A program made the translations under genes and the position numbers. This document shows, one piece after another, positions 1 through 64,000 of a stretch of DNA of 64,000 nt; positions within the stretch are counted from its first letter, which is position 1, and each line of letters starts with the position of its first letter. The DNA lies in contig PAJV01000076.1 of the NCBI GenBank assembly GCA_002706765.1, positions 496,001 through 560,000 on the forward strand, written 5' to 3'. This DNA comes from Gimesia sp. Its GTDB lineage: Bacteria > Planctomycetota > Planctomycetia > Planctomycetales > Planctomycetaceae. Under the pieces are notes generated by a model. The model saw nothing but the letters and a program-made list of their open reading frames with translations, was not told where the DNA came from and made no database searches.

Positions 1-636
1 GGCATTGCGGGCGGTCGTCTGTGTCACCACGGCGACTTCGTCATCTTCCGAAAGATAATCAATCACAAGATTGAACATGAAGCGATCCAGCTGCGCTTCA
101 GGCAGCGGATAGGTGCCTTCCATTTCAATCGGGTTTTGAGTCGCCAGCACGAAAAACGGTTTATCCAGTTCATACTTGATCCCGGTGACCGTGACCTGTT
201 TTTCCTGCATGGCTTCCAGCAGCGCGGCTTGCGTTTTGGGGGGCGTGCGGTTGATCTCATCGGCGAGCAGGATATTGGTGAAAACCGGACCTTTGACGAA
301 TTTCATGGCCCGCGTTTCCTGGGAATCCCCCGCGAGAATTTCTGTTCCCGTGATATCTGCAGGCATCAGGTCCGGGGTAAATTGAATCCGCTGTGACTTC
401 AGTTTAAAGACTTGCGCCAGGGAATTCACCAGGAGTGTTTTCGCCAGGCCGGGAGCGCCGGTGATCAGACAGTGTCCGCCAGCAAACAACGCGATCAGGA
501 GCTGATCAATAATTTCTTTCTGGCCGATGACAGCTTTTGAGATTTCCGCATGGATCTGCCGGCGGCTGTTTTGCAGAAGTTCGAAGATGCGTTCCTCTTC
601 ACTGCGACGATCGGGTGAGACAACTTTAAGGTTCAC
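1..636 (-). CDS. MoxR-family AAA+ ATPase, partial (C-terminus off the left edge)
   Basis: This is the first 212 codons of a leftward gene that runs off the window. It is a MoxR-type AAA+ ATPase, a chaperone-like family that usually acts with von Willebrand-domain or membrane partners. Visible motifs are Walker A GAPGLAKT (residues 60-67), Walker B LLADEINR (about 123-130), sensor-1 LATQNP (about 164-169) and AQLDRF (about 181-186). The start is a GTG at 634-636, chosen because AGGAG lies seven bases upstream and no ATG fits. The DUF4159 gene lies just upstream on the same strand, a pairing I associate with planctomycete MoxR loci, so the two may be co-transcribed. The family is certain; the cellular role is not. 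Confidence 0.93.
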
Positions 637-683
637 GTTTCTGCTCCTGATAAAAAAATACTAAAATATCATGGGCGCTGAAT

Positions 684-1490
684 TCAGTGTGTCATGGCAT
701 AAAAAACAATATTGATTCCCAGTGGATAGGCTTTCTTTTCGGAAAACTCCTGGAAGTACCATTTATCTTCCCCTTCCCGCTCCCAGCCATCACCCAGATC
801 GGTATTATGACAGACGACGACAATCAGCCGTCCTGCCTCGTCAAAAATCCCGCGGTAGTGGACTTCTTTGGCATCTTCGCGTTCCCAGGTGATCCCTTCG
901 GAACGGCCCCACTGAGCAACCCCGATGCTGGGGACCTGTGGTTTTTCTTTCAGATCATAAACACAATGAAAAATGGGATGTTCCAGAGGAATGTCGACCA
1001 GTTCGCGTTCCGGGAAAACCCGCTTCATTTCCATCGCGAAGTTATCCCACTCTGCTTCTCCCCAGAAGTCATCCACCATCATGAACCCGCCGTTCATCAG
1101 GTAGCGTCGCAGGCAGGTGACTTCTTCTGCAGTGAATTCCAGAGAGCCGGGCTCGATCATGTAGATGAACGGGAAATCAAACAACTCTTTGTCAGTCAGT
1201 TCCAGAATGCGCCCTTCGGGATCAACTTTCATCGAGGTCAACTGCTGCAGGCGGTAAGAGAAGTTGAGGTCACTGTCCGGATAATCGGTGGCCCAGCGGC
1301 GCCAGCCCTGGTGAGAGTTAAAGCGGATTCTGACAAAGGTGAAGACATCGTGTCTGAATTGCGGGTCGTTTTTCCACTCGGGGACTCCGCCGCGGTCCGC
1401 GGGGATTCCCTTGCGATATTGTCCGATCGAGATCGTGACAACGATCAGTGATGCGCAGATGACTGCCAGCGAAATCAAAGCTATTTTCAT
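684..1490 (-). CDS. DUF4159 domain-containing protein
   Basis: A 268-residue protein with one N-terminal hydrophobic segment (about residues 3-23) that would anchor it in the cytoplasmic membrane, followed by a soluble domain. The region with YMIEPGSLEFTAEE, the YLMNGGFMMVDDFWG stretch and the C-terminal YPLGINIVFYAMTH matches what I know of DUF4159, a glutamine-amidotransferase-like fold of unknown function often encoded next to MoxR ATPases. AGGAGG lies about eight bases before the ATG. It is followed at 47 bases by the MoxR gene on the same strand. The function is unknown; the neighbourhood suggests a role in a MoxR-dependent envelope process, which is inference only. Confidence 0.85.
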   Translation of the reverse strand: MKIALISLAVICASLIVVTISIGQYRKGIPADRGGVPEWKNDPQFRHDVFTFVRIRFNSHQGWRRWATDYPDSDLNFSYRLQQLTSMKVDPEGRILELTDKELFDFPFIYMIEPGSLEFTAEEVTCLRRYLMNGGFMMVDDFWGEAEWDNFAMEMKRVFPERELVDIPLEHPIFHCVYDLKEKPQVPSIGVAQWGRSEGITWEREDAKEVHYRGIFDEAGRLIVVVCHNTDLGDGWEREGEDKWYFQEFSEKKAYPLGINIVFYAMTH

Positions 1491-1541
1491 GGCAGGCTCC
1501 TCCTGAGCCCTTTCAGTCCCTACATGAACCCGTGTAAGACT

Positions 1542-4151
1542 TTAAGGATTGTTTGCAGTTAATTCGAGTAGTAGCTGGTGTGCGGCCCTGAATCGAGGGG
1601 CCTGTTCGAGCGCGATGAGTGTGTGGCGTTTTGCTTTCTGTCTGTGAGTATCCTGGAGCAAACGGGCGAGCTGGTAATGAGTTTCTGCAGGGTTGTGTGG
1701 TTTTAATGCGAGAATCGCCTGATATGCGGCGACCGCTTCTAAGGGACGATTCAACTGAATACAGGCTGTTGCCAGGCGCTGTTGTGTATCCTGGTCTAAT
1801 GGATTAATCGCGTGCGCATCCTGGCAGGCCTGATAGACGGACGCCCAGTTTTCCTGTCGTTCATACAGAATCGACAGACGCTGAAATACTCCCAGCGCAT
1901 TGGGATTCCATTTCGCATGCTGTTCCAGAACTGATTGTTCCCGATCAAAGCGTTCCTGTTTCTGATAAAGTTCGGCCAGACGCAGGCAGGCGTTGTCTGC
2001 TCCGGTATATTGTGGATAAAGGTTGACTAGTTTTTTGAGAGTGGTTTCCAGTTCGGCGCTGCGGTTTTCTTCTTCCAGAATTCGGGAATAAGCCATCAGC
2101 CCCTGGAAATGCTGCGGGTGTTCGCGGATCCAGTCATCAAATCGTTTCGTGTCATCACTGGTTAACGCTGTTAGATCCTGTTCCGACCAGTCGACCGCAG
2201 AGGAGAAATTTTTCGCTTTTGCATTCAGGTAGGCAGCGAAATCCTGCTCCAGTTCTCCCAGAATTTTCGTACGACGTTCAATGGCGACATTCACCGGTAT
2301 TCCGATTCGCAGGTCATTCAGGATGGACTGCATTGCGTCAAATCCGAATTCGTCGATCAGGTATCCTACGACCATAGATGACTGGTAATAGGCAAACTGT
2401 ATGTGCAGGCTGCTTTTAGGATTCAGGAAGGCACTACTCAATTCACTGATGGGGGTCGTTTCCCCTTTGAGGATCATGTCCCGGTACTGAGGAATCATCG
2501 TTTCACCCCAGAGAGGGTTTTTCTGGCGTTCTTCATAGACGGAAAGCCCTTCACTGATCCAGCGGGGCATTTTATTTTTTGTCAGTTCCAGTGTGACCAC
2601 ATGACAGAATTCATGCCAGAGCACGGACTGCCAGTTGGTGGGGTGCTCCGCCTGGGAGGCCGGGCTGTTCGCGGTGATGACTTTTCCGAAGCAGACGCCC
2701 AGGTAACCCGATACCGCGGGCATACCGAATGTACGGACTGCGAAGTCGTCCGGGTTGGGAAATATTTCGACCGTGATTTTCTGATCCAGTTTCAGCCCAT
2801 ATTTTTCACACAGAACCTGTTTCGCTTCGTGCAGCAGTTTCAGGACTTCCTGGCCGTACACTTCGGCCTCACGGGCTTCCATCCGCACGATGAAGGTCTC
2901 GTCTTCCAGTGTTTTGAAGCTGGCCAGCTGGTCTTTCAGTTCCAGCAGATTGAATGTGGTTGTGTCGTATCCGTCCTGCTGATGAGCCAGCAGAGCGTGT
3001 TCCCAGCCACTCACTTCACGTCCCAGACGCAATTCATCCTGGGCCAGCTGAATGCGGGCGGGAATGAACTTTGCGTCTTTCTCAAGAGCCAGGCGCTGGT
3101 ACGCGGCTCCTTCAGAAAAGCGATAGTGCTCGGAGAGTGCTTTACCGATCTGGTAATCCACCTGCGGGTTCTGGTCATGGTGACTGAGTGCCTGCCAGTA
3201 GTAAGCTGTTTCCGCATGAGGGTGGTACTCAAAATGCGCGATGACAGCCAGGCAGGACCAGGCCTCGGCCTGATGGGGATTGATATCGAGTACCCTCTCA
3301 AGGCGTTGTTTCGCCTCGGAGTACTGTTCCGAATGAATGCAGCGATAGATCTGTTCCAGATGAGCCGGAATATAATGGGGGTTGATGCTCAAGACCTCTG
3401 AAATGATTTTTTCAGAACGCTCGGGATTCCCTGTCTGCAGTGCTTTCGCCAGTCCAAACAGCAGATCGGGATCAGCGGGAATATGTTTCGTCGCTGTTTC
3501 GAACGTTTCCTGTGCCAGGACAAAATCACGTTTGGATAAAGCCAGATTACCACTGGCCAGGTAGGCGTCTTTATGGTCGGGATATTCTTTGATGGCGCGA
3601 TCGTAAAAGGATTCCAGGACCAGCGCGGGGTCTGCTTTTTTCAGGAGGGAGGCCTGCCCTAACGCGACCAGGCTGCTGGCATCGGTGTAACGCCAGGCAG
3701 AGCGACTGGCCAGCTCATGAATGCTGTTGAGGAATTCGGCAGCTGCTGCATGCTCATTATTCAACTGGTAAATTTCATGTGCTTTGAGTCGAAGCGGCAG
3801 GCTCCAGGAGTAACGTTTGAGACCTGCGTCGATGGTCTGCTTCGCTTCTGCATACTGACCAACGGCCAGTTCGGCCTGGACTTTTAACAAAGGCCATTCC
3901 GAGCCATATGTTTTTTTTTGTATGGCAGCATCTGTTTTCTCGATGCAGGCCTGGTACTTACCGGAATTCAGAAGTGCTTCACAATCTTCCAGATCATTGG
4001 CGTAAAGAGATTGCTGGAAGGAGACGTAGAAACACAGAAAGGAGAACGAGGCGAGAGAAAGAGTGCGATTCACAAGTCGATTGTGAGCGAGCCGATTATG
4101 AAAAGCGGCTGAAGGTCTAAACCTGAACTGGAAACGTTGCACTCTTTGCAT
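1542..4151 (-). CDS. Secreted TPR-repeat protein with gluzincin metallopeptidase domain
   Basis: An 869-residue protein that begins with a hydrophobic signal segment and then carries several tetratricopeptide repeats. In the middle (about residues 510-540) is a zinc peptidase signature, WHEFCH followed by a distal glutamate in PRWISEGLSVYEE, as in the M1/peptidase-MA gluzincin clan. More TPR-like repeats fill the C-terminal third. This is therefore a TPR-metallopeptidase-TPR architecture, probably periplasmic or exported. I chose the ATG at 4151 because GGGAAGGG lies just upstream; an in-frame extension to a TTG at 4232 has no ribosome-binding site. The substrate is unknown. The gene is separated from DUF4159 by 51 bases on the same strand and could share its transcript. 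Confidence 0.82.
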   Translation of the reverse strand: MQRVQRFQFRFRPSAAFHNRLAHNRLVNRTLSLASFSFLCFYVSFQQSLYANDLEDCEALLNSGKYQACIEKTDAAIQKKTYGSEWPLLKVQAELAVGQYAEAKQTIDAGLKRYSWSLPLRLKAHEIYQLNNEHAAAAEFLNSIHELASRSAWRYTDASSLVALGQASLLKKADPALVLESFYDRAIKEYPDHKDAYLASGNLALSKRDFVLAQETFETATKHIPADPDLLFGLAKALQTGNPERSEKIISEVLSINPHYIPAHLEQIYRCIHSEQYSEAKQRLERVLDINPHQAEAWSCLAVIAHFEYHPHAETAYYWQALSHHDQNPQVDYQIGKALSEHYRFSEGAAYQRLALEKDAKFIPARIQLAQDELRLGREVSGWEHALLAHQQDGYDTTTFNLLELKDQLASFKTLEDETFIVRMEAREAEVYGQEVLKLLHEAKQVLCEKYGLKLDQKITVEIFPNPDDFAVRTFGMPAVSGYLGVCFGKVITANSPASQAEHPTNWQSVLWHEFCHVVTLELTKNKMPRWISEGLSVYEERQKNPLWGETMIPQYRDMILKGETTPISELSSAFLNPKSSLHIQFAYYQSSMVVGYLIDEFGFDAMQSILNDLRIGIPVNVAIERRTKILGELEQDFAAYLNAKAKNFSSAVDWSEQDLTALTSDDTKRFDDWIREHPQHFQGLMAYSRILEEENRSAELETTLKKLVNLYPQYTGADNACLRLAELYQKQERFDREQSVLEQHAKWNPNALGVFQRLSILYERQENWASVYQACQDAHAINPLDQDTQQRLATACIQLNRPLEAVAAYQAILALKPHNPAETHYQLARLLQDTHRQKAKRHTLIALEQAPRFRAAHQLLLELTANNP

Positions 4152-4412
4152 ATGCGCCCTTCCCTGGGAAAGCCCAATACGCGAAGTCAATATCGCGGTC
4201 ATTGAGATATCGTACTTCAGAGTCGGATCCAAAACGGCTTCGTATCCGAAACACCGAAGGAAGTTACTTCTGACTCAAGCAGCGCTGCAGGTTAATCATA
4301 AGTTGGAGAGCCAACGGAGAACGATATCTGATTTTTGCAAATTGTGCAATAAGAATTTTAGCGGGGAGGGATATTTGTCAGGTTTCGTATGTTATCGGGG
4401 CGTTCAGATGCA

Positions 4413-4464
4413 TAAAAAAACAGGCAGCTCACTCTACTGTTTTGAAGTAAAGTGGCTGCCTGTT
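4413..4464 (-). terminator. Intrinsic terminator of the first DUF1559 gene
   Basis: Read on the minus strand, AACAGGCAGC pairs with GCTGCCTGTT and the stem is extended by a partly paired CAC/GTG section. It is followed immediately by a run of seven T residues. It sits about 60 bases beyond the stop codon of the DUF1559 gene, as expected of a Rho-independent terminator. Confidence 0.88.
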
Positions 4465-4524
4465 AGTGGATTTCAGTTCTGTGGCATTAGCTCACAGAAG
4501 CTGTTTCAGCAAATCAAACTGACT

Positions 4525-5514
4525 TTAGAATTCACCCAGAACCTGACCATCATTGATGATGGCGAGTTTCTGGTAAGTACCCATGGCAGCAGCACCTGCT
4601 GTTGAGTTGAAGTCAGCAGAGTTGATGTTCTCGCTGATGAATCGGACGGTACCATCACCCAGCAGGAAGTGGCATCCACCTACGTGCTGGCTGCTGAAAC
4701 CACGATGAGGAGCAGAGCCGGTTGTTTTCTGATTGATGTTTGTCGCTTGAGAAACAACACCTGTGGCGTCTTGCTCCAAACCACCGACAGTGCTGGTAAT
4801 GGTGCCAGTAGTAGTACCAGTTCCATTGACACGTCCACCAACCCAGATGGCGGAAGATGGCTGTGTAATTGTGCTGCCAGTCTGCTGGAAGGCACGTTCA
4901 CCGACCAGAATCGTGTTAGATGTTCCGTCTGTGAAATCACGGAAACGAACACTGCTCCTGGGGAAGAAACTTCCCTTGTACTGGTAGGTATTAACAGGCG
5001 TGCCTGTCAGAGAAGCAATATGTCCTGAAACTGCAGGGTAGCTCAGAGCACCATAACCGTTGTTTGAGGTGTCAGTACGCAGGTTGTTGACCACTGGCAC
5101 GATTGAGGAAGGGCAGCGATATACGGGAATCGCAGTCTGGAGAGCGGCGGGAGTTGTGCCGAAGGTGGCGTTTGCATTTGGAAGCAGCAATCCACCATTG
5201 GGATTGATGGTATTGTAGAGTGGAGCCTGGTCAACGAAAGGCAGTATGAAAGCAGACCATCCCCAGTTGTAGTCAGTAGTGGCACTGTTAGTGTTAACAT
5301 AGCCCAGTGGGAAAACGCGGTGTGTATCAGCGTAATTGTGAATAGCGAGCCCGATTTGCTTGAGGCTATTCTTGCAGGTGGAGCGTCGTGCGGCTTCACG
5401 TGCCTGCTGAACAGCGGGAAGGAGTAACGCAATCAAGATCGCGATGATTGCAATTACCACAAGTAGTTCGATCAGTGTGAACCCGCGTTTGGGGGTTCCA
5501 GAACATCTCTTCAT
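4525..5514 (-). CDS. DUF1559 pilin-like protein (first copy)
   Basis: A 329-residue protein of the large planctomycete DUF1559 family. The N-terminus carries a type IV pilin/pseudopilin prepilin motif, basic residues then G-FTLIELL, followed by a roughly 20-residue hydrophobic helix and QQAREAARR. The C-terminus has the family hallmark HFLLGDGTVRFIS (H-x-x-x-x-GDG). It is probably processed by a prepilin peptidase and assembled in or exported through a type II secretion/pilus-like machine, though family function is not established. The ATG at 5514 is preferred because GGAG lies five bases upstream; upstream in-frame codons precede the pilin motif and lack a site. It is monocistronic, with its own terminator and an AT-rich leader. 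Confidence 0.9.
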   Translation of the reverse strand: MKRCSGTPKRGFTLIELLVVIAIIAILIALLLPAVQQAREAARRSTCKNSLKQIGLAIHNYADTHRVFPLGYVNTNSATTDYNWGWSAFILPFVDQAPLYNTINPNGGLLLPNANATFGTTPAALQTAIPVYRCPSSIVPVVNNLRTDTSNNGYGALSYPAVSGHIASLTGTPVNTYQYKGSFFPRSSVRFRDFTDGTSNTILVGERAFQQTGSTITQPSSAIWVGGRVNGTGTTTGTITSTVGGLEQDATGVVSQATNINQKTTGSAPHRGFSSQHVGGCHFLLGDGTVRFISENINSADFNSTAGAAAMGTYQKLAIINDGQVLGEF

Positions 5515-5846
5515 CTTAACTCCAGTTAAAAATAAGTGGGTTGGGGGCGCCTGTTTGAAACAGTTGGTTTCTACATCTTGTAAGGTGGGTAGCCTCGAGC
5601 ACGTTGAATGCACTAGAAACTTATACCTGTCAGGAAGAGGAAACAAGCAATTATTGAATATTGTTCAAAAAAAAATCAAAAATATTTTTAACTGGTACGA
5701 TTGTGTATAGTAAAAGGGTCCTAACTCCCTTTTATTCAAGAGTTTATTTTATGGAAAAATGTCAAGATAATTTTGATTCAGACGAACGTGACATTCTGTG
5801 CATGAGGAAAATTCCGTATGCTTACAGTTTTTGGCACGATGTCTGA
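5515..5846. other. AT-rich intergenic region upstream of the first DUF1559 gene
   Basis: A 332-base gene-free stretch. It contains a run of nine A residues near 5666 and several AT-rich blocks on the side facing the DUF1559 start, and it presumably holds that gene's promoter. I could not assign a convincing -35/-10 pair by eye. No coding signal with a ribosome-binding site was seen. Confidence 0.5.
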
Positions 5847-8003
5847 TCAGCGTCTCAGACGCTCAAACCGGGCTAATGCCATCAGCGGAAAGTAGGTGCG
5901 GTAGAGGTGGTATTTAAGATAGAAGACCTTGGGAAAACCGGTTCCCGTAAAAGGTTCTTCGTCCCAGTTGCCATCGGCGTTTTGTGTCTCCAGCAGATAG
6001 TGAATTCCCCGTCTCACCGCAGCAGAATCAATTTCATCCGCGGCCATCAGGCCCATCAGAGCCCAGGCGGTTTGAGAGGGAGTGGGAGCGCCTTGGCCCC
6101 GCAGAGAAGGATCCGCATAGCTGTCGGCAGTCTCACCCCAGCCCCCGGATGACTGTTGATGTGATTTCAACCAGCCAACTGCACGAATGATTCGGGGGTC
6201 ATCAGCGGGAACGCCGATATCTGTCAGTCCGACAATGGATTGCCAGGTTCCATACAGATAGTTCACACCCCAGCGTCCATACCAGCAATGATCGTCTTCC
6301 TGCTGGCTCCAGACATATTGCAGGGCTTTTTGACAGGCTGGATGACTCAGTGGTAATTGAACATCCGCGAATGCTTCCAGTACGCGTGCCGTTAAGTCGG
6401 CAGTGCTGGGGTCAACCATCGCGTTGTGATCGGCAAAGGGGACCTGTGTAAACAGTTCCCGGTTATTATCTCGGTCAAAGGCGCCCCAGCCTCCGTCCTT
6501 ATTCTGCATGCCGAGAATCCAGTGCATGCCGCGCTGAATTGCGCCGATCATAGGCTCAATCAGGTCCAGATCTGCGTAAGCCTGTTCCCGTGATTCACTG
6601 CGACCGACGACGATCGCCTCTGTCTCGAGGTCTTCCTCATAGGGATTCCATTCCGGCGTGACGAGGAAATCGGTCAGCCACTGATCCTGTTTGAGGGTTT
6701 TAGGCATGCATCGTCTGAGTGCCATAATCACCATTGCGGTGTCGTCAATGTCGGGATAGAACTCATTGTTGAATTCAAAATACCAGCCCCCCGGCGATTG
6801 TGATTTACTGGAATTGACCCAGTCTCCCGGTTGTTTTGCTTCCTGAGAGAGGAGCCATTTTACACATTTACGGATGGCGGGGTGACGATTGGAAACCCCG
6901 GCTTCCCGCAGGGCAATGGTGCTGAGTGCCGTATCCCAGACAGGTGATTTACAAGGCTGCAAACGAATGCGATCACCGTCCTGAATCTGTAATTTTTTCA
7001 GCTCGCGTAGAGCATTCTGAATTCCCGGGCTGCTTTCCTCCTGCCCCAGGCATTTTAAGGCAATCACCGTCCAGATAATGGGAGGAAAAATGGCTCCCAG
7101 CCCGTCACTTTTTTCAAAGCGATCGGTGATCCACTGGTGTGCCCTGGAGACGGCTGTTTTACGAAATGGTTTCAGTCCGAGATTTTCAACGATTTTGATG
7201 CCCTGGTCTACGACCTGGAAAAAACCATGCCAGTTGAACCAGGTTTTCTTTGAGAGAGAATCCAGGGCTTCCGACTTGGGTATCGTCCTGGGATAATCTT
7301 CCGGTCGTCCCGTAAACAGCTCTGTGATCCCCTGTTCTGCCGGCAGGGTGATCGAAGGACGATATGCCCAGAGAATACTCAGCGGGACAAGAATCGTGCG
7401 GGACCAGGCAGACATTTCAAAAATATTGAAAGGCATCCAGCGCGGGATGAGCATCAGTTCCGGCGGAACAGCCGGGCATTTGGAATAGGGAATGATTCCC
7501 AGTAAGGCCAGATAGAAGCGGGTGAAACTGTTGACTGCTTCGACGCCTCCGGCCGCCAGGATCGCGACCCGGGCGCGTTGCATGTATTCTGCTGTCGGTG
7601 AGTGACCAGTCAACTTGAGGGCGAAGTATGCTTTGACCGAGGCGCTGATTTCGATCGGGCCTTCCGGATACATGTTCCAGCCTCCAGCGGGCATCTGTGT
7701 ATCCATCAGGTAGTTGGCAGCCTGAACCGCTTCGTCTGAGTTCTGTTTTCCCAGAAATGCCAGCAGCAGAATATATTCGGATTCCAGGATCGAGTCCCCT
7801 TCGAGTTCTCCGACCCAGTAGCCTGCTTCATGCTGCAGTGACAGCAGATAATCGCGCGAGCGGGTGATTCCTTTGAGCAACTGCTCCGGATGATCGAAGG
7901 GCGCAGCTTCCGTGCTGGGGAAAATCTTGAAGGTGGGGGCTGCCTTGTGACCAGGTTCGGGGTTGCCGGACAGATCACTGGCTCTCAGTCTGCCTGAATT
8001 CAT
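5847..8003 (-). CDS. shc: Squalene-hopene cyclase
   Basis: This enzyme cyclises squalene to hopene/hopanol, the core of membrane hopanoids. The catalytic acid motif DIDDTA (the DxDD class motif) lies near residue 415. Repeated QW-type segments such as QNKDGGWGAFDRD and QQSSGGWGETADSY run through the sequence as in the family. At 718 residues it is slightly longer than typical bacterial enzymes of about 630-680. I prefer the ATG at 8003, which has GGGAG eight bases upstream; other in-frame starts are an ATG at 8099 and a TTG at 8129, both without a clear site. It follows bioB by about 180 bases on the same strand. No other hopanoid genes are in this window. Confidence 0.92.
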   Translation of the reverse strand: MNSGRLRASDLSGNPEPGHKAAPTFKIFPSTEAAPFDHPEQLLKGITRSRDYLLSLQHEAGYWVGELEGDSILESEYILLLAFLGKQNSDEAVQAANYLMDTQMPAGGWNMYPEGPIEISASVKAYFALKLTGHSPTAEYMQRARVAILAAGGVEAVNSFTRFYLALLGIIPYSKCPAVPPELMLIPRWMPFNIFEMSAWSRTILVPLSILWAYRPSITLPAEQGITELFTGRPEDYPRTIPKSEALDSLSKKTWFNWHGFFQVVDQGIKIVENLGLKPFRKTAVSRAHQWITDRFEKSDGLGAIFPPIIWTVIALKCLGQEESSPGIQNALRELKKLQIQDGDRIRLQPCKSPVWDTALSTIALREAGVSNRHPAIRKCVKWLLSQEAKQPGDWVNSSKSQSPGGWYFEFNNEFYPDIDDTAMVIMALRRCMPKTLKQDQWLTDFLVTPEWNPYEEDLETEAIVVGRSESREQAYADLDLIEPMIGAIQRGMHWILGMQNKDGGWGAFDRDNNRELFTQVPFADHNAMVDPSTADLTARVLEAFADVQLPLSHPACQKALQYVWSQQEDDHCWYGRWGVNYLYGTWQSIVGLTDIGVPADDPRIIRAVGWLKSHQQSSGGWGETADSYADPSLRGQGAPTPSQTAWALMGLMAADEIDSAAVRRGIHYLLETQNADGNWDEEPFTGTGFPKVFYLKYHLYRTYFPLMALARFERLRR

Positions 8004-8185
8004 TTCAGGTACTCCCTGACATTGTTGATATGGATTCCATTCCCGGGAAATTGAGCTGAGGTTTTTCCACCGCGCATTCAATTTCGAGGTTGAGATCATA
8101 AACGGAGACCGTTTTTTGTACAACCTCAATCAAGGTAAGGGTTTTGAGAATCCAAGTTCAAACACTGTCAGGAGATTTGCCTGAT

Positions 8186-9244
8186 TCAGCAGGATTCGGC
8201 CTGCGTTGCCAGTTCGGCAGGTTCGCCCGTCGCATCCATTTCATGCCCTGAAATGATGACTTCAAAGCCCAGGTCAGCGATCATTTCATAATCTGCTTCA
8301 GCTGCCTGACCTTTGGTTGTCAGGTAGTCGCTGACGAACATGGAGTTGGCCGCATAGAGTCCCATGGCCTGCATTGAGCGGAGGTTGACTTCACGGCCGC
8401 CGGCAATACGAATTTCCGTCGCAGGATGTGCCATCCGGAACAGGCAGAGCGCTTTGAGGCAATAGCGGGGGTCGAGTTCATCCACCGCTTCCAGTGAAGT
8501 TCCATCAATGGAGTTCAGGAAGTTTACCGGGATGGATCGTGTTTCCAGTTCGCGGAGTTCAAAAGTAGCGTCGACAATGTCTTCGGCAACCTCGCCCATT
8601 CCCACAATCAGGCCGCTGCAGAGTTCCATGCCGGCTTCCCGGGCTATTTTCAGGGTCTGCAAACGATCTTCATAAGTATGGGTAGTACAGATCTTTTCGT
8701 AGTATTCGCGACTGGTGTTTAAATTATGATTGATGCGATTCACGCCCGCCTGCTGCAGACGTTTCGCCTGATCTTCATTCAGCAGACCCAGACAGCAGCA
8801 GATGCGTAAATCGAAGGATGATTTGATTTTTTCCACAACAGACGCAACATGCTCTACCTCTTTGTCTGTCGGGCCACGGCCACTGGCGACGATGCAGTAG
8901 GTTCCCGCTTTCGCTTCATCCGCGGCTTTAGCCCCTTCGAGCAGTTTTTCTTCATTGAGCATGCGGTATTTGGGGATATCCGCCTTGGATCCCCGCGCCT
9001 GAGAACAGTAGCCACAATCTTCGGGGCAGAGACCACTTTTGGCATTTTTCAGGTAGTAGAGTTGAACCTGTTTTCCAAAAGATTTCTGTCGAATGCGATA
9101 GGTGGCAGACAGCAGGTCCAGTAATTCATCATCACTTGAGTTTAAAATTGCCAATCCCTCTTCACGGTTAATCTGGTAACCAGACAGAACCTGATCAGCG
9201 AGTGACTGCCAGCGCGAAGGAGATGAAGTGACCTGATTGTTCAT
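8186..9244 (-). CDS. bioB: Biotin synthase
   Basis: A 352-residue radical-SAM enzyme that inserts sulfur into dethiobiotin to make biotin. The [4Fe-4S] cluster motif is GLCPEDCGYCSQ with cysteines at 73, 77 and 80. Further expected features are the CCCLGLL and LCSGLIVGMGE cysteine-containing strands and an arginine in IRIAGGREVNLR, all linked to the second cluster in characterised BioB. Start is the ATG at 9244; a TTG directly before it is a less likely start. No other bio genes lie nearby, so the pathway is dispersed. The next gene downstream on the same strand is shc. Confidence 0.96.
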   Translation of the reverse strand: MNNQVTSSPSRWQSLADQVLSGYQINREEGLAILNSSDDELLDLLSATYRIRQKSFGKQVQLYYLKNAKSGLCPEDCGYCSQARGSKADIPKYRMLNEEKLLEGAKAADEAKAGTYCIVASGRGPTDKEVEHVASVVEKIKSSFDLRICCCLGLLNEDQAKRLQQAGVNRINHNLNTSREYYEKICTTHTYEDRLQTLKIAREAGMELCSGLIVGMGEVAEDIVDATFELRELETRSIPVNFLNSIDGTSLEAVDELDPRYCLKALCLFRMAHPATEIRIAGGREVNLRSMQAMGLYAANSMFVSDYLTTKGQAAEADYEMIADLGFEVIISGHEMDATGEPAELATQAESC

Positions 9245-9520
9245 CAAAAATATCTTTCAGTTCAGAAGGAGCGAGTTTTTCTAAGTAGTTCCTGTGTTCC
9301 AGAAAAATCTGGATCGCTAAAGCCTGTTCCGGTCAACACGCCGGAGCCATGATCATTTTCTGAACCTGCAGCCCGAATGGGTGATGAGGCTCGATGATGG
9401 TGTGGGTGTGTGCAGTTGATGTCAGGCTGCAGTGTTGCTCTATGATAGGCGAAATGAAGGAGAGTACAAGTATGCTGGCAGTCCTGAAAAGGGGCAGATG
9501 AGCGGATTTTCTAAAACATC

Positions 9521-10081
9521 TCAATAGGATGTGCGAATCCACTTCTGACTGACATCTCCCTGATCATCCCGCAGTGTGAACATTTTGTCTTCGATCGAAT
9601 GGATCTCACGCACAAATTCACTTCCCCAGAGTTGCTTGATGTAATCCAGCTTGTTTTCAGGACTTCCGCCGACAGCCCGTAGGGTCAAAGTCGCAGCATT
9701 TAATTGCCATTCGATATCAACGGTGACTTTTTTACCCAGCACCGTAGTCCAGAGCCCCTGTGGTTCAATTACCATTGTGGCCGTTCCATTTTCGTTGATG
9801 GTCAGGATCTGTTTGCTGGTACTTTTGGTCTGTTCCCATTTGCCGACAAGTCGCGCCAGGAGCGTTTTTGAATTCAGTTCGGTGGAGTTTCCGTTAGATT
9901 CAGGATGTTTTTGGGGTTTGGCAGTCTTATTTTGGGATATTGCACGGGACGGGATCTGTTGCAGAACCGGTTTCTGACTCTGCGCCCTGTTTGACTGACT
10001 TCGATTCGAATTCTCAGCAGAAAACAGAAAGGCGGCTGCGAATCCAGCCAATGCCAGTACCACGATCCCTGTTTTTCTCAT
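9521..10081 (-). CDS. Secreted hypothetical protein with lipocalin-like C-terminal domain
   Basis: A 186-residue protein with a clean N-terminal signal segment (basic start, hydrophobic residues about 5-20, AFLFSAEN), then a low-complexity Gln/Ser/Asn-rich linker to about residue 70. The C-terminal domain starts with LVGKWEQTK and alternates short strands (ILTINENGTATMVIE, TVDIEWQLNAATLTL), resembling the lipocalin-like or copper-resistance-style beta barrels that recur in planctomycete secreted proteins. I do not recognise a specific family. It lies downstream of dnaE on the same strand by about 140 bases. No catalytic residues are evident. Confidence 0.7.
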   Translation of the reverse strand: MRKTGIVVLALAGFAAAFLFSAENSNRSQSNRAQSQKPVLQQIPSRAISQNKTAKPQKHPESNGNSTELNSKTLLARLVGKWEQTKSTSKQILTINENGTATMVIEPQGLWTTVLGKKVTVDIEWQLNAATLTLRAVGGSPENKLDYIKQLWGSEFVREIHSIEDKMFTLRDDQGDVSQKWIRTSY

Positions 10082-10217
10082 TCATTGAATTCCTGAAACT
10101 ACTGAAAAGCGTCAAAACAGCGCAACTATACTCTTATTTTCGGCAGCAGGGAACGTCAAGATTTCTCTTAATCTGCCAGAACCGATCTCATTAATGACTG
10201 TGATCGCTGCAAAAGTG

Positions 10218-13200
10218 CTACCGGACCGGACTTCCATTGGTACTTTTTTTCTTCACAGGGGTATGGAAGTGTATATGGCTCTGACCAATCACGGCAGTTA
10301 GCTGAGTCTCGAATTCATTGCTGCAGGAAACGCGCAGGCTTCCCGGAGGGTTGAGTACATATCGTAACTGCGTGTTGGGTTTCTCCTGATCCACCGAATC
10401 GACAACCAGAATGACTTCTGTCTGCCCGGGGAATTGTGTCAGCACGTCATGGACATTGACCATATCCTGCCGGGAGTGAACTCCGCGTTTAAAATTGATT
10501 GCCAGGCGGTCAGTGAACTGTTTCCGGGCATCATTCAAAGTCAGTAGCTGGTCGACAATGACGTTCGGTTCCCTGCCCCGTTTGTCGATTTTCCCTTTGA
10601 TAATGACCATCGCTTCCAGTTTGACTTTCTCACCCATCGAAGCGAACTGTTCGGGCCACATGATACAGCGAACCAGTCCATGGGGATCTTCAAGGTCAAA
10701 GTTCACATAGCGTGTGTTTCCATTCTTGCTTGGCTTTTTCGTAGCTGCCATTTTGATAGAAGACACCATGCCTGCGAGGATGACTTCGACCCGGTCATCC
10801 ATTTCCGCCAGCTCATTAGTCTGATTCTGAGCATATTTGGAGAGGGCCGTTCCCATTTCCGCCAGTGGATGGGATGTGAGATAGAAGCCGAACACTTCTT
10901 TTTCAGCGCCCAGTTTCTGGGCACGCGGCCAGTCTTCTGCTTCCGGCAATGAGGTTTCTTCTGCTGAATCAGATTCTTCGTCAGTCGGTTCATCGCCGAA
11001 CAGGCTTTTTTGTCCTCGTGCCCGGTCGCGATGGATGTTCAATGCCGATTGCACGGCACGTTCTACTGTCAGCATCAGCTGCGCCTGGTTGCCGCCCAGG
11101 CTGTTCAGGGCTCCTGCTTTGATGAGGATTTCGAGCGTACTCTTGTTGAGGGTTTTGGGGTCAACACGTTCACACAGGTTATACAGGCTGGTAAACGGTC
11201 CATTTTCCTCACGCTCCTTGACGACCGCTTCGAGAACCTGTTCCCCGACTCCTTTGATGGCCCCCATGCCGAAGCGGATTTTTTCGCCATCGACGCTGAA
11301 TTCCACCTCGGAGCGATTGATGTCCGGTGGGAGTACTTCGATTTTCATCCGGCGACAGTCATCAACGTGTTCGTTGATTCGTTCATGACTTTCCATTCCG
11401 CAGGAGAGTAAGGCCGCCATGAATTCTTTGGGGTAATGGGCTTTCAGGTACGCCGTCGCATAGGCGACTCCCCCGTAGGCGGTAGAGTGCGATTTATTGA
11501 ACCCGTAACCTGCGAACTTTTCGATCATTTCAAAAAGGTCGGTAGCCAGTTTGACATCGACGCCACTTTTTTCGGCGCCTTCCAGGTATTGATCGCGGAA
11601 ATCCGCAATGATTTTCAGTTTTTTCTTGCTGATCGCTTTAATACAGCGGTACGCAGCAGAAAGCTCGATGCCTCCCACGCGGTTCAGAATCCGCATGACC
11701 TGTTCCTGGTAGACCATCACGCCGTAGGTCTCATCCAGAATTTCGTCTACAATGGGATGAACTTTGGGAATCGGAATCCGGTTATTTTTAACATCGACAT
11801 ACTGCATCACCATCCCCCCTTCCAGAGGGCCCGGACGGTACAGAGCGGAGGTTGCGATGATATCTTCGAACTTGTCTGGCTTCATCTTGGTCAGCAGATC
11901 GCGCATCCCGCCACTTTCCAACTGGAAGATCCCTTTGGTTTCTCCCCGTTGCAGCAGCTCGAAGGTTTCCCGGTCATCCAGGGGCAGTTTATGCGGATTG
12001 ATATCGATGTTGCAGTGTTTTTTGACGTTTTGAACGGCCTTGTCCAGGATCGTCAGGTTGCGCAGACCCAGGAAGTCCATCTTGAGCAGTCCCACCGATT
12101 CGACGGTAGGGCCATCCCATTGGGTGATGATGTCAGTCTTGCCGGTTATCGATTGCAGAGGAACGACTTCGGAGAGAGGCAGGTCCGCCACAACGACACC
12201 CGCCGCGTGGGTACCAGCACTGCGGCATAAACCTTCCAGCTGCATTGCCAGATCGAGCAAGCGTCTGATTTCGGAATCCTGATCGTAGGCAGACTGGAGA
12301 TCGGGGCTTTCTTTCAGCGCATCCTGCAGTTTGATTCCCAGCGATTCAGGTATCATCTTGGCGATTTCATTGACACGTGCCAGCGGAACTCCCAGCGCAC
12401 GCCCTACGTCCCGGATGGCCGCCTTGGCTTTCAAAGTACCAAAAGTACCGATCTGTGCCACGCTTTTCTCACCATACTTCTGTTTGGTGTAATCGATCAC
12501 CAGCTGGCGTCGGTCACGGCAGAAGTCGATATCGATATCAGGTGGTTCCGTACGACTGGGGTCCAGGAACCGTTCAAACAGCAGGTCGTACTTGAGCGGA
12601 CAGACCTGGGACATCCCCAATAGAAATGCAACGATCGCGCCACACGCCGATCCACGTGCTGTACAGGGAATGCCTTCGTTTTCGGCAAACTGCACGAAGT
12701 CCCACACGATGAGGAAGTAGCTGGAATAGCCCATCTGTTCGATCACACCCAGTTCCAGATGGAGTCGGTCCCAGTGTGCCTGTGTCAGTTCATCTCCGTA
12801 TTTAATGGGCAGGCGATCTTCACAGAGTTTTCGCAGGTATTGCGTGTCGGTCAAATTATCCGGTGGCTGGAAGACCGGGTAGTATTTTTTATCCGACATC
12901 TGGATGTCGACCCGTTCTGCCAGTTCCTGTGTCCGGGCGACCGCATCCTCATGGCCGGGGAAGGCATTGTACATCTCTTCCTGTGTCCGCACGAAAAACT
13001 GGTCGCCGGTCATTTTCATGCGTTTTTCATCACTGACAACCGCCCGCGTACTCACGCAGAGCAATACATCCTGTGCTTCGGCATCTTTCTGATCGACATA
13101 GTGCGCATCGTTAGTCGCAACCAGGGGCAGGCCCATTTTTCTGGCCAGATCGACAGTTCCTTCCAGGCATTGCCGCTGAATCTCCAGGCCGGCATTCTGG

Positions 13201-13733
13201 ATTTCCATATAGACTCTGTCTCCGAAAACCTTTTCATACCAGGCGCATAATTTTTCCGCTTCTTCCCAGTCTTCTCCCAGAATGTGATGCGACAATTCCC
13301 CGGCGGCACAACCTGTTAACAGAATCAGCCCTTCGCTGTGGGCCTCCAGGATTTCCTTGTCGATTCGCGGTTTGTAGTAGAAGCCTTCCAGGTAGGACAT
13401 TGATGAGAGTTTGATCAGGTTTTCGAACCCCTGGCGGTTTTGCGCCAGCAACGTCAGGTGGAAGCTGGCCTCTTTCATTCGGGAAGCCCCTTTTTCGAAG
13501 CGGCTCCGGGGGGCGATGTAAGCTTCCAGCCCGAGGATGGGATTCACGTCCTGGCTGCGGCATTGCTGATAGAAATCCATCGCGCCGTACAGGTTGCCGT
13601 GGTCGGTGATCGCGAGCGAATTCATACCCGCCTGTTTGACTTTACTCACCATCTCGGGGATGCGGCTGGCACCATCCAGCATGCTGAAGTGGGTGTGACA
13701 ATGCAGGTGAGCAAAAGGTCTGGGGTCGCTCAT
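10218..13733 (-). CDS. dnaE: DNA polymerase III alpha subunit (DnaE)
   Basis: The replicative C-family polymerase, 1171 residues, close to the usual 1160. The N-terminal PHP domain starts with HLHCHTHFSMLDG and ITDHGNLYG and keeps most metal-ligand positions seen in PHP domains with exonuclease activity. The polymerase acidic motif PDIDIDFCRDRR lies about residue 400. Later come LRNLTILD, ALYRPGPL and the helix-hairpin-helix region, and then an OB-fold C-terminus (VILAGMVSSIKMA). The ATG at 13733 gives the standard start MSDPRPFAHLHCH; another in-frame ATG at 13766 adds 11 residues. It faces a 260-base gap upstream and appears monocistronic or linked to the small secreted protein downstream. 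Confidence 0.96.
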   Translation of the reverse strand: MSDPRPFAHLHCHTHFSMLDGASRIPEMVSKVKQAGMNSLAITDHGNLYGAMDFYQQCRSQDVNPILGLEAYIAPRSRFEKGASRMKEASFHLTLLAQNRQGFENLIKLSSMSYLEGFYYKPRIDKEILEAHSEGLILLTGCAAGELSHHILGEDWEEAEKLCAWYEKVFGDRVYMEIQNAGLEIQRQCLEGTVDLARKMGLPLVATNDAHYVDQKDAEAQDVLLCVSTRAVVSDEKRMKMTGDQFFVRTQEEMYNAFPGHEDAVARTQELAERVDIQMSDKKYYPVFQPPDNLTDTQYLRKLCEDRLPIKYGDELTQAHWDRLHLELGVIEQMGYSSYFLIVWDFVQFAENEGIPCTARGSACGAIVAFLLGMSQVCPLKYDLLFERFLDPSRTEPPDIDIDFCRDRRQLVIDYTKQKYGEKSVAQIGTFGTLKAKAAIRDVGRALGVPLARVNEIAKMIPESLGIKLQDALKESPDLQSAYDQDSEIRRLLDLAMQLEGLCRSAGTHAAGVVVADLPLSEVVPLQSITGKTDIITQWDGPTVESVGLLKMDFLGLRNLTILDKAVQNVKKHCNIDINPHKLPLDDRETFELLQRGETKGIFQLESGGMRDLLTKMKPDKFEDIIATSALYRPGPLEGGMVMQYVDVKNNRIPIPKVHPIVDEILDETYGVMVYQEQVMRILNRVGGIELSAAYRCIKAISKKKLKIIADFRDQYLEGAEKSGVDVKLATDLFEMIEKFAGYGFNKSHSTAYGGVAYATAYLKAHYPKEFMAALLSCGMESHERINEHVDDCRRMKIEVLPPDINRSEVEFSVDGEKIRFGMGAIKGVGEQVLEAVVKEREENGPFTSLYNLCERVDPKTLNKSTLEILIKAGALNSLGGNQAQLMLTVERAVQSALNIHRDRARGQKSLFGDEPTDEESDSAEETSLPEAEDWPRAQKLGAEKEVFGFYLTSHPLAEMGTALSKYAQNQTNELAEMDDRVEVILAGMVSSIKMAATKKPSKNGNTRYVNFDLEDPHGLVRCIMWPEQFASMGEKVKLEAMVIIKGKIDKRGREPNVIVDQLLTLNDARKQFTDRLAINFKRGVHSRQDMVNVHDVLTQFPGQTEVILVVDSVDQEKPNTQLRYVLNPPGSLRVSCSNEFETQLTAVIGQSHIHFHTPVKKKSTNGSPVR

Positions 13734-14030
13734 ATTATTCCGTGCTCCCGTTTTTATGAATGCCATCCAGGCAAAACACAGCTTGAGCTGTGAGAGATTG
13801 GTAACGAAAGGAAGCTGGAGAGAATTCTGCTACAGCTTCCATTCCCTGAGTGTATGTCGAATCTCTGGTTTGTCAATCAACCTGGAGGCTCTGCACTTTT
13901 GGTTTTTAATATGAACGTTGATTGATGAACGTGATCTTGAATTTCACGTGTTCGCAGTAATGCTGAGCTGATCAAAACCGTTCATTGCAACACTGTTCCT
14001 CTCAGGCAAGCTCTGCCCCGGGGAAACGCT

Positions 14031-14321
14031 TCAGCCGATCCAGAGGTTGATATACCAGTTCACGCCGTCGGAGAGCGGGGGAAACAGGTCGCAGGCTAAT
14101 AAAAGAGGGGTGTAGAACGCTGCGAAGAATGGCGAACTCATTGAATTAAATGAAGAGTACCATTGCCAGAATAAGGGGCCGATAGAAAGTACGTACAGGA
14201 GCACTAAAACGGTAATCTGAATCGTGGAAGTGATAATGTACCGCCGCCATGACCAGGCTTTTTGAGCAGGCTGCTGTGGTTGATCTGTCTGATCAGATGG
14301 CTGCGTTTGGGGACTTTCCAT
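14031..14321 (-). CDS. Small two-helix membrane protein, unknown
   Basis: A 96-residue protein with a Gln/Pro-rich soluble N-terminus (about residues 1-22), then two hydrophobic stretches at about residues 30-50 and 60-80, suggesting two membrane helices. No family recognised. It lies on the same strand as, and about 100 bases beyond, the SDR gene. The composition and plausible start make it more likely real than not, but no motif supports a function. Confidence 0.55.
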   Translation of the reverse strand: MESPQTQPSDQTDQPQQPAQKAWSWRRYIITSTIQITVLVLLYVLSIGPLFWQWYSSFNSMSSPFFAAFYTPLLLACDLFPPLSDGVNWYINLWIG

Positions 14322-14423
14322 AATACTATTCTAACTTTCAGGCATGGGGCAGGTCAATCGCCGAGTTCCCCTGCTCTGCTGCATTCGCAGGGATTTTACG
14401 CAGATTTCATAAGCGGATCGGAT

Positions 14424-15428
14424 TTACGGTAACTGGTGGTGGTTTCGGAACCATTCGATTGTCGCCCCCATCGACTGCTGAAATGTTTTTTGTGGTTGAT
14501 AATCCAGTTCCTGCTGTGCTTTCTGCGAACTGAAATCCAGGTTCAGCCCCAGGAACTTGATGCGCGCCTGTGACAGGATGGGAGCCTGTTTTTTTCCCAG
14601 AAATCTCCAGAGACCTTCCATGATCCGGGCCAGGTTCCGGGCGACGGGGAGTGGGACCACTTTTTTCGGAGGCTGGTACTCGGCCAGTTCTGCGATCGTA
14701 GAAATGAATTCACGCTTACTGACCAGGGAGACATCCGTGATATTGTAGGTCTGACTCAATGCTTCTTCGTTGAACAGCGCCAGAAAAATGGCGTCAACCA
14801 GATGTTCCACGTAAGTATTATTCATCAGTTTTTCCGGGCTGCCCAGGTAGGCGAATCGACCGGATTTCAATCGTTCCAGAATGCGGGGCAGAACAGTCCG
14901 ATCCCGGGGACCGTAAATAAAGCCGGGGCGTAAAATGGTGTAAGGAATTGAATGCTTCAACAGCAGTTGTTCTGATTCAATTTTGCTTAAAGTGTAGCCA
15001 TCAATGCCGGAAGCGTGCGGAGGCTCTGTTTCGTCAGTGCCATAATGATCGCGGGCTTCATAGACTCCCAGCGAACTGATGTGAATCAAATGCTTGATCA
15101 GGCATTGTTCTTCCAGTGCCGTCAACAGATTCTCGAAACCCTTGACGTTGGTGTTTCGGTATTCGTCGACACTCCCCCAGTCACCTACTTTGGCTGCGGT
15201 ATGAACGACAATCGTTACGCCAGTCAGGGCATCCCCTAATGATTTTTTATCGGTTAAATCGCCCTCAACCAGCTCGGCGTTGAAATCTTTCAGGAACTTA
15301 GCCTGATCAACTGAGCGAACCAGCGCTATCGTTGGGATCCCTGCCTCTCGCGCCCGTTGAATGACATGACTGCCAACCAGACCTGTTCCTCCCGTGACAA
15401 GCAGTTTTTGTTCTGATTCAACGGTCAT
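14424..15428 (-). CDS. NAD(P)-dependent epimerase/dehydratase, extended SDR
   Basis: A 334-residue extended short-chain dehydrogenase/reductase. The cofactor-binding glycine motif VTGGTGLVGSHV is at about residues 11-22, and the active-site pair is in GYTLSKIESEQ (Tyr and Lys four apart), preceded by HISSLGVYE with the catalytic serine. This arrangement fits the 3-beta-hydroxysteroid dehydrogenase/NDP-sugar epimerase group; LRPGFIYGPRDRTVLPRI is typical of it. The substrate cannot be told from sequence. It may act on sterol- or sugar-like molecules. The gene lies 54 bases downstream of tsaE on the same strand. Confidence 0.88.
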   Translation of the reverse strand: MTVESEQKLLVTGGTGLVGSHVIQRAREAGIPTIALVRSVDQAKFLKDFNAELVEGDLTDKKSLGDALTGVTIVVHTAAKVGDWGSVDEYRNTNVKGFENLLTALEEQCLIKHLIHISSLGVYEARDHYGTDETEPPHASGIDGYTLSKIESEQLLLKHSIPYTILRPGFIYGPRDRTVLPRILERLKSGRFAYLGSPEKLMNNTYVEHLVDAIFLALFNEEALSQTYNITDVSLVSKREFISTIAELAEYQPPKKVVPLPVARNLARIMEGLWRFLGKKQAPILSQARIKFLGLNLDFSSQKAQQELDYQPQKTFQQSMGATIEWFRNHHQLP

Positions 15429-15482
15429 TTTGCTCTTTTCCTGATTCAGATTGGATTGGGGAGAGTTCGCGGCTTGAAAGAT

Positions 15483-15965
15483 TCAGATTGATTCCGATTT
15501 CAGTCGGGCGATGATCTGTTCAGACCGTGCCCCCTGCCCTTGAAACCGAAATGTGCGCGCTGTTTGTGAAGTGTGTTCAATATTGATCTGCAACAGATCA
15601 CCGGGCAGGACTTCCTTGACTTTGTCGGCCCACTCGATCAGGCAGACTCCGTCCGAGTAAAGCAGGTCATCTGCTCCCAGTTCCAGAAATTCATCGGTGT
15701 CACGCAGACGATAGGTGTCGAAGTGGTACAAGGGAAGTCGCCCCTGGTATTCCTGAATCAGGACAAAGGTCGGGCTGGTCACTTCAGCCGGATCGACGCC
15801 GAGCGCAGTGGCGATTGCCTGAACCAGACGCGTTTTACCAGCACCCAGATTACCATTCAAAGCGATGACGGTTCCCGGGGTCAGAGTTTCTGCCAGCTTT
15901 TTCCCCAGGCGTTGTGTCTCGAGCTCGCTGGTTGATTCAAAAGTCCACTCAATTTCGGATTGCAA
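15483..15965 (-). CDS. tsaE: tRNA threonylcarbamoyladenosine biosynthesis ATPase TsaE
   Basis: A 160-residue P-loop ATPase that works with TsaB, TsaC and TsaD to make t6A at position 37 of ANN-decoding tRNAs. Walker A is GNLGAGKT (about residues 39-46), preceded by VIALNG; TSPTFVLIQEY, YHFDTYRL and CLIEWADK are family blocks. The start appears to be a TTG at 15965, with GAGAG eight bases upstream; no ATG fits in this frame. Copy A of the 88-bp dispersed repeat lies 118 bases upstream. The tsaB and tsaD partners are not in the window. Confidence 0.93.
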   Translation of the reverse strand: MQSEIEWTFESTSELETQRLGKKLAETLTPGTVIALNGNLGAGKTRLVQAIATALGVDPAEVTSPTFVLIQEYQGRLPLYHFDTYRLRDTDEFLELGADDLLYSDGVCLIEWADKVKEVLPGDLLQINIEHTSQTARTFRFQGQGARSEQIIARLKSESI

Positions 15966-16082
15966 CGATCATACTCTCGGTAAAGATTTGTTTTGAATAC
16001 TCTCTGATTCTGATGGTATAGCGGGTTTTCGCAATTATCACAATACAAGCTGTTTCAGGCAGAATCAGGAAAATGCACCTGA

Positions 16083-16170
16083 GCGCATTACATTTAACGA
16101 TAGCGTCTCTTAATCTATTATACTCGGACAAAATGGCCCTGGAGAGGCTATCGTAAAACTGGACGCAGTC
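16083..16170 (-). repeat. 88-bp dispersed repeat, copy A
   Basis: In minus-strand orientation the copy begins GACTGCGTCCAGTTTTAC and ends near GTTAAATGTAATGCGC. Between these ends, TTTTACGATAGCCTCTC can pair with GAGACGCTATCGTTAAA (15 of 17 positions), leaving a loop of about 34 bases that contains CGAGTATAA. It lies in the divergent region between tsaE and the MFS transporter. This copy has the best-preserved stem. Confidence 0.8.
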
Positions 16171-16278
16171 TCAAATCGGAGGGGCCGCCCTGCCCCGGCG
16201 ATTCGCATTCTGCAATGCACTCCGATAGAATACCTGCTGACTTCTGAATTGAATTCCTGCCTTAAAGCTTTCCTGAAC

Positions 16279-17475
16279 ATGTCCCACGCCTATCGTAGTC
16301 TGATTTGTCTCACCCTGACTCATATCATCGTTGATGCTTCAGCAATTGTAGTTGGCCCTTTGTGGGGGGAACTGGAACGGGTTCATTCCCTGACGGAGAA
16401 TTCGCTGTTCATTGTACTGACCATTCATGCGCTGGCATCCTCACTGGCTCAACCCGTATTTGGATACATTCGCGATCGATACCCGATCAAATCCATTTTA
16501 TGGCTGGGGCCGTTGCTGGGAGCTGTGATGATGCCGCTGGTCGGGCCGGCAAACAGTGTCTTTTTGCTGTGTGTGGCTTTGCTGTTGGGGGGAATTGGTA
16601 TCGGTTCTTTCCATCCGGAAGCGGCTGTGGTCGCAGGTTCCCTGATTCCGGAACGACGTACGCGGAGTCTGTCGCTGTTCATGTTCGGCGGTGCCATGGG
16701 GCTGGCGATCGGGCCGATCATCTGTGGGGCGATCGTTTCTACCTGGGGACTGTCGAGCGTCTGGATTCTGGCGCCGTTGTATGCCGGTCTGATTCTTCTC
16801 CTGCACAGGATTGGTAAACCACCGGCGGCTCTGTTTGAACGCGATCGAAAGAAAAAGGCGCAGTCATTGTCGCAGATGCTGGAAGGACGGGTGCCGCTGG
16901 CGTTGTTTCTATTTATGGTCTGCTCGCTCAGACTGGTTCCCAATATGGCGATGGATAAGCTGATATCTTTCATTCTGAAAGACCAGAATGTTTCCGCATT
17001 TCAGATCGGCCTGGTCCAGTCCGTCTTTCTTTTTTCGGCCAGCGCCGGGATGTTGCTGATGGCATTTCGATTCAAATCCGGTCATGAAAAGTTGTTTATG
17101 GTTGTCTGTCCGCTGCTGGGCATTCCCCTCATGCTGGTACTGGGCTGGGAAGGATGTCCCCTCTGGCTGATGACACTGTTATTGGTTCCCAGTGGCCTGA
17201 TTTTATGGGGAACCAGCCCCGCGATGGTCTCTTATTCCCATCAGCTTTTTCCGAAAGGGGGAGGTGTGGCATCCGCAATCACAATGGGGATGGCGTGGGG
17301 GGGCGGCGGTATGATCCAGGCGAAGATCACCAGCCATTTTGTAGCGTTGGGAACGCCTCAACTGGCATTTCATGCAATCATTCCCTGCCTGCTGCTGGCG
17401 GCGATCGGGGCGATGCTGTTACCTGTAGCGAAAGCGTCCTCAAAAACGCAGACGGAAGCCATTGAACCTGCGTGA
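16279..17475 (+). CDS. MFS transporter, fosmidomycin-resistance (Fsr)-like
   Basis: A 398-residue multipass membrane transporter with about 11-12 hydrophobic helices. The segment GIGIGSFHPEAAVVAG is close to the signature of Fsr-type efflux proteins, and YIRDRYPIKS occupies the loop 2-3 MFS motif. It is expected to export a small molecule by proton antiport; the substrate is unknown. The ATG at 16279 is chosen because the upstream TTG at 16249 lacks a ribosome-binding site, though the site for 16279 is also weak. It stands alone, divergent from tsaE, with repeat copy A between them. Confidence 0.87.
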   Translation: MSHAYRSLICLTLTHIIVDASAIVVGPLWGELERVHSLTENSLFIVLTIHALASSLAQPVFGYIRDRYPIKSILWLGPLLGAVMMPLVGPANSVFLLCVALLLGGIGIGSFHPEAAVVAGSLIPERRTRSLSLFMFGGAMGLAIGPIICGAIVSTWGLSSVWILAPLYAGLILLLHRIGKPPAALFERDRKKKAQSLSQMLEGRVPLALFLFMVCSLRLVPNMAMDKLISFILKDQNVSAFQIGLVQSVFLFSASAGMLLMAFRFKSGHEKLFMVVCPLLGIPLMLVLGWEGCPLWLMTLLLVPSGLILWGTSPAMVSYSHQLFPKGGGVASAITMGMAWGGGGMIQAKITSHFVALGTPQLAFHAIIPCLLLAAIGAMLLPVAKASSKTQTEAIEPA

Positions 17476-18022
17476 TTCAAGCGGTGATTCGAGGTCCGAA
17501 ACGTAGTGAGTGAATTGAGAATCAATGTGTCCTCAGGCCTGTCATCTGGCGAATGAAGGCTGTGAAATGAAGGCTGCGAAATGTGGTATTTTTGTTTTTT
17601 TTGAATAAAAATGAGAGCGGAAGCACTGAATTTCATTTTTAAAAGCAGGGATAACACAAGATATGGTATGTGAATCTGCTGAGGTCAGGATATTCGCTCA
17701 AAATAATCGATTCACTAGACAGCGTGCGGGGGCGGAACTAAGATCCGCACACTCAAGTGATTCGCAAAGTCTGGAATGAATCATTTGAATTTACTGAAAA
17801 TAATCAGTAGCAGACGGACCGAAGGAACGGACCGCTAAGAAGAGAATGGATTCTATTTCAAATCGTTCGATCAGGGGGGATTTTCATCCGCTCGAACGCA
17901 CTTCGAATGCGAGTCTCTACGCAAACGCTTCCTTCCATCTGCTCAATTTGGGGAATTCCCGTTACCTCCCCGTAAGTTTTTTTGACCGCACAGGAAGTGC
18001 ACTGAAGTGAAGGATGGATTCG
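17476..18022. other. Gene-poor region upstream of the amidotransferase-like gene
   Basis: About 550 bases. At 17553-17580 there is a 14-base near-perfect tandem repeat (ATGAAGGCTGTGAA then ATGAAGGCTGCGAA). The second half of the region holds a possible small upstream reading frame, listed separately. A weak reading frame also exists on the opposite strand. No clear terminator for the MFS gene was seen. Confidence 0.45.
17846..18010 (+). CDS. Possible 54-residue upstream reading frame
   Basis: An ATG at 17846 opens a frame of 54 codons that stops with TGA at 18008-18010, only 12 bases before the preferred start of the amidotransferase-like gene. The peptide begins MDSISNRSIRGDF and ends DRTGSALK, with no known motif. 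AAGAAGAG sits directly before the ATG, which is too close for a strong ribosome site. It could be a leader frame or chance. A minus-strand frame overlaps it. Confidence 0.2.
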   Translation: MDSISNRSIRGDFHPLERTSNASLYANASFHLLNLGNSRYLPVSFFDRTGSALK

Positions 18023-18787
18023 ATGTCTAAGAAACCCTTGATTGGAATTACCGGAGATTTTCGCCCCGAGCAAAAAGAGTCACAGGCTTTGAGCTGGTTC
18101 TTTACCGGCTACTATGACTCGGTCACAGACGCTGGTGGTATTCCCGTTATGATGCCTCCCCTGGCTGATGATGACGATCTGAAACAGTTTCTGGAGCAGC
18201 TGGATGGCCTGATTCTTTCCGGTTGTGCCTTAGACCTGGATCCCATCCGTCTGGGATTTGAAAAACACCCTGCTTCTCGCGCCATGCCTTTACGCCGCGA
18301 AGACTTTGACCGTCGTGTCTGTACGATGGCAATGGAAATGAAAATGCCTCTGCTGGCGATTGGATCGGGTATGCAACTGATGAACGTCATCAGTGGCGGC
18401 ACACTGCATCAGCACGTTATCGAAGACGTTGCCGGTGCCATGTACCACCGTGATGGTGTGGAAGCCAACCTGCGTCATATTATCAATATCGAACCTGGTA
18501 CCCGCGTTGATAAAATGTACGGTCCTGGTGAAATTCGTGTGAACAGCCAGCATCATATGGCTGTGAAATATGTGTCGAAAATGTTTGTTGTTTCGGCGAC
18601 TGCTCCGGATGGCGTGATTGAAGCCATTGAAGTACCCGATGAAGACTGGTTCTGTGTTGGCGTGCAATGGCATCCCCAGAATCACTCCGCGTCTGCTCTG
18701 GATATGCAGGTCTTCGAGAATTTCCTGACAGCTTGCGAAGAGCCCGAACCACAAATTCTGCAAATGCCTGTCCGCAAAGCTGCTTAA
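18023..18787 (+). CDS. Peptidase C26/PuuD-like glutamine amidotransferase fold, catalytic cysteine lost
   Basis: A 254-residue protein matching the gamma-glutamyl-GABA hydrolase (PuuD, peptidase C26) branch of class I amidotransferases: IGITGDF at the N-terminus, DGLILSGC, then LLAIGSGMQLMNVISGGTLHQH and VGVQWHPQNH. In active members the second block reads G-I-C-R-G-M-Q; here the cysteine is glycine at residue 114. The HPE glutamate is glutamine at residue 219, while His217 remains. The usual triad is thus Gly-His-Gln, so hydrolase activity is unlikely by the normal mechanism. The start at 18023 has AAGG eight to nine bases upstream; an ATG nine bases earlier has no room for a site. A terminator follows 90 bases after the stop. 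Confidence 0.85.
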   Translation: MSKKPLIGITGDFRPEQKESQALSWFFTGYYDSVTDAGGIPVMMPPLADDDDLKQFLEQLDGLILSGCALDLDPIRLGFEKHPASRAMPLRREDFDRRVCTMAMEMKMPLLAIGSGMQLMNVISGGTLHQHVIEDVAGAMYHRDGVEANLRHIINIEPGTRVDKMYGPGEIRVNSQHHMAVKYVSKMFVVSATAPDGVIEAIEVPDEDWFCVGVQWHPQNHSASALDMQVFENFLTACEEPEPQILQMPVRKAA

Positions 18788-18851
18788 CCCAAAGATGGGT
18801 TTACGGCGGCATTTCTGTCTGTTGAGGGCAGACCGAAGTCGCTGCAGCTTT

Positions 18852-18866
18852 GTATCATCGTGATAC
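18852..18866. other. Perfect small hairpin GTATCA-TCG-TGATAC
   Basis: A 6-bp perfect inverted repeat with a three-base spacer, just upstream of the strong terminator. It could be an accessory stem in the transcript end or a protein-binding palindrome. Confidence 0.4.
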
Positions 18867-18876
18867 GATGAACTCG

Positions 18877-18914
18877 AAATCGGCAAGTCATTACGACTTG
18901 CCGATTTTTTTCTT
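18877..18914 (+). terminator. Intrinsic terminator after the amidotransferase-like gene
   Basis: CGGCAAGTC pairs perfectly with GACTTGCCG across a five-base loop, with AAAT/ATTT extending the stem, followed by a T-rich tail of seven T then CTTT. This is a textbook Rho-independent terminator ending the rightward transcript about 90 bases after the stop codon; the symmetric A/T flanks mean it could act in either direction. Confidence 0.9.
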
Positions 18915-19112
18915 TAATGGTCAGGCTCTCGGAAAATTTGAACTTGTACCGGTTATTCTGACGATAACGATAGTATCCCACTCGAAAATGGCGGGAACTG
19001 ACGACGAATCTGATTCGATCCCGCTTCGAGAAAAATCTGTAACCCGCATTGAGAAAACGGGATAGCGCTAATACTCGGCGTCCGTTTTCCCTGATTGAGC
19101 CCGAAAAATCAT

Positions 19113-19991
19113 ATGACGACTGCCCAATATAAGGTCGACCTCAGTATATACAGTGGTCCATTGGATCTGCTGTTATACCTGATTCGGCGGAATGAACTCG
19201 ACATTCTCGACCTGCCAGTCGCTTCTATTACGGCAACGTTCAATGAATTCCTGGATGTGCTGGAACTGATTGATCTGGATCTGGTGGGCGATTTTATTCT
19301 GATGGCCAGCACTCTGGCTGAAATCAAAAGTCGAATGGTACTGCCGCGGGCGGAAGAAGAAGAGGTTGCGGAGGTCATCGACGATCCGCGCAGCGATCTG
19401 ATTCAGCAACTTCTGGAATATAAAAAATTCAAAGACGCCGCCAACGCGCTGGAAGAACATGCCGCAGAATGGCAGGAACATTATCCCCGACTCTCCGATG
19501 AGCGTCCCAAATCAGGCAAAGATCCTTCTGAAGATCTGATCAAAGAAGTCGAACTGTGGGACCTGGTCAGTGCGCTGGCTCGTGTCGTCAAACGCAAAGA
19601 AGTGGAAGAGCATTCCAGTATTACCTACGACGATACGCCGATTTCTACTTACGTGGAACGAATCGGTGCGCGTGTTCGTGTCGAGCAGCGGGTTACATTC
19701 AGCAGCTTTTTTGAAGGAGAAAAGCTGCGGAGCCGGATTATTGGAATATTCCTGGCCATTCTGGAGCTGTTGCGTCATCATCACTTCCGGGCAGATCAGC
19801 CTGTGGAACATGGTGAAATCTGGGTGATGCCTCCTCTGGAAGATACGTCCGAAGCAGCCGAAGCTTCCCCGGATCAGCATGCTCCCGAAGAAGAAACGGT
19901 CGTTCAAGAAACGGTCATTGCAGAATCTGATTCTGAAGCTCCCGTACAGCCGGAAGCACCTCCAGAAGACGAACCGGAATCGGAAGCATAA
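19113..19991 (+). CDS. scpA: Segregation and condensation protein A
   Basis: A 292-residue kleisin subunit that bridges SMC heads in the bacterial condensin complex with ScpB. The N-terminal block YSGPLDLLLYLIRRNELDI is diagnostic, followed by ATFNEFLDVLELIDLDLVGD and the MASTLAEIKSRMVLP helix. The C-terminal winged-helix part (RVTFSSFFEG) is present, then a Glu/Pro/Ala-rich acidic tail of about 45 residues. I use the ATG at 19113 because the upstream in-frame TTG has no site. scpB, often adjacent, is not seen; uvrB follows instead, about 170 bases on. Confidence 0.95.
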   Translation: MTTAQYKVDLSIYSGPLDLLLYLIRRNELDILDLPVASITATFNEFLDVLELIDLDLVGDFILMASTLAEIKSRMVLPRAEEEEVAEVIDDPRSDLIQQLLEYKKFKDAANALEEHAAEWQEHYPRLSDERPKSGKDPSEDLIKEVELWDLVSALARVVKRKEVEEHSSITYDDTPISTYVERIGARVRVEQRVTFSSFFEGEKLRSRIIGIFLAILELLRHHHFRADQPVEHGEIWVMPPLEDTSEAAEASPDQHAPEEETVVQETVIAESDSEAPVQPEAPPEDEPESEA

Positions 19992-20163
19992 TCCGTTTTC
20001 CAGGTGTCGTTTTATTATCGGGCGGCTTCTTTCGCTGCAGTACAGCCAGACCCTTTCTTATTGGCACTTCGATTCTCTACAATAAAAGGCTGAAAGTCTA
20101 ATTCCGATCTGAGTGTCCCGCCAGTTTTTCGGTAAGGGTCAAGTCTGGAGAGTGCGAGCGAAC

Positions 20164-22209
20164 ATGTCTGTGTTTCAGTTAAAGAGTGAATTTCAGCCTT
20201 CGGGAGATCAGCCGGCAGCCATCGAAGGCCTGGTGAAGGGCATCCGAGCAGGCAAATCGGATCAGGTCCTGCTGGGGGTTACCGGTTCAGGAAAAACCTT
20301 TACCATGGCTAACGTGATTGCCGAACTGGGGCGCCCTGCCTTGGTGCTCTCGCATAATAAAACCCTGGCAGCGCAGCTGTACTCCGAGTTCAAAGAGTTT
20401 TTTCCCGATAACGCGGTCAGCTACTTCGTCAGTTATTACGATTATTACCAGCCGGAAGCGTACATTCCCCAGCGCGATATTTACATTGAAAAAGATGCAT
20501 CCATCAACGATGAAATTGATCGACTGCGCCTGCTGGCGACCAGCGCCCTGGTCAGCCGTCGTGACGTGATTGTGGTGGCGAGTGTAAGCTGCATCTACGG
20601 GCTGGGCTCTCCCAAGGATTATCTGGAAATGATGATTCCTCTGCGGGTGGGGGAAGAAATCGACCGGGATGAAATGCTGCGTAAACTGATTGACATTCAA
20701 TATGACCGCAACAATGTGGAATTGGCACGGGCCCGATTCCGTGTGCGTGGTGATGTCGTCGAATGCTGGCCTGCTTATGAAGAGTTTGCCTTCCGGATTG
20801 AATTCTGGGGGGATGAAATTGAAAACCTGGCAATCATCGATCCCCTTACAGGCGAAGTGCTGCGGACTGTCAAAGAAGCCTATATTTATCCCGCCAAACA
20901 CTTTGTTCTGCCGCAGGAACGAATTGAGTCGGCGATTCAGGAGATTCAGACGGAGCTGGATGAACGCATTCAGGTGCTGCAGAGCGAAGGCAAACTTCTG
21001 GAGTCACAGCGATTGAGTGCGCGGACCCGCTATGACATGGAGTTGCTGGAAGAGGTCGGGTTTTGCCCGGGGATCGAAAATTACAGTCGGGCATTGGCGG
21101 GCAGAAAACCGGGTTCGCCTCCCGATACGCTCCTGGACTTCTTTCCGGAAGACTATCTGTTATTTGTGGATGAGTCCCATGTGACCTGTTCTCAGGTAAA
21201 GGCAATGTTTGCTGGTGACCGTTCCCGGAAAACGAATCTGGTCGATCATGGATTTCGCCTGCCGATGGCACTGGATAATCGTCCATTGACTTTTGATGAG
21301 TGGAATGCCCGGCGAAAACAGACAGTCTTTGTATCGGCAACGCCGGGTGACTGGGAACTGGAACGTGTCGAAGGAGAAGTGGTCGAACAGGTCATTCGTC
21401 CTACCGGATTGATCGATCCTGTGATTCGTATCGAGCCCGCGCGGGGGCAGGTGCCTCATCTAAAAGAAGAAATCCTCAAGCGGGTTGCCGTTAATGAGCG
21501 CGTGCTGGTGACGACATTAACCAAGCGGCTGGCAGAAGACCTGTCATCCTATTTTCAGGAAGAGGGAATTCGTTGTGCGTGGCTGCATTCGGAACTCGAT
21601 GCGTTTGAACGCGTGGAAATTCTGCGCGGCTTGCGTGAGCAGAAATATGATGTGGTCGTGGGGATCAACTTATTACGTGAAGGACTCGATATTCCGGAAG
21701 TCTCACTGGTAGCGATTCTGGACGCCGACAAAGAAGGTTTCCTGCGGAGCGAGACCAGCCTGATTCAGACGATCGGTCGCTCGGCCCGGCACGTCAATGC
21801 GGAAGTGATTCTGTATGCAGATCGTGTGACTCCCAGTATGCAGAATGCCATGGATGAAACCGAGCGGCGCCGTGTGATCCAGGAAGAATATAACCGGGAA
21901 CATGGAATTACTCCCGAGTCGATCAAAAAAGCAATTAAGCGGGGAATTGAAGAAGAGATTGAGGCGCGCCAGTTTGTGCGGGAATCCGTGGGGTTCAAGG
22001 ACGAGTCGGAATACATTACGCAGGAATTCCTGGGAGAACTGGAGCAGGAAATGCTGGAAGCAGCAGAGAAGTTGGAGTTCGAACGGGCCGCGTTACTGCG
22101 CGATCGGATTGATGATCTGAAAAATCAACGGGGAAAAACGGGAAGTCAAACTCAGAAGGGTTCTTCGCGTTCCGGTAAAAAAGGGAAACGCCAGCGTAAA
22201 AGACGGTAA
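20164..22209 (+). CDS. uvrB: Excinuclease ABC subunit B
   Basis: A 681-residue nucleotide-excision repair helicase-like protein that receives damaged DNA from UvrA and recruits UvrC. Walker [11 protein letters not shown] lies near residues 38-47, the beta-hairpin [12 protein letters not shown] follows, the DEAD-like acid box is LFVDESHV, and helicase motif VI is QTIGRSARH. The C-terminal UVR domain ([18 protein letters not shown]) is intact, followed by a basic tail rich in Lys/Arg/Ser. The ATG at 20164 gives the standard [17 protein letters not shown] start; a GTG at 20113 is less likely. It converges with the divergent uvrA gene, with only 16 bases between stops. Confidence 0.97.
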
Positions 22210-22225
22210 TCACGCCTGGTCGGTA

Positions 22226-24844
22226 TTATGAAAACTTCGCATTAAGTGCCATCCCTGTATAAGACGTGGGATGGGCGGCGACTTCTGCAGGCGTGCCGGT
22301 GACTACGATGCAACCCCCCTCAGCTCCTGCCTCCGGTCCCAGGTCAATAATATGATCTGCAGCGCGAATCAGATCCACGTTATGCTCGATCAAAATGATC
22401 GAATGGCCTGCTGCCAGCAGATAGTTAAAGCAGTTCAGTACGTATTGGATATCCAGTGGGTGCAGGCCGCGCGTCGGTTCGTTCATCAGGAACAGCGTTT
22501 TGTTGCGGCTGCTGGTATTGAGATAGGCGGCCAGTTTCAAACGCTGGCATTCCCCGCCTGAGAGGGTCGGGAGAGGCTGACCCAGAGGCAGGTATCCCAG
22601 GCCGACGTCTTTGAGCTGTTTCAGTTTTTTCTGTAAGGCCGACTGACCCCGAAAAAACGGAAACGCTTCGTCCACGGTCAATTCCAGGACCTCTGCGATA
22701 TTCAGTTTTCGGTATTTGATATCCAGCAACTCCCGCTGATACCGTTTGCCATGACATTCCTGGCAGTCCATTGTCAAATCCGCGAGAAACTGCAGGTCAA
22801 TTTCAATCTTCCCGGTCCCTTTGCACACCGGACAGCGGCCCCCCGACTTGCTGTTGAAACTGAAATGTCCCGGCGAAAGATTGCGAAGCCAGGCATCGGG
22901 TGTTTGGGCAAAAATAGAGCGAATTTCGTCAAACAGATTCAGGTACGTTGCCGGTATACTGCGCGGATTCTGACCTGTCAGGGAGTGATCCAGCAGTATG
23001 ACTTCATCGATCTGATCAGCGCCTGACAGGGATACGCTGCCAGCATCGATCTGGCTCGATCGAGTCGCGGAAAGCTGCGCTGCGAGGAGGGGAAACAGGG
23101 TCTGCTCGAGCAGGCTGCTTTTCCCGCTGCCGCTGATCCCGGTTACCACGCACAATTGCCGCAGGGGAAAGCGAACGGTGATGCTCTGCAGATTATTTCG
23201 AGTTGCGTTGGTCAGCGTGATCCAGTCTGAGGCTGGCTGGCCAGGTTCTGTTTTCAGTGGTGCCGTTTCTGTGGAGTTTAAGAATCTGCCCGTGGGAGAG
23301 ATCTCGCTGGTTTTCAACGCTTCGAGCGGACCTGCGAAGATGACTTCTCCCCCTGCTTTTCCGGCTTCCGGGCCCAGTTCGATAATATGTTCTGCAGCGC
23401 GGATAAAAGCAGCATCATGTTCGACAATAAGTAGTGTGTTGTTCAACTGTCTTAATTTCTGCAGAACTGAAATGACACGATGGCAGTCAGCCGGATGCAG
23501 ACCTGAAGAAGGCTCATCCAGTACATACAGGGTGTTGACCAGGTTGGATGATAACAGGGAGGTGAGCGATGTTCTCTGGATTTCACCACTGGAAAGAGTG
23601 GAACGCGTGCGATTCAGTGTGAGGTAGCCTAATCCCAGTTCAATCATCAGGGAGAGACGATCCCTGATTTCACGTATGACGGGAGTCAGGGGCTGCGCTT
23701 CTGATTCTGACAGCCCTTTCGAAAACTGTTCCAGCCAGTCAGGTATCTGCTGGACAGGGAGTTGACCCAGTTGATCGATATTGTGTCCATTGACGCGAAC
23801 TGCCAGGGCGGAAGGGTTCAGGCGGCTGCCATGGCAGTGGGAACAGATTTCTATCGTATTTGTGCCGGTTGTTGTGGGAACTGTCCCCGCTCCTCCGCAA
23901 TGGGAACAGGCGCCGCCGGGGCTGTAAAAATTAAAGAGCTGTGGTTCCGGCTGGGCAAATTCGAGAGGGCATTGCGGGCATGACAGATCAGCGGAGAAAT
24001 CAAAACGCAAGATCTGCTGCTGCCCGATGGAAAAGGGAATCCCTGTTGCCTGGTTTTCAAGAGGCTCCATCACGAGGAGGATTGCCTGACCGGAAGACTC
24101 GCTGAAGGCGAATTCCAGGCTTTCGAGGATCCGCTGTTCATCGATGGACCGGGTTGTCAGCCGGTCGAGCACTACCAGGATTTCCTCGTCGCGGGCGTCG
24201 GCTTGAGCGAGGACTGCTGCCGCGTCGTCTGAGAGCTGATATTCCTCGTGGTTTAAAATTATGCGGTTCAGACCCTGCTGTTTCAGCTCCTGGATGATTT
24301 CAGAAAGAGATTGCTCGCCCAAAGTGATCGGATAACAGATCTGGTAGCGGATTTCGGTCGGTAACGATTTGATAAATGCCAAGACGGTTTCTGGTGTTTG
24401 AGGAGCGATCGGAATCTCGCAGTTCGGACAGAAAATCTGACCAGAAGCGGAAAACAGGAGTCGCAGGTAATGCTGGATTCCCGATTCGATACCAGCGGTT
24501 GATTCCAGGCCCCTGGAGGAAAAGTGACGCTGGCTGGTGTTCTGCCTGAGGGCAATGGCCGGTGGAATTCGCGTGATCTGGTCTGCGTCCGGTTTCGGAA
24601 GCTGGTTTAAATACTGTCGCGCAGAGGGAGAGAGGGTTTCCAGGTAGCGTCTCTGTCCTTCGGCGTAGAGGGTATCAAATGCCAGGCTGGTTTTGCCTGA
24701 GCCACTGACGCCACAGACCGCGATCAGCTGATTCAAAGGGATATCAAGGTCGATATTTTTCAGATTATGGACCCGCACCCCCCGCACCTGGATGACGGAC
24801 GAAGGGATCGCGGAAGCAGATTCGTCTGGCAGGTGTGTGGTCAT
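22226..24844 (-). CDS. uvrA: Divergent UvrA-family excinuclease ATPase (UvrA2-like)
   Basis: An 872-residue double ABC ATPase with the UvrA layout: Walker A GVSGSGKTSL in the first half and GISGSGKSSLLEQ in the second, CxxC zinc modules (CPNC; CPQC and CSHCGGAG and CSHCHGSR; CPVCKGTG with CQECHGKRYQRE). It is about 70 residues shorter than canonical UvrA. Signature motifs are LSSGEIQR (first) and LSGGECQR (second). The first Walker B is YVLDEPSSGLHP, but the second reads FLMNEPTRGLHP, with Asn788 replacing the usual aspartate. It may be a UvrA2-type paralogue rather than the housekeeping UvrA. The gene sits 12 bases downstream of rimI on the same strand and converges with uvrB. Confidence 0.9.
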   Translation of the reverse strand: MTTHLPDESASAIPSSVIQVRGVRVHNLKNIDLDIPLNQLIAVCGVSGSGKTSLAFDTLYAEGQRRYLETLSPSARQYLNQLPKPDADQITRIPPAIALRQNTSQRHFSSRGLESTAGIESGIQHYLRLLFSASGQIFCPNCEIPIAPQTPETVLAFIKSLPTEIRYQICYPITLGEQSLSEIIQELKQQGLNRIILNHEEYQLSDDAAAVLAQADARDEEILVVLDRLTTRSIDEQRILESLEFAFSESSGQAILLVMEPLENQATGIPFSIGQQQILRFDFSADLSCPQCPLEFAQPEPQLFNFYSPGGACSHCGGAGTVPTTTGTNTIEICSHCHGSRLNPSALAVRVNGHNIDQLGQLPVQQIPDWLEQFSKGLSESEAQPLTPVIREIRDRLSLMIELGLGYLTLNRTRSTLSSGEIQRTSLTSLLSSNLVNTLYVLDEPSSGLHPADCHRVISVLQKLRQLNNTLLIVEHDAAFIRAAEHIIELGPEAGKAGGEVIFAGPLEALKTSEISPTGRFLNSTETAPLKTEPGQPASDWITLTNATRNNLQSITVRFPLRQLCVVTGISGSGKSSLLEQTLFPLLAAQLSATRSSQIDAGSVSLSGADQIDEVILLDHSLTGQNPRSIPATYLNLFDEIRSIFAQTPDAWLRNLSPGHFSFNSKSGGRCPVCKGTGKIEIDLQFLADLTMDCQECHGKRYQRELLDIKYRKLNIAEVLELTVDEAFPFFRGQSALQKKLKQLKDVGLGYLPLGQPLPTLSGGECQRLKLAAYLNTSSRNKTLFLMNEPTRGLHPLDIQYVLNCFNYLLAAGHSIILIEHNVDLIRAADHIIDLGPEAGAEGGCIVVTGTPAEVAAHPTSYTGMALNAKFS

Positions 24845-24856
24845 GTGCTGTCAGTT

Positions 24857-25408
24857 TCAGGCAGCGTCAGAAGCGTCCAGGTAATTACTGATCCGATTTT
24901 TAGGAGAAAGTCCGGGAGCAAAATCCTGTTCGGAGCGTTCGAGCCGATATTGCAGAACGTAGGCATCTTCGCCAGCATCTTCGAAGTAGTTTCGCAGTAC
25001 GGAAACCGCACGGAAATCCATTTTGCGGAAGAACAGCTGGGCAGTCAGATTGGTTTCCCGCACTTCGAGGGCGATCTCGCGGCGGCGCTGCTGGGACAGT
25101 TTATCAACCACCCGTTGTACCATCTGGCGACCAATCCCCTGCTGACGAAATTCGGGAGCGACGGCAAAGTTGAGTACCTGAATCATCGATTTGTGGAGTT
25201 CATAAATCATGAACCCGACGATCTGGTGGTTATGCTCGGCAACCATTCCGATGCAGTTTCGCTGTCTCAGACAACTGAGAAAATATTCTTCAGACCAGGT
25301 GTATTCAAAGCTGTCTTCTTCAATTCGAAGTACTTCTGGCATGTCTCTGCGGATCAGCCAGCGAATTTGAACCATCAAGTCCTGATTGGGGGGTTGATTG
25401 AGACTCAT
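24857..25408 (-). CDS. rimI: RimI-type ribosomal protein/protein N-acetyltransferase
   Basis: A 183-residue GNAT acetyltransferase. The acetyl-CoA-binding core FAVAPEFRQQGIGRQMVQ contains the R/Q-x-x-G-x-G/A motif, followed by IALEVRETNLTAQLFFRKMDF, which is characteristic of RimI. Such enzymes acetylate protein N-termini such as that of ribosomal protein S18 in Escherichia coli. AGGAAGG lies five bases before the ATG, a strong ribosome-binding site. Its stop lies 12 bases before the UvrA-like gene, so the two are probably one transcript. Slightly longer than typical RimI (about 150), with a short N-terminal extension and C-terminal tail. Confidence 0.88.
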   Translation of the reverse strand: MSLNQPPNQDLMVQIRWLIRRDMPEVLRIEEDSFEYTWSEEYFLSCLRQRNCIGMVAEHNHQIVGFMIYELHKSMIQVLNFAVAPEFRQQGIGRQMVQRVVDKLSQQRRREIALEVRETNLTAQLFFRKMDFRAVSVLRNYFEDAGEDAYVLQYRLERSEQDFAPGLSPKNRISNYLDASDAA

Positions 25409-25760
25409 AGTCGCCTTCCTGCTACTGATAAGTTCTTCAATAAGTGCCGGGATCTGTTGCTATTTTCATCCTGAAAAATACTGCAGCAGTCCGGAGTTCA
25501 TGTGAATCATTAAGGTTTGGATCAGGCGTCGAAACAGGTGATCATGATTGCGGATGTGATTCAGAGATTTGGACGCCTCGAATCGCGAGGTTGATTCTCG
25601 AAAGTTATCAGAAGTCGAAATCGGCGCACAGACGAATTTTTTATTTTTTATCAGAATCTCATCGAAAGCAGGTAGAAACCTGATCTGTACGGAGGCGTAA
25701 GCGCAGTAGCAGACTGCGGCTTGAATGCTCTCATCTGGGGTCAAACGTACGTGAAAATCT
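25409..25760. other. Intergenic region between rimI and the BON-like gene
   Basis: A 352-base region. A 92-codon minus-strand frame (25466-25744) exists but starts with TTG, has no ribosome-binding site and no recognisable motif, so I do not call it. Nothing else was identified. Confidence 0.4.
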
Positions 25761-26075
25761 CTAACCCTTTTTGGGCAGAGGCATCCGGCGTTTGATAAGC
25801 AGGTGATTGATGACCTCTTCGATACCGGTCAGAGCCTGGATGCGTTTGGTAATATCCGGGCACTCCCCATCAAATTCCAGGACGCCTTTCAGGCAGACAC
25901 CATTTTTTGTGCGGTGGACGACCAGAGAGTTCACGCAGACGTCCGTATCTTCCGTCAATGCATGCTGAATTTCACATTCGAGGGAATGTGGCGCATTGAA
26001 CTGCATCACGGCAGATCTTGCGGCTGTCTTTGCGGGGATACGGTTAGTTTCCTGAGCGAGCGTTTCGTTTTTCAT
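25761..26075 (-). CDS. Small BON-like domain protein
   Basis: A 104-residue soluble protein. The second half (CEIQHALTEDTDVCVNSLV, then GVCLKGVLEFDGECPDITKRI, then VINHLLI) has the strand-helix pattern of a BON domain, a putative phospholipid- or protein-binding fold with an alpha-beta-beta-alpha-beta order. No signal peptide is evident. AGGA lies about eight bases before the ATG. Two palindromic elements lie 65-95 bases upstream. Function is unknown; the BON assignment is by pattern only. Confidence 0.62.
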   Translation of the reverse strand: MKNETLAQETNRIPAKTAARSAVMQFNAPHSLECEIQHALTEDTDVCVNSLVVHRTKNGVCLKGVLEFDGECPDITKRIQALTGIEEVINHLLIKRRMPLPKKG

Positions 26076-26140
26076 TTCTTAGTTCCTTTACCACCAGTAA
26101 GGTCGGTCCATCCTTCCGGTTATTTTGGCGGATTTGTTCT

Positions 26141-26171
26141 GTTAAGCGTCATCTTAACATTCAAATTTGAA
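26141..26171. promoter_or_regulatory. Paired palindromes upstream of the BON-like gene
   Basis: GTTAAG and CTTAAC form a 6-bp hairpin around a six-base loop (26141-26158), and TTCAAATTTGAA is a perfect 12-base palindrome directly after it (26160-26171). They lie 65-96 bases upstream of the leftward BON-like start, in the promoter zone, and could be an operator. No regulator is identified. Confidence 0.4.
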
Positions 26172-26248
26172 ACTTATAGATGAAAATCAAAACTTCTTTC
26201 TAAATTGTGAAGAAACGATCGTGTTTTACCGAGTATCTGATACCTGAG

Positions 26249-27577
26249 TCATTTTGACGTAGTGATCGTGCAAAGTGAATACGGGATATTATTGATGGTA
26301 TAGATGGCTTCCAGGTAGTAAGCGATGTGCCCTTTTTCTGGTTTGTTTATTTTAGCTAAATATCCAGAGCCATTGAGAGGGACTTCGGTGGAGGTCCATT
26401 TTGAATCTCGAAAGTCTTTGTCGTCAGATTGTGCAGTCCACAGTCGTACCTGAAGGGGCTTGCTGGAACTGGTCAGTTTGACCTCAAAATCTTTGGTATT
26501 GTCCCAGTCCAGTTTGGGGAGTTCTTTTCCGGTCGCAGCATGTATGAAGAAGGCGGCGAGTGTCTGCAGTGCGTATTCCACACCCTCTCCCAGGTCGTGA
26601 CCAGCATTGGGGACCTGCAGGATGTATTTGGGTCCCACCAGGTCTGACCAGTAAAATCGCATGGCGTCTACGACCCAGTATTGGTCATTCGTGCCATTGA
26701 TCAGGAGCTTGGGCAGTGTAAGCTGTTGACGATAGGTGTAGGGGTCCATCATCAGACGCAGGTGTTTTTCCCGTTCTGATTCTTCGCCTTCCACAATCAG
26801 TCCTTTGCTGGTGTAGTCAATAATCTGGTCGCTGTATTTTCCCCAGGTATTGATCTGATGTTTCATCTGATCGCGAAAATTGAGGGTATCAATCACAATC
26901 GGCGCGGTTGCGATAATCCGTTTGTCAACGACGGGTGTGAGCCAACTGGTCCAGCCACGTTTCGAAGCGCCCGTAATGACGAAACCGTCAATCACCAGAT
27001 TTCGTTTTTCCAGAGCGATTTCCTGGATGGCGTCCATCGCTTTGACCGCACTTTTTGCCATCGGGAACAGCAGCGGCCAGTTTTCGTCACCCGTTTTCAG
27101 ATAGCGCAGCCAGGTTTCGGTAATCAGGTCATCTTCTTTTTTGCCATCAAACAGCGGCTGGTTGGGGACCTGTGTGAGTAGTGCAACCCGGGCCCCGGTT
27201 GTTTTGGCCAGCAGGAAAGCAGGCTTTAACCGCTTTTGGTCTGGCTGCCCGCCGTTGCTGCCGCCTGTGACAAATAACAGCACTTTACTGTTAATCTGCA
27301 CGTTGTCCGGTTCGAAAATGTAGAGCCAGTGTTTCCAGGTCATCCCCTGCCAGGTTTGTGAAGTCAGTTCCACCGGATACGCGGTCACGCCATCGTGTGA
27401 GAATGAATCATGGATTTCCCACTGATATGCCGGTTCCTCGCGTTCGATGTATTTAAAAAAGGCATCAGGAATCTGGCTGGCTGTCGTGGGCCTTGCTGGA
27501 ATATTTGTTTTTTCAGCGGCTGTCAGAGGAGTGCAACTGATGGCCAGAATGAGAGAAGTAACAATACGTGTCAACAT
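26249..27577 (-). CDS. PhoPQ-activated pathogenicity-related (PqaA-type) alpha/beta protein, secreted
   Basis: A 442-residue exported protein of the PqaA family. The preferred start at 27577 gives a signal peptide, MLTRIVTSLILAIS...TPLTAAEK. The family core includes WKHWLYIFEP, LLFVTGGSNGG, the nucleophile-elbow-like GFVITGASKRGWTSWL and the acidic/histidine site near VPNAGHDLG, consistent with an alpha/beta-hydrolase fold. Its substrate is unknown; in Salmonella the family was named for PhoPQ regulation and antimicrobial-peptide resistance. An in-frame start at 27664 would precede the signal peptide, so I reject it. The gene stands about 117 bases beyond the lipoprotein gene on the same strand. 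Confidence 0.85.
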   Translation of the reverse strand: MLTRIVTSLILAISCTPLTAAEKTNIPARPTTASQIPDAFFKYIEREEPAYQWEIHDSFSHDGVTAYPVELTSQTWQGMTWKHWLYIFEPDNVQINSKVLLFVTGGSNGGQPDQKRLKPAFLLAKTTGARVALLTQVPNQPLFDGKKEDDLITETWLRYLKTGDENWPLLFPMAKSAVKAMDAIQEIALEKRNLVIDGFVITGASKRGWTSWLTPVVDKRIIATAPIVIDTLNFRDQMKHQINTWGKYSDQIIDYTSKGLIVEGEESEREKHLRLMMDPYTYRQQLTLPKLLINGTNDQYWVVDAMRFYWSDLVGPKYILQVPNAGHDLGEGVEYALQTLAAFFIHAATGKELPKLDWDNTKDFEVKLTSSSKPLQVRLWTAQSDDKDFRDSKWTSTEVPLNGSGYLAKINKPEKGHIAYYLEAIYTINNIPYSLCTITTSK

Positions 27578-27693
27578 GGTAGGTTTCCGGTATGCAGTAA
27601 GCGGTAAATTGGAAGAATTGAAATCAACTGAGAGCCGAGAAGGATGCCATTGTTTCAGTGTCAAATCTACTGTCAGATTAAAAGCGTGTGCTT

Positions 27694-28134
27694 TTATTTT
27701 GTGGTGAGTTCAATGACTCCGAGGTCCACCGGTTTTCCCGGCTCGACCGTGAATTTGATCTCTGATTTTTCAGGATTAGTGTAGCGTTTTTTCAGCTTGT
27801 CCGGCCCACCATAGCTGCGCGACATCATATTCATTTTTCCCCAGAGAAACGTCAGCGCGTACTCCCCTTCCGGCATCCCATCACCTGAGGTGTAAGTAGA
27901 GATTTCGAAAGTACCATCGTTGGCTGTCTGGCTTCCGGAAATCGTTGGATGCTCGGTATCAATTTCATCTAGTTTGTGGCACGTAATCTTAATGGGGGAG
28001 CCGGGTTCTTGCCCGTCAACGGTTATTTTTCCCGTGACGGGGAAAGTCTCTTTGGTATGTGGTTCTTCTACACTTCCACAGGCAGAGAACATCAGGGGGA
28101 ACAGGGTGGCGCATAGAATATTCAGCAGTTTCAT
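27694..28134 (-). CDS. Small lipoprotein with carboxypeptidase-regulatory-like beta domain
   Basis: A 146-residue protein with a signal peptide ending in a lipobox (MFSACG, cysteine at about residue 19), so probably lipid-anchored. The rest begins FPVTGKITVDGQ, which resembles the carboxypeptidase-regulatory-like beta-sandwich found in small planctomycete lipoproteins, and ends in PVDLGVIELTTK. Such proteins commonly follow a DUF1559 gene on the same strand, as here. It is about 110 bases from that gene with a strong hairpin between, so expression may be attenuated relative to it. No enzymatic residues are seen. Confidence 0.75.
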   Translation of the reverse strand: MKLLNILCATLFPLMFSACGSVEEPHTKETFPVTGKITVDGQEPGSPIKITCHKLDEIDTEHPTISGSQTANDGTFEISTYTSGDGMPEGEYALTFLWGKMNMMSRSYGGPDKLKKRYTNPEKSEIKFTVEPGKPVDLGVIELTTK

Positions 28135-28176
28135 GGGGTGATCTCAGGAAAATAGAGGATGTGTTGAATTCAAACT

Positions 28177-28208
28177 CCACCTGGAGCGTTTGTGCCTGCT
28201 CCAGGTGG
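28177..28208 (-). terminator. Strong hairpin between second DUF1559 gene and lipoprotein gene
   Basis: CCACCTGGAGC pairs perfectly with GCTCCAGGTGG (11 bp) across a 10-base loop. On the minus strand it is followed by AGTTTGAATT, a weak T tract. It lies 35 bases beyond the DUF1559 stop and 40 bases before the lipoprotein start. It may be a partial terminator or an mRNA-stabilising stem. Confidence 0.6.
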
Positions 28209-28242
28209 TAGTTTCTCTGAGGTACGGAGGTCGTACCGTTAT

Positions 28243-29259
28243 TTAGAATTCACCGAGCGTTTCGCCGCCTGCCCTGGTTGTCAGGCTGGCAAAGGTGTAG
28301 CCGCCAATGTTGGCGCTGATAAAGCGTACTGCGCCATCCCCCAGCAGGAAGTGAGCACCACCTACATGGAAACTTAGGAAACCGAAACTGCGCCCGTTCG
28401 TGCAGTTGATAGCACAGGGGCCACCGTCTGCGCCATCCGTTCCATCACGAAGCGAACCCTTGTACCAGTGGTCGCCGTTTAACAGGTCTCCCCAGCCTCC
28501 ACCGTTGGTAGGGCCATAGGCTGTTGTCAATGCTGCGTTTCTGGTCGTTCCGCTATAGATATTGGTCCCCCCTACTCTTTCGCCCAGTAAAATTGTGTTG
28601 GAGGAGCCATCGATAATATCACGCATTCTGGTAATTGTATTTCCCGGCGCAGTCGGATCTGAGGGATCGACTCCGACATTGTTTAACAGGCCGGAGCGGC
28701 TACTGGCGGCGGGATGGCCAGTATAAGAAATCGATGAATAGTCACCTCGCACACCCGATGCCGGACAATAATCGGTGCGGGCTGCTGTGTAAGTCAATGG
28801 GAAACTCAGGCTGGCGAGATCATAATTATGTTTCGTATCTTCCGGTGTCGAGGGGCACATAAAGACTGGCACTGGGGTTGCAATTACGGTCAGGTTTTGC
28901 GCGACAGCAGGAATGGCGGCGAGTTGATCGAAGGCCGGGTAGGATGAATTCCAGAGATTGTAAAGAGGAGCCTGGTCGATGTTAGGCAGAAGCATGACGC
29001 CATAAACGCCTGCTTTCGGGTTCGCAGGGTTGGTAGGGTCAACAAACCAGGAAAACGGAAAGCAGTTATGTGTGTCGTGGTAATTGTGGAACGCCAGTCC
29101 CAGCTGCTTGAGGTTGTTCTTGCAGGTGGAGCGTCGGGCGGCTTCTCTGGCCTGTTGCACTGCAGGAAGCAACAGTGCAATTAAAATAGCGATGATAGCG
29201 ATGACGACAAGTAATTCGATAAGAGTGAAGCCTTTTTTGAGGCGCGAGTTCAGTTTCAT
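28243..29259 (-). CDS. DUF1559 pilin-like protein (second copy)
   Basis: A 338-residue DUF1559 protein paralogous to the one at 4.5-5.5 kb: [17 protein letters not shown] at the N-terminus, a pilin-like hydrophobic helix and [18 protein letters not shown], and a C-terminal [13 protein letters not shown] motif. As with the other copy, prepilin-peptidase processing and extracytoplasmic location are expected from the family, but the role is not established. The ATG at 29259 has GGAGAGAG just upstream; an upstream in-frame start would add seven residues ahead of the pilin motif. It heads a pair with the downstream lipoprotein gene. Confidence 0.9.
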
Positions 29260-29905
29260 CTTCTCTCTCCTTTGACACATCGGAATAAGTTGACTGGGAT
29301 GGGGATAAATAGCGTTAGAATACTTCTCCGTTTGACAGGTAAGGTGAATAAGCTCCTCAATAGAAGTCTCGAATTATCAGCAAGAATTTGCGTTAGTGAA
29401 ATTTATTAAAACAGCCCGTCAGGCTGCAGATTCTCTTTACTCAATGCGCTTATGGAAATGGACGGGTAACGCTTGAGTTATCTTCAGGATACCGAGGCGG
29501 AGTGTCGGAATCCATAGCATTGTGTACGAAATAGGTAAAAATACTAATTTTAAATTTGTGCTAAGGTGGTGTGAAAAAACAACTGATTTTCCAGTCCTTT
29601 TCTGTCGGGATGAGAGCGAATCTTGTTGGGTTAAATCTGTTGGATTAATGACGGCCCTGGTTTCTGCGGCCCGTGATTTCAGGCCGGCTGGTACTGATGT
29701 GCCGAAGTGCGATCAGCGGCATTGTCTGTGTAATAATTACAAGCCAGGTGACGCCGGTCGTTTTTTTGAATTTCCTGGGTTGACCTGAATCGAAGAATTA
29801 CGAGAATGCTTCCCACTTTAAGACATTTCCAATTCTGAACAAATCCAATTTCCATACCTTTGCCTGTTCGGGCTGTCCGGATTTATTCACCACGCTACCA
29901 CGTCA
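29260..29905. other. Divergent intergenic region between DUF1559 and murE
   Basis: A 646-base region that must contain the promoters of both flanking genes. An 88-codon frame at 29522-29788 starts with GTG and has no supporting site or motif, so I do not call it. A small hairpin CAGCC-CGTCA-GGCTG is at 29412-29426. No other structure is apparent. Confidence 0.45.
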
Positions 29906-31495
29906 ATGAAGTTTCCTTCCGTCATCGATTCTTTAACCTATTGGTTTCCTGAAATGCATGGTTCTTACCTCACATCCATGTCATCTTCATCAATCAGCCT
30001 GTCACCCGGGACCATTGCCGTCAGTCTTCGATTACTGGTTCCCACTGCAAGCTTTGTTGATTGTGCTGATGTTTTTGTGACATCAATACGGTCAGACAGC
30101 CGTCACTGTCAGCCAGGTGATCTGTTTGTCGTCGTGAGCGGTACCAGGGAGTGTGCAGAACGGTATATTCCCGAAGCGGTTCAAAAAGGGGCAAAAGCAA
30201 TTCTGACGGAACGCCCTCTGACAGGGCTAAAGGTGCCTCAATGTATTGTTTCCGATGTAAGAAAGGTCTATGCCCTGCTCTGTGCTGAACTGGCGGGACG
30301 TCCAGCCCGGCATCTTGAAACAGTCGGAGTGACGGGTACTAATGGGAAAACTACTGTCAGCTGGTTGATTCGATCTATCCTGCAGAACTCCGGCAGGAGA
30401 ACGGGGCTTTCCGGCACGGTCGAATACCACAACAGTGTTTCATCCCGACCTGCTTCGCTGACCACGCCTGATGCGAACGAGCTCTCTCAACTGCTGGCGG
30501 AAATGGTTTGCAGAAAAGCCACTCATGCGGTGATGGAAGTTTCCAGTCATGCTCTGGATCAGAGTCGTCTGGCGGGGACCGAACTTTCCGTGGGAGTAAT
30601 CACGAACGTCACGCAGGATCATTTTGATTATCATCAGAATTTTGAAAACTACGCTGCCTGTAAATCCCGTATGATTCAACAGGTCAAACCGGAAGGTGCG
30701 GTAATCCTGAACTGGGATGATCCCACATGCCGGTCTTTTGCAGACGCAGTCAAGCCGTCTCAGAGACTGATGACGTATGCCGTCGATGGTGAGGCCGACG
30801 TCGTCGCGCGAAATCTGCAGGAATCAACGGACGGTGCAGAGTTCGAAATCATTGCCAGCGGGCTTTCCGTCCCCGTGCGAACTTCGCTGATCGGAACACA
30901 TAATATCTCCAACTGCCTGGCGGCGGCCGCTGCCTGTCTCTGCCTGGGAGTCTCTTTATCGGAAATTGCATTGGGTATCGAACGACTTGCCACGGTACCC
31001 GGCAGGATGGAGCGAGTATCCTGCGGTCAACCTTTTACCGTTTTGATTGATTATGCTCATACGGATGATGCATTGAGCCATGTGATCCGGTCTGCGAAAC
31101 GCCTGTGCTCTCAACGTGTCTTTTGTGTGTTCGGTGCCGGTGGCGATCGCGATACGGCAAAACGCAGTCTGCTGGGACAGGCAGGCAGTGAAGCCGATCG
31201 GGTGATCATAACCAGCGATAACCCCCGCAGTGAAGATCCAGAACAGATAATCAGGGCGATTGCCGAGGGGTGCCGGAGTCGTGGTAAATCTCCGGAACAG
31301 ATAATTGATCGTCGACAGGCCATTCATCATGCCCTGTCAGAGGCCCGCGAGGGTGACGTGGTACTGATTGCCGGTAAAGGTCATGAAAGCGAGCAGATTA
31401 TCGGCGATCAGATCATTCCCTTCAGTGATCGGCTTGTGGTCGAGAATTACTTCCACAAAAAACACATCGACAGCACCCGGAAAGTGCCGGCTTAA
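29906..31495 (+). CDS. murE: UDP-MurNAc-L-Ala-D-Glu:meso-DAP ligase (MurE)
   Basis: A 529-residue Mur ligase that adds the third stem-peptide residue during peptidoglycan precursor synthesis in the cytoplasm. The ATP site GTNGKTT begins at residue 144, and the amino-acid-selecting motif DNPRSEDP (residues 438-445) predicts meso-diaminopimelate rather than lysine. HAVMEVSSHALDQSR and NVTQDHFDYH are further family blocks. Slightly longer than usual (about 490) because of the N-terminus; another ATG at 29978 may be the true start, as neither has a clear ribosome-binding site. It heads the rightward mur run; murF follows 54 bases later. Confidence 0.95.
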   Translation: MKFPSVIDSLTYWFPEMHGSYLTSMSSSSISLSPGTIAVSLRLLVPTASFVDCADVFVTSIRSDSRHCQPGDLFVVVSGTRECAERYIPEAVQKGAKAILTERPLTGLKVPQCIVSDVRKVYALLCAELAGRPARHLETVGVTGTNGKTTVSWLIRSILQNSGRRTGLSGTVEYHNSVSSRPASLTTPDANELSQLLAEMVCRKATHAVMEVSSHALDQSRLAGTELSVGVITNVTQDHFDYHQNFENYAACKSRMIQQVKPEGAVILNWDDPTCRSFADAVKPSQRLMTYAVDGEADVVARNLQESTDGAEFEIIASGLSVPVRTSLIGTHNISNCLAAAAACLCLGVSLSEIALGIERLATVPGRMERVSCGQPFTVLIDYAHTDDALSHVIRSAKRLCSQRVFCVFGAGGDRDTAKRSLLGQAGSEADRVIITSDNPRSEDPEQIIRAIAEGCRSRGKSPEQIIDRRQAIHHALSEAREGDVVLIAGKGHESEQIIGDQIIPFSDRLVVENYFHKKHIDSTRKVPA

Positions 31496-31549
31496 CCGTC
31501 TTATCAGCAGTAAATATTCATTCCCGTAATCAGAAAATATAACGTTCTC

Positions 31550-32962
31550 ATGGATCGTATCTCAATCAACACAATCAGCCAGGTGATTCAGAAGGGGGTA
31601 ACTTGCCCGCTTCAGGAACTGGCTGACGTTGTCGGGATATCAATTGATTCGCGCACTACGCAAAAGAATGAACTGTTCTTTGCCATCCAGGGGAAGCGGC
31701 TGGACGGGCATCAGTTTGTGGGGCAGGCACTGGCGCAAGGGGCGGCAGCCTGTGTGGTTAAACGTGGAGAGGTATCAGTCGCTGATGCTCAACGACTGCT
31801 TGAGGTTGACGATGTGAATCAGGCGCTGTTGCAATTTGCCCGCTGGTATCGACAGCAACAGACGGCACAGCTGATTAGTATCACAGGCAGTGTGGGCAAA
31901 ACAACCACGCGGACGATGATTTATACGGCATTGTCGTCCTGCCTGTCAGGGGTTCAAAGCCCGGCGAATTTCAATAATGAATTTGGCGTGCCTTTGAGTA
32001 TCGCCGCGATGGAAGCAACTCATCAATTCGCAGTACTGGAACTGGCAGCGTCGCAGGTGGGAGAAATTCAAGAGCTGTCTGAAATTGCACTTCCTCAGAT
32101 TGGTGTGATTACAGGCATCGGTCGCTCGCACCTGGAACATTTCGGGACACTGCAACAGACTGCTGAAACCAAAGGTGCTTTATTCGAAGCTCTGCCGACC
32201 GCGGGGCTGGCTGTGGTCTGCGGCGATGACCCGTTTGCAGACTATCTGGTCTCCCGGACCTCTGCCAGAACTGTGCGTGTGGGACTGGGAGAAAACAATG
32301 ATCTACAGGCTGTTTTGATTGCACAGAATCAACAGGGGATTTCCTTTCGGGTGAATGGCCAACTGTATCTGTTACCGGTCGTGGGGCGTCACTTTATCAA
32401 TGCTGCCCTGGCGGCAATCGCCGTAGCGCGAGAGCTGGGAATCTCTGAAAAGGATGTGTCTGAGAGCCTGCGGAACTATGCGACTGTGCCGGGACGCTGT
32501 CACCGAATGCAGATTGGCGACTGGACTGTGATTGACGATACCTATAACGCCAGCCCTGATTCCATGCGGGCTGCGTGCCAGGTGTTACGCGACTATGTCG
32601 GCACGGGTAAGCGGATCATGGTGATGGGAGACATGCTGGAACTGGGACCGGAAACCGAAGGATATCATCGTGAGATGGGAACGCTGGCTGTTGAATCGGG
32701 CATAGATCTGCTGTTTGCCTGTGGCGGACAGGCTGAGTCTGTGGCGCAGGGAGCTCGATCTGCAGGAATGGCTGAGAATCAAATTACTACTGCTCCCGAT
32801 GTGGAACTGCTGGCTCTGGAGGTGACTGACCATCTGGAACCGGGAGATGTTGTACTAGTGAAAGGGTCGCGCGGGATGCGGATGGAACGTCTGCTGCAGC
32901 ATCTCCAGCAGACTGTCTCAGACGGAAAAACAACGGGAACAACGAAAATATCATGTGTCTAA
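31550..32962 (+). CDS. murF: UDP-MurNAc-tripeptide:D-Ala-D-Ala ligase (MurF)
   Basis: A 470-residue Mur ligase that adds D-Ala-D-Ala to complete the UDP-MurNAc-pentapeptide. ATP-binding GSVGKTT lies at residues 113-119; FNNEFGVPLSI and VIDDTYNASPDSMRA are diagnostic MurF blocks, and DVVLVKGSRGMRME near the C-terminus is typical. The ATG at 31550 lacks a clear ribosome-binding site, like murE. It sits between murE and mraY in the classical order. The gap to mraY is unusually long (280 bases) and holds a structured element described separately. Confidence 0.95.
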   Translation: MDRISINTISQVIQKGVTCPLQELADVVGISIDSRTTQKNELFFAIQGKRLDGHQFVGQALAQGAAACVVKRGEVSVADAQRLLEVDDVNQALLQFARWYRQQQTAQLISITGSVGKTTTRTMIYTALSSCLSGVQSPANFNNEFGVPLSIAAMEATHQFAVLELAASQVGEIQELSEIALPQIGVITGIGRSHLEHFGTLQQTAETKGALFEALPTAGLAVVCGDDPFADYLVSRTSARTVRVGLGENNDLQAVLIAQNQQGISFRVNGQLYLLPVVGRHFINAALAAIAVARELGISEKDVSESLRNYATVPGRCHRMQIGDWTVIDDTYNASPDSMRAACQVLRDYVGTGKRIMVMGDMLELGPETEGYHREMGTLAVESGIDLLFACGGQAESVAQGARSAGMAENQITTAPDVELLALEVTDHLEPGDVVLVKGSRGMRMERLLQHLQQTVSDGKTTGTTKISCV

Positions 32963-32967
32963 ACTTG

Positions 32968-33090
32968 TGATTTCACCATATGCTTCGGGTTTGCGGGAAT
33001 CCAGAGCGCGTCTGCTTCGGCGGACAAATCAGCGTCGGAAATTGTGATTACTTGGGTCGATCACTCCATAGCTGTATTATGGTGAAATCA
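32968..33090. promoter_or_regulatory. Inverted-repeat-bounded element between murF and mraY
   Basis: TGATTTCACCATA (32968-32980) and TATGGTGAAATCA (33078-33090) are perfect 13-base inverted copies separated by 97 bases. Inside them lies GTCTGC-TTCG-GCGGAC (33010-33025), a hairpin with a stable UUCG tetraloop. If transcribed, the whole could fold as a closed multi-branched structure just after the murF stop and about 150 bases before mraY. No known riboswitch recognised. Confidence 0.55.
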
Positions 33091-33242
33091 TTTCCGGGCG
33101 TCGGGATTGGGGTCTCGGCGCCCGGACCTTCTATTTGGCAGTGTTGTCGAAAGGGCTGGTACAGTCTCACGGCCTCTGTGGTAATGAGGCTTAACAGGAA
33201 AACTGATCTGGTTCAGATTGTTAATGGCGAGTAAATTACTTC

Positions 33243-34349
33243 ATGATCATCTGGCTGGTGAAGACGTTTTCCCCGCTTCTGGAGCAACTGGAAGTGCTTT
33301 CGACTGGAGACTCCCGCGTCTTTCTGACTGCGCGGATGGCATTGGCCAGTCTGTCTTCCTTTCTGATTGCGATTCTGCTGGGACCGCTGGCAATCCGCTG
33401 GCTGGAAAAACGCTTTCGCGAGCGGGTCGTCAGTGATTCTGAGAAGCTGAATGAAATTCATGCCTCCAAAAATGCGACTCCCACGATGGGGGGCATTTTC
33501 ATTGTAGGATCGATTCTTATCTCTGGTCTCCTCTGGGCGGATCTCTCAAATCGCTATGTGCAGTTGGGCTTGCTGACGGCAACCGGTTTTGCACTGCTGG
33601 GCGCCTACGATGACTGGATCAAACTCAGTACCAGTCGGAACGGGTTAAAGCCCCGGCAGAAACTCGTGGTTCAGCTGATTTTTTCAGCTGTGATCGGAAC
33701 GGCTTTGTACTTCAATCATCACAGTGTACCCGCCGGTCTGGATCTGATTATGCCTGTCACCAGAATGGTCTGTTACCTGGGGCTGTTCTTCATTCCCTGG
33801 TCAATGTTTGTAATGACGGGCAGTTCGAATGCGGTGAACCTGACGGATGGCCTGGATGGTCTGGCCAGTGGCTGCATGGTATTTGCCGGTTCTGCTTTCG
33901 CCGGATTGACTTACCTGGCAGGGCATAAAGTGATGGCTGAATATCTGCAGGTTCCTTTCATCGCGGGAGCGGGCGAGTTGAGTATTCTACTGGGAGCCAC
34001 GGTTGGCGCCGTGCTGGGCTTCCTGTGGTTCAACTGTTATCCCGCCCAGGTCTTTATGGGGGATACGGGTTCCCTGCCTCTGGGGGCGCTATTGGGGTTT
34101 TCTGCGCTGGTGATTCGCCAGGAAGCGTTGCTGGTCATTGCCGGTGGTGTATTCGTAGTAGAAACATTGAGTGTGATTATTCAGGTATTCTGGTACCGTC
34201 GGACAGGGGTGCGCGTTCTGGCCTGCAGTCCGCTGCATAATCATTATCTGTTCCAGGGGCAGCACGAAATGAAGATTGTGGTCCGTTTCTGGATCTGCTC
34301 TGCATTGCTGGCCATCATTGCCATCTCCAGCCTGAAGATTGCGACCTGA
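33243..34349 (+). CDS. mraY: Phospho-MurNAc-pentapeptide transferase (MraY)
   Basis: A 368-residue integral membrane enzyme that links phospho-MurNAc-pentapeptide to undecaprenyl phosphate, forming lipid I. Around ten hydrophobic helices are visible. Family motifs are ATPTMGGIFIVGSIL, GAYDDWIKL, NAVNLTDGLDGLASG with catalytic aspartates, and AQVFMGDTGSLPLGALLG. CSPLHNHYLFQG near the C-terminus is also typical. The start at 33243 is set by the family N-terminus; no strong ribosome-binding site is present. It follows murF after a 280-base structured gap, and ftsW follows; murD, often next in such clusters, is not here. Confidence 0.95.
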   Translation: MIIWLVKTFSPLLEQLEVLSTGDSRVFLTARMALASLSSFLIAILLGPLAIRWLEKRFRERVVSDSEKLNEIHASKNATPTMGGIFIVGSILISGLLWADLSNRYVQLGLLTATGFALLGAYDDWIKLSTSRNGLKPRQKLVVQLIFSAVIGTALYFNHHSVPAGLDLIMPVTRMVCYLGLFFIPWSMFVMTGSSNAVNLTDGLDGLASGCMVFAGSAFAGLTYLAGHKVMAEYLQVPFIAGAGELSILLGATVGAVLGFLWFNCYPAQVFMGDTGSLPLGALLGFSALVIRQEALLVIAGGVFVVETLSVIIQVFWYRRTGVRVLACSPLHNHYLFQGQHEMKIVVRFWICSALLAIIAISSLKIAT

Positions 34350-34530
34350 GTCTGTCGGTTACGGTCCGTGTTACGATCGTGACGTTTCTGTCGATCAGCG
34401 GAAACAGCGGAGCTGGGAAAAGGCCTGTTAGCACGGTTTTGTCAGCTGGTTCGTATCCTCGTTGATTGTTTCTAAATCGTGATTTCCCATAGGGCTTACC
34501 GTTCAGGGCATGCCGTTTTTAGAGTCGATT

Positions 34531-34560
34531 TCATTGATATGTATTCTTCATTATCAATGA
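34531..34560 (+). promoter_or_regulatory. Hairpin just upstream of the ftsW ribosome-binding site
   Basis: TCATTGATA and TATCAATGA form a perfect 9-bp stem around a 12-base loop. The 3' arm ends one base before the GAGAG-type ribosome-binding site, ten bases from the ftsW ATG at 34571. Its placement could influence ribosome access or mark a promoter-proximal operator. Confidence 0.45.
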
Positions 34561-34570
34561 GAGCGTTTCG

Positions 34571-35896
34571 ATGAAGTCATCATTCTCAATCGATTCTCAG
34601 CCGGAGCACGATCGCAGCCTGTTTATTTCCATGGCCTGCGCGTTGCTCGGGATCGGAGTGTTGATGGTGCACAGCGCCAGCATCACCTCCTGGCCGACTG
34701 AATTCGAACAGGTTTATTTATCGAAGCACCTGATCTTCCTGGCAATCGCGGCGAGCGTGGCATCGTGCGCTTCGTATCTCCCGGCCCGCTTCTGGTACGA
34801 CCGCGCTCCCCTGCTCTTCTGGGGAACGGTGGTTTTACTGATTCTGGTCCTGGTTCCGGGGATCGGAACGCGGGTGAATGGAGCGCAGCGCTGGTTGCGG
34901 TTTGGTTCTGTTTCTCTGCAACCTTCTGAGCTGGCAAAAATTGCCCTGCCTCTCCTGACAGTACGTCTGATGGTGCAGCGGCGAAGTTCCGTGAAGCACT
35001 GGTTCAAGGGGACGGTGCCGTTACTGATTCCACTGGCGATTATTATTCCCCTGGTGATTAAACAACCCGATCTGGGAACGACCCTGTTTCTGGCGGGTGG
35101 TGTCATGATTGCCCTCTTTCTGGGGGGATGGCCGATTCGAAACTTTATCGTCGGTCTGTTATGCGCTTTACCTGCTGTGGGAATGCTGGTCGCTTTACGT
35201 CCTTATCAGTTGAAGCGAATCAGCGGTTTCCTGGATACCTGGACCAACTGGGAATCTGCCCCCTACCAGCTGAAGCAGTCTCTGATGGCTCTAGGGACGG
35301 GCGGCGTTTATGGCTCGGGACTGGGGAAAGGGGCACAAAAATTAAGCTTTCTCCCGGAAGCGAATACCGACTTTGTCTTTTCCGTCGCCGGTGAAGAGTT
35401 GGGGTTGATCGGCACACTCGCGATTGTCGGTTTATGGCTGGGGCTGTTTCTCACTGGTTTGAATATTATCCGCTCACAGAAACAGAATTCCTATGCGTAC
35501 GTAGTCAGTCTGACATTACTGCTGCAACTGGTGCTGCAGGCTGTTCTCAACGTGGCTGTTGTGACGGCCATGGTGCCGCCCAAAGGAATTTCGCATCCCC
35601 TGATCAGTTACGGCGGTACGAACCTGATGGTAAGTCTGCTCTCGCTGGGTATTATCATCAGCCTCACACGCTCAGCGGCAGATGACGCTCTCGTGATCGA
35701 TCCGGAACTCAATCAGGATGAGGAACCACTCGTCAATGAAGCCGTCACACTCGCTGAGGAGAAGACACCGTTAGAGGTGGATTCTCCGGAAGAGTGCGAA
35801 GATGAAGAGTGCGAAGATGAAGAGTGCGAAGATGAAGAGTGCGAAGAAGGCGAGTATGAAGAAGACGAAGATCTCGAATCAGAAGAGAGGTCTTAG
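34571..35896 (+). CDS. ftsW: FtsW/RodA/SpoVE-family peptidoglycan glycosyltransferase
   Basis: A 441-residue SEDS protein that polymerises lipid II into glycan strands, usually with a class B penicillin-binding protein. The block NGAQRWLRFGSVSLQPSELAK is diagnostic, followed by KQPDLGTTLF and LGKGAQKLSFLPEANTDFVF with the conserved loop, and PLISYGGTNLMV. About ten membrane helices are visible. The C-terminus is a cytoplasmic acidic tail made of EECED repeats with repeated cysteines. Placement between mraY and murG argues for FtsW over RodA. A GAGAG site lies just upstream of the ATG, beside a hairpin. No ftsZ, ftsA or ftsQ lies in the window. Confidence 0.92.
   Translation: MKSSFSIDSQPEHDRSLFISMACALLGIGVLMVHSASITSWPTEFEQVYLSKHLIFLAIAASVASCASYLPARFWYDRAPLLFWGTVVLLILVLVPGIGTRVNGAQRWLRFGSVSLQPSELAKIALPLLTVRLMVQRRSSVKHWFKGTVPLLIPLAIIIPLVIKQPDLGTTLFLAGGVMIALFLGGWPIRNFIVGLLCALPAVGMLVALRPYQLKRISGFLDTWTNWESAPYQLKQSLMALGTGGVYGSGLGKGAQKLSFLPEANTDFVFSVAGEELGLIGTLAIVGLWLGLFLTGLNIIRSQKQNSYAYVVSLTLLLQLVLQAVLNVAVVTAMVPPKGISHPLISYGGTNLMVSLLSLGIIISLTRSAADDALVIDPELNQDEEPLVNEAVTLAEEKTPLEVDSPEECEDEECEDEECEDEECEEGEYEEDEDLESEERS
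35789..35848 (+). repeat. 15-bp in-frame tandem repeat in ftsW tail
   Basis: Four copies of GAAGAGTGCGAAGAT (the last with one change) lie head to tail and encode Glu-Glu-Cys-Glu-Asp repeats. Being a multiple of three, copy number can change without breaking the frame, as in a coding minisatellite. Confidence 0.85.
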
Positions 35897-35979
35897 CTGG
35901 GATTCCGGGAGAAATGTTTCTATGCTGGTAGCGTGTCTCTCAGTTTGATCCCTTCACTCTCATCAGGTGATTCCGAATC

Positions 35980-37140
35980 ATGAGCTCTCCTTCGATTCTC
36001 GATGGCAAATCGATCGTTTTTGCAGGTGGTGGCACCGGCGGCCATTTACTTCCGGGGATGGCTGTTGCCGCGGAACTGGCTTCCCGGGGAGACTGTCGGA
36101 TCAGTTTTGTGGGGACCAATCGGCCGGTCGAGCAACAGATCATTGCGCGGTCGGGATTCGAGCATATTGACCTGCCCACCTATCCCTTGAAAGCGATGTT
36201 CCGTAACCCCTTCCGTTTTTTCGTGAATAATTTTCGCGCTTACTGGAAGGGGCGAACCTGGCTCAGGGAAAATGATCCAGCACTGGTGGTTGGCCTGGGA
36301 GGCATGGCGAGTGTGCCAGTCATTATGGAAGCTTCCCTGATGAAGCTGCCCATTGTGTTGCTGGAACAGAATATCGTCTGTGGCAAAGCCAACCATTTTC
36401 TACTGGGTCGTGCTGATGTGATCTGCAGTTCTTTTCCTGATACGATCTGGAGCAGTTCGCAGATCGAAGCCGGTCAGAAGCCACGTGTCGTGGTGACGGG
36501 CAATCCCGTGCGAACACAGATCAGGCAACTGGCTGAATCAGCGAATCAGATCCTGTCTGACCCTGCAGAGGACGAATTCGTGATCCTGGTATTAGGAGGC
36601 AGCCAGGGGGCACTCGCGGTCAATTCTGCCGTGATCTCACTGCTGGAACGCTCCCTGGATCAGTTGCCGGAGACCATACAGGTCGTTCATCAGACTGGGG
36701 AAAACGATTTCTCCCGCCTGGAAAAAGCCTATGAAAGGATCTGGAATTCCGTTCCCCGCCTGAAAGTAACAGTGAAACCTTTCTTTGAAGATCTTTCAGA
36801 ATGGTATGCTCGAGCCCATCTTGTGATTTCCCGCTCGGGGGCGACGACTCTGGCTGAACTGGCCTGTGCAGGATGTCCCACGATACTGATTCCCTATCCA
36901 GGATCGGTGAATGAGCATCAGTTACTGAATGCCCGCTATTTTGCAGAACATGGTGCCGCTGTGATTGTCGAGCAGTGTTCAGAACCGGAACAGACGGCAA
37001 GACAGCTGCAGGAAGCAGTCTTTAAACTGGTCTTCGATGCGGAACAGCGAGGGCAAATGGCGACAAGGATGCGGCAACTCGCTCTTCCTGATGCAGCGAA
37101 GCGGGTGGCTGACGAGATCATGGACTTAATGCCTGCTTAA
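35980..37140 (+). CDS. murG: Undecaprenyl-PP-MurNAc-pentapeptide GlcNAc transferase (MurG)
   Basis: A 386-residue GT28 glycosyltransferase that converts lipid I to lipid II at the inner face of the membrane. GGGTGGH at residues 16-22 is the N-terminal donor/acceptor loop, and the C-terminal block SRSGATTLAELACAGCPTILIPYPGS binds UDP-GlcNAc. LVLGGSQGALAVN is the second glycine loop. The length is close to the usual 355-370. It follows ftsW by 83 bases and ends the mur run; murC and murB do not follow. A long imperfect hairpin lies immediately after the stop. Confidence 0.95.
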   Translation: MSSPSILDGKSIVFAGGGTGGHLLPGMAVAAELASRGDCRISFVGTNRPVEQQIIARSGFEHIDLPTYPLKAMFRNPFRFFVNNFRAYWKGRTWLRENDPALVVGLGGMASVPVIMEASLMKLPIVLLEQNIVCGKANHFLLGRADVICSSFPDTIWSSSQIEAGQKPRVVVTGNPVRTQIRQLAESANQILSDPAEDEFVILVLGGSQGALAVNSAVISLLERSLDQLPETIQVVHQTGENDFSRLEKAYERIWNSVPRLKVTVKPFFEDLSEWYARAHLVISRSGATTLAELACAGCPTILIPYPGSVNEHQLLNARYFAEHGAAVIVEQCSEPEQTARQLQEAVFKLVFDAEQRGQMATRMRQLALPDAAKRVADEIMDLMPA

Positions 37141-37142
37141 AT

Positions 37143-37181
37143 CGGGTCAGTGTGTGTTCTTGTGAACACTGGCTGATCCCG
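37143..37181 (+). terminator. Hairpin after murG (possible terminator or processing site)
   Basis: CGGGTCAG and CTGATCCCG pair with a small bulge, continued by an inner stem around GTGTTC-TTGT-GAACAC. The structure begins three bases after the murG stop. There is no T tract after it, so a Rho-independent role is uncertain. Confidence 0.45.
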
Positions 37182-37424
37182 TTGATCGGAGCCTTGTCAG
37201 TACAGATGATGGGAATGCGCCTTTTTTCCGGCTGCTTTTTCTGGTTTTAGCGAAACCTCAAAGTCTGATGATTCACGAAACTGGGATGATTTGTTACCTT
37301 TTCCCATTCTCTGATTCACAGACATCAAGAAGCTCTCATGCGTCAGATGTGGTCGTTTGAAGCGGCCGCCGGTCAGTGCCATCAGTACCTTGTTCATTCA
37401 CTTGCAGAGAAACGGAGAGAAGTC

Positions 37425-39221
37425 GTGTCACTCATAGTCCAGAAGTTTGGTGGAACGAGTGTAGCAGATACCAGCAAGATCCTCGCAGCAGCCCGGCGTG
37501 CAACCGAAATGCAGCAGGCGGGTCATCAGGTCGTGATGGTTGTCAGTGCGCGGGGCAAAAAAACCGACGAGCTGGTGAGGCTGGCGGCGGAAATAACGGA
37601 CCACCCTACTCCGCGCGAGATGGACATGCTGCTGTCGACGGGCGAACAGGAATCAGTGGCCTTAATGGCGATGGCCTTACACAAGCTGGGAGTGCAGGCG
37701 ATCAGTCTGACAGGCTCTCAGATTGGTGTTGTCACCGATTCATCGCACACCAAAGCCCGAATAATTTCGATCTCCACCGAGCGGATGCGGTCTGCCCTGA
37801 ATGAAGGTAAAATTGTGATCGCGGCAGGATTTCAGGGACGCGATAAAGACTGGAATATCACAACCCTGGGACGCGGCGGCAGTGATACGACGGCGACGGC
37901 ACTGGCTGCCGTGCTGGAAGCAGACATGTGTGAAATTTATACGGATGTGGAAGGCGTATTTACTACTGACCCCCGTATCGTTCCGGAAGCACACAAAATT
38001 GACAGCATCTCGTATGATGAAATGCTGGAACTGGCCAGCCTGGGAGCAGGTGTCATGCATTCCCGGTCCATTGAATTCGCAAAAAAATACAGGGTGCCTT
38101 TGAAAGTACGTCCTTCATTTTCCGATGGCGAGGGAACCCTGATCGCGGTTCAGCCCCTGACAGATGCTCCCGTTGTGACCGGGGTGGCTTTTGTCCGGGA
38201 TGAAGTGCGTGTGAGTCTGACCGATATCCCTGACGAACCGGGAATCATGGGGAGTATCTTCACGCGGATGGCCGAGCGTAAGATCTGCCTGGACATGATT
38301 GTACAGGATGTGGGTACAGCGGGACTGGCCCGTGTCTCCTTTACCGTTCCTGAGTCGGATCTGGCGGAAACATTGACGGCTGCCAGTGAGGCCATTGATG
38401 TAATCGGTGCCGGGAAAATTCAGCATGGCACGAATCTTTCCAAAGTTTCGATCGTGGGCTGCGGCATGCGGAACCATTATGGAGTAGCCAGTCGCATGTT
38501 TGCGATTCTGGCAGCAGCCGACATCAATGTGGGCATGATTACGACGAGCGAAATCAAAGTAACGGTGCTTGTCAATCGTGATCAATGTGAAAAAGCAGTC
38601 CAGGTGATTCATAACGGTTTCGAATTGAATCAGCTCTCCAGTTATTCGTTTGCGACCAATGAAATACAGACGGACGCGCAGCAGACGAGTGGGTCGGCTC
38701 CGGAACAGACGACGCTCGAGCAGGACATTATTAACCAGTTGTCCCATATGGAAGATATCGTGGTCAGTGAAGTACTGCTGGACCAGAGCCAGTCCCGTGT
38801 TACCGTCAGAAATCTGCCTGACAGTCCCGGTATCTGTTCGCGGCTGTTCTCTGTTGTGGCCGAGGGGGGCGTCTCGGTTGATATGATCGTGCAGAATATG
38901 GGAGAAGAGGAACAGGCCCACCTGTCATTCACCGTTCCCCGGACCTCACTGGAAAAGAGCCTGGAACTGGTGGCACCGCTGCTGAAAGAATGGGGCGAGG
39001 CCGAGCTGAGTCATGAGGCGGAAATTGCCAAGCTGTCCGTCGTCGGGATTGGCTTACGCAGCCATACGGGTGTGGGACAGTCCATGTTTAGCGCACTGGC
39101 GGAATCGGGAATTAATATCCAGATGATCAACACCAGTGAAACCCGGATCAGTGCCGTGGTAGCCCATCAACAGGGCGAAGCGGCTTACCGGGGGCTGTTA
39201 CAGAAATTTCACCTGGTATAA
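37425..39221 (+). CDS. lysC: Aspartate kinase with four ACT domains
   Basis: A 598-residue aspartate kinase, first step to diaminopimelate, lysine, threonine and methionine. The catalytic N-terminus begins [15 protein letters not shown] (KFGGTS at about residues 7-12), with [14 protein letters not shown] and [15 protein letters not shown] further on. The regulatory half carries two ACT pairs: [12 protein letters not shown] with [13 protein letters not shown], and [12 protein letters not shown] with [13 protein letters not shown]. Most bacterial enzymes have two ACT domains; four are known in cyanobacterial LysC. A GTG at 37425 is preferred, with GGAGAG five bases upstream; an ATG at 37338 would add 29 residues before the conserved start. 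The position after murG links diaminopimelate supply to wall synthesis by context. Confidence 0.94.
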
Positions 39222-39227
39222 TTCGAC

Positions 39228-39602
39228 TTATACTTCTTCAGTGAGTGCAGCCTGCAGGATCTGAGCAAGCTGTGCAGAGAATCTGCTGCGAGGCATTACT
39301 TCCGTGCAGCCTGCTGCCCGGGCCGCTTCCAGCTTTTCGACATCCACATGCGGTCCAAAGGCGATACTCACCAGAGTGGGATGCTCCTGATGGATCGATT
39401 TCAACTGGTCCCAGTTCAATGAAGGCTGATTCAGGTCCACCAGCAGCACCTGGCGGATCGAGTCGTCCAGTTGTGCCAGTGCCTGGCGCGTGCTGAGTAC
39501 GGTACAGAAAGTGTACTCACACTGTCTGGCGGCTCCGGTAATCTGGCTCGAAAACATGATGTCCGAGCAGAGGATGAGTACCTGAGAGGCTGGTTTTGTC
39601 AT
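39228..39602 (-). CDS. Degenerate response-regulator receiver-like protein
   Basis: A 124-residue single-domain protein with receiver-like alternation: VLILCSDIMF at the start, QVLLVDLNQP with a candidate phosphoacceptor aspartate (about residue 56), then LVSIAFGPHVD and an end region VMPRSRFSAQL. In active receivers the latter two blocks hold a Thr/Ser and an invariant Lys; here a Gly and an Arg occupy the apparent positions, so it may be a pseudo-receiver. It converges on lysC with only six bases between the stops. No output domain or adjacent histidine kinase is present. Confidence 0.65.
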   Translation of the reverse strand: MTKPASQVLILCSDIMFSSQITGAARQCEYTFCTVLSTRQALAQLDDSIRQVLLVDLNQPSLNWDQLKSIHQEHPTLVSIAFGPHVDVEKLEAARAAGCTEVMPRSRFSAQLAQILQAALTEEV

Positions 39603-39620
39603 AATGGATACCGGTTGTGT

Positions 39621-40007
39621 TCAGATTGTGGATCGATGGAAATGGACGTGTTGCCATTCCCCGTCCTGTTTCTGCCAGATGCGGGTTTCTTCACAGGCCG
39701 CGGTGGAATCGTGGCCATGCTCATCGATCACCTGGACGATGCGGACATAAGTAATGAGGGCAACTTCGCCCATGATTGAGACCATGGGTGAAGTGATGGT
39801 CGACTGCCGTGGCCTGCCTGTGGGATTCATGTCAAAATAAAATCGATGGAAATCCATTCCCGCGACCAGATGCCCCCTGGCTTCCGGTTCAAAGGCGGTC
39901 AGTTCTTCATCACAGAGACTTGTGTAAGTATTCCAGTCTTTATGATCGATGGAATGCAGCAACTGCTTACTGAGTTTTAACAACTCCTGTACGTCGTTAT
40001 CAGACAT
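39621..40007 (-). CDS. CaMKII-association/SnoaL-like fold protein
   Basis: A 128-residue protein in the NTF2-like superfamily. The pattern LLHSIDHKDWNTYTSLCDEELTAFEPEARG, then GMDFHRFYFD and ETRIWQKQDGEWQHVHFHRS matches the calcium/calmodulin-dependent kinase II association domain (DUF4440/SnoaL-like) known in bacteria as a small oligomeric stand-alone protein. Ligand unknown. The gene lies 18 bases upstream of the receiver-like gene and 31 bases downstream of the FHA gene, on the same strand, so the three form a likely operon with clpX further upstream. Confidence 0.78.
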   Translation of the reverse strand: MSDNDVQELLKLSKQLLHSIDHKDWNTYTSLCDEELTAFEPEARGHLVAGMDFHRFYFDMNPTGRPRQSTITSPMVSIMGEVALITYVRIVQVIDEHGHDSTAACEETRIWQKQDGEWQHVHFHRSTI

Positions 40008-40038
40008 CTTTAAGTCTTTCAGAGATGGATTGATGAAA

Positions 40039-40581
40039 TCACTTTTGATCCATCTTATCCGTTAGTTCAATTTCTGGAAATTGAATGGTCTTTTTATTTT
40101 CTGAAGAACTCTGATCTGGTACGTACTCATCAATGGTTGCCGTGTCGCTCGATTTTTTCTGTTTGTCCGGTAAGGGGATATCCTGAGAGCGAACGTTGTC
40201 GGAAACTGCTGTCAGGGTATTTTCCGGTAAGATCCCCTCCAGGGATTTGAGATTGATCGTCGAACCGACATCGACAAACTGTTTCGGATCATAGTCGACC
40301 TGAAAATTGACGTCTGCAATCGAAAGCAGACAGCCGGGGGCTAACTTGGTATCCCGTTTGGGAGTCAGTTTCTGACCATCGATGAAGGTGCCGTTGGAAC
40401 TGCCCAGGTCATGAACCAGTGCCACGGACCCGGTGAGAAAGATTTTGCAGTGGTGGCGGCTGACCAGGTCGGATTTCAGTTTGATATCGCAGTCGGGAGC
40501 TCTGCCGATCAGAGTCGTTTTTGTGAGAGTCATGGTTTTGGATTTGGATGATGTACTTTGAACACTCAAACGAATTTTCAT
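40039..40581 (-). CDS. FHA-domain phosphopeptide-binding protein
   Basis: A 180-residue protein whose N-terminal two-thirds is a forkhead-associated domain: TTLIGRAPDCDIKLKSDLVSRHHCKIF, then LVHDLGSSNGTFIDGQKL, covering the Gly-Arg, Ser-Arg-His and Asn-Gly residues that bind phosphothreonine. The C-terminal part is acidic and Ser/Lys-rich with no fold recognised. FHA proteins are partners of Ser/Thr kinases, which are numerous in planctomycetes, but none lies here. The ATG at 40581 is chosen over an upstream GTG. An apparent clpX terminator lies in its leader, so it may be transcribed by read-through or its own promoter. Confidence 0.88.
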   Translation of the reverse strand: MKIRLSVQSTSSKSKTMTLTKTTLIGRAPDCDIKLKSDLVSRHHCKIFLTGSVALVHDLGSSNGTFIDGQKLTPKRDTKLAPGCLLSIADVNFQVDYDPKQFVDVGSTINLKSLEGILPENTLTAVSDNVRSQDIPLPDKQKKSSDTATIDEYVPDQSSSENKKTIQFPEIELTDKMDQK

Positions 40582-40596
40582 GACTCTACCACACAC

Positions 40597-40631
40597 ATAA
40601 GAAAACCCGCCGAAGAAAAGACTCCGGCGGG
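40597..40631 (-). terminator. Intrinsic terminator after clpX
   Basis: On the minus strand CCCGCCGG pairs with CGGCGGG around a loop that includes TCTTTTCTT, and the 3' side is followed by TTTTCTTATG. It lies 50 bases past the clpX stop and 16 bases before the FHA start. Confidence 0.75.
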
Positions 40632-40680
40632 AGATTTGTTAATCATCAGGTTTGATTATAGATTCTTCTTTGACGCAAGT

Positions 40681-41967
40681 CTATGCGGCTGCGGAGTCAT
40701 CTTTAGGGAAAAGTTGTTCAGTACCCTGGATGATTTCCGGTGTGACCACATATTTCTTGCCGGCTTCCTGTTCGGGAAGTTCGTACATGATATCGAACAT
40801 GGCCTGCTCAATGACGCTGCGTAAACCCCGTGCTCCCGTATTTTTCTTCTGGGCGATACGGGCGATTTCGTGCAGTGCTCCTTCCGTAAATTCGAGTTCC
40901 GCTTTTTCCATTTCGAAGAACTTCTGGAACTGTCGCACCAGGGAATTCTTGGGTTCCGTCAGAACACGGACCAGGTCTTGCTCGCCCAGTTGGCAGAGTG
41001 AAGAGAGTACGGGCAGTCGTCCCAGGAGTTCCGGGATCAGGCCGAATTCCAGCACGTCATCCACGGAAGCCTGTGCCAGCAGGTCATTTTTAGACCGTTC
41101 CTGTATTTTCTTCTGCTGATTATTCTGTCCGAAGCCGATGGTTTTTCGGCCCAGTCGTTTCCCGACAATATCTTCCAGTCCCACAAAGGTACCACCACAG
41201 ATAAAGAGGATATTACTGGTATCGAGCTGAATGTACTGCTGCTCGGGATGTTTGCGACCACCTTGTGGCGGAACATTGGCAACGGTCCCTTCCAGCATTT
41301 TCAGCAGCGCCTGCTGAACGCCTTCGCCGGAAACATCCCGGGTGATGGAGACGTTCTGGCTGGTTTTTCCAATCTTGTCAATTTCGTCGATGAATAAAAT
41401 GCCCCGCTGGGCTGCTTCGACATCGAAGTCGGCAGCATGCAGCAGCTTGAGCAACAGGTTCTCAACGTCTTCTCCCACGTAACCGGCTTCGGTGAGCGTG
41501 GTGGCATCCCCGATGGCAAACGGGACCTGCAGGTAACGGGCCAGACTTTTCGCCAGTAATGTCTTACCGGATCCGGTCGGACCGATCAGCAGGATGTTGG
41601 ATTTATCGAGTTCAACGTCCGAGCCTTCCTCTTCGGCATGCATCAGTCGTTTGTAATGATTATGAACGGCGACTGCCATGACTTTCTTGGCTCGTTCCTG
41701 GCCGATTACATACTCGTTCAGGTGAGTCACAATTTCCCGCGGCGTGGGAACGTTCTTGAACAGTTTTTTGGTGGTTCCTCTGCGTCGGTGCTCCTGTTCC
41801 AGAATGGACTGGCAAACTTCAATACATTCGCCACAGATATACGCGTTATCGGGTCCCTCTACCAGGGGCCCCACTTCACGATAGCTTTTTCTGCAAAAAG
41901 AACAGTTCGCGTTTTTCTTCCCAGAAGAATTACGTTTTCCAGAGGTGATATCTCGTCCGGTGGGCAT
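40681..41967 (-). CDS. clpX: ATP-dependent Clp protease ATP-binding subunit ClpX
   Basis: A 428-residue AAA+ unfoldase that delivers substrates to ClpP. The N-terminal C4 zinc domain has cysteines at 22, 25, 45 and 48 (CSFC and CGEC). Walker A is GPTGSGKT, the pore loop [11 protein letters not shown] follows, and Walker B is [10 protein letters not shown]. The sensor-2 region [11 protein letters not shown] closes the module. The length matches the family (about 420). AAGGGAAG sits close to the ATG. Neither clpP nor tig, the usual upstream neighbours, is present, so the gene is detached from its common operon. Confidence 0.97.
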
Positions 41968-42168
41968 AGCTTCCCTTCAACGGTGTCAACTAAATTATGG
42001 CGATCAACGTCCAGTGAATTTTGATTCTGCCTCCGTGCAAATCACTCGATAGGTAAAAATAACTTTTGAAATGGATCTCTGATAAGGATCAATATTGATT
42101 ACTAAGAGGCAGTTATCGGATAAAAAATGTGATCTATTTCTATTTGCATTAAGAAGAACCGCTGACAG

Positions 42169-42522
42169 TCATTCCTGATCCGACTGACTGTTAATCTCAG
42201 CCTGATCAGAATCTGCATCAACAGTGTCCTTATCCAGACCCTGTCTGGTTGGAGCAACGAGTCGCTTTTTGATGGATCGGAATTCGTCGTCGGTAAGGTC
42301 ACCTTCTCGCTGCATTTCTGCGAATTGCATAAGTAATTCACGGGCATCCACATGACGATCCTCATTTTCCCGAAAACGTCCTACGACCCATACGATCAAC
42401 CAAATCAAAAAACTGACGATCAAAACTGCCAGGATCCATTCAACGAGATGATCGCCCAGCAGTTCCTTGAACAGCTTTTGTTTATCCGCCTGTTTTCCCA
42501 GAGTTAAAAAATAAAAAATCAC
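42169..42522 (-). CDS. Small membrane protein with SHOCT-like C-terminal motif
   Basis: A 117-residue protein with one strong membrane helix (about residues 28-48, EWILAVLIVSFLIWLIVWVVG). The following segment ARELLMQFAEMQREGDLTDDEFRSIKKRL is very like the SHOCT motif, a short C-terminal domain found on many small bacterial membrane proteins. The last third is acidic and Asp/Ser/Gln-rich. The start is a GTG at 42522, with a modest GAG upstream; ATGs downstream are poor. Function is unknown. Confidence 0.68.
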   Translation of the reverse strand: MIFYFLTLGKQADKQKLFKELLGDHLVEWILAVLIVSFLIWLIVWVVGRFRENEDRHVDARELLMQFAEMQREGDLTDDEFRSIKKRLVAPTRQGLDKDTVDADSDQAEINSQSDQE

Positions 42523-43227
42523 TGTAACTCAGGCAGAGAGCAAAGTCTTCCTGCCTTTCCTATATCTGAACTGCAAAACGGATGCAGGCTCCATGGACTT
42601 AGATGCGGATCCCCTGCTTAACACGACAGACTGTTATTATCAGGGAGACCTCTGAACGAGGCAAGCCTTCTTATGTCTCAGCTCAGTCACAGTATATGCG
42701 AGACTAAGCATTTCACGCGCCAAAAATGGTCAATTTACGATAAGAAAAAGAAATAGGATTGCTGGAAATCGCTGATCGAAAACAGACTGGACGCAGCCAC
42801 TGGACGCGATTCACCCCTGTTTTCCAGTTCCTGTCGGAACAATCACTTCTGGCAAACGGGAAGCCGTCAAACAGGAGTGGACTCTGATATGAAATTATTT
42901 TCCCTGGTGTCAACTATAGATAAGAGAGGTCAGAATCGTAAGAATTACATTGTCGATCTTACCGTAAGTGTAATACGAACGGGGATTTGACTGCTTTTGA
43001 AAGTGGAGAGGGAATCCTGTCTGAGCTGGAAGTCCGCCCGTGATTCTCATAAAATGGGATTCTTGCAAATGGTGCCGGTAAAGTCGGGAGACCGCTTGCA
43101 TTGCATCCTGAACGGATCACTTTTATGATCAACTCGCGAAATAAACGAATCATGATAATTCCAGGTCTGACTTAAAGTTCGTCAAACTGGTGTACAAATA
43201 CAGGTGGAAAGAATTTGAGGGTTTTGA
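42523..43227. other. Gene-free region between SHOCT-like and 161-residue gene
   Basis: About 700 bases. It contains a weak copy of the 88-bp repeat (listed separately). A short frame from the ATG at 42889 (33 codons) has AGGAG eleven bases upstream but no motif, and I do not call it. Nothing else supported. Confidence 0.4.
42705..42799 (-). repeat. Probable degenerate copy G of the 88-bp dispersed repeat
   Basis: On the minus strand the 5' side reads GGCTGCGTCCAGTC, then TTTTCGATCAGCGATTTCC, resembling copy A, and the 3' side ends near GTGAAATGC. The central part is diverged, so this is a tentative member. Confidence 0.4.
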
Positions 43228-43713
43228 ATGGACTTTGAGAAGCGTCTTCAGAATGCCATTAATAAAGGGCGCGCCGCCAAAGATGAAGAGATCAGACAGG
43301 AAGTTGGCAAAAAACTGACCGAAGAGGAGTTTCGGAATCTTCACTTGAAATACCGTCTGGAGTTAACCGAACACATCGACAGTTGTCTGAGAAAACTGTC
43401 AGATCACTTTCCCGGCTTTCAGTTCAACACTGTTATGGGAGAGGAAGGCTGGGGTTCGAAAATTACGCGGGATGATGTCAGCTTGAATACCGGTCAAAAA
43501 GCGCAGACCCTTTACAGTCGTCTGCAAATGATTGTCAGGCCCTTTACCGAGACCCATATCGTCGAACTGGTAGCGAAAGCCACCATTCGCAATAAAGAGA
43601 TTTTTAATCGTTCCCATTATCAGTTTATTGCCGAAGCTGATATGCAATCGTTTCAGGACTTAATGGATCTCTGGATCCTTGAGTTTGCCGAGCAGTTTTC
43701 CTATCAAGGCTGA
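43228..43713 (+). CDS. Conserved hypothetical protein, 161 residues
   Basis: A soluble, charged protein of unknown function with a helical N-terminus (MDFEKRLQNAINKGRAAKDEE, charged heptads) and a beta-strand-rich second half (FQFNTVMGEEGWGSKI, LQMIVRPFTETHIVELVAKA). The sequence looks like a real coding region: start codon, plausible GTGG/GAGGG upstream and no opposing strong frame. It precedes eda by 50 bases on the same strand and may be co-transcribed. I do not recognise a domain. Confidence 0.68.
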   Translation: MDFEKRLQNAINKGRAAKDEEIRQEVGKKLTEEEFRNLHLKYRLELTEHIDSCLRKLSDHFPGFQFNTVMGEEGWGSKITRDDVSLNTGQKAQTLYSRLQMIVRPFTETHIVELVAKATIRNKEIFNRSHYQFIAEADMQSFQDLMDLWILEFAEQFSYQG

Positions 43714-43763
43714 TTTATCATTCCCCTGCGTCCCCGTCTCTTTCAGATAAGGTTTTACAGCAG

Positions 43764-44411
43764 ATGAGTCGTCATTCGGATTTAACACAGGTTCTCGATC
43801 GTGGTGCGGTTGCTATCATTCGCGCACAATCGGGTGAGTTGCTGGTTGATGTCTCCAAAGCGATTTATGCTGGCGGACTGGATGTGATTGAAGTCACGTT
43901 TACCGTGCCTGGTGTGCTTGACATACTGGCACAGGTCAAACGCGACCTGGGTGATAAGATATTGCTGGGAGCTGGCACCGTATTGGATACGGAAACCGCC
44001 CGGGCGGCAATTCTTGCCGGTGCGGAATTCATTGTGACCCCTACCGTGAATACCGATGTCATCGAACTGTGCAACCGGTATGATAAACTGATCATGACGG
44101 GAGCCTTTACTCCGACAGAGGTATTAACGGCCTGGGAAGCAGGCGCAGATATCATCAAAGTCTTTCCGGCTTTTGTGGGAGGGCCCGCCTATCTGAAAGC
44201 CCTGCATGGGCCTCTGCCCCAGATTCCTTTGATGCCCACCGGCGGCGTCGACCTGGAAACCCTGCCCGCTTATCTGAAAGCGGGCGCCTGTGCCGTCGGA
44301 CTGGGTAGTTCACTGGTCACAGCCAAAATGGTTGAGTCAGGTGATCTGGAAGGGATTCAGAAACTGACTGCTGAGTATATGGGCAAAATTAAGGAGCTGC
44401 GCAAAGGGTAG
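43764..44411 (+). CDS. eda: KDPG/KHG aldolase (Eda)
   Basis: A 215-residue class I aldolase that cleaves 2-keto-3-deoxy-6-phosphogluconate to pyruvate and glyceraldehyde-3-phosphate in the Entner-Doudoroff pathway; many members also cleave 4-hydroxy-2-oxoglutarate. Motifs in order: IEVTFTVPG (catalytic glutamate), LLGAGTVLDTETARAAILAGAEFIVTP, GAFTPTEVLTAWEAGADIIKVFPA with the Schiff-base lysine, and MPTGGVDLE. The length is family-typical. It is not next to edd or zwf here. Confidence 0.92.
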   Translation: MSRHSDLTQVLDRGAVAIIRAQSGELLVDVSKAIYAGGLDVIEVTFTVPGVLDILAQVKRDLGDKILLGAGTVLDTETARAAILAGAEFIVTPTVNTDVIELCNRYDKLIMTGAFTPTEVLTAWEAGADIIKVFPAFVGGPAYLKALHGPLPQIPLMPTGGVDLETLPAYLKAGACAVGLGSSLVTAKMVESGDLEGIQKLTAEYMGKIKELRKG

Positions 44412-44758
44412 ATGGCCTTGCCTGTTCCCGAGGGCTTCCTCTTTAACACAGGAATATTTCTTCGTGTTTTCTCCTGTTGCGCTTCTGTTTCAACCCGAAA
44501 GATCGTCTCAAGTCCTACCAACCGAATAGACGATATGCCTAGATAGTCAATCTTCGGTTTACCAGTGCGCGTATTCCCCTGAGTTGCGTCTCATTCAGTT
44601 TGATATTGGCTCAAGTTCGTCGCGAGATGCTGTCAGGGATCGAAATACATGCTTTGTACCCGGTGAATAGACTGTTAGCAAAATTCACAACTTCTCAGGA
44701 GGGACTCCGGGCCGGGATCACAGAAGAATGTGTTCTTCAGGCAGGGAGGTGCATTGGC
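44412..44758. other. Intergenic region before the secreted beta-sandwich gene
   Basis: About 350 bases. An in-frame extension of the downstream gene to 44600 is open but starts at a TTG with no ribosome-binding site and would precede the signal peptide, so I treat it as leader. No hairpin or repeat found. Confidence 0.4.
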
Positions 44759-46405
44759 ATGAGACTATTTACATTACTGGTAGTCAGTTGCTTGTTTTGG
44801 GGATTCCCCTTGAATTCCGCTTCGGCTGCTGTTTCTACGTCCCCCGTATTTACCAGTAAGACCCAGTTTCGCATTCCTTATCATTACGATCAGGCTGAAA
44901 TTGATCGACTCGGTGCGCGGGAAATCAGACTTTATGTTTCCACCGACCGGGGGGTGACATGGAATCATCTGCAGTCGGTTCCTCCTACCACGCGCAAATT
45001 TCCCTTTGAAGCCACCCAGGATGGAGAATACTGGTTCTCCGTGCGGACTTTGGATTCCCAAAATCAGCTGCATCCGTCCGGTCGTGTGTTTGAGCCCGGT
45101 TTACGGGTCGTGATTGATACGACACCTCCACAACTGGATCTCGATCTGCGACAGATTTCCCCGGGTAAAGTTCAACTGATCTGGAATGCCGAAGATCAGA
45201 ACCTGGATCCGACCAAACTGGTCCTGGAATACTCCCAGAACGGGAGTCAGAACTGGCAGCGTGTGATTGTCGCTCCTCATGGAAAAGGTCAGACCACCTG
45301 GTCCATTTCGCAAGGCGGCGTCGTGTCAGTGCGGGGTGTGATTAAAGACAGAGCCGATAATACAGGCAGCAGCCAGAAACAGATTCGGGTCGTTGCCGCG
45401 GCCAGTCGTACGACGCTTCCCAAACCCAAGGAAGATCTTCCCGACTTTAACCAGCCGATCGCCCAGGGGACGCTGCCGGACAACAGCTTGACCCAGACAG
45501 AACCGGGGACACTCGCACCTTATTCCGGTGATCACGTTTCACCTCAGCCCACGCAACCCCATGGTTTAGATTCCCAGACACCCCTGGCGAATCATCAGCT
45601 TCCCAGCGTCTTTCCTCAGCAGAACCGATCAGAACAGGTCAACCCGGGGCCGCAGAGTGACCAGGGGCAGGTTAAAAATCAATTTGTCGCCGATGATCCG
45701 GAAAAGCGTCCGAATTACGCCAAGAATCGTTACCCCCAGTCGGCCACACAAAACTGGGCTGCAGAACGCAAGCAGGTCTTGAACGGGACCAAATTCCAGA
45801 TCGGATTCGAAGTCGATGAAGTCGGTCCCTCAGGCATCGGTGCTGTGGAACTTTACATTACAGAAGACAATGGCCAGAAATGGTATAAATACGGCGAAGA
45901 CGCGGACAAAAAGAGTCCGTTCCACGTCGAAGTCCCCCATGATGGCATCTATGGGTTTTCCTTACGGGTGCGGAGTGGAGTTGGTTTGGCGGATGCCTTA
46001 CCCAAGTCGGGTGAGAAACCGGATGTTGTGATTGTGGTGGACCGGACGGCACCTGCCCTGAAATTAAATCCCGTGGTACAGGGACTGGGTGGAGAAGCGA
46101 ATAAGGTCACGATTTCCTGGGCCATGAGTGATCAGAACCCTGCTGAGAAATCGATCGCCATCAATTTCTCAACGCAACCGGGGGGCCCCTGGGAACCCAT
46201 CGTGGACTGGCAGGAAGATCAGGGACGGTTTACCTGGTCTGTGCGACCAGGCAACCCTTCGAAATTCTACCTCCAGGTGATTGCCCGCGATGCGGCAGGC
46301 AATGTTTCGCAGGAAGTGACACCAGAGCCGATTATCCTGGATCTGACCAGGCCATCCGGGAGAATCGTTGATGTGGAAGTGCTGAGCAAAGCATCTCCCT
46401 ATTAA
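44759..46405 (+). CDS. Secreted protein with duplicated Ig-like beta-sandwich modules
   Basis: A 548-residue exported protein. The ATG at 44759 is preceded by GGAGGTG seven bases away and begins a signal peptide (MRLFTLLVVSCLFWGF...SASA). Two similar halves follow. Each half has a first module (IRLYVSTDRGVTWNHLQ and VELYITEDNGQKWYKYGED, each ending in a DGEYWFSVR/DGIYGFSLR strand) and a second module (DTTPPQLDLDL and DRTAPALKLNP, each with EDQN/SDQN and DRADNTG/DAAGNVS). A Pro/Gln-rich linker joins them. The modules resemble Ig-like or fibronectin-type adhesion domains. Function unknown, perhaps surface attachment. Confidence 0.72.
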   Translation: MRLFTLLVVSCLFWGFPLNSASAAVSTSPVFTSKTQFRIPYHYDQAEIDRLGAREIRLYVSTDRGVTWNHLQSVPPTTRKFPFEATQDGEYWFSVRTLDSQNQLHPSGRVFEPGLRVVIDTTPPQLDLDLRQISPGKVQLIWNAEDQNLDPTKLVLEYSQNGSQNWQRVIVAPHGKGQTTWSISQGGVVSVRGVIKDRADNTGSSQKQIRVVAAASRTTLPKPKEDLPDFNQPIAQGTLPDNSLTQTEPGTLAPYSGDHVSPQPTQPHGLDSQTPLANHQLPSVFPQQNRSEQVNPGPQSDQGQVKNQFVADDPEKRPNYAKNRYPQSATQNWAAERKQVLNGTKFQIGFEVDEVGPSGIGAVELYITEDNGQKWYKYGEDADKKSPFHVEVPHDGIYGFSLRVRSGVGLADALPKSGEKPDVVIVVDRTAPALKLNPVVQGLGGEANKVTISWAMSDQNPAEKSIAINFSTQPGGPWEPIVDWQEDQGRFTWSVRPGNPSKFYLQVIARDAAGNVSQEVTPEPIILDLTRPSGRIVDVEVLSKASPY

Positions 46406-46439
46406 GTCTGACCAGGCAGACTGACGGTCGCCCGGCAGC

Positions 46440-46766
46440 TCATGCCTGTTCCGATTTTTCTTCCGCCTTGGGTTCAGAGTTGGGAACTTCAAACTTGGGC
46501 GCTGTGAAATCATCAGATCGTTCTGAGGGAGTCGGGCGTGGTGTTTCAGGTTGTGAATGTGAATAGGATGCCTGATTCACATCGTCTTCGATACCACTGA
46601 CGCCTTTTTTGAATTCGACGATTCCTTTGCCCAGACTGCGTGCGACTTCTGGTAAACGCTTACCAAACAGCAGCAGAGCAATGATGCCGACGATGATCAT
46701 CTCATAACCGCCGGGCATTCCCAGAAAAGCAGGAACTGGTGTGATGTGTGTGATTGTCTGAAACAT
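46440..46766 (-). CDS. tatA: Twin-arginine translocase TatA/TatB-type subunit (longer)
   Basis: A 108-residue single-helix Tat component. After a 20-residue extension comes the family core MIIVGIIALLLFGKRLPEVARSLGKGIVEFKKG: a short membrane helix, the FGKRLPE hinge and an amphipathic helix. The C-terminus is acidic and Pro/Ser-rich. AAGAGG lies just before the ATG, a strong site. It is downstream of a second, shorter tatA gene on the same strand by about 110 bases with a hairpin between. Such paralogues may take TatA or TatB roles; which cannot be told here. No tatC is in the window. Confidence 0.87.
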   Translation of the reverse strand: MFQTITHITPVPAFLGMPGGYEMIIVGIIALLLFGKRLPEVARSLGKGIVEFKKGVSGIEDDVNQASYSHSQPETPRPTPSERSDDFTAPKFEVPNSEPKAEEKSEQA

Positions 46767-46798
46767 TTTCTTACCTCTTTTTATGAATAAGGTATTGA

Positions 46799-46822
46799 GG
46801 GGGAAACATCAGTTTGTCCCCC
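46799..46822 (-). other. GC-rich hairpin between the two tatA genes
   Basis: GGGGGAAAC pairs with GTTTGTCCCCC with a two-base bulge and a four-base loop. It lies between the stop of the shorter tatA and the ribosome-binding site of the longer. No clear T tract follows on the minus strand, so it may alter mRNA stability rather than terminate. Confidence 0.45.
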
Positions 46823-46874
46823 CTGATCCTGGGATCTTGGGGTTGAGAGCAAAACGATTGAAAACAGTCACAGG

Positions 46875-47081
46875 TCAGCCCGGGGGATTATCCTGTTTCG
46901 AGTCTTGCGACCGGATTCGGGAAGATTCGTCCTCTTCGTCGGCTCCCTCTTGTGAGCCCTTCTTGAATTCGACGATGCTTCTCCCCAGAGAATTCATGAC
47001 TCCGGGTAATCGCTTACCAAACAGGAGCAGAATGATCCCTAAAATGATGGTGATTTCAATCCAGCCTGGAAAGCCAAACAT
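46875..47081 (-). CDS. tatA: Twin-arginine translocase TatA-type subunit (shorter)
   Basis: A 68-residue protein with the same core as its neighbour, MFGFPGWIEITIILGIILLLFGKRLPGVMNSLGRSIVEFKKG, a typical TatA: short membrane helix, FGKRLP hinge, amphipathic helix and a charged tail. Its size is nearer the minimal TatA/TatE. It is upstream of the longer copy on the same strand. Both would form the protein-conducting channel with TatC. The ATG at 47081 has GGGA twelve bases upstream. Confidence 0.88.
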   Translation of the reverse strand: MFGFPGWIEITIILGIILLLFGKRLPGVMNSLGRSIVEFKKGSQEGADEEDESSRIRSQDSKQDNPPG

Positions 47082-47522
47082 ACTGTGAGTCCCGTTAACT
47101 TCTATGAATCAGTCGAGTAGACGATTACGTTATCTGTGGAGTAATCAGGTTCGTTCGGTGAAATGGTAACAGAAGAAGACTTCACCGAAAATGAACACCA
47201 GCGTAAATGGGATGATTCAATCAGGCATGCTCTGCTGGCGCTGAGGAAAAGACCAGTCGGGAGGTTGTCATTCCTGTATGATGGCACCTGCGAAAATAGT
47301 TCTCGGAGGAGATCCCATGGATGGATATCCACTCGGTTTGCCCGCAGGAGTCGCAGGAGGATTGAGCGGTAAGTAATTAAATCATAACCTCGCAAACGCG
47401 GCTGTCAACAGAATTTAACACCCCAATTCGCGCGAATTCCGATTCTGTCTGATGATCATGCCTGTAAAATTGCTTTGTATCGACTTCTCAACCTGAACAA
47501 GGTCCGGAAATTCGGATTGGAC
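47082..47522. other. Region upstream of tatA, mostly non-coding
   Basis: About 440 bases between the tatA pair and the next gene. It holds a possible small peptide gene (47281-47376, listed separately). A 97-codon minus-strand frame and a 69-codon plus-strand frame (47163-47372) have no supporting features and conflict with it. Confidence 0.4.
47281..47376 (+). CDS. Possible small Gly/Ala-rich peptide gene, up to 32 residues
   Basis: From the ATG at 47281 the frame reads MAPAKIVLGGDP then MDGYPLGLPAGVAGGLSGK and stop TAA; an adjacent ATG at 47278 would add one Met. An inner ATG at 47317 has GGAGGAGAT four to five bases before it, an unusually good ribosome-binding site, and would give a 19-residue peptide. 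The peptide is Gly/Pro/Ala-rich with no Cys. It does not overlap a confident gene. It might be a short regulatory or secreted peptide, or chance. Confidence 0.3.
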   Translation: MAPAKIVLGGDPMDGYPLGLPAGVAGGLSGK

Positions 47523-48578
47523 TTAAATACTTACAGCATCAAGGGATGTTTTCTGTAACAACAGCAACATCTCCACCCATTGGACCTGTTTTGCAAATGC
47601 GTTGAGTTCCGGATCTGCGTTTGCTTCACACTCCTGGCAGCAATCGACAAAAGCATTCAGCAGCCAGCGTTTATTCTGGACTAATTTTGTTTGCCAGTCT
47701 GCGACATGCGAGAGGCCTGCAAACCGCTCAAACAGAGGCGATACTGCTGCCGGCAGTTCGTCATGCAGCGGATGATAGCCGACTACCCTGCTCCAGTATT
47801 TGGCATTGGAATAATCGGGTTCGCGGCGGTGCATGATATGATGCCAGTAGTCGCCTGCCCGATGTCTGCCCTGGCTTTGAACGGACTGTGAATATTCATG
47901 GCTTTCTTCGAGATAATCATGCAGGCAGAGCAGACCGGCTTTGAGTGCCGTGGCATCTGCTGCGGATTCAATCGAGGACAGATCCTCTCGAGGATGATAA
48001 TTGCGTAGCAGATCCAGCAGCCATTTTCTGTCAGGTCCGGGCGCAGGGGGTGCTAATGCCGGCAGAGTGCTGAGTAAATTGTTTTCCAGTGTGAGGGGGT
48101 TCTCTGTCTCAATCAGTTGAAAGGATACTTTCTGTTTTGCCAGAAGAATCAATGCCTGCCAGATCTGTTCCGGAGAGTCCGGCAGATCGTTCAGACTGAG
48201 AAAGTCTGTCTTGCGGATCAGAATGACCGCCTGCAGAAGTGGATTCATGGATAACGCGGCCGCCAGCGGAGGCAGGGTCTGAAATGTCTGAACCAGATAT
48301 TCTGAATTCGAGAATGGCAGCAGGCCGACCCCTTCCCGAAGCTGATCCCAGTCGTGGCTCAACAGTTGTTCCAGGTCAGCCTGACTCAATTGAGGGGTAT
48401 CAACAAAACCGAGATACTCTTCGGTTGCACTTTCGAAGAGGGAAACCAGTTCTGTTCGCGACAGGGATGCGGGGGATTTCTGCTCCAGTGGAACCAGGCT
48501 GATGGGGGAGGTGCCAGACGGGCAGTTCAATGAATCCATCACCTGACGGGGCAGATATAGTTTTATACTTGCAGACAT
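47523..48578 (-). CDS. Conserved hypothetical protein, 351 residues
   Basis: A soluble 351-residue protein with mainly helical composition. The most conserved-looking stretch is near residues 215-270: CLHDYLEESHEYSQSVQ, GRHRAGDYWHHIMHRREPDYSN and AKYWSRVVGYHPLHDEL, with closely spaced His, Asp and Glu residues that could bind a metal. A Cys pair occurs near the C-terminus (VDCCQECEANAD). I do not recognise a named family, though I recall similar hypothetical proteins in planctomycetes. It is monocistronic, with repeat copy F 72 bases upstream. Confidence 0.8.
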   Translation of the reverse strand: MSASIKLYLPRQVMDSLNCPSGTSPISLVPLEQKSPASLSRTELVSLFESATEEYLGFVDTPQLSQADLEQLLSHDWDQLREGVGLLPFSNSEYLVQTFQTLPPLAAALSMNPLLQAVILIRKTDFLSLNDLPDSPEQIWQALILLAKQKVSFQLIETENPLTLENNLLSTLPALAPPAPGPDRKWLLDLLRNYHPREDLSSIESAADATALKAGLLCLHDYLEESHEYSQSVQSQGRHRAGDYWHHIMHRREPDYSNAKYWSRVVGYHPLHDELPAAVSPLFERFAGLSHVADWQTKLVQNKRWLLNAFVDCCQECEANADPELNAFAKQVQWVEMLLLLQKTSLDAVSI

Positions 48579-49328
48579 GACAATCTATCTTCTGAGGACG
48601 GGAGAATACTGTTTTGATCAGATAATCAGCAACGCTTCTCAATACAAAAGCATCTCACATTTCACCACAGGCTCTCACAATCGATTAGGCTAACTCCCAG
48701 GCACTGGGAGGGGCACCGGTAAAACGAGACACAGTCGACGATGATCTCATGGTATGAGCGTTTGCAGATTTTCCTGTGTTTCAGTCTAAATTAACGGATT
48801 TCGGACGCCACGGAAAGTCACGCATCTACGGATGCCCATCAGGTCAGGCTTCTGTTCTCACCAGTTTGCCGGTCGTTTCTTTTGTCCCTTGTTTCTGCCA
48901 CCCTTTCTGATTGTTGCAGCAGTCCCTGTGGTCAGCACCCATCTCCAGAATGCAGTGGCTGTGAGACATAACTGGTTTTTCAAAATCGACTTATTTATCC
49001 TGCTTAGTGTTATGAAGCGAGGGCGAGTATGTTTGCTTTATCGTGCTTTCAGGTTTGCCTTCTGAATCGCCATGATACTGTACTGGATGTGTACAGGCGG
49101 TGTTTTCTACGAAGGATCTTGAGAAAAATCCCAATATCGGCTGGTTAAAATGAAAAATGTGTGAACAATAGACACAAATTGACTGACCCGGCATGTTGAC
49201 CGAATCTTCACGATTGAGTTTGGATCCCATGCTGGTAACTGGTTTGAGCGATAACAAGGGGACCTGTTTGAAGCTCAGGCTCACTGATTCGACTGGTGAT
49301 ATTTTCACATCACTGGCGGTATTCTTGT
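48579..49328. other. Intergenic region with repeat copy F
   Basis: About 750 bases between divergent genes. It contains copy F of the 88-bp repeat at 48650-48736. A 77-codon frame (48832-49065) on the plus strand and a 160-codon frame on the minus strand have no ribosome-binding site or motif and are not called. Confidence 0.45.
48650..48736 (-). repeat. 88-bp dispersed repeat, copy F (diverged)
   Basis: On the minus strand it begins GACTGTGTCTCGTTTTAC, keeps GATTGTGAGAG before the 3' arm and ends near GGTGAAATGTGAGATGC. The length (87 nt) and both ends match copies A to C, with substitutions in the middle. Confidence 0.65.
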
Positions 49329-50678
49329 ATGAACCATATCTTACCTGATTATTATGTAAGTGAGGCAACATGGTTTTATCTGTCCCTGTTGCTCTCCCTG
49401 GCGGTCTTTTTCCGATTTGACCGGATCCTTTCGCTGCGCAATCTTGATCTGGTACTTTTGCTTTCCATCTCACCGGGATTGCTGCTTTTAAGTGACCGAC
49501 CGGTACTGGGCAACATCTGGCTGTTCGCTGGAACAGGATTGTTTGTCATTCGAATGTGCGTTGACTGTTATTTTCAGCGACGTCCGCGAGGCGAACAGAA
49601 TCTCAACAGTTTTGGAATGGCATTTCTCTGTATTTCGATCTTCGCCTTTTTCATCGTGCGTGTGTTTACGGAAATTCCCGCGCCGGAAACCATCCAGACA
49701 GTCCGACAGGCAGACAGTCTGCTGAGCATGCAGGATGTCAGTGCCTCTCAACAGCAGACACATCTGGAAGCCGGCCCCACTGCCCGCCTGCTGGCCGCGC
49801 CGGTGGTGCCTCTATCGAATGCAGTTGTCCAGGGAGGCGCTCCCGTAACGAGTATCAGCCCGCCCCTTGATCATTCAACGCTGGCTGCGCGGATCATGGC
49901 GATCCTGGCGCACGCCTTTGTCATCGTAGGGCTGATCATCATGGGGAAAGTACATTTTGCAGATACGCAGGTCGGGCTGGCAATGGCGCTGTTATACCTC
50001 CTGCTGCCCTGTACTGCCTATGATGTGAGTAAAGCGAACCATGTTTTACCAGCGGCATTGCTCGTCTGGGCTTTTGTGACCTATAAGCAGCCGATGCTGT
50101 CTGGAACTTTCATGGGTCTGGCCTGTGGCGCGATGTTTTTTCCGGTCTTTCTTCTGCCTTTGTGGGCCAGTTTTTACTGGAAAAACGGTCTGAAGCGGTT
50201 TGTGCTTTCCGGCAGTGTGGTCGGAGCGGTTTTGCTGGGCAGCCTGATTCTGACGTCCGTCGATCGGTATTCCTTTACCCAGCAGACCATCGGGTCCATC
50301 GACTGGTCGGTCATCAAATTCGAGGGGGGGCAGCAGATCCCGGGCTTCTGGAGTGCCTATGACTCGGCCTATCGGATTCCTGTTTTTGTGGTCTTTGTGC
50401 TTTTGATTGTCTGTCTGACGATCTGGCCCCGTCGAAAAAATTTAGGCCATTTAATGTCACATACGACGGCGATCATCATTGCCACCCTGCTCTGGTACCC
50501 CCAGCAGGGAAGCGTGTATCTGCTCTGGTATCTGCCCATGTTGCTGATGGTGGTCTTCAGGCCGCGCCTGCTGCATACCACACAAAGCACCGAGGTGGAT
50601 CGCAATCAACAGGCGAATGAAAAACCGGTTTCCCGTTTCCAGGATTCCGCCACTGTTGTCAGGCATACATCGCAGTAA
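49329..50678 (+). CDS. Multipass membrane protein, glycan-assembly-like, unknown
   Basis: A 449-residue integral membrane protein with about nine to ten hydrophobic segments (for example FYLSLLLSLAVFF, LVLLLSISPGLLLL, VGLAMALLYLLLPC, LSGSVVGAVLLGSLIL, LLWYLPMLLMVVF). A charged loop lies near residues 130-165. The layout resembles GT-C type glycosyltransferases or polysaccharide-assembly proteins, and it begins a region of such genes, but no catalytic motif is clear. I prefer the ATG at 49329; a GTG at 49296 would extend it by 11 residues. It ends 12 bases from the stop of the convergent GT2 gene. Confidence 0.72.
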   Translation: MNHILPDYYVSEATWFYLSLLLSLAVFFRFDRILSLRNLDLVLLLSISPGLLLLSDRPVLGNIWLFAGTGLFVIRMCVDCYFQRRPRGEQNLNSFGMAFLCISIFAFFIVRVFTEIPAPETIQTVRQADSLLSMQDVSASQQQTHLEAGPTARLLAAPVVPLSNAVVQGGAPVTSISPPLDHSTLAARIMAILAHAFVIVGLIIMGKVHFADTQVGLAMALLYLLLPCTAYDVSKANHVLPAALLVWAFVTYKQPMLSGTFMGLACGAMFFPVFLLPLWASFYWKNGLKRFVLSGSVVGAVLLGSLILTSVDRYSFTQQTIGSIDWSVIKFEGGQQIPGFWSAYDSAYRIPVFVVFVLLIVCLTIWPRRKNLGHLMSHTTAIIIATLLWYPQQGSVYLLWYLPMLLMVVFRPRLLHTTQSTEVDRNQQANEKPVSRFQDSATVVRHTSQ

Positions 50679-50690
50679 CGACGTTCGACC

Positions 50691-51755
50691 TCAGCTCTGC
50701 TGTGAGAGTTCCTGGCTGGTTTCTTCTGTGGGGATGCCGTCGTTGCTACGCGAAAAGAGCGGTGCTTCATGGTCTGGAAAATCAAAATTGGTTTTCGTGT
50801 TGACGATGAACATGGGACGCGCTCGGACCTGGTCATAAATACGCGTGACGTATTCGCCGAGAATGCCAATTCCCAGAGCATTCAGTGCACCGAAAAAGGA
50901 AGCGGTAATGGTCACCGATGCCCAGCCCGGGATTGCCAGTCCGGTAAACAGCTTATGGTAAAGCACAAAGCTGATTACGACCGCACACACCACCGCTGAG
51001 AGCGCTGCGATCAGGTAAAAGATGGTCAATGGTAAAAATGAAAAAGAGAAGATAGCCGTTTTCGCCAGCCGACAGAGATGGATGAAGGAAACACGGGGAG
51101 TATCATCATAACGTGCCATGCGTTCTACGCTGACACCGATCTGACGAAACCCGACCCAGGAACGCAGACCGGGAAAATAGCGATCACGGTCGATCAGTTT
51201 GGCAATCTGAATCGCGACTTTGCGATCAATCAATCCGAAATTACCGGCATCTCTGGGAATGGGGGAATTCGCGATCAGGTTCAGCGTTTTGTGAAACGTA
51301 CTGAAGGCCCAGCGTTTAAGTACATTTTCTTTGCGCTCGGTGCGAATGGCATACACCACATCAAATCCCGCCTGCCAGGCTTCCACAAAATCAATAATGG
51401 CCGTCGGGCTGTCCTGCAGATCCGAATCCATAATGACAATCGCATCACCGGTCGAATGTAATAACCCGGCCTGTACGGCTGCCTGGTGACCGAAGTTTTT
51501 GGCAAAATGCAGGACTTTCACCCGGGAGTTCAATTCAGCCAGATCATCCAGAATGGAGCCACTTTGATCCGAGGAGCCATCATTAACAAAGATGATCTCA
51601 TAGCAGCAACCGAGCTGCTGGAGTGATTCTTCCACCGACTGTAACAACAGGGGGAGGACATCCTGCTCGTTGAAAACTGGTAGAACGACCGAGATTAAAA
51701 ACTCGTTGACTGATTTTCGCTTAGCGGAGTTAAATTGCGTAATCGACTGATTCAT
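50691..51755 (-). CDS. GT2-family membrane-anchored glycosyltransferase (DPM1/GtrB/ArnC-like)
   Basis: A 354-residue polyprenyl-phosphate-type glycosyltransferase. The nucleotide-sugar domain has ISVVLPVFNEQDVL, IIFVNDGSSDQSG, and the catalytic region VIMDSDLQDSPTAI; the motif DAGNFGLIDRKV is typical of GtrB/DPM1 members. Two C-terminal membrane helices (about residues 240-300) anchor it. The likely product is a sugar-phosphate-undecaprenol that a GT-C enzyme uses outside the membrane. It is translationally coupled to the upstream methyltransferase: its ATG overlaps that gene's TGA stop (ATGA at 51752-51755), which also decides the start. Confidence 0.9.
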   Translation of the reverse strand: MNQSITQFNSAKRKSVNEFLISVVLPVFNEQDVLPLLLQSVEESLQQLGCCYEIIFVNDGSSDQSGSILDDLAELNSRVKVLHFAKNFGHQAAVQAGLLHSTGDAIVIMDSDLQDSPTAIIDFVEAWQAGFDVVYAIRTERKENVLKRWAFSTFHKTLNLIANSPIPRDAGNFGLIDRKVAIQIAKLIDRDRYFPGLRSWVGFRQIGVSVERMARYDDTPRVSFIHLCRLAKTAIFSFSFLPLTIFYLIAALSAVVCAVVISFVLYHKLFTGLAIPGWASVTITASFFGALNALGIGILGEYVTRIYDQVRARPMFIVNTKTNFDFPDHEAPLFSRSNDGIPTEETSQELSQQS

Positions 51756-52483
51756 TTGACCAGAACCCCTACCAGTGAAAGTCCCCATGGAACTCCCGTC
51801 ACATGGATCAATTTACGTTCTACCCCGGCACACGACAACAGGCAGCGATTTAAGAACCGCGGGATCCGGGAGAAGCGTGGTGTCTCATCATTCTCTCGTT
51901 TCAATACCCGGTCTGCCCCTCTGCTGATAATGGCGGCTGGCAGGGTAAACGAATTCCAGTGTGTCAGCCATTTGACCTTGAGACCAGCCTCTTTTGCATT
52001 TTGACGAAAATGCTTTTTCGTATAACGACAATAATGCCCCATTTTTCGATCCCAGTCAGAAAAGAGTGAGGGATAGGCGGGCACCGTAATGATGATCCCG
52101 CCATCATCGGCCAGCGTTTCTGCTGCGTTTTTCAGTAATTGCACGGGATCCTGCATATGTTCCATCACATCAAGTAACACAACGGCTCTGGCAGAAGCGG
52201 GAGCCACTGGCCAGGGCTGGCTTAACTCATGCACGGCGAGATTATTTAATCCGCGGGAACGACCATAATCGACTGAATCCTGCATCAGATCAAATCCGGT
52301 AACTTCATAACCCATGCGGCTGAACTCAAGCAGATTGCGAGCGGAGCCGATGCCTCCTTCAATGACTGATCCGGGAGCCGGGAATTCATTGAACAGGATT
52401 TCGGTCACCAGCTTTCGCTTGGCAACATGCCACCAGTAATTTTCTTCCAGTTCGATTAATTCAGTAAGATGTCCCGGGTCCAC
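51752..52483 (-). CDS. SAM-dependent methyltransferase, class I
   Basis: A 243-residue Rossmann-fold methyltransferase. The SAM-binding glycine motif is VIEGGIGSARNLLEFSRMGYEVTGFDL; then VVLLDVMEHMQDPVQLLKNAAETLADDGGIIITVPAY, the Asp/Glu and proline-rich motif II-III region of such enzymes. It matches those in surface-glycan or lipid-modifying loci, though the substrate is unknown. The start is a GTG at 52483, with AGAGAT just upstream. Its stop overlaps the GT2 start (ATGA), so the two are translated together and probably act in one pathway. Repeat copy E lies 36 bases upstream. Confidence 0.88.
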   Translation of the reverse strand: MDPGHLTELIELEENYWWHVAKRKLVTEILFNEFPAPGSVIEGGIGSARNLLEFSRMGYEVTGFDLMQDSVDYGRSRGLNNLAVHELSQPWPVAPASARAVVLLDVMEHMQDPVQLLKNAAETLADDGGIIITVPAYPSLFSDWDRKMGHYCRYTKKHFRQNAKEAGLKVKWLTHWNSFTLPAAIISRGADRVLKRENDETPRFSRIPRFLNRCLLSCAGVERKLIHVTGVPWGLSLVGVLVK

Positions 52484-52848
52484 GTTATCTCTTTTGATAA
52501 TAGTAGTCTGTTGATGCTGGACTGTTTCCAGTTTTTCAGTAGCGGCTCACGGGGTCAGGTCCATTTGGTCCAGGTATCAGAATCGATTTAGTGACGCTAG
52601 TGTTAAATGTGATGCGCTCGAAGTAAGAATGATGCTTAGTTAAGGAAATTCAGAAAGACTGCTGGAGTGTGCCTGAAACAGTCAGGATATCAGTGCGTTT
52701 AGGCCAACACCGCATCATTTCTATTCAAATTGGATAAAATAGATCATTTTTAACCGTATGTATTTTACCTGTGTTGCTTATGTTGTCTATAGTGTTGTGT
52801 GAGTAAGTGGCGTAACGTGTCAATTGCATGTAAATATGTGGAGTATTG
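52484..52848. other. Divergent intergenic region with repeat copy E
   Basis: Separates the leftward methyltransferase from the rightward membrane glycosyltransferase gene. It contains repeat copy E. The segment 52720-52830 is AT-rich and probably holds the rightward promoter. No other feature was supported. Confidence 0.45.
52520..52617 (+). repeat. 88-bp dispersed repeat, copy E (with a small insertion)
   Basis: Starts GACTGTTTCCAGTTTTT and ends GTTAAATGTGATGCGC. Its central portion is about 10 bases longer than in other copies. The inner arms TTCAGTAGCGGCTC and GTGACGCTAGTGTTAAA can still pair. It lies just upstream of the leftward methyltransferase start and in the leader of the rightward gene. 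Confidence 0.75.
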
Positions 52849-54615
52849 ATGGTGGGGAATCAGTCAGTCCAACAGACGACAGTCTTGACCTGGTTTACTG
52901 CACTCCTCTTTGCTGCATTGCTGGTACTGTGTGTGCCTATGTTTATTAGGATGCCGCTCGCTACTGATGTTGTTCTGTATGATCTTCAGGCAAAGACGGT
53001 GCTCAATGGTGGCACTTTATATAAAGATATATTCGAGACGAATCTGCCTGGCATCGTCTGGTTGCACATGCTGATCCGCCCGCTCATCGGAATGAGTTCC
53101 GATGCACTGCGTATTGTCGATTTATTGATCTTCAGTGGCAGTGCTCTACTGCTCATGTTCTGGAATCGCAGGAATCAGGCTTCCGTCACTGCCCTGCTCT
53201 GGATCGGTATCGCTCTGTTCGCATTTTATTTTTCGATCACCGAATGGTGTCACTTTCAGCGGGATACGATCATCCTTTTCCCGGCTTTGACTGCGCTCTG
53301 GTTAAGGCGGAAGCAGGTTGATCGTCTGCTCGAGAGTCAACAGTCAGGAACCGGGATTTCACTGTCTGCTGTCTGGGGCTGGGCTTTTCTGGAAGGTTTG
53401 TGCTGGGCAACAGCTTTCTGGATTAAACCCTTCGTGGCGGTCCCTGCGCTGTGTGTCTGGTGCGGATCACTGTTCTTAATCAGGCAGCCACGCAAACTGC
53501 TGGTGGATTTTTCCGGTTTATTGCTGGGTGGATTAGTGCTCGGAGCAGTCGGCATCATCTGGATGTGGCAGACAGGAGCCTGGAGCTGGTTTTACGATAC
53601 CTTTACCAGGTGGAATCCAGAGTATGTTGAATCAAGAACAGCAGGCTGGAATTCATTGCGGTTTGCGCAGTTTCTATATCGGTTTTATCCCTGGTTTCTG
53701 TTGCACCTGGTTGCGGTGCCGTTGGCATTGTCCACACTCTGGACCTGCTGGAAAACTCGGAGACAAAGTCAAGCAATTCTGGCGATATCGCAACGGGATT
53801 CCCTGCTGTTATCGTTAATGTACCTGGGGTGGCTGTTTCAGTCGTATGCGTTCCAGCATCTGTTCGATTATGTACACTCACCCTCTCACCTGCTGGCGAT
53901 CGGTGTGATCGGAGTTTATCTCAGCAATCGCATTCACCAGCAGTCTTTGAACTGGTATTGGAATACAGGGATCGCTCTGTTTGTGTTCCTGGCGGTTCTC
54001 TCGTTTCCCAACTTCAGACCGGAGCGAATTCAACTCTGGCAGACCTGTGTATTCCATTCCAGCGATCTGCAGCTTAAGTCGAAACTGGCATTAATGGTTC
54101 AGGTCGACTGGGACGATCTGGCAGCGGTGAAATCGTTTCTGGAAACACAGCAGCTGAAAGACCATGAGTTGCACTGCTATAACAGCACTCTGGTTTACCT
54201 TTATCCTGAACTGAATATAGAACCAGCAACCCGGTATGTCTTTTTTGATACGAGCCTGATTTTCTGTCCCACGCATCGTGGAGAGCTCATGAAATCAGTT
54301 AACGAGAGTTCGCAGAAGTTCATTGTCACCGATCTGCTGGAGAGTGGTTTTGATCGGGAAACGGCTTTAGCCAGATCAGAGAATTCAAAGCAGATCACTC
54401 CCCCGGCCTATCCTGTCAGCCTCAAAGGGGCTTACCCCTGGTCGCAACCGGTTGTCTTTCGGGCAGGACGTTACCTGGTACATCGGGTCAAACATCCGCT
54501 GGGGCGGTTTACCGGTAGTGGGTATCTTCCCACTGAAGAGCAGGTTCAGGCGTTTGCCCGACAACAGAAACTGCAGAAAGAGAAAAGTGACTCTGCTTCC
54601 CCGGTAGAAAACTGA
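52849..54615 (+). CDS. ArnT/GT-C-like membrane glycosyltransferase family protein
   Basis: A 588-residue multipass membrane protein with about ten hydrophobic helices followed by a large soluble C-terminal part (about residues 400-588). A short extracytoplasmic loop after the first helix contains TDVVLYDLQAKTVLNGGTLYKDIFETNLPGIVWLHM; the acidic residues in this loop and the overall shape match the ArnT/PMT/GT83 clan of lipid-linked glycosyltransferases. The ATG at 52849 has GGAG five bases upstream. It is followed by a convergent YfhO-family gene with only seven bases between. Its donor and acceptor are not known. Confidence 0.78.
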   Translation: MVGNQSVQQTTVLTWFTALLFAALLVLCVPMFIRMPLATDVVLYDLQAKTVLNGGTLYKDIFETNLPGIVWLHMLIRPLIGMSSDALRIVDLLIFSGSALLLMFWNRRNQASVTALLWIGIALFAFYFSITEWCHFQRDTIILFPALTALWLRRKQVDRLLESQQSGTGISLSAVWGWAFLEGLCWATAFWIKPFVAVPALCVWCGSLFLIRQPRKLLVDFSGLLLGGLVLGAVGIIWMWQTGAWSWFYDTFTRWNPEYVESRTAGWNSLRFAQFLYRFYPWFLLHLVAVPLALSTLWTCWKTRRQSQAILAISQRDSLLLSLMYLGWLFQSYAFQHLFDYVHSPSHLLAIGVIGVYLSNRIHQQSLNWYWNTGIALFVFLAVLSFPNFRPERIQLWQTCVFHSSDLQLKSKLALMVQVDWDDLAAVKSFLETQQLKDHELHCYNSTLVYLYPELNIEPATRYVFFDTSLIFCPTHRGELMKSVNESSQKFIVTDLLESGFDRETALARSENSKQITPPAYPVSLKGAYPWSQPVVFRAGRYLVHRVKHPLGRFTGSGYLPTEEQVQAFARQQKLQKEKSDSASPVEN

Positions 54616-54622
54616 TCTCATT

Positions 54623-57070
54623 TCAGGGATCAGGAGCAGGTGCAGCTGCCTGTCTGCCGCGTGGATTTCGAAAGGCGGTCAGCAGTTGAACCAGGAGAAT
54701 GAGAAGTGCCGTTACGGAAATAATCCGTCCGAGTTGAAAGCCTGGTGGCAGGTAAGACAGCTCAAGCTGATGCTCGCCGGCAGGAAGTGGAATTGCTCTC
54801 AAGGAGCAGTCAGCCGGGAGGACGGGCAGATCCTGGTTGCCAATTCGCGCGGTCCAGCCAGGATAATAGATATCTGAGAGCACCAGATAGCCGGGGGCAG
54901 ACAGGCTGGCTTCGATTGTCAACTGATTGGGAGTTGCTTCCGTGATAGAAGCTGCTGTATAAGGCTGGCGTTTACCTCGCGGCAGGACATCCTGCTGCAG
55001 CAGCACCTGATTGCGGGGCTCGACGTTCGAAATCGCCGCCACGATTTTCTGGCTTGGTTGATTGGCATTAAAGGTTTTTGCATTTCCTGTGATGTAAGCT
55101 CTGGGGAGCGGATTCAGGTTTTCCAGAATCAGGTAGGGCAGCTGTTGAGATTGCTTGTTTCGCAGAGCGAATTCCTCAGGAATGGTTCCCTGCTCGATAA
55201 TTTTCCAGCCTTCGATTTCCGGTTTCTGATCAGTCTGCAGGATCACATATTTGATGCTCATCAGATCCAGCAGCGGCTTTTGTGCCGTCGTGAGATCTGG
55301 TGACTTGAAGCCCGCCATCATCGCGGCGGCATCCGGTTGCGGAAAGGCAGCTGCGGCCAGCAGTCCCAGTCGGACGAGCGGGACGGGCTCGTATCCCTGG
55401 ATTTTCATGATCTGATGCTGCCAGGCTTCGCGGTCGCTGAGTAGCTTCTGGTTAACCAGCACACGATGTTCGCCCAGGTTTTCCTTGAGAAACGAAATCA
55501 GCCTGGTTTCGCCTCGGAACGTACTTTGAGGGACGGTACTCAGAATCTGATTTGAATGGATACTGAGTTCCCCGATGCAGATCAGGCTGAGCAAGAGTGT
55601 GCCTGCGATTGCTGTTTTGCGGGAAAAACTGGCGAGCAGGAGTGCCATCAAACCTGCCAGGATCGCGGCAAACAGCCAGAACAGCTGCAATCTGAAAACC
55701 TGATCGGTTCCCATTCTGAATGTGACCTCGCCACGGGACTGCACGATCTGATAGCCAATCACCAGCAGCGAAACAGCCAGGCAAAGGCCTGTGATCAGAC
55801 GCCAGGTTTTCTTGCGTTGATTCTCTGAAAGCTGAATCAGGGTTTCACATCCAAAGCCGGCCAGCATGGAGATGGCCAGGGAACAGAGCCAGAGCAGACG
55901 TGCGGGAATGCGAAACATGGAAAATCCCGGGATCAGTTTATAACAGAGCGTGTAAAACGGCAGATGGGGACCAAAGGCGAGCAGCAAGGCGGCCACGCCG
56001 ATCAGAGTGAGGCGGATTACATTACGATCTTGACAGAAAACGCAGGTGCCCAGCAGAGCCAGCAGCAGCGGCAGGCAACCAAAGGAACAGATGGATTCCC
56101 AGTAATACAGACCGGGACCCTGGTATTGGTCAGGATGTCCCCACACAAAAGGGTCAATCAGCTGCAGTAAGCTGTATCCATTCAAACTCCCTTTATATAA
56201 GGCGGCCATATCGATCCCGCTGGAGCGAACCGCCTGCTTCGTGTAAATGAAAACAGGGATCAGATCAATGGCGACCAGTCCCGCCACAAACAGACTGACC
56301 AAAATCCAGTTTTTGAATCTGGCACCAGGAGTACTCATCCTTAATGAGCTCTCAGCAGCAACTTCCTGTTGATGCTCAGGGCTGGCGGACGTCTGACGTT
56401 TCTGACGGTAACGATCCACCAGGCATTCTATCGCCAGGGAGATACTGAGGAATAACAGCAGATAATACAGTTCCTGGACATGCCCACAGAAAAACGAAAG
56501 CGAGATCAGAATTGCCAGGAAGGGAACCGCTTTTCGGCTGCCTTCCCGCAGGAGTTCATATCCATACAGGATCCAGGGGAACCAGGCGATCTGTGTGACG
56601 GAGGTGAAATGACCTTCACCTGTTTTCGCTACAAAATAGGGAGCGGCCAGGAAAACAATCCCTGACAGCAGCGCACTGAAAAAACTCAGCCGGTACTTTC
56701 GTCCTAATACAAATGCTCCCAGTCCTGCCCACCAGTGGTGCAGGACCAGCGACCAGCTGATGGCATTGACGGCATTGGTAAAAAAGAACAGCCAGTTCCC
56801 CGGGTAAAACAGGGATGACTGCGGAGTTCCCAGCCAGGGCATGCCGAGGAGCGAGTACGGGTTCCAGTAGGGGAACTGCTGAAACTGCTCCCAGCAGATT
56901 TTCTGATAATTTTTAAAGGCAATGAATGCACTGGTCGTGTCATTATAGCCCTGGTTCTGGATGCCGACCAGTACATCGGAGGGATGGCTCAGCAAGGGAA
57001 AAAAGCATGCGCCGGCAGCGACGAGTAAAATCAGTGCAGCGATCAGATTTTGAAACAGTCTGGATTTCAT
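54623..57070 (-). CDS. YfhO-family large membrane protein
   Basis: An 815-residue integral membrane protein with at least ten hydrophobic helices in its first 540 residues and a long extracytoplasmic C-terminal domain before a final helix. The loop NYQKICWEQFQQFPYWNPYSLLGMPWLG with PQSSLFYPGNWLF matches the conserved extracytoplasmic loop of YfhO, a GT-C-like protein linked to glycosylation of teichoic acid or other glycans in Bacillus; close to the C-terminus, DIYYPGWTARIG and LPAGEHQLELSY are also typical. It is the last member of the glycan-assembly-like region 49-57 kb. Its substrate is unknown. Confidence 0.87.
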   Translation of the reverse strand: MKSRLFQNLIAALILLVAAGACFFPLLSHPSDVLVGIQNQGYNDTTSAFIAFKNYQKICWEQFQQFPYWNPYSLLGMPWLGTPQSSLFYPGNWLFFFTNAVNAISWSLVLHHWWAGLGAFVLGRKYRLSFFSALLSGIVFLAAPYFVAKTGEGHFTSVTQIAWFPWILYGYELLREGSRKAVPFLAILISLSFFCGHVQELYYLLLFLSISLAIECLVDRYRQKRQTSASPEHQQEVAAESSLRMSTPGARFKNWILVSLFVAGLVAIDLIPVFIYTKQAVRSSGIDMAALYKGSLNGYSLLQLIDPFVWGHPDQYQGPGLYYWESICSFGCLPLLLALLGTCVFCQDRNVIRLTLIGVAALLLAFGPHLPFYTLCYKLIPGFSMFRIPARLLWLCSLAISMLAGFGCETLIQLSENQRKKTWRLITGLCLAVSLLVIGYQIVQSRGEVTFRMGTDQVFRLQLFWLFAAILAGLMALLLASFSRKTAIAGTLLLSLICIGELSIHSNQILSTVPQSTFRGETRLISFLKENLGEHRVLVNQKLLSDREAWQHQIMKIQGYEPVPLVRLGLLAAAAFPQPDAAAMMAGFKSPDLTTAQKPLLDLMSIKYVILQTDQKPEIEGWKIIEQGTIPEEFALRNKQSQQLPYLILENLNPLPRAYITGNAKTFNANQPSQKIVAAISNVEPRNQVLLQQDVLPRGKRQPYTAASITEATPNQLTIEASLSAPGYLVLSDIYYPGWTARIGNQDLPVLPADCSLRAIPLPAGEHQLELSYLPPGFQLGRIISVTALLILLVQLLTAFRNPRGRQAAAPAPDP

Positions 57071-57353
57071 GCGTTACGTTTTGTCTTCACCAGAAGGGAA
57101 GACTCCAACAGAAAGTTAAGTGTTTTGTAAAGAATCTGATACACCCCAGGGTAAACCGTTTGCGGACAGCAACATCTTCCGTAGCGGGAAGGTGATTCCA
57201 GGTCTCAGGTTCGGTCAGCAAGGATCAGTGGCTGATTGCTGCCAGCAGGCAATTCAAGAGCATAGATCATGCCAACCGGCGGATCCAAGGGCAGAATTAA
57301 CCGGAGTACGGTTACGACAAGGTGCTTTGTGGCAACTTACTGCTGAAGAGGCA

Positions 57354-58202
57354 TCAGTCCCGATTGGGAGGCTGCAAGCCGTGTGGTTCGATGATTTTAC
57401 TGTACCACTCGGGACGCCGGTCTGCCAGGCGGTGAATCACATGCTTGTCTGGGACACGGTCGACCCGTTTGTTTCGCGCGCGGGCCGGATCGATGGTGGC
57501 GTAAAGGATTTCCGGATCGGTTCCCCGGGAGCAGGCTAATGTCTCCCCGGCGGTACCAGTGATGCGGCTCTTGCCGATAAACTCAAAGCCACGTTCCGAT
57601 CCAATACGATTGACGGCGCAGTAGTAGATTCCGTTTTCCATGGATCGCGTGTTGATGGCATGCTCGGCGACATGTTCCGCGCCGGCAGGCCAGTTGGTTG
57701 GCAGCACGATCAGATCTGCTCCCTCAATCGTCATGATGCGCGAAGATTCGGGAAAGGCACTGTCGTAGCAGATATTGAGTCCAATATTGACTTCGGGATG
57801 CGCGTAGACAGCGAAATCGCGGTCACCGGGGAGCGCAAAGCGGTCGACTCCCAAGTAGGGCAGATGAATTTTGCGATAGCTGCCCAGAACTCCCTGGGGG
57901 GAAATCAGGACTGCCGCGTTGTAAACGCCCTGCTCTGCCTGTTCCAGCATCCCGACCACGACGGAATGATTCAGTTCACGACAGACTTCCTGTAATCTGT
58001 CGGTAGATGGACCCGGAATTGATTCCGCGTAAGGCAGGGCTTCTTCGAGACTGGCGAAGCAATAACCGGTCAACGCACATTCGGGAAACACGGTGAGGCT
58101 GGCACCTGCCGCAGCAGTTTCTTTGATTTTCTCGATGATACGGGTGAGATTTCCCTCTTTGTCCATGAGAGAAACATCCATTTGAACGCCGGCAATTTTC
58201 AT
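57354..58202 (-). CDS. Carbon-nitrogen hydrolase (nitrilase superfamily)
   Basis: A 282-residue amidase-type nitrilase. The catalytic triad is visible: Glu in FPECALTGY (about residue 41), Lys in YRKIHLPYLGVDRFA (about residue 112) and Cys in NICYDSAFPESSR (about residue 146). The sequence is near the omega-amidase/beta-ureidopropionase or N-carbamoylputrescine amidase groups, but the exact substrate cannot be read. Likely cytoplasmic. Repeat copy B lies 15 bases upstream of the start, so it must overlap the promoter region. Confidence 0.9.
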   Translation of the reverse strand: MKIAGVQMDVSLMDKEGNLTRIIEKIKETAAAGASLTVFPECALTGYCFASLEEALPYAESIPGPSTDRLQEVCRELNHSVVVGMLEQAEQGVYNAAVLISPQGVLGSYRKIHLPYLGVDRFALPGDRDFAVYAHPEVNIGLNICYDSAFPESSRIMTIEGADLIVLPTNWPAGAEHVAEHAINTRSMENGIYYCAVNRIGSERGFEFIGKSRITGTAGETLACSRGTDPEILYATIDPARARNKRVDRVPDKHVIHRLADRRPEWYSKIIEPHGLQPPNRD

Positions 58203-58217
58203 TGATTGCGGTCCTCA

Positions 58218-58305
58218 GACTGTGTCCAGTTTTACTGTAGCGTCTCCAAAGCTATTTGAGCCGAGTATAACAGATTGAGAGACGCTCTGGTTAAATGCGA
58301 TTCGC
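58218..58305 (+). repeat. 88-bp dispersed repeat, copy B
   Basis: Begins GACTGTGTCCAGTTTTAC, with TGTAGCGTCTC and GAGACGCTC as pairing arms and CCGAGTATAACAGATTGAG between, and ends GTTAAATGCGATTCGC. It is the clearest complete copy. It overlaps the region immediately upstream of the leftward nitrilase-type gene. Confidence 0.85.
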
Positions 58306-58406
58306 CCTGGAATTCTGGATGATGGAAGAACCCATTCCAGGCAGAATACTGATTATAGGAGCCAGCAACGCAGGTTTCCATTGTCTCTTATCAAAGTGCC
58401 ACTGGA

Positions 58407-59126
58407 TCAGAGTCGTTCTGTTGTTCTGAAGGGAGACGCCTGCTGGACCGGGGCATCGATGTTTTCAACGGGTGCGGCCTGTTGCGGTGGAATCAGCACA
58501 CCGGAATCCACGAGTGTGATATAGGTCATCGTCAGCAGAATCGCGTAGGCGACGGCGTTGCCAAACAGGCCGTTTCCGAACCATTTGATGGCACTGCCCG
58601 AGGATTTCTTCAGACGAATGGTGATTCCCCTGCGTTCCACGCTGTAAACTTCATCCAGCACCAGGTGCGACAGAAAGCCGAGTGAGATTCCGCCCGCCAT
58701 CAGAAACTTGACGGCATAAGAATCGCTGAAATAGGCCAGGAAGACGGTTTCCCCGGTGATGATCAGAGCCGGTATACTGTGGAACATGCCACGATGAACG
58801 GCAAATTTACTGAGGATTGCAGCACCACCGTAGCGGACCGCGGCGTAGGTGACGACAGCCATCAGGATGGCGTTGTCCGGGTCGGCCCCTTTGTGAATCA
58901 TACACCGCATGGCAACGAAGGAAGCAACTGCTGCGGTGAGGGAGAACAGTTCCCTGATGGGACGGCCTGTTTCGGAATCGAGGTCAGGCAGCATACCGCC
59001 CACCCAGGTCAATACGCCAGCCAGAATTCCCTGCGTGGGCGTGAATCCCATGAACAGGCTGGCAATCGTTCCGTATCCGATTCCCAGTAAACCACTGACG
59101 CTGATATGTTCCTTATAACCGGCCAT
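58407..59126 (-). CDS. YdjM-like (DUF457) membrane-bound metal-dependent hydrolase family protein
   Basis: A 239-residue membrane protein with several hydrophobic segments and the metal-binding-like His/Asp pattern of the DUF457/YdjM family: GGMLPDLDSETGRP (Asp-Leu-Asp), then HRGMFHSIPAL and SHLVLDEVYSVE. In Escherichia coli YdjM is LexA-regulated, but no LexA box was identified here. The C-terminal tail is Pro/Gln-rich. Start at the ATG 59126. Repeat copy C lies 119 bases upstream, with copy D next to it. Confidence 0.83.
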   Translation of the reverse strand: MAGYKEHISVSGLLGIGYGTIASLFMGFTPTQGILAGVLTWVGGMLPDLDSETGRPIRELFSLTAAVASFVAMRCMIHKGADPDNAILMAVVTYAAVRYGGAAILSKFAVHRGMFHSIPALIITGETVFLAYFSDSYAVKFLMAGGISLGFLSHLVLDEVYSVERRGITIRLKKSSGSAIKWFGNGLFGNAVAYAILLTMTYITLVDSGVLIPPQQAAPVENIDAPVQQASPFRTTERL

Positions 59127-59244
59127 CCTGTTCTTCCCTGAAGCTTACGGTTTCATTCCGGAGTCGTTGAAGCTAAGTCCTTGCAGGGGCAATCTTAGCA
59201 GACCGGGGGGGAATCGATCAATGGGAGTTCAAATCACTGGATTT

Positions 59245-59332
59245 GACTGTGTTCCGTTTTGCTGTAGCGTCTCCCGGTTCATTGAGGACGAGTATATCAG
59301 AATGAGAGACGCACTGGTTAAATGTGACGCGA
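59245..59332 (+). repeat. 88-bp dispersed repeat, copy C
   Basis: Begins GACTGTGTTCCGTTTTGC, has TGTAGCGTCTC and GAGACGC arms, GACGAGTATATCAGAATGAG between them and ends GTTAAATGTGACGCGA. It lies 119 bases upstream of the leftward YdjM-like gene. Confidence 0.83.
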
Positions 59333-59436
59333 TCTGGAAGCAGAAATCAGCTTCCGGACCCTGATCTGGTTCAGACTGTTCATCTGCGAGCAGTCTGGTG
59401 AGATCGCGTAGAATCGGATGGGCTGTGCTTCCTCTG

Positions 59437-59524
59437 GACAGTGTGCCGTTTTTCTGTAGTGCCTCTGAGGACATGGGTGCCGAGTATCATAGTTTGAGAG
59501 ACGCTACTGTTAAAAAAGTCCTTC
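59437..59524 (+). repeat. 88-bp dispersed repeat, copy D
   Basis: Begins GACAGTGTGCCGTTTTTC. It keeps CCGAGTATCATAGTTTGAG, and GAGACGCTACTGTTAAA as the 3' arm; the last 16 bases diverge. It follows copy C by 104 bases in the same orientation, so the two form a spaced direct pair. Confidence 0.78.
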
Positions 59525-60092
59525 GTTCTCGTGGGAAGTGCCGTTCGCTATCGGTCAAGCCGCCTGATGGCATCCGCTGGACAAAGATTGTTTAACTACA
59601 GATCGCTTTTTTTCAGGATGAATTTTGATGACCGTTTTTATCAGCTTCCGTGATGGGGGACTATTTTGTGGAGGGGCGCGAGTGAGTCAAGAGGATCTGA
59701 ATAAATTCGGGTGGCGAACCGGGTTGACCGAGGGCCGATCTGGTGTGATGCCGGGGCGGTGCTGTGGCGAAGGCCTGCGATGTGCGGCGACCCGCAGGAT
59801 CACATTACGAATGAGTAAAGTTTCGAGCAGTGCAAATCTGGAAAATAAGGGCTGTTTTATAGTGAAGAACACGAACGACTGGTCCGTGTTTCAGTGCACT
59901 GTAAACTGGACACGCGCGCGACTCAGTTTGATGCATATCCTCTTTCGAGGCGCGGCGGGGTCAAGTCCAATTTTTTCAGTCTATGTTGCTGAATTCCTGA
60001 AAGGGAGGCATCGCAGGTTGATACGCTCCGAAACTGCACAAAGCACGAAATTCGTACTCGTTTCGATACAGAACAGAGTCGGAGCGGGTCGC

Positions 60093-60896
60093 TTACCGGG
60101 CGATGATCTGCAGCACTTCGTCTTTCAACGCGTCGTTGACTGCCAGGCCATTTCCCGAATAGATGGACGGTTTACCGTCGAAGTCGATCCAGTGCCCGCC
60201 GGCTTCTTCCAGGATGGGGAGCAGAGCGGCTGCATCCCAGGGGCTGAGGGTCGGGTCGACCATGACTTCGGCGCGACCGGTGGCGACCAGCATGTGACCG
60301 TAGCAGTCTCCCCAGCCTCGGGCGAGGTAGGAGTTGCGGCAGAAATGCTCGTACGCTTTCTGTTTGCCAATCGTTTCCCAGCGGGTCATGGTGGTGGTGC
60401 AGAAGACGGCGTCCGCAAGTTGAGATTTGTCAGAGACCCTCGCGCGACGCGGTTCCTGGTCGCGAATTTTCCACCAGGCGCCTTCTCCCTTGATGGCGTA
60501 AACCACTTCGTTCAACGCCGGGAACCGGCAGACACCCAGCACCAGTTTGCCGTTTTCTTCCAGTCCCATGAGTGTGCCAAACAGGGGGACACCCTGTGTG
60601 AACGGCTTGGTGCCATCAATGGGATCAAGAATCCATTTGAACTCGTTGGTACCTTCGACGGGTGGCAGTTCTTCTCCCAGGATACTGTCTTCAGGAAAGG
60701 CGAGCGTGATTTCTTTCCGCAGCAATTCTTCAGCACCACGATCGGCAATCGTTACCGGAGAGTCATCAGATTTTCGATCGACCTTGAGATCAGGAGACTG
60801 GTAATGCTGCATGATCAGCTCACTGGCTTTCTCTGATGCCGTTAAAGCCAGTTCCAGACGTGCTTTTAATTCAAATTTCTCAGAATGTGTATTCAT
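60093..60896 (-). CDS. hisN: Histidinol-phosphatase / inositol monophosphatase family (HisN-type)
   Basis: A 267-residue metal-dependent phosphatase of the inositol-monophosphatase fold. The metal-site motifs are GEELPPVEG (acidic), WILDPIDGTKPFTQG (the DPIDGT signature) and SPWDAAALLPILEEAGG (WDAA). The length and TKPF variant suggest HisN, the histidinol-phosphatase of actinobacteria and many other phyla, but other monophosphate substrates are possible. It is 75 bases downstream of the LarA-family gene on the same strand. A 403-codon opposite-strand frame overlapping it is a shadow. Confidence 0.88.
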   Translation of the reverse strand: MNTHSEKFELKARLELALTASEKASELIMQHYQSPDLKVDRKSDDSPVTIADRGAEELLRKEITLAFPEDSILGEELPPVEGTNEFKWILDPIDGTKPFTQGVPLFGTLMGLEENGKLVLGVCRFPALNEVVYAIKGEGAWWKIRDQEPRRARVSDKSQLADAVFCTTTMTRWETIGKQKAYEHFCRNSYLARGWGDCYGHMLVATGRAEVMVDPTLSPWDAAALLPILEEAGGHWIDFDGKPSIYSGNGLAVNDALKDEVLQIIAR

Positions 60897-60971
60897 GGTT
60901 TTGTTTCGAATATTTCTTGAATGTTGATGGTTGTCGATCGAATGAAAGTTTGCTTCTTTAAGCTGACAAGG

Positions 60972-62216
60972 CTATTGCTCTTCGAGGCGGTAGAGGTGCT
61001 CCCCTGCTTTTCTGACGAGCAGGATGCCTTCCTCTTCCCGGTCGGCAAATGCTTCGATGTCGATCGTGGCAGGATCTCGATAGCCAAGATTGATTTTCTC
61101 ACACAGTTCCGGAGGAATCTGCGATGCCAGCGTAACACGAACCCGCGGACGTTCAATTCCGTTTTCAAAGGTCCCGGTCCCCCGGACGTGAGTCGAATGT
61201 GCCAGAATCCCCCAGGGGTAGTCTTTAAACTGATCCCACTGGTTTGTGAAATAGTCACGGACATGATAGCCGACCTCTTCAATCAGCTTGCCATGTGTGA
61301 TCGAGATTCCTTTCATGTGGGGAGCGTAGATAATGAGTTCCCCGTCATCAGCGACCACCGGTTCCAGCTTGTACATGCACTTTCCGGCAACCCAGAGTTC
61401 ATCGTACATCAGGGGCGCACAGGACAAAACCTGTTTGAAAGGTCGAGGCTTGCGTTTGATGTGGATCTGACCGGAAAGATCAGCGGCGGATTCCCAGGCG
61501 TCTTCAGGAGTTCCGTAAAAGAGGCCATACAGGGAACTGTCAGGAGCCACAACGAAAGTGATACAGCGTTTTTCATTCGGGATCATGGCGGCGGACTTGT
61601 TGACGACTTCGCGTACCGGTGTCTGTTTGACGCCGATAATGCCGACATTGGTGATCAACGCTCCCAGCCAGTGAAAGAAGTTCAGAAGATCCGGGCCGGA
61701 AATACCGGGGAAAAAGTACTTGCTGCCGCCGGAAAAGCCGACGACTTCGTGAGGAAAGACGGGGCCCATGACCTGCAGGATATCGTACTCTTTGATGCGT
61801 GCATTAATGGTGACCGGGACATCCATTTCCAGGAGTCCTGCTGAGATTAAAGAAGTCTGCTCTTTCGTGAGGGTCCCGATTTGTGTAAGCTTGTCAGGTT
61901 GGTCCCATTCATGGTTGTAAAGCCCGACATCCCTGTATTCCGACTGCCTGGCTGCTTCGGAGATCCCCAGCAGGCGGCAAATGTCTTTTTCAGGCATGGG
62001 AGGATGCGTCCCCAGCGCGACGAGGACGTCAATCCGTTTTGCGACGGGGCTGAGAATTCGATGAAAGGTCGAAAACAACAGGGATAAGGGAGCGGTGCGG
62101 GTCGCATCGGGCACGATCAGCAGAATGCTCTTGTTTCGATAGTCTTCAACAGGAAGGTTTGATTCAAACCACTGAATGACTTCCTGTTCGCTAAGAGTTT
62201 GATGGAGTTTTTCCAT
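60972..62216 (-). CDS. LarA-family (DUF2088) nickel-pincer racemase-like protein
   Basis: A 414-residue protein matching the lactate racemase LarA superfamily: LIVPDATRTAPL, the VLVALGTHPPMPEKDI substrate-domain motif, and VVGFSGGSKYFFPGISGPD, with the Lys position that in LarA carries the covalently attached nickel-pincer cofactor. Characterised members racemise lactate or other hydroxy acids and need the LarB/LarC/LarE cofactor pathway, none of which is in the window. Substrate is unknown. The next gene downstream is the HisN-type phosphatase, which could suggest a shared metabolite but is not proof. Confidence 0.85.
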   Translation of the reverse strand: MEKLHQTLSEQEVIQWFESNLPVEDYRNKSILLIVPDATRTAPLSLLFSTFHRILSPVAKRIDVLVALGTHPPMPEKDICRLLGISEAARQSEYRDVGLYNHEWDQPDKLTQIGTLTKEQTSLISAGLLEMDVPVTINARIKEYDILQVMGPVFPHEVVGFSGGSKYFFPGISGPDLLNFFHWLGALITNVGIIGVKQTPVREVVNKSAAMIPNEKRCITFVVAPDSSLYGLFYGTPEDAWESAADLSGQIHIKRKPRPFKQVLSCAPLMYDELWVAGKCMYKLEPVVADDGELIIYAPHMKGISITHGKLIEEVGYHVRDYFTNQWDQFKDYPWGILAHSTHVRGTGTFENGIERPRVRVTLASQIPPELCEKINLGYRDPATIDIEAFADREEEGILLVRKAGEHLYRLEEQ

Positions 62217-62705
62217 AGTCGCATATTGCTTTCAGAAAAGCCCGAGGCACACCATTGCTGTTACGGGCCGGACTGATGTTGAAAACAGATACTATAAAAT
62301 ATTTTTCAAAAAAGTGAATCGACTCAGCAGGCTGTGGGAGTCGTATATCACACTTTTTGTGGCTGAACCAGTCTCAAGGGGCGGAACTTGGCAGACTCTT
62401 TGAGATAACGGAATGTTCACTTCGATTTTTTAATGGAAGTCAAAAATTCAGAAGAAAACCCGCCATAATGACTGGTCAACAGCGACTGTGATCTAGTAAC
62501 CTCGTAAGATGCGCTCTGAATGGGGTTTGAGGGTTGTAAGGCCCGAATCTTCAACCGGCTTTATTTGAGAGCCGCACGATGAAAATGTTTGTGTTCCGAC
62601 CGATACTAGCGTTGGTCCAGGTTCAATTCAGGACTGACTTATGAAAATATCTGGGAGTGTCTCAATAATGCGAAACGCGTTTTGGGATCAGGCAGGAGGC
62701 CGTCC
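62217..62705. other. Intergenic region between LarA-family and SWIM genes
   Basis: About 490 bases between divergent genes, presumably with both promoters. It has a CGACTC...GAGTCG inverted repeat (62320-62343). The GAGAGCCGCACGATGAAAA-like segment near 62568-62586 recalls a group II intron domain V but is not convincing. No gene is supported. Confidence 0.4.
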
Positions 62706-64000
62706 ATGACGTTGGCAGAATTGCTGGAAAATCAATTTCGTGCCGATATCCGATTCCGTGGTGCAGCTTATATCGAGGCGGAACGGGTCGAACTGACCCG
62801 GATCACCGCTGACCATATTTTTGCTGTGGTACGGGATGGTGTCGAGTACCAGACGCAACTGTCACGCGATGATGGCAATCTGAAAACTTATTGCACCTGT
62901 GACCAGTTTCAGAAATTCAATGTCTGCAAGCATTTGTGGGCTTCGATTCTGGCAGTGGACGACGCCGGTTATCTGGCCGGTGCGGTCAAACCGGGCTATA
63001 TTCCCCCATTTATCATCGAAAATGCCCCGCTCTCCTTTGATGAAGAGCTGGATGATTTTGAATTTTCGATGCCCGACGATTTCGAAATGCGAGGCGGACG
63101 GTCCCGGAAAACCAAATCGGGTTCCGGCAACAGTCAGTCCACAGCCGTCTCTTCCAAACCCCGATTACGTGACTGGGAAACGCGGCTGGTTGAGCTCAAG
63201 AATGAGTTCTCTCTGACTCCCGTACTCTCGAAAACCACGCAGCAGGAGCGAGAGATCTTCTATGAAATCGACATAGAAGAAAGTCTCGAATCCGGGCAAC
63301 TGGTGGTACAGACATCTCAGCGTCAGCGACGTGCGAACGGACAATGGGGCAAGTTAAAACCACTCAAGCTGAAAGCAGGTCAACTCCAGGAAGTCGAACA
63401 TGAAGACGACCGAAGGATTCTGGCCTACCTTTCCGGGGGAACCCCGGAGCGTACCAACTGGCGGGCACAGCAGACGGAAACCCAGGTTGCCGCCTTTCGC
63501 TACCGAATTCCGTATGAACTGTGTGAACTGATCCTGCCTCTGATGTGTGGTACAGGACATGTACGCTATCTGGAACGTCAGCCCGACGACGTCGATTCCC
63601 TGAAATGGGATGGTGAGAACACCTGGGAATTCTGCATGGGTGTGGAACGGGATCGGAAAAGTTCAAACTGGAAACTGCACGGTCACCTGAAACGGGACGA
63701 TGAAATTCTGCAGATCACCTCGGCGCGTCTGATTGTGGCGGGGGGACTGGTGCTGACCAATGATAAAATTACACCGCTGGAAGACTATGACGCCTTCCCC
63801 TGGATCAAAATGATTCAGCAGAATGAGACAATTGAAGTAGAAGATGGCGAACAGCAGGAACTGGTTGATCGTCTGCTGGATATGCCGGTGCTGCCGCGAC
63901 TGGAACTGCCGGAAGAACTGCATCTGGAAGAGATCACCTGTGATCCCAACCCGGAACTGCTGATTCATTCGCCGCAGAAAAAACGCTGGCAGCAGGATCG
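62706..64000 (+). CDS. SWIM zinc-finger protein, partial (probable N-terminus of a SNF2-type helicase)
   Basis: The first 431 codons of a rightward gene cut by the window edge. A SWIM zinc finger is at residues 63-76 with Cys63, Cys65, Cys74 and His76 (CTCDQFQKFNVCKH, CxCx8CxH). The rest is an acidic region (about residues 110-130), then a beta-rich domain. In bacteria this arrangement usually precedes a SNF2/Rad54 helicase domain, expected beyond the window. The ATG at 62706 has GGAGG six bases upstream. Role may be in DNA or chromatin-like transactions; the helicase part is inferred and not seen. Confidence 0.83.
   Translation, partial: MTLAELLENQFRADIRFRGAAYIEAERVELTRITADHIFAVVRDGVEYQTQLSRDDGNLKTYCTCDQFQKFNVCKHLWASILAVDDAGYLAGAVKPGYIPPFIIENAPLSFDEELDDFEFSMPDDFEMRGGRSRKTKSGSGNSQSTAVSSKPRLRDWETRLVELKNEFSLTPVLSKTTQQEREIFYEIDIEESLESGQLVVQTSQRQRRANGQWGKLKPLKLKAGQLQEVEHEDDRRILAYLSGGTPERTNWRAQQTETQVAAFRYRIPYELCELILPLMCGTGHVRYLERQPDDVDSLKWDGENTWEFCMGVERDRKSSNWKLHGHLKRDDEILQITSARLIVAGGLVLTNDKITPLEDYDAFPWIKMIQQNETIEVEDGEQQELVDRLLDMPVLPRLELPEELHLEEITCDPNPELLIHSPQKKRWQQD

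Follow-up and report, generated by a model that had tools for sequence, protein, structure and literature searches.

The closest analogues of the repeat family described here are the pneumococcal RUP, with IS630-Spn1, and the Correia elements of Neisseria. In excerpts of two accounts (PMC3049150, PMC2229807), RUP is a 107-bp intergenic element present in 108-110 copies with TA at its ends, and these ends resemble those of an IS630 element of the same host. Correia/NEMIS elements appear in excerpts of PMC2649163 and PMC2229807 as short sequences with 24-bp inverted repeats and a TA or sometimes CA target, for which filled and empty sites as well as stem-loop transcripts are described. According to extracts of PMC2170065, ISY100, an IS630/Tc1-mariner element of Synechocystis, inserts into TA and duplicates it, and its 24-bp ends probably suffice.

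Here, we analyse a dispersed repeat in a 64,000-nucleotide stretch of the genome of Gimesia sp. (the window; assembly GCA_002706765.1, contig PAJV01000076.1, positions 496,001 to 560,000) and conclude, with a probability of about 0.95, that it is a non-autonomous MITE of the IS630/Tc1-mariner type. In oriented form the unit reads TA-GACTGTGTCC...GATGCGCTC-TA, with 90 nt between the two TA dinucleotides, and the full consensus is TA-GACTGTGTCCAGTTTTACTGTAGCGTCTCCAGGGCCATTTGRNCCGAGTATAATAGATTGAGAGACGCTATGGTTAAATGTGATGCGCTC-TA. Its general features were taken from 78 distinct copies, 40 from the own genome and 38 from others and mostly the best-scoring loci, a set obtained by first dropping matches shorter than about 60 query bases (number unrecorded) and then removing 10 of the 88 kept, which lay near locus ends or were duplicated. 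In this set the length is 90 nt in 70 copies, and identity to the consensus is 73-99% with a median of 91%. The two 27-base ends agree as DNA at 17 of 27 positions, forming imperfect terminal inverted repeats, and both carry TAGCG at positions 23-27. As RNA, 25 of the 30 stem positions examined are pairable, G.U included, and the hairpin is the expected fold of such inverted ends. The unit is short (under about 200 bp) and lacks a transposase of its own; with 30 codons per frame and two of the six frames of the consensus open throughout, it would appear to encode nothing and to be mobile only where a suitable transposase is present.

Like RUP, to which it is likened by description and not by sequence and which belongs to another phylum, the Gimesia unit is intergenic, TA-flanked and of high copy number, and has an end like that of an IS630 element of its host. 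It differs from RUP in its 90 nt and in its ends: the terminal inverted repeat of RUP is listed in the excerpted sources as 9 bp, whereas the right end of the Gimesia unit matches the IS element at 24-25 of 27 positions and the left end has diverged. With Correia/NEMIS it has in common its shortness, inverted ends, TA target, and filled and empty sites, a likeness by description only, and for Correia elements the excerpts additionally report promoters, IHF sites and RNase III processing. The TA target and its duplication are also common to ISY100, with its 24-bp ends; however, ISY100 is autonomous, while the Gimesia unit is without transposase.

Table 1. Copies of the repeat in the window, with the span matched by a profile built from copies outside it.
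Copy	Position	Strand	Profile match	Length (nt)	Identity to consensus	Remarks
A	16081..16170	-	16079-16172 (-)	90	90%	Flanked by two divergent predicted genes
B	48648..48736	-	48645-48737 (-)		73%	Degenerate; divergent intergenic region
C	52520..52619	+	52518-52621 (+)	100		Length due to 10 inserted bases in core
D	58218..58307	+	58216-58310 (+)		90%	Top score in window
E	59245..59334	+	59243-59337 (+)		81%	
F	59437..59526	+	59434-59515 (+)		77%	Degenerate; 3' end decayed

The copies in the window (Table 1) were assessed with a sequence-only profile (R2) built from 26 copies, all from outside the window, because a model containing the window copies (R1) gives inflated scores there and only R2 provides a fair test. 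The input to R2 was 26 of the 29 non-window loci L002-L030, with L005, L006 and L018 left out for a reason that is unrecorded. At E <=10 this profile gave eight matches in the window, comprising six distinct copies with E = 6e-29 to 1.6e-10 and two further matches (E 0.0018 and 0.0027) that are the opposite strands of copies A and D, as a consequence of the palindrome. Copies A and D also match each other in inverted orientation at 80%. A first-pass annotation of this DNA had named seven copies, and six of these are real, being recovered from copies outside the window. The weak seventh, near 42705-42799, is noise: with filters off, the region 42400-43100 gave only 9.2 bits (42799-42872) and 6.6 bits, and over the whole window the 9.2-bit match near 42705 has an E of 5.4 and the 6.6-bit one is absent at E <=10. 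The annotation was right that the repeats form a dispersed family whose ends are conserved and whose body can pair with itself, and erred in some particulars. Copies A (16083) and B (48650) match on the minus strand, so that its alignment of these two was reversed, and its unit length of 87-88 nt falls short of the actual 90 nt, the end GCGCTC lying about 2 nt past the end that it gave. Copy D lies 15 nt upstream of the start of a minus-strand ORF (57354-58202). In copy F, the profile covers positions 2-83 only, and a promoter-like site (59513-59486, minus strand) falls within this copy.

The same annotation had proposed a genome scan for more copies, and these are numerous. A BLAST search of the own genome with copy D, in which the best 40 of 181 candidates were scored, gave at least 40 matches, D included, and the model gave at least 150 matches in this 7.9-Mb genome (G000; weakest listed 3.5e-11). 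The left-end pattern with up to two mismatches occurs there 132 times, compared with 0 for a reversed control. Across 40 genomes, the model found matches in all 17 of the genus Gimesia (own genome included) and in none of the 23 others, with at least 102 matches in each of G000, G008 and G014 and exactly one in each of G001, G005, G009 and G012. Further, the left-end pattern with at most one mismatch is present in 13 of 397 genomes of the class, namely 12 of the 15 genus genomes in this set and one outside the genus (G285). Since the reversed control pattern also occurs in three genomes outside the genus, the G285 match rests solely on the longer match, in which the sequence profile covers positions 2-80 with an E of 1.8e-8 (L177, also L185). 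This 91-nt unit has the same left end and finishes in CGCTC, with GA in place of TA after it, and is probably a divergent relative from another genus. Another clean copy was found in a MAG (L189), whereas viral contigs had no match to the exact left-end pattern and plasmids and phages no match to copy D. Fifteen left ends, picked by eye from 100 listed and absent among the model matches listed, yielded 13 further copies (E <=0.001), while the other two were without a model match, and no transposon was found at any of the fifteen. Among the 13 is a symmetric unit of 60 nt (L097) in which both ends are of the left type.

The copies are largely confined to intergenic DNA: when genes are called with a simple ORF rule, 71 of the 78 fall between them, three inside and four at locus edges, compared with a random expectation of 63.5 of 78 inside. 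Neighbouring genes are co-directional at 31, divergent at 22 and convergent at 18 of the 78 copies, and an intergenic position in all three arrangements fits tolerance of insertion rather than one regulatory role. A promoter or terminator role was rejected after a scan of 58190-59640, which gave two promoter-like sites (1.2 expected) and no terminators (1.0 expected). The flanks show a TA target: among the 78 copies, TA adjoins the left end in 58 and the right end in 59, with TA on both sides in 49 and on at least one side in 68. This leaves 29 copies in which one or both flanks have lost the TA, and in the window the dinucleotides flanking copies D and E are not TA. A pyrimidine (T or C) occupies position -3 in 67 of 78 copies and a purine (G or A) position +3 in 77 of 78; farther out, there is no dominant base on the left and a mild enrichment of A at +4 and +5 on the right. 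Where copies stand in tandem in G014, with a period of 92, neighbours have one TA in common.

Insertion with duplication of the target is documented by four loci with empty sites in sister species, all of which fit a 2-bp duplication that is readable as TA at two of them. The single copy of G001 has no counterpart at the corresponding position of G012, G005 and G009, which show a single TA instead of TA-element-TA. A site adjoining a leucyl-tRNA synthetase gene carries the element in G005, G009 and G010, and in G001 and G012 this site is empty and retains one TA. The element is also missing from the leucyl-tRNA synthetase site in G016, G013 and G003, where the flanks are too diverged for the join to be read. 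The other two loci are in the window, and for both the 2-base overlap of the flanks was extrapolated from BLAST ends: the site of copy D is empty in G008 and G006 and holds two tandem copies in G014, and the site of copy E is empty in G008 and G006. The flanks of copy E lie together in G014 as well, a case that was not counted because the right flank is mispaired. The site of copy B is approximately empty in G008, G014 and G006 (extrapolated gaps of -1, -1 and +2), and for copies C and F the comparison with relatives was unreadable. The repeat had at first not been recognised as a known REP, BIME or MITE, and the last of these is revised by the TA duplication, the empty sites and the IS630-like end, all of which are MITE features.

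YTAR targets are common to some groups of IS5, and the unit might accordingly be the miniature of another DDE family such as these, a reading that could also draw on the left end, for which no matching parent element was found. However, flanks at empty sites overlap by 2 bases and not by 4, and the right end agrees at 24-25 of 27 positions with an IS630 element, which makes this origin very improbable.

In regard to the IS630/Tc1-mariner affiliation, the genus contains an IS630 element of 1,025 bp including TA, both ends of which are present in G016 and G001. These two full copies are 98.4% identical and each sits as C-TA-element-TA-G, and shorter copies without the right end occur in G000, G001 and G012. 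The two ORFs of the element overlap and join at a run of A, an arrangement suggestive of programmed frameshifting. The second ORF matches the IS630 transposase family NF033545 with 143 bits (cut-off 100) and also PF13358, the first reaches 45.8 bits with NF033545 and stays below that cut-off, and the catalytic spacing is DD34E. The right end of the MITE agrees with the two ends of the IS element at 25 and 25 of 27 positions in the G001 copy and at 24 and 24 in the G016 copy, and with the end of the truncated G000 copy at 22 of 27. With a profile made from MITE copies, the two ends of the G001 element were recovered (E 3.5e-4 and 9.7e-4), while those of the G016 copy and of the truncated G000 copy were not found at E <=1.

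The left end agrees with the genus IS630 at only 16-18 of 27 positions. At related transposase loci in the class, a TA-flanked pair of ends was readable by script in 8 of 26 cases. Among the resulting 16 ends, 15 start with TAG and 14 carry TAGCG at positions 23-27, and the best match to the MITE left end is 18 of 27. The left end, TAGACTGTGTCC...TAGCG, fits this plan of TAG...TAGCG, and is on that ground read as the putative end of an IS630 relative that was not found. A search of 30 of the 31 PF13358 matches in the genus, many of them fragments, with flanks of up to 1.5 kb revealed no full IS carrying the MITE left end, and the only left-type matches at such loci were two poor ones (L091, L139). 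High numbers of the MITE do not track the genus IS630 transposase: at E 1e-10, G008 and G014, with at least 102 MITE matches each, are without a close transposase of this kind, whereas G001 and G012 carry one and yet have a single MITE copy each.

The palindromic structure, intergenic position and high copy number of the unit are equally traits of REP/BIME repeats, whose movement would depend on a RAYT (tyrosine transposase), and GTAGCGTC occurs within the unit. Excerpts of PMC3733652 place GTAG- and CGTC-tagged REPs in Planctomycetes and give the length of REPs as 20-40 bp. The unit, at 90 nt, is well beyond this size, and its 2-bp TA duplication and IS630-type end argue further against a REP, so that we regard this reading as extremely unlikely.

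Another explanation of the repeat is a structured RNA, a cis-regulator or small RNA whose hairpin is under selection and which was spread by duplication. The stem pairing described above agrees with it, as does an excess of double changes among 97 distinct copies, at 17 of 2417 cells compared with a shuffle mean of 6.7 and with 0 of 500 shuffles as high. In addition, the six transitions that distinguish the left arm from the right all preserve G.U pairing on one strand (probability by chance about 0.03, in a test chosen post hoc), although four transversions between the arms do not. The covariation alignment was, however, fitted to a model containing part of the tested structure, and slid controls hold even more double changes (23-40 versus 17). 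Being above shuffles and below slid controls, the double changes are weak evidence for selection on RNA pairing. Folding z-scores lie between -2.8 and +0.24 for the six copies of the window and are not consistently better than shuffles, and the covariation term of RNAalifold is only -0.38. Copy A had been proposed to carry pair-preserving change, and it does hold one double change (U.G to G-C); two other pairs in the same copy are broken, two one-sided changes leave pairing intact, and the copy has 23 paired positions versus 25 in the consensus. Rfam gave no match above the gathering score in the window, gene contexts are mixed, and the empty sites in relatives also count against this reading, which we consider improbable. 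A regulatory RNA was accordingly rejected, with no Rfam match, weak covariation and no single gene context. It is unlikely, too, that the MITE is additionally kept as a strand-specific RNA hairpin, the divergence of its arms being largely limited by G.U pairing; if this were true, transcribed copies could serve next to many Gimesia genes as signals for RNase III-type processing or for stability, in the manner of Correia elements.

For the non-autonomous MITE, the evidence strongly suggests that an IS630 transposase encoded elsewhere recognises the ends of about 27 bp, which would imply action in trans, and such a transposase most likely moves the unit. By analogy with ISY100, the transposase would cut the unit out and paste it into YTAR-like targets, duplicating the TA, and the inserted copies would afterwards decay in intergenic DNA, a location that presumably tolerates insertion.

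A partial literature search, including few subscription papers, found no such element for Gimesia, and the word 'planctomycet' is absent from the excerpted text of a MITE review (PMC10969869). The family thus appears to be undescribed, while the kind of element is well known, and its documentation adds a case from a phylum in which the literature searched showed no such MITE. For Gimesia, it represents a bounded mobile repeat, amenable to annotation and masking and present in one genome in at least 150 copies, and it supplies presence/absence markers between close species. At the leucyl-tRNA synthetase site, G005 and the more distant G010 carry the element but G001, with flanks 97-99.7% identical to those of G005, lacks it, which makes precise loss versus repeated insertion testable.

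Comparison of the locus across genomes showed that the insertion of the 90-nt MITE adjoining the leucyl-tRNA synthetase gene is common to two other Gimesia genomes, G005 and G009, and to the more distant G010. G001 and G012, also of this genus, lack the insertion at this site; their flanks there are 96-99.7% identical to those of G005. Precise loss, repeated insertion or recombination could each account for this pattern.

Feature coordinates in the window and in extracted loci (L-numbers)
Feature	Location	Strand	Remarks
MITE insertion site adjoining leucyl-tRNA synthetase gene	L071, L230, L231, L232, L233		
Symmetric 60-nt unit	L097 (G000:C42) 3762-3821		left-type MITE ends on both sides, short middle
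Truncated IS630 copies	L093 1002-1812; L092		
ORF	window 59625-60836		5' part (59653-59981) multicopy
ORF	window 4525-5646	-	partly similar to ORF 28243-29280
ORF	window 28243-29280	-	partly similar to ORF 4525-5646
15-base tandem repeat GAAGAGTGCGAAGAT	window 35789-35872		within ORF 34571-35896

Other repeated sequences include the two minus-strand ORFs, separated by ~23.7 kb, which share stretches of 73-82% identity. The multicopy part of ORF 59625-60836 (~300 bases at its start) recurs at roughly 74-81% identity in many places in the source genome (G000) and other genomes of the genus, and the ORF is a predicted member of a multicopy gene family with a common 5' part; a Pfam search with its protein gave no match at E 0.001.

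The symmetric unit is a further miniature form that shares the left end of the MITE. Since the long flanks around the truncated IS630 copies are near-identical across G000, G001 and G012, these copies perhaps lie on a shared mobile region.
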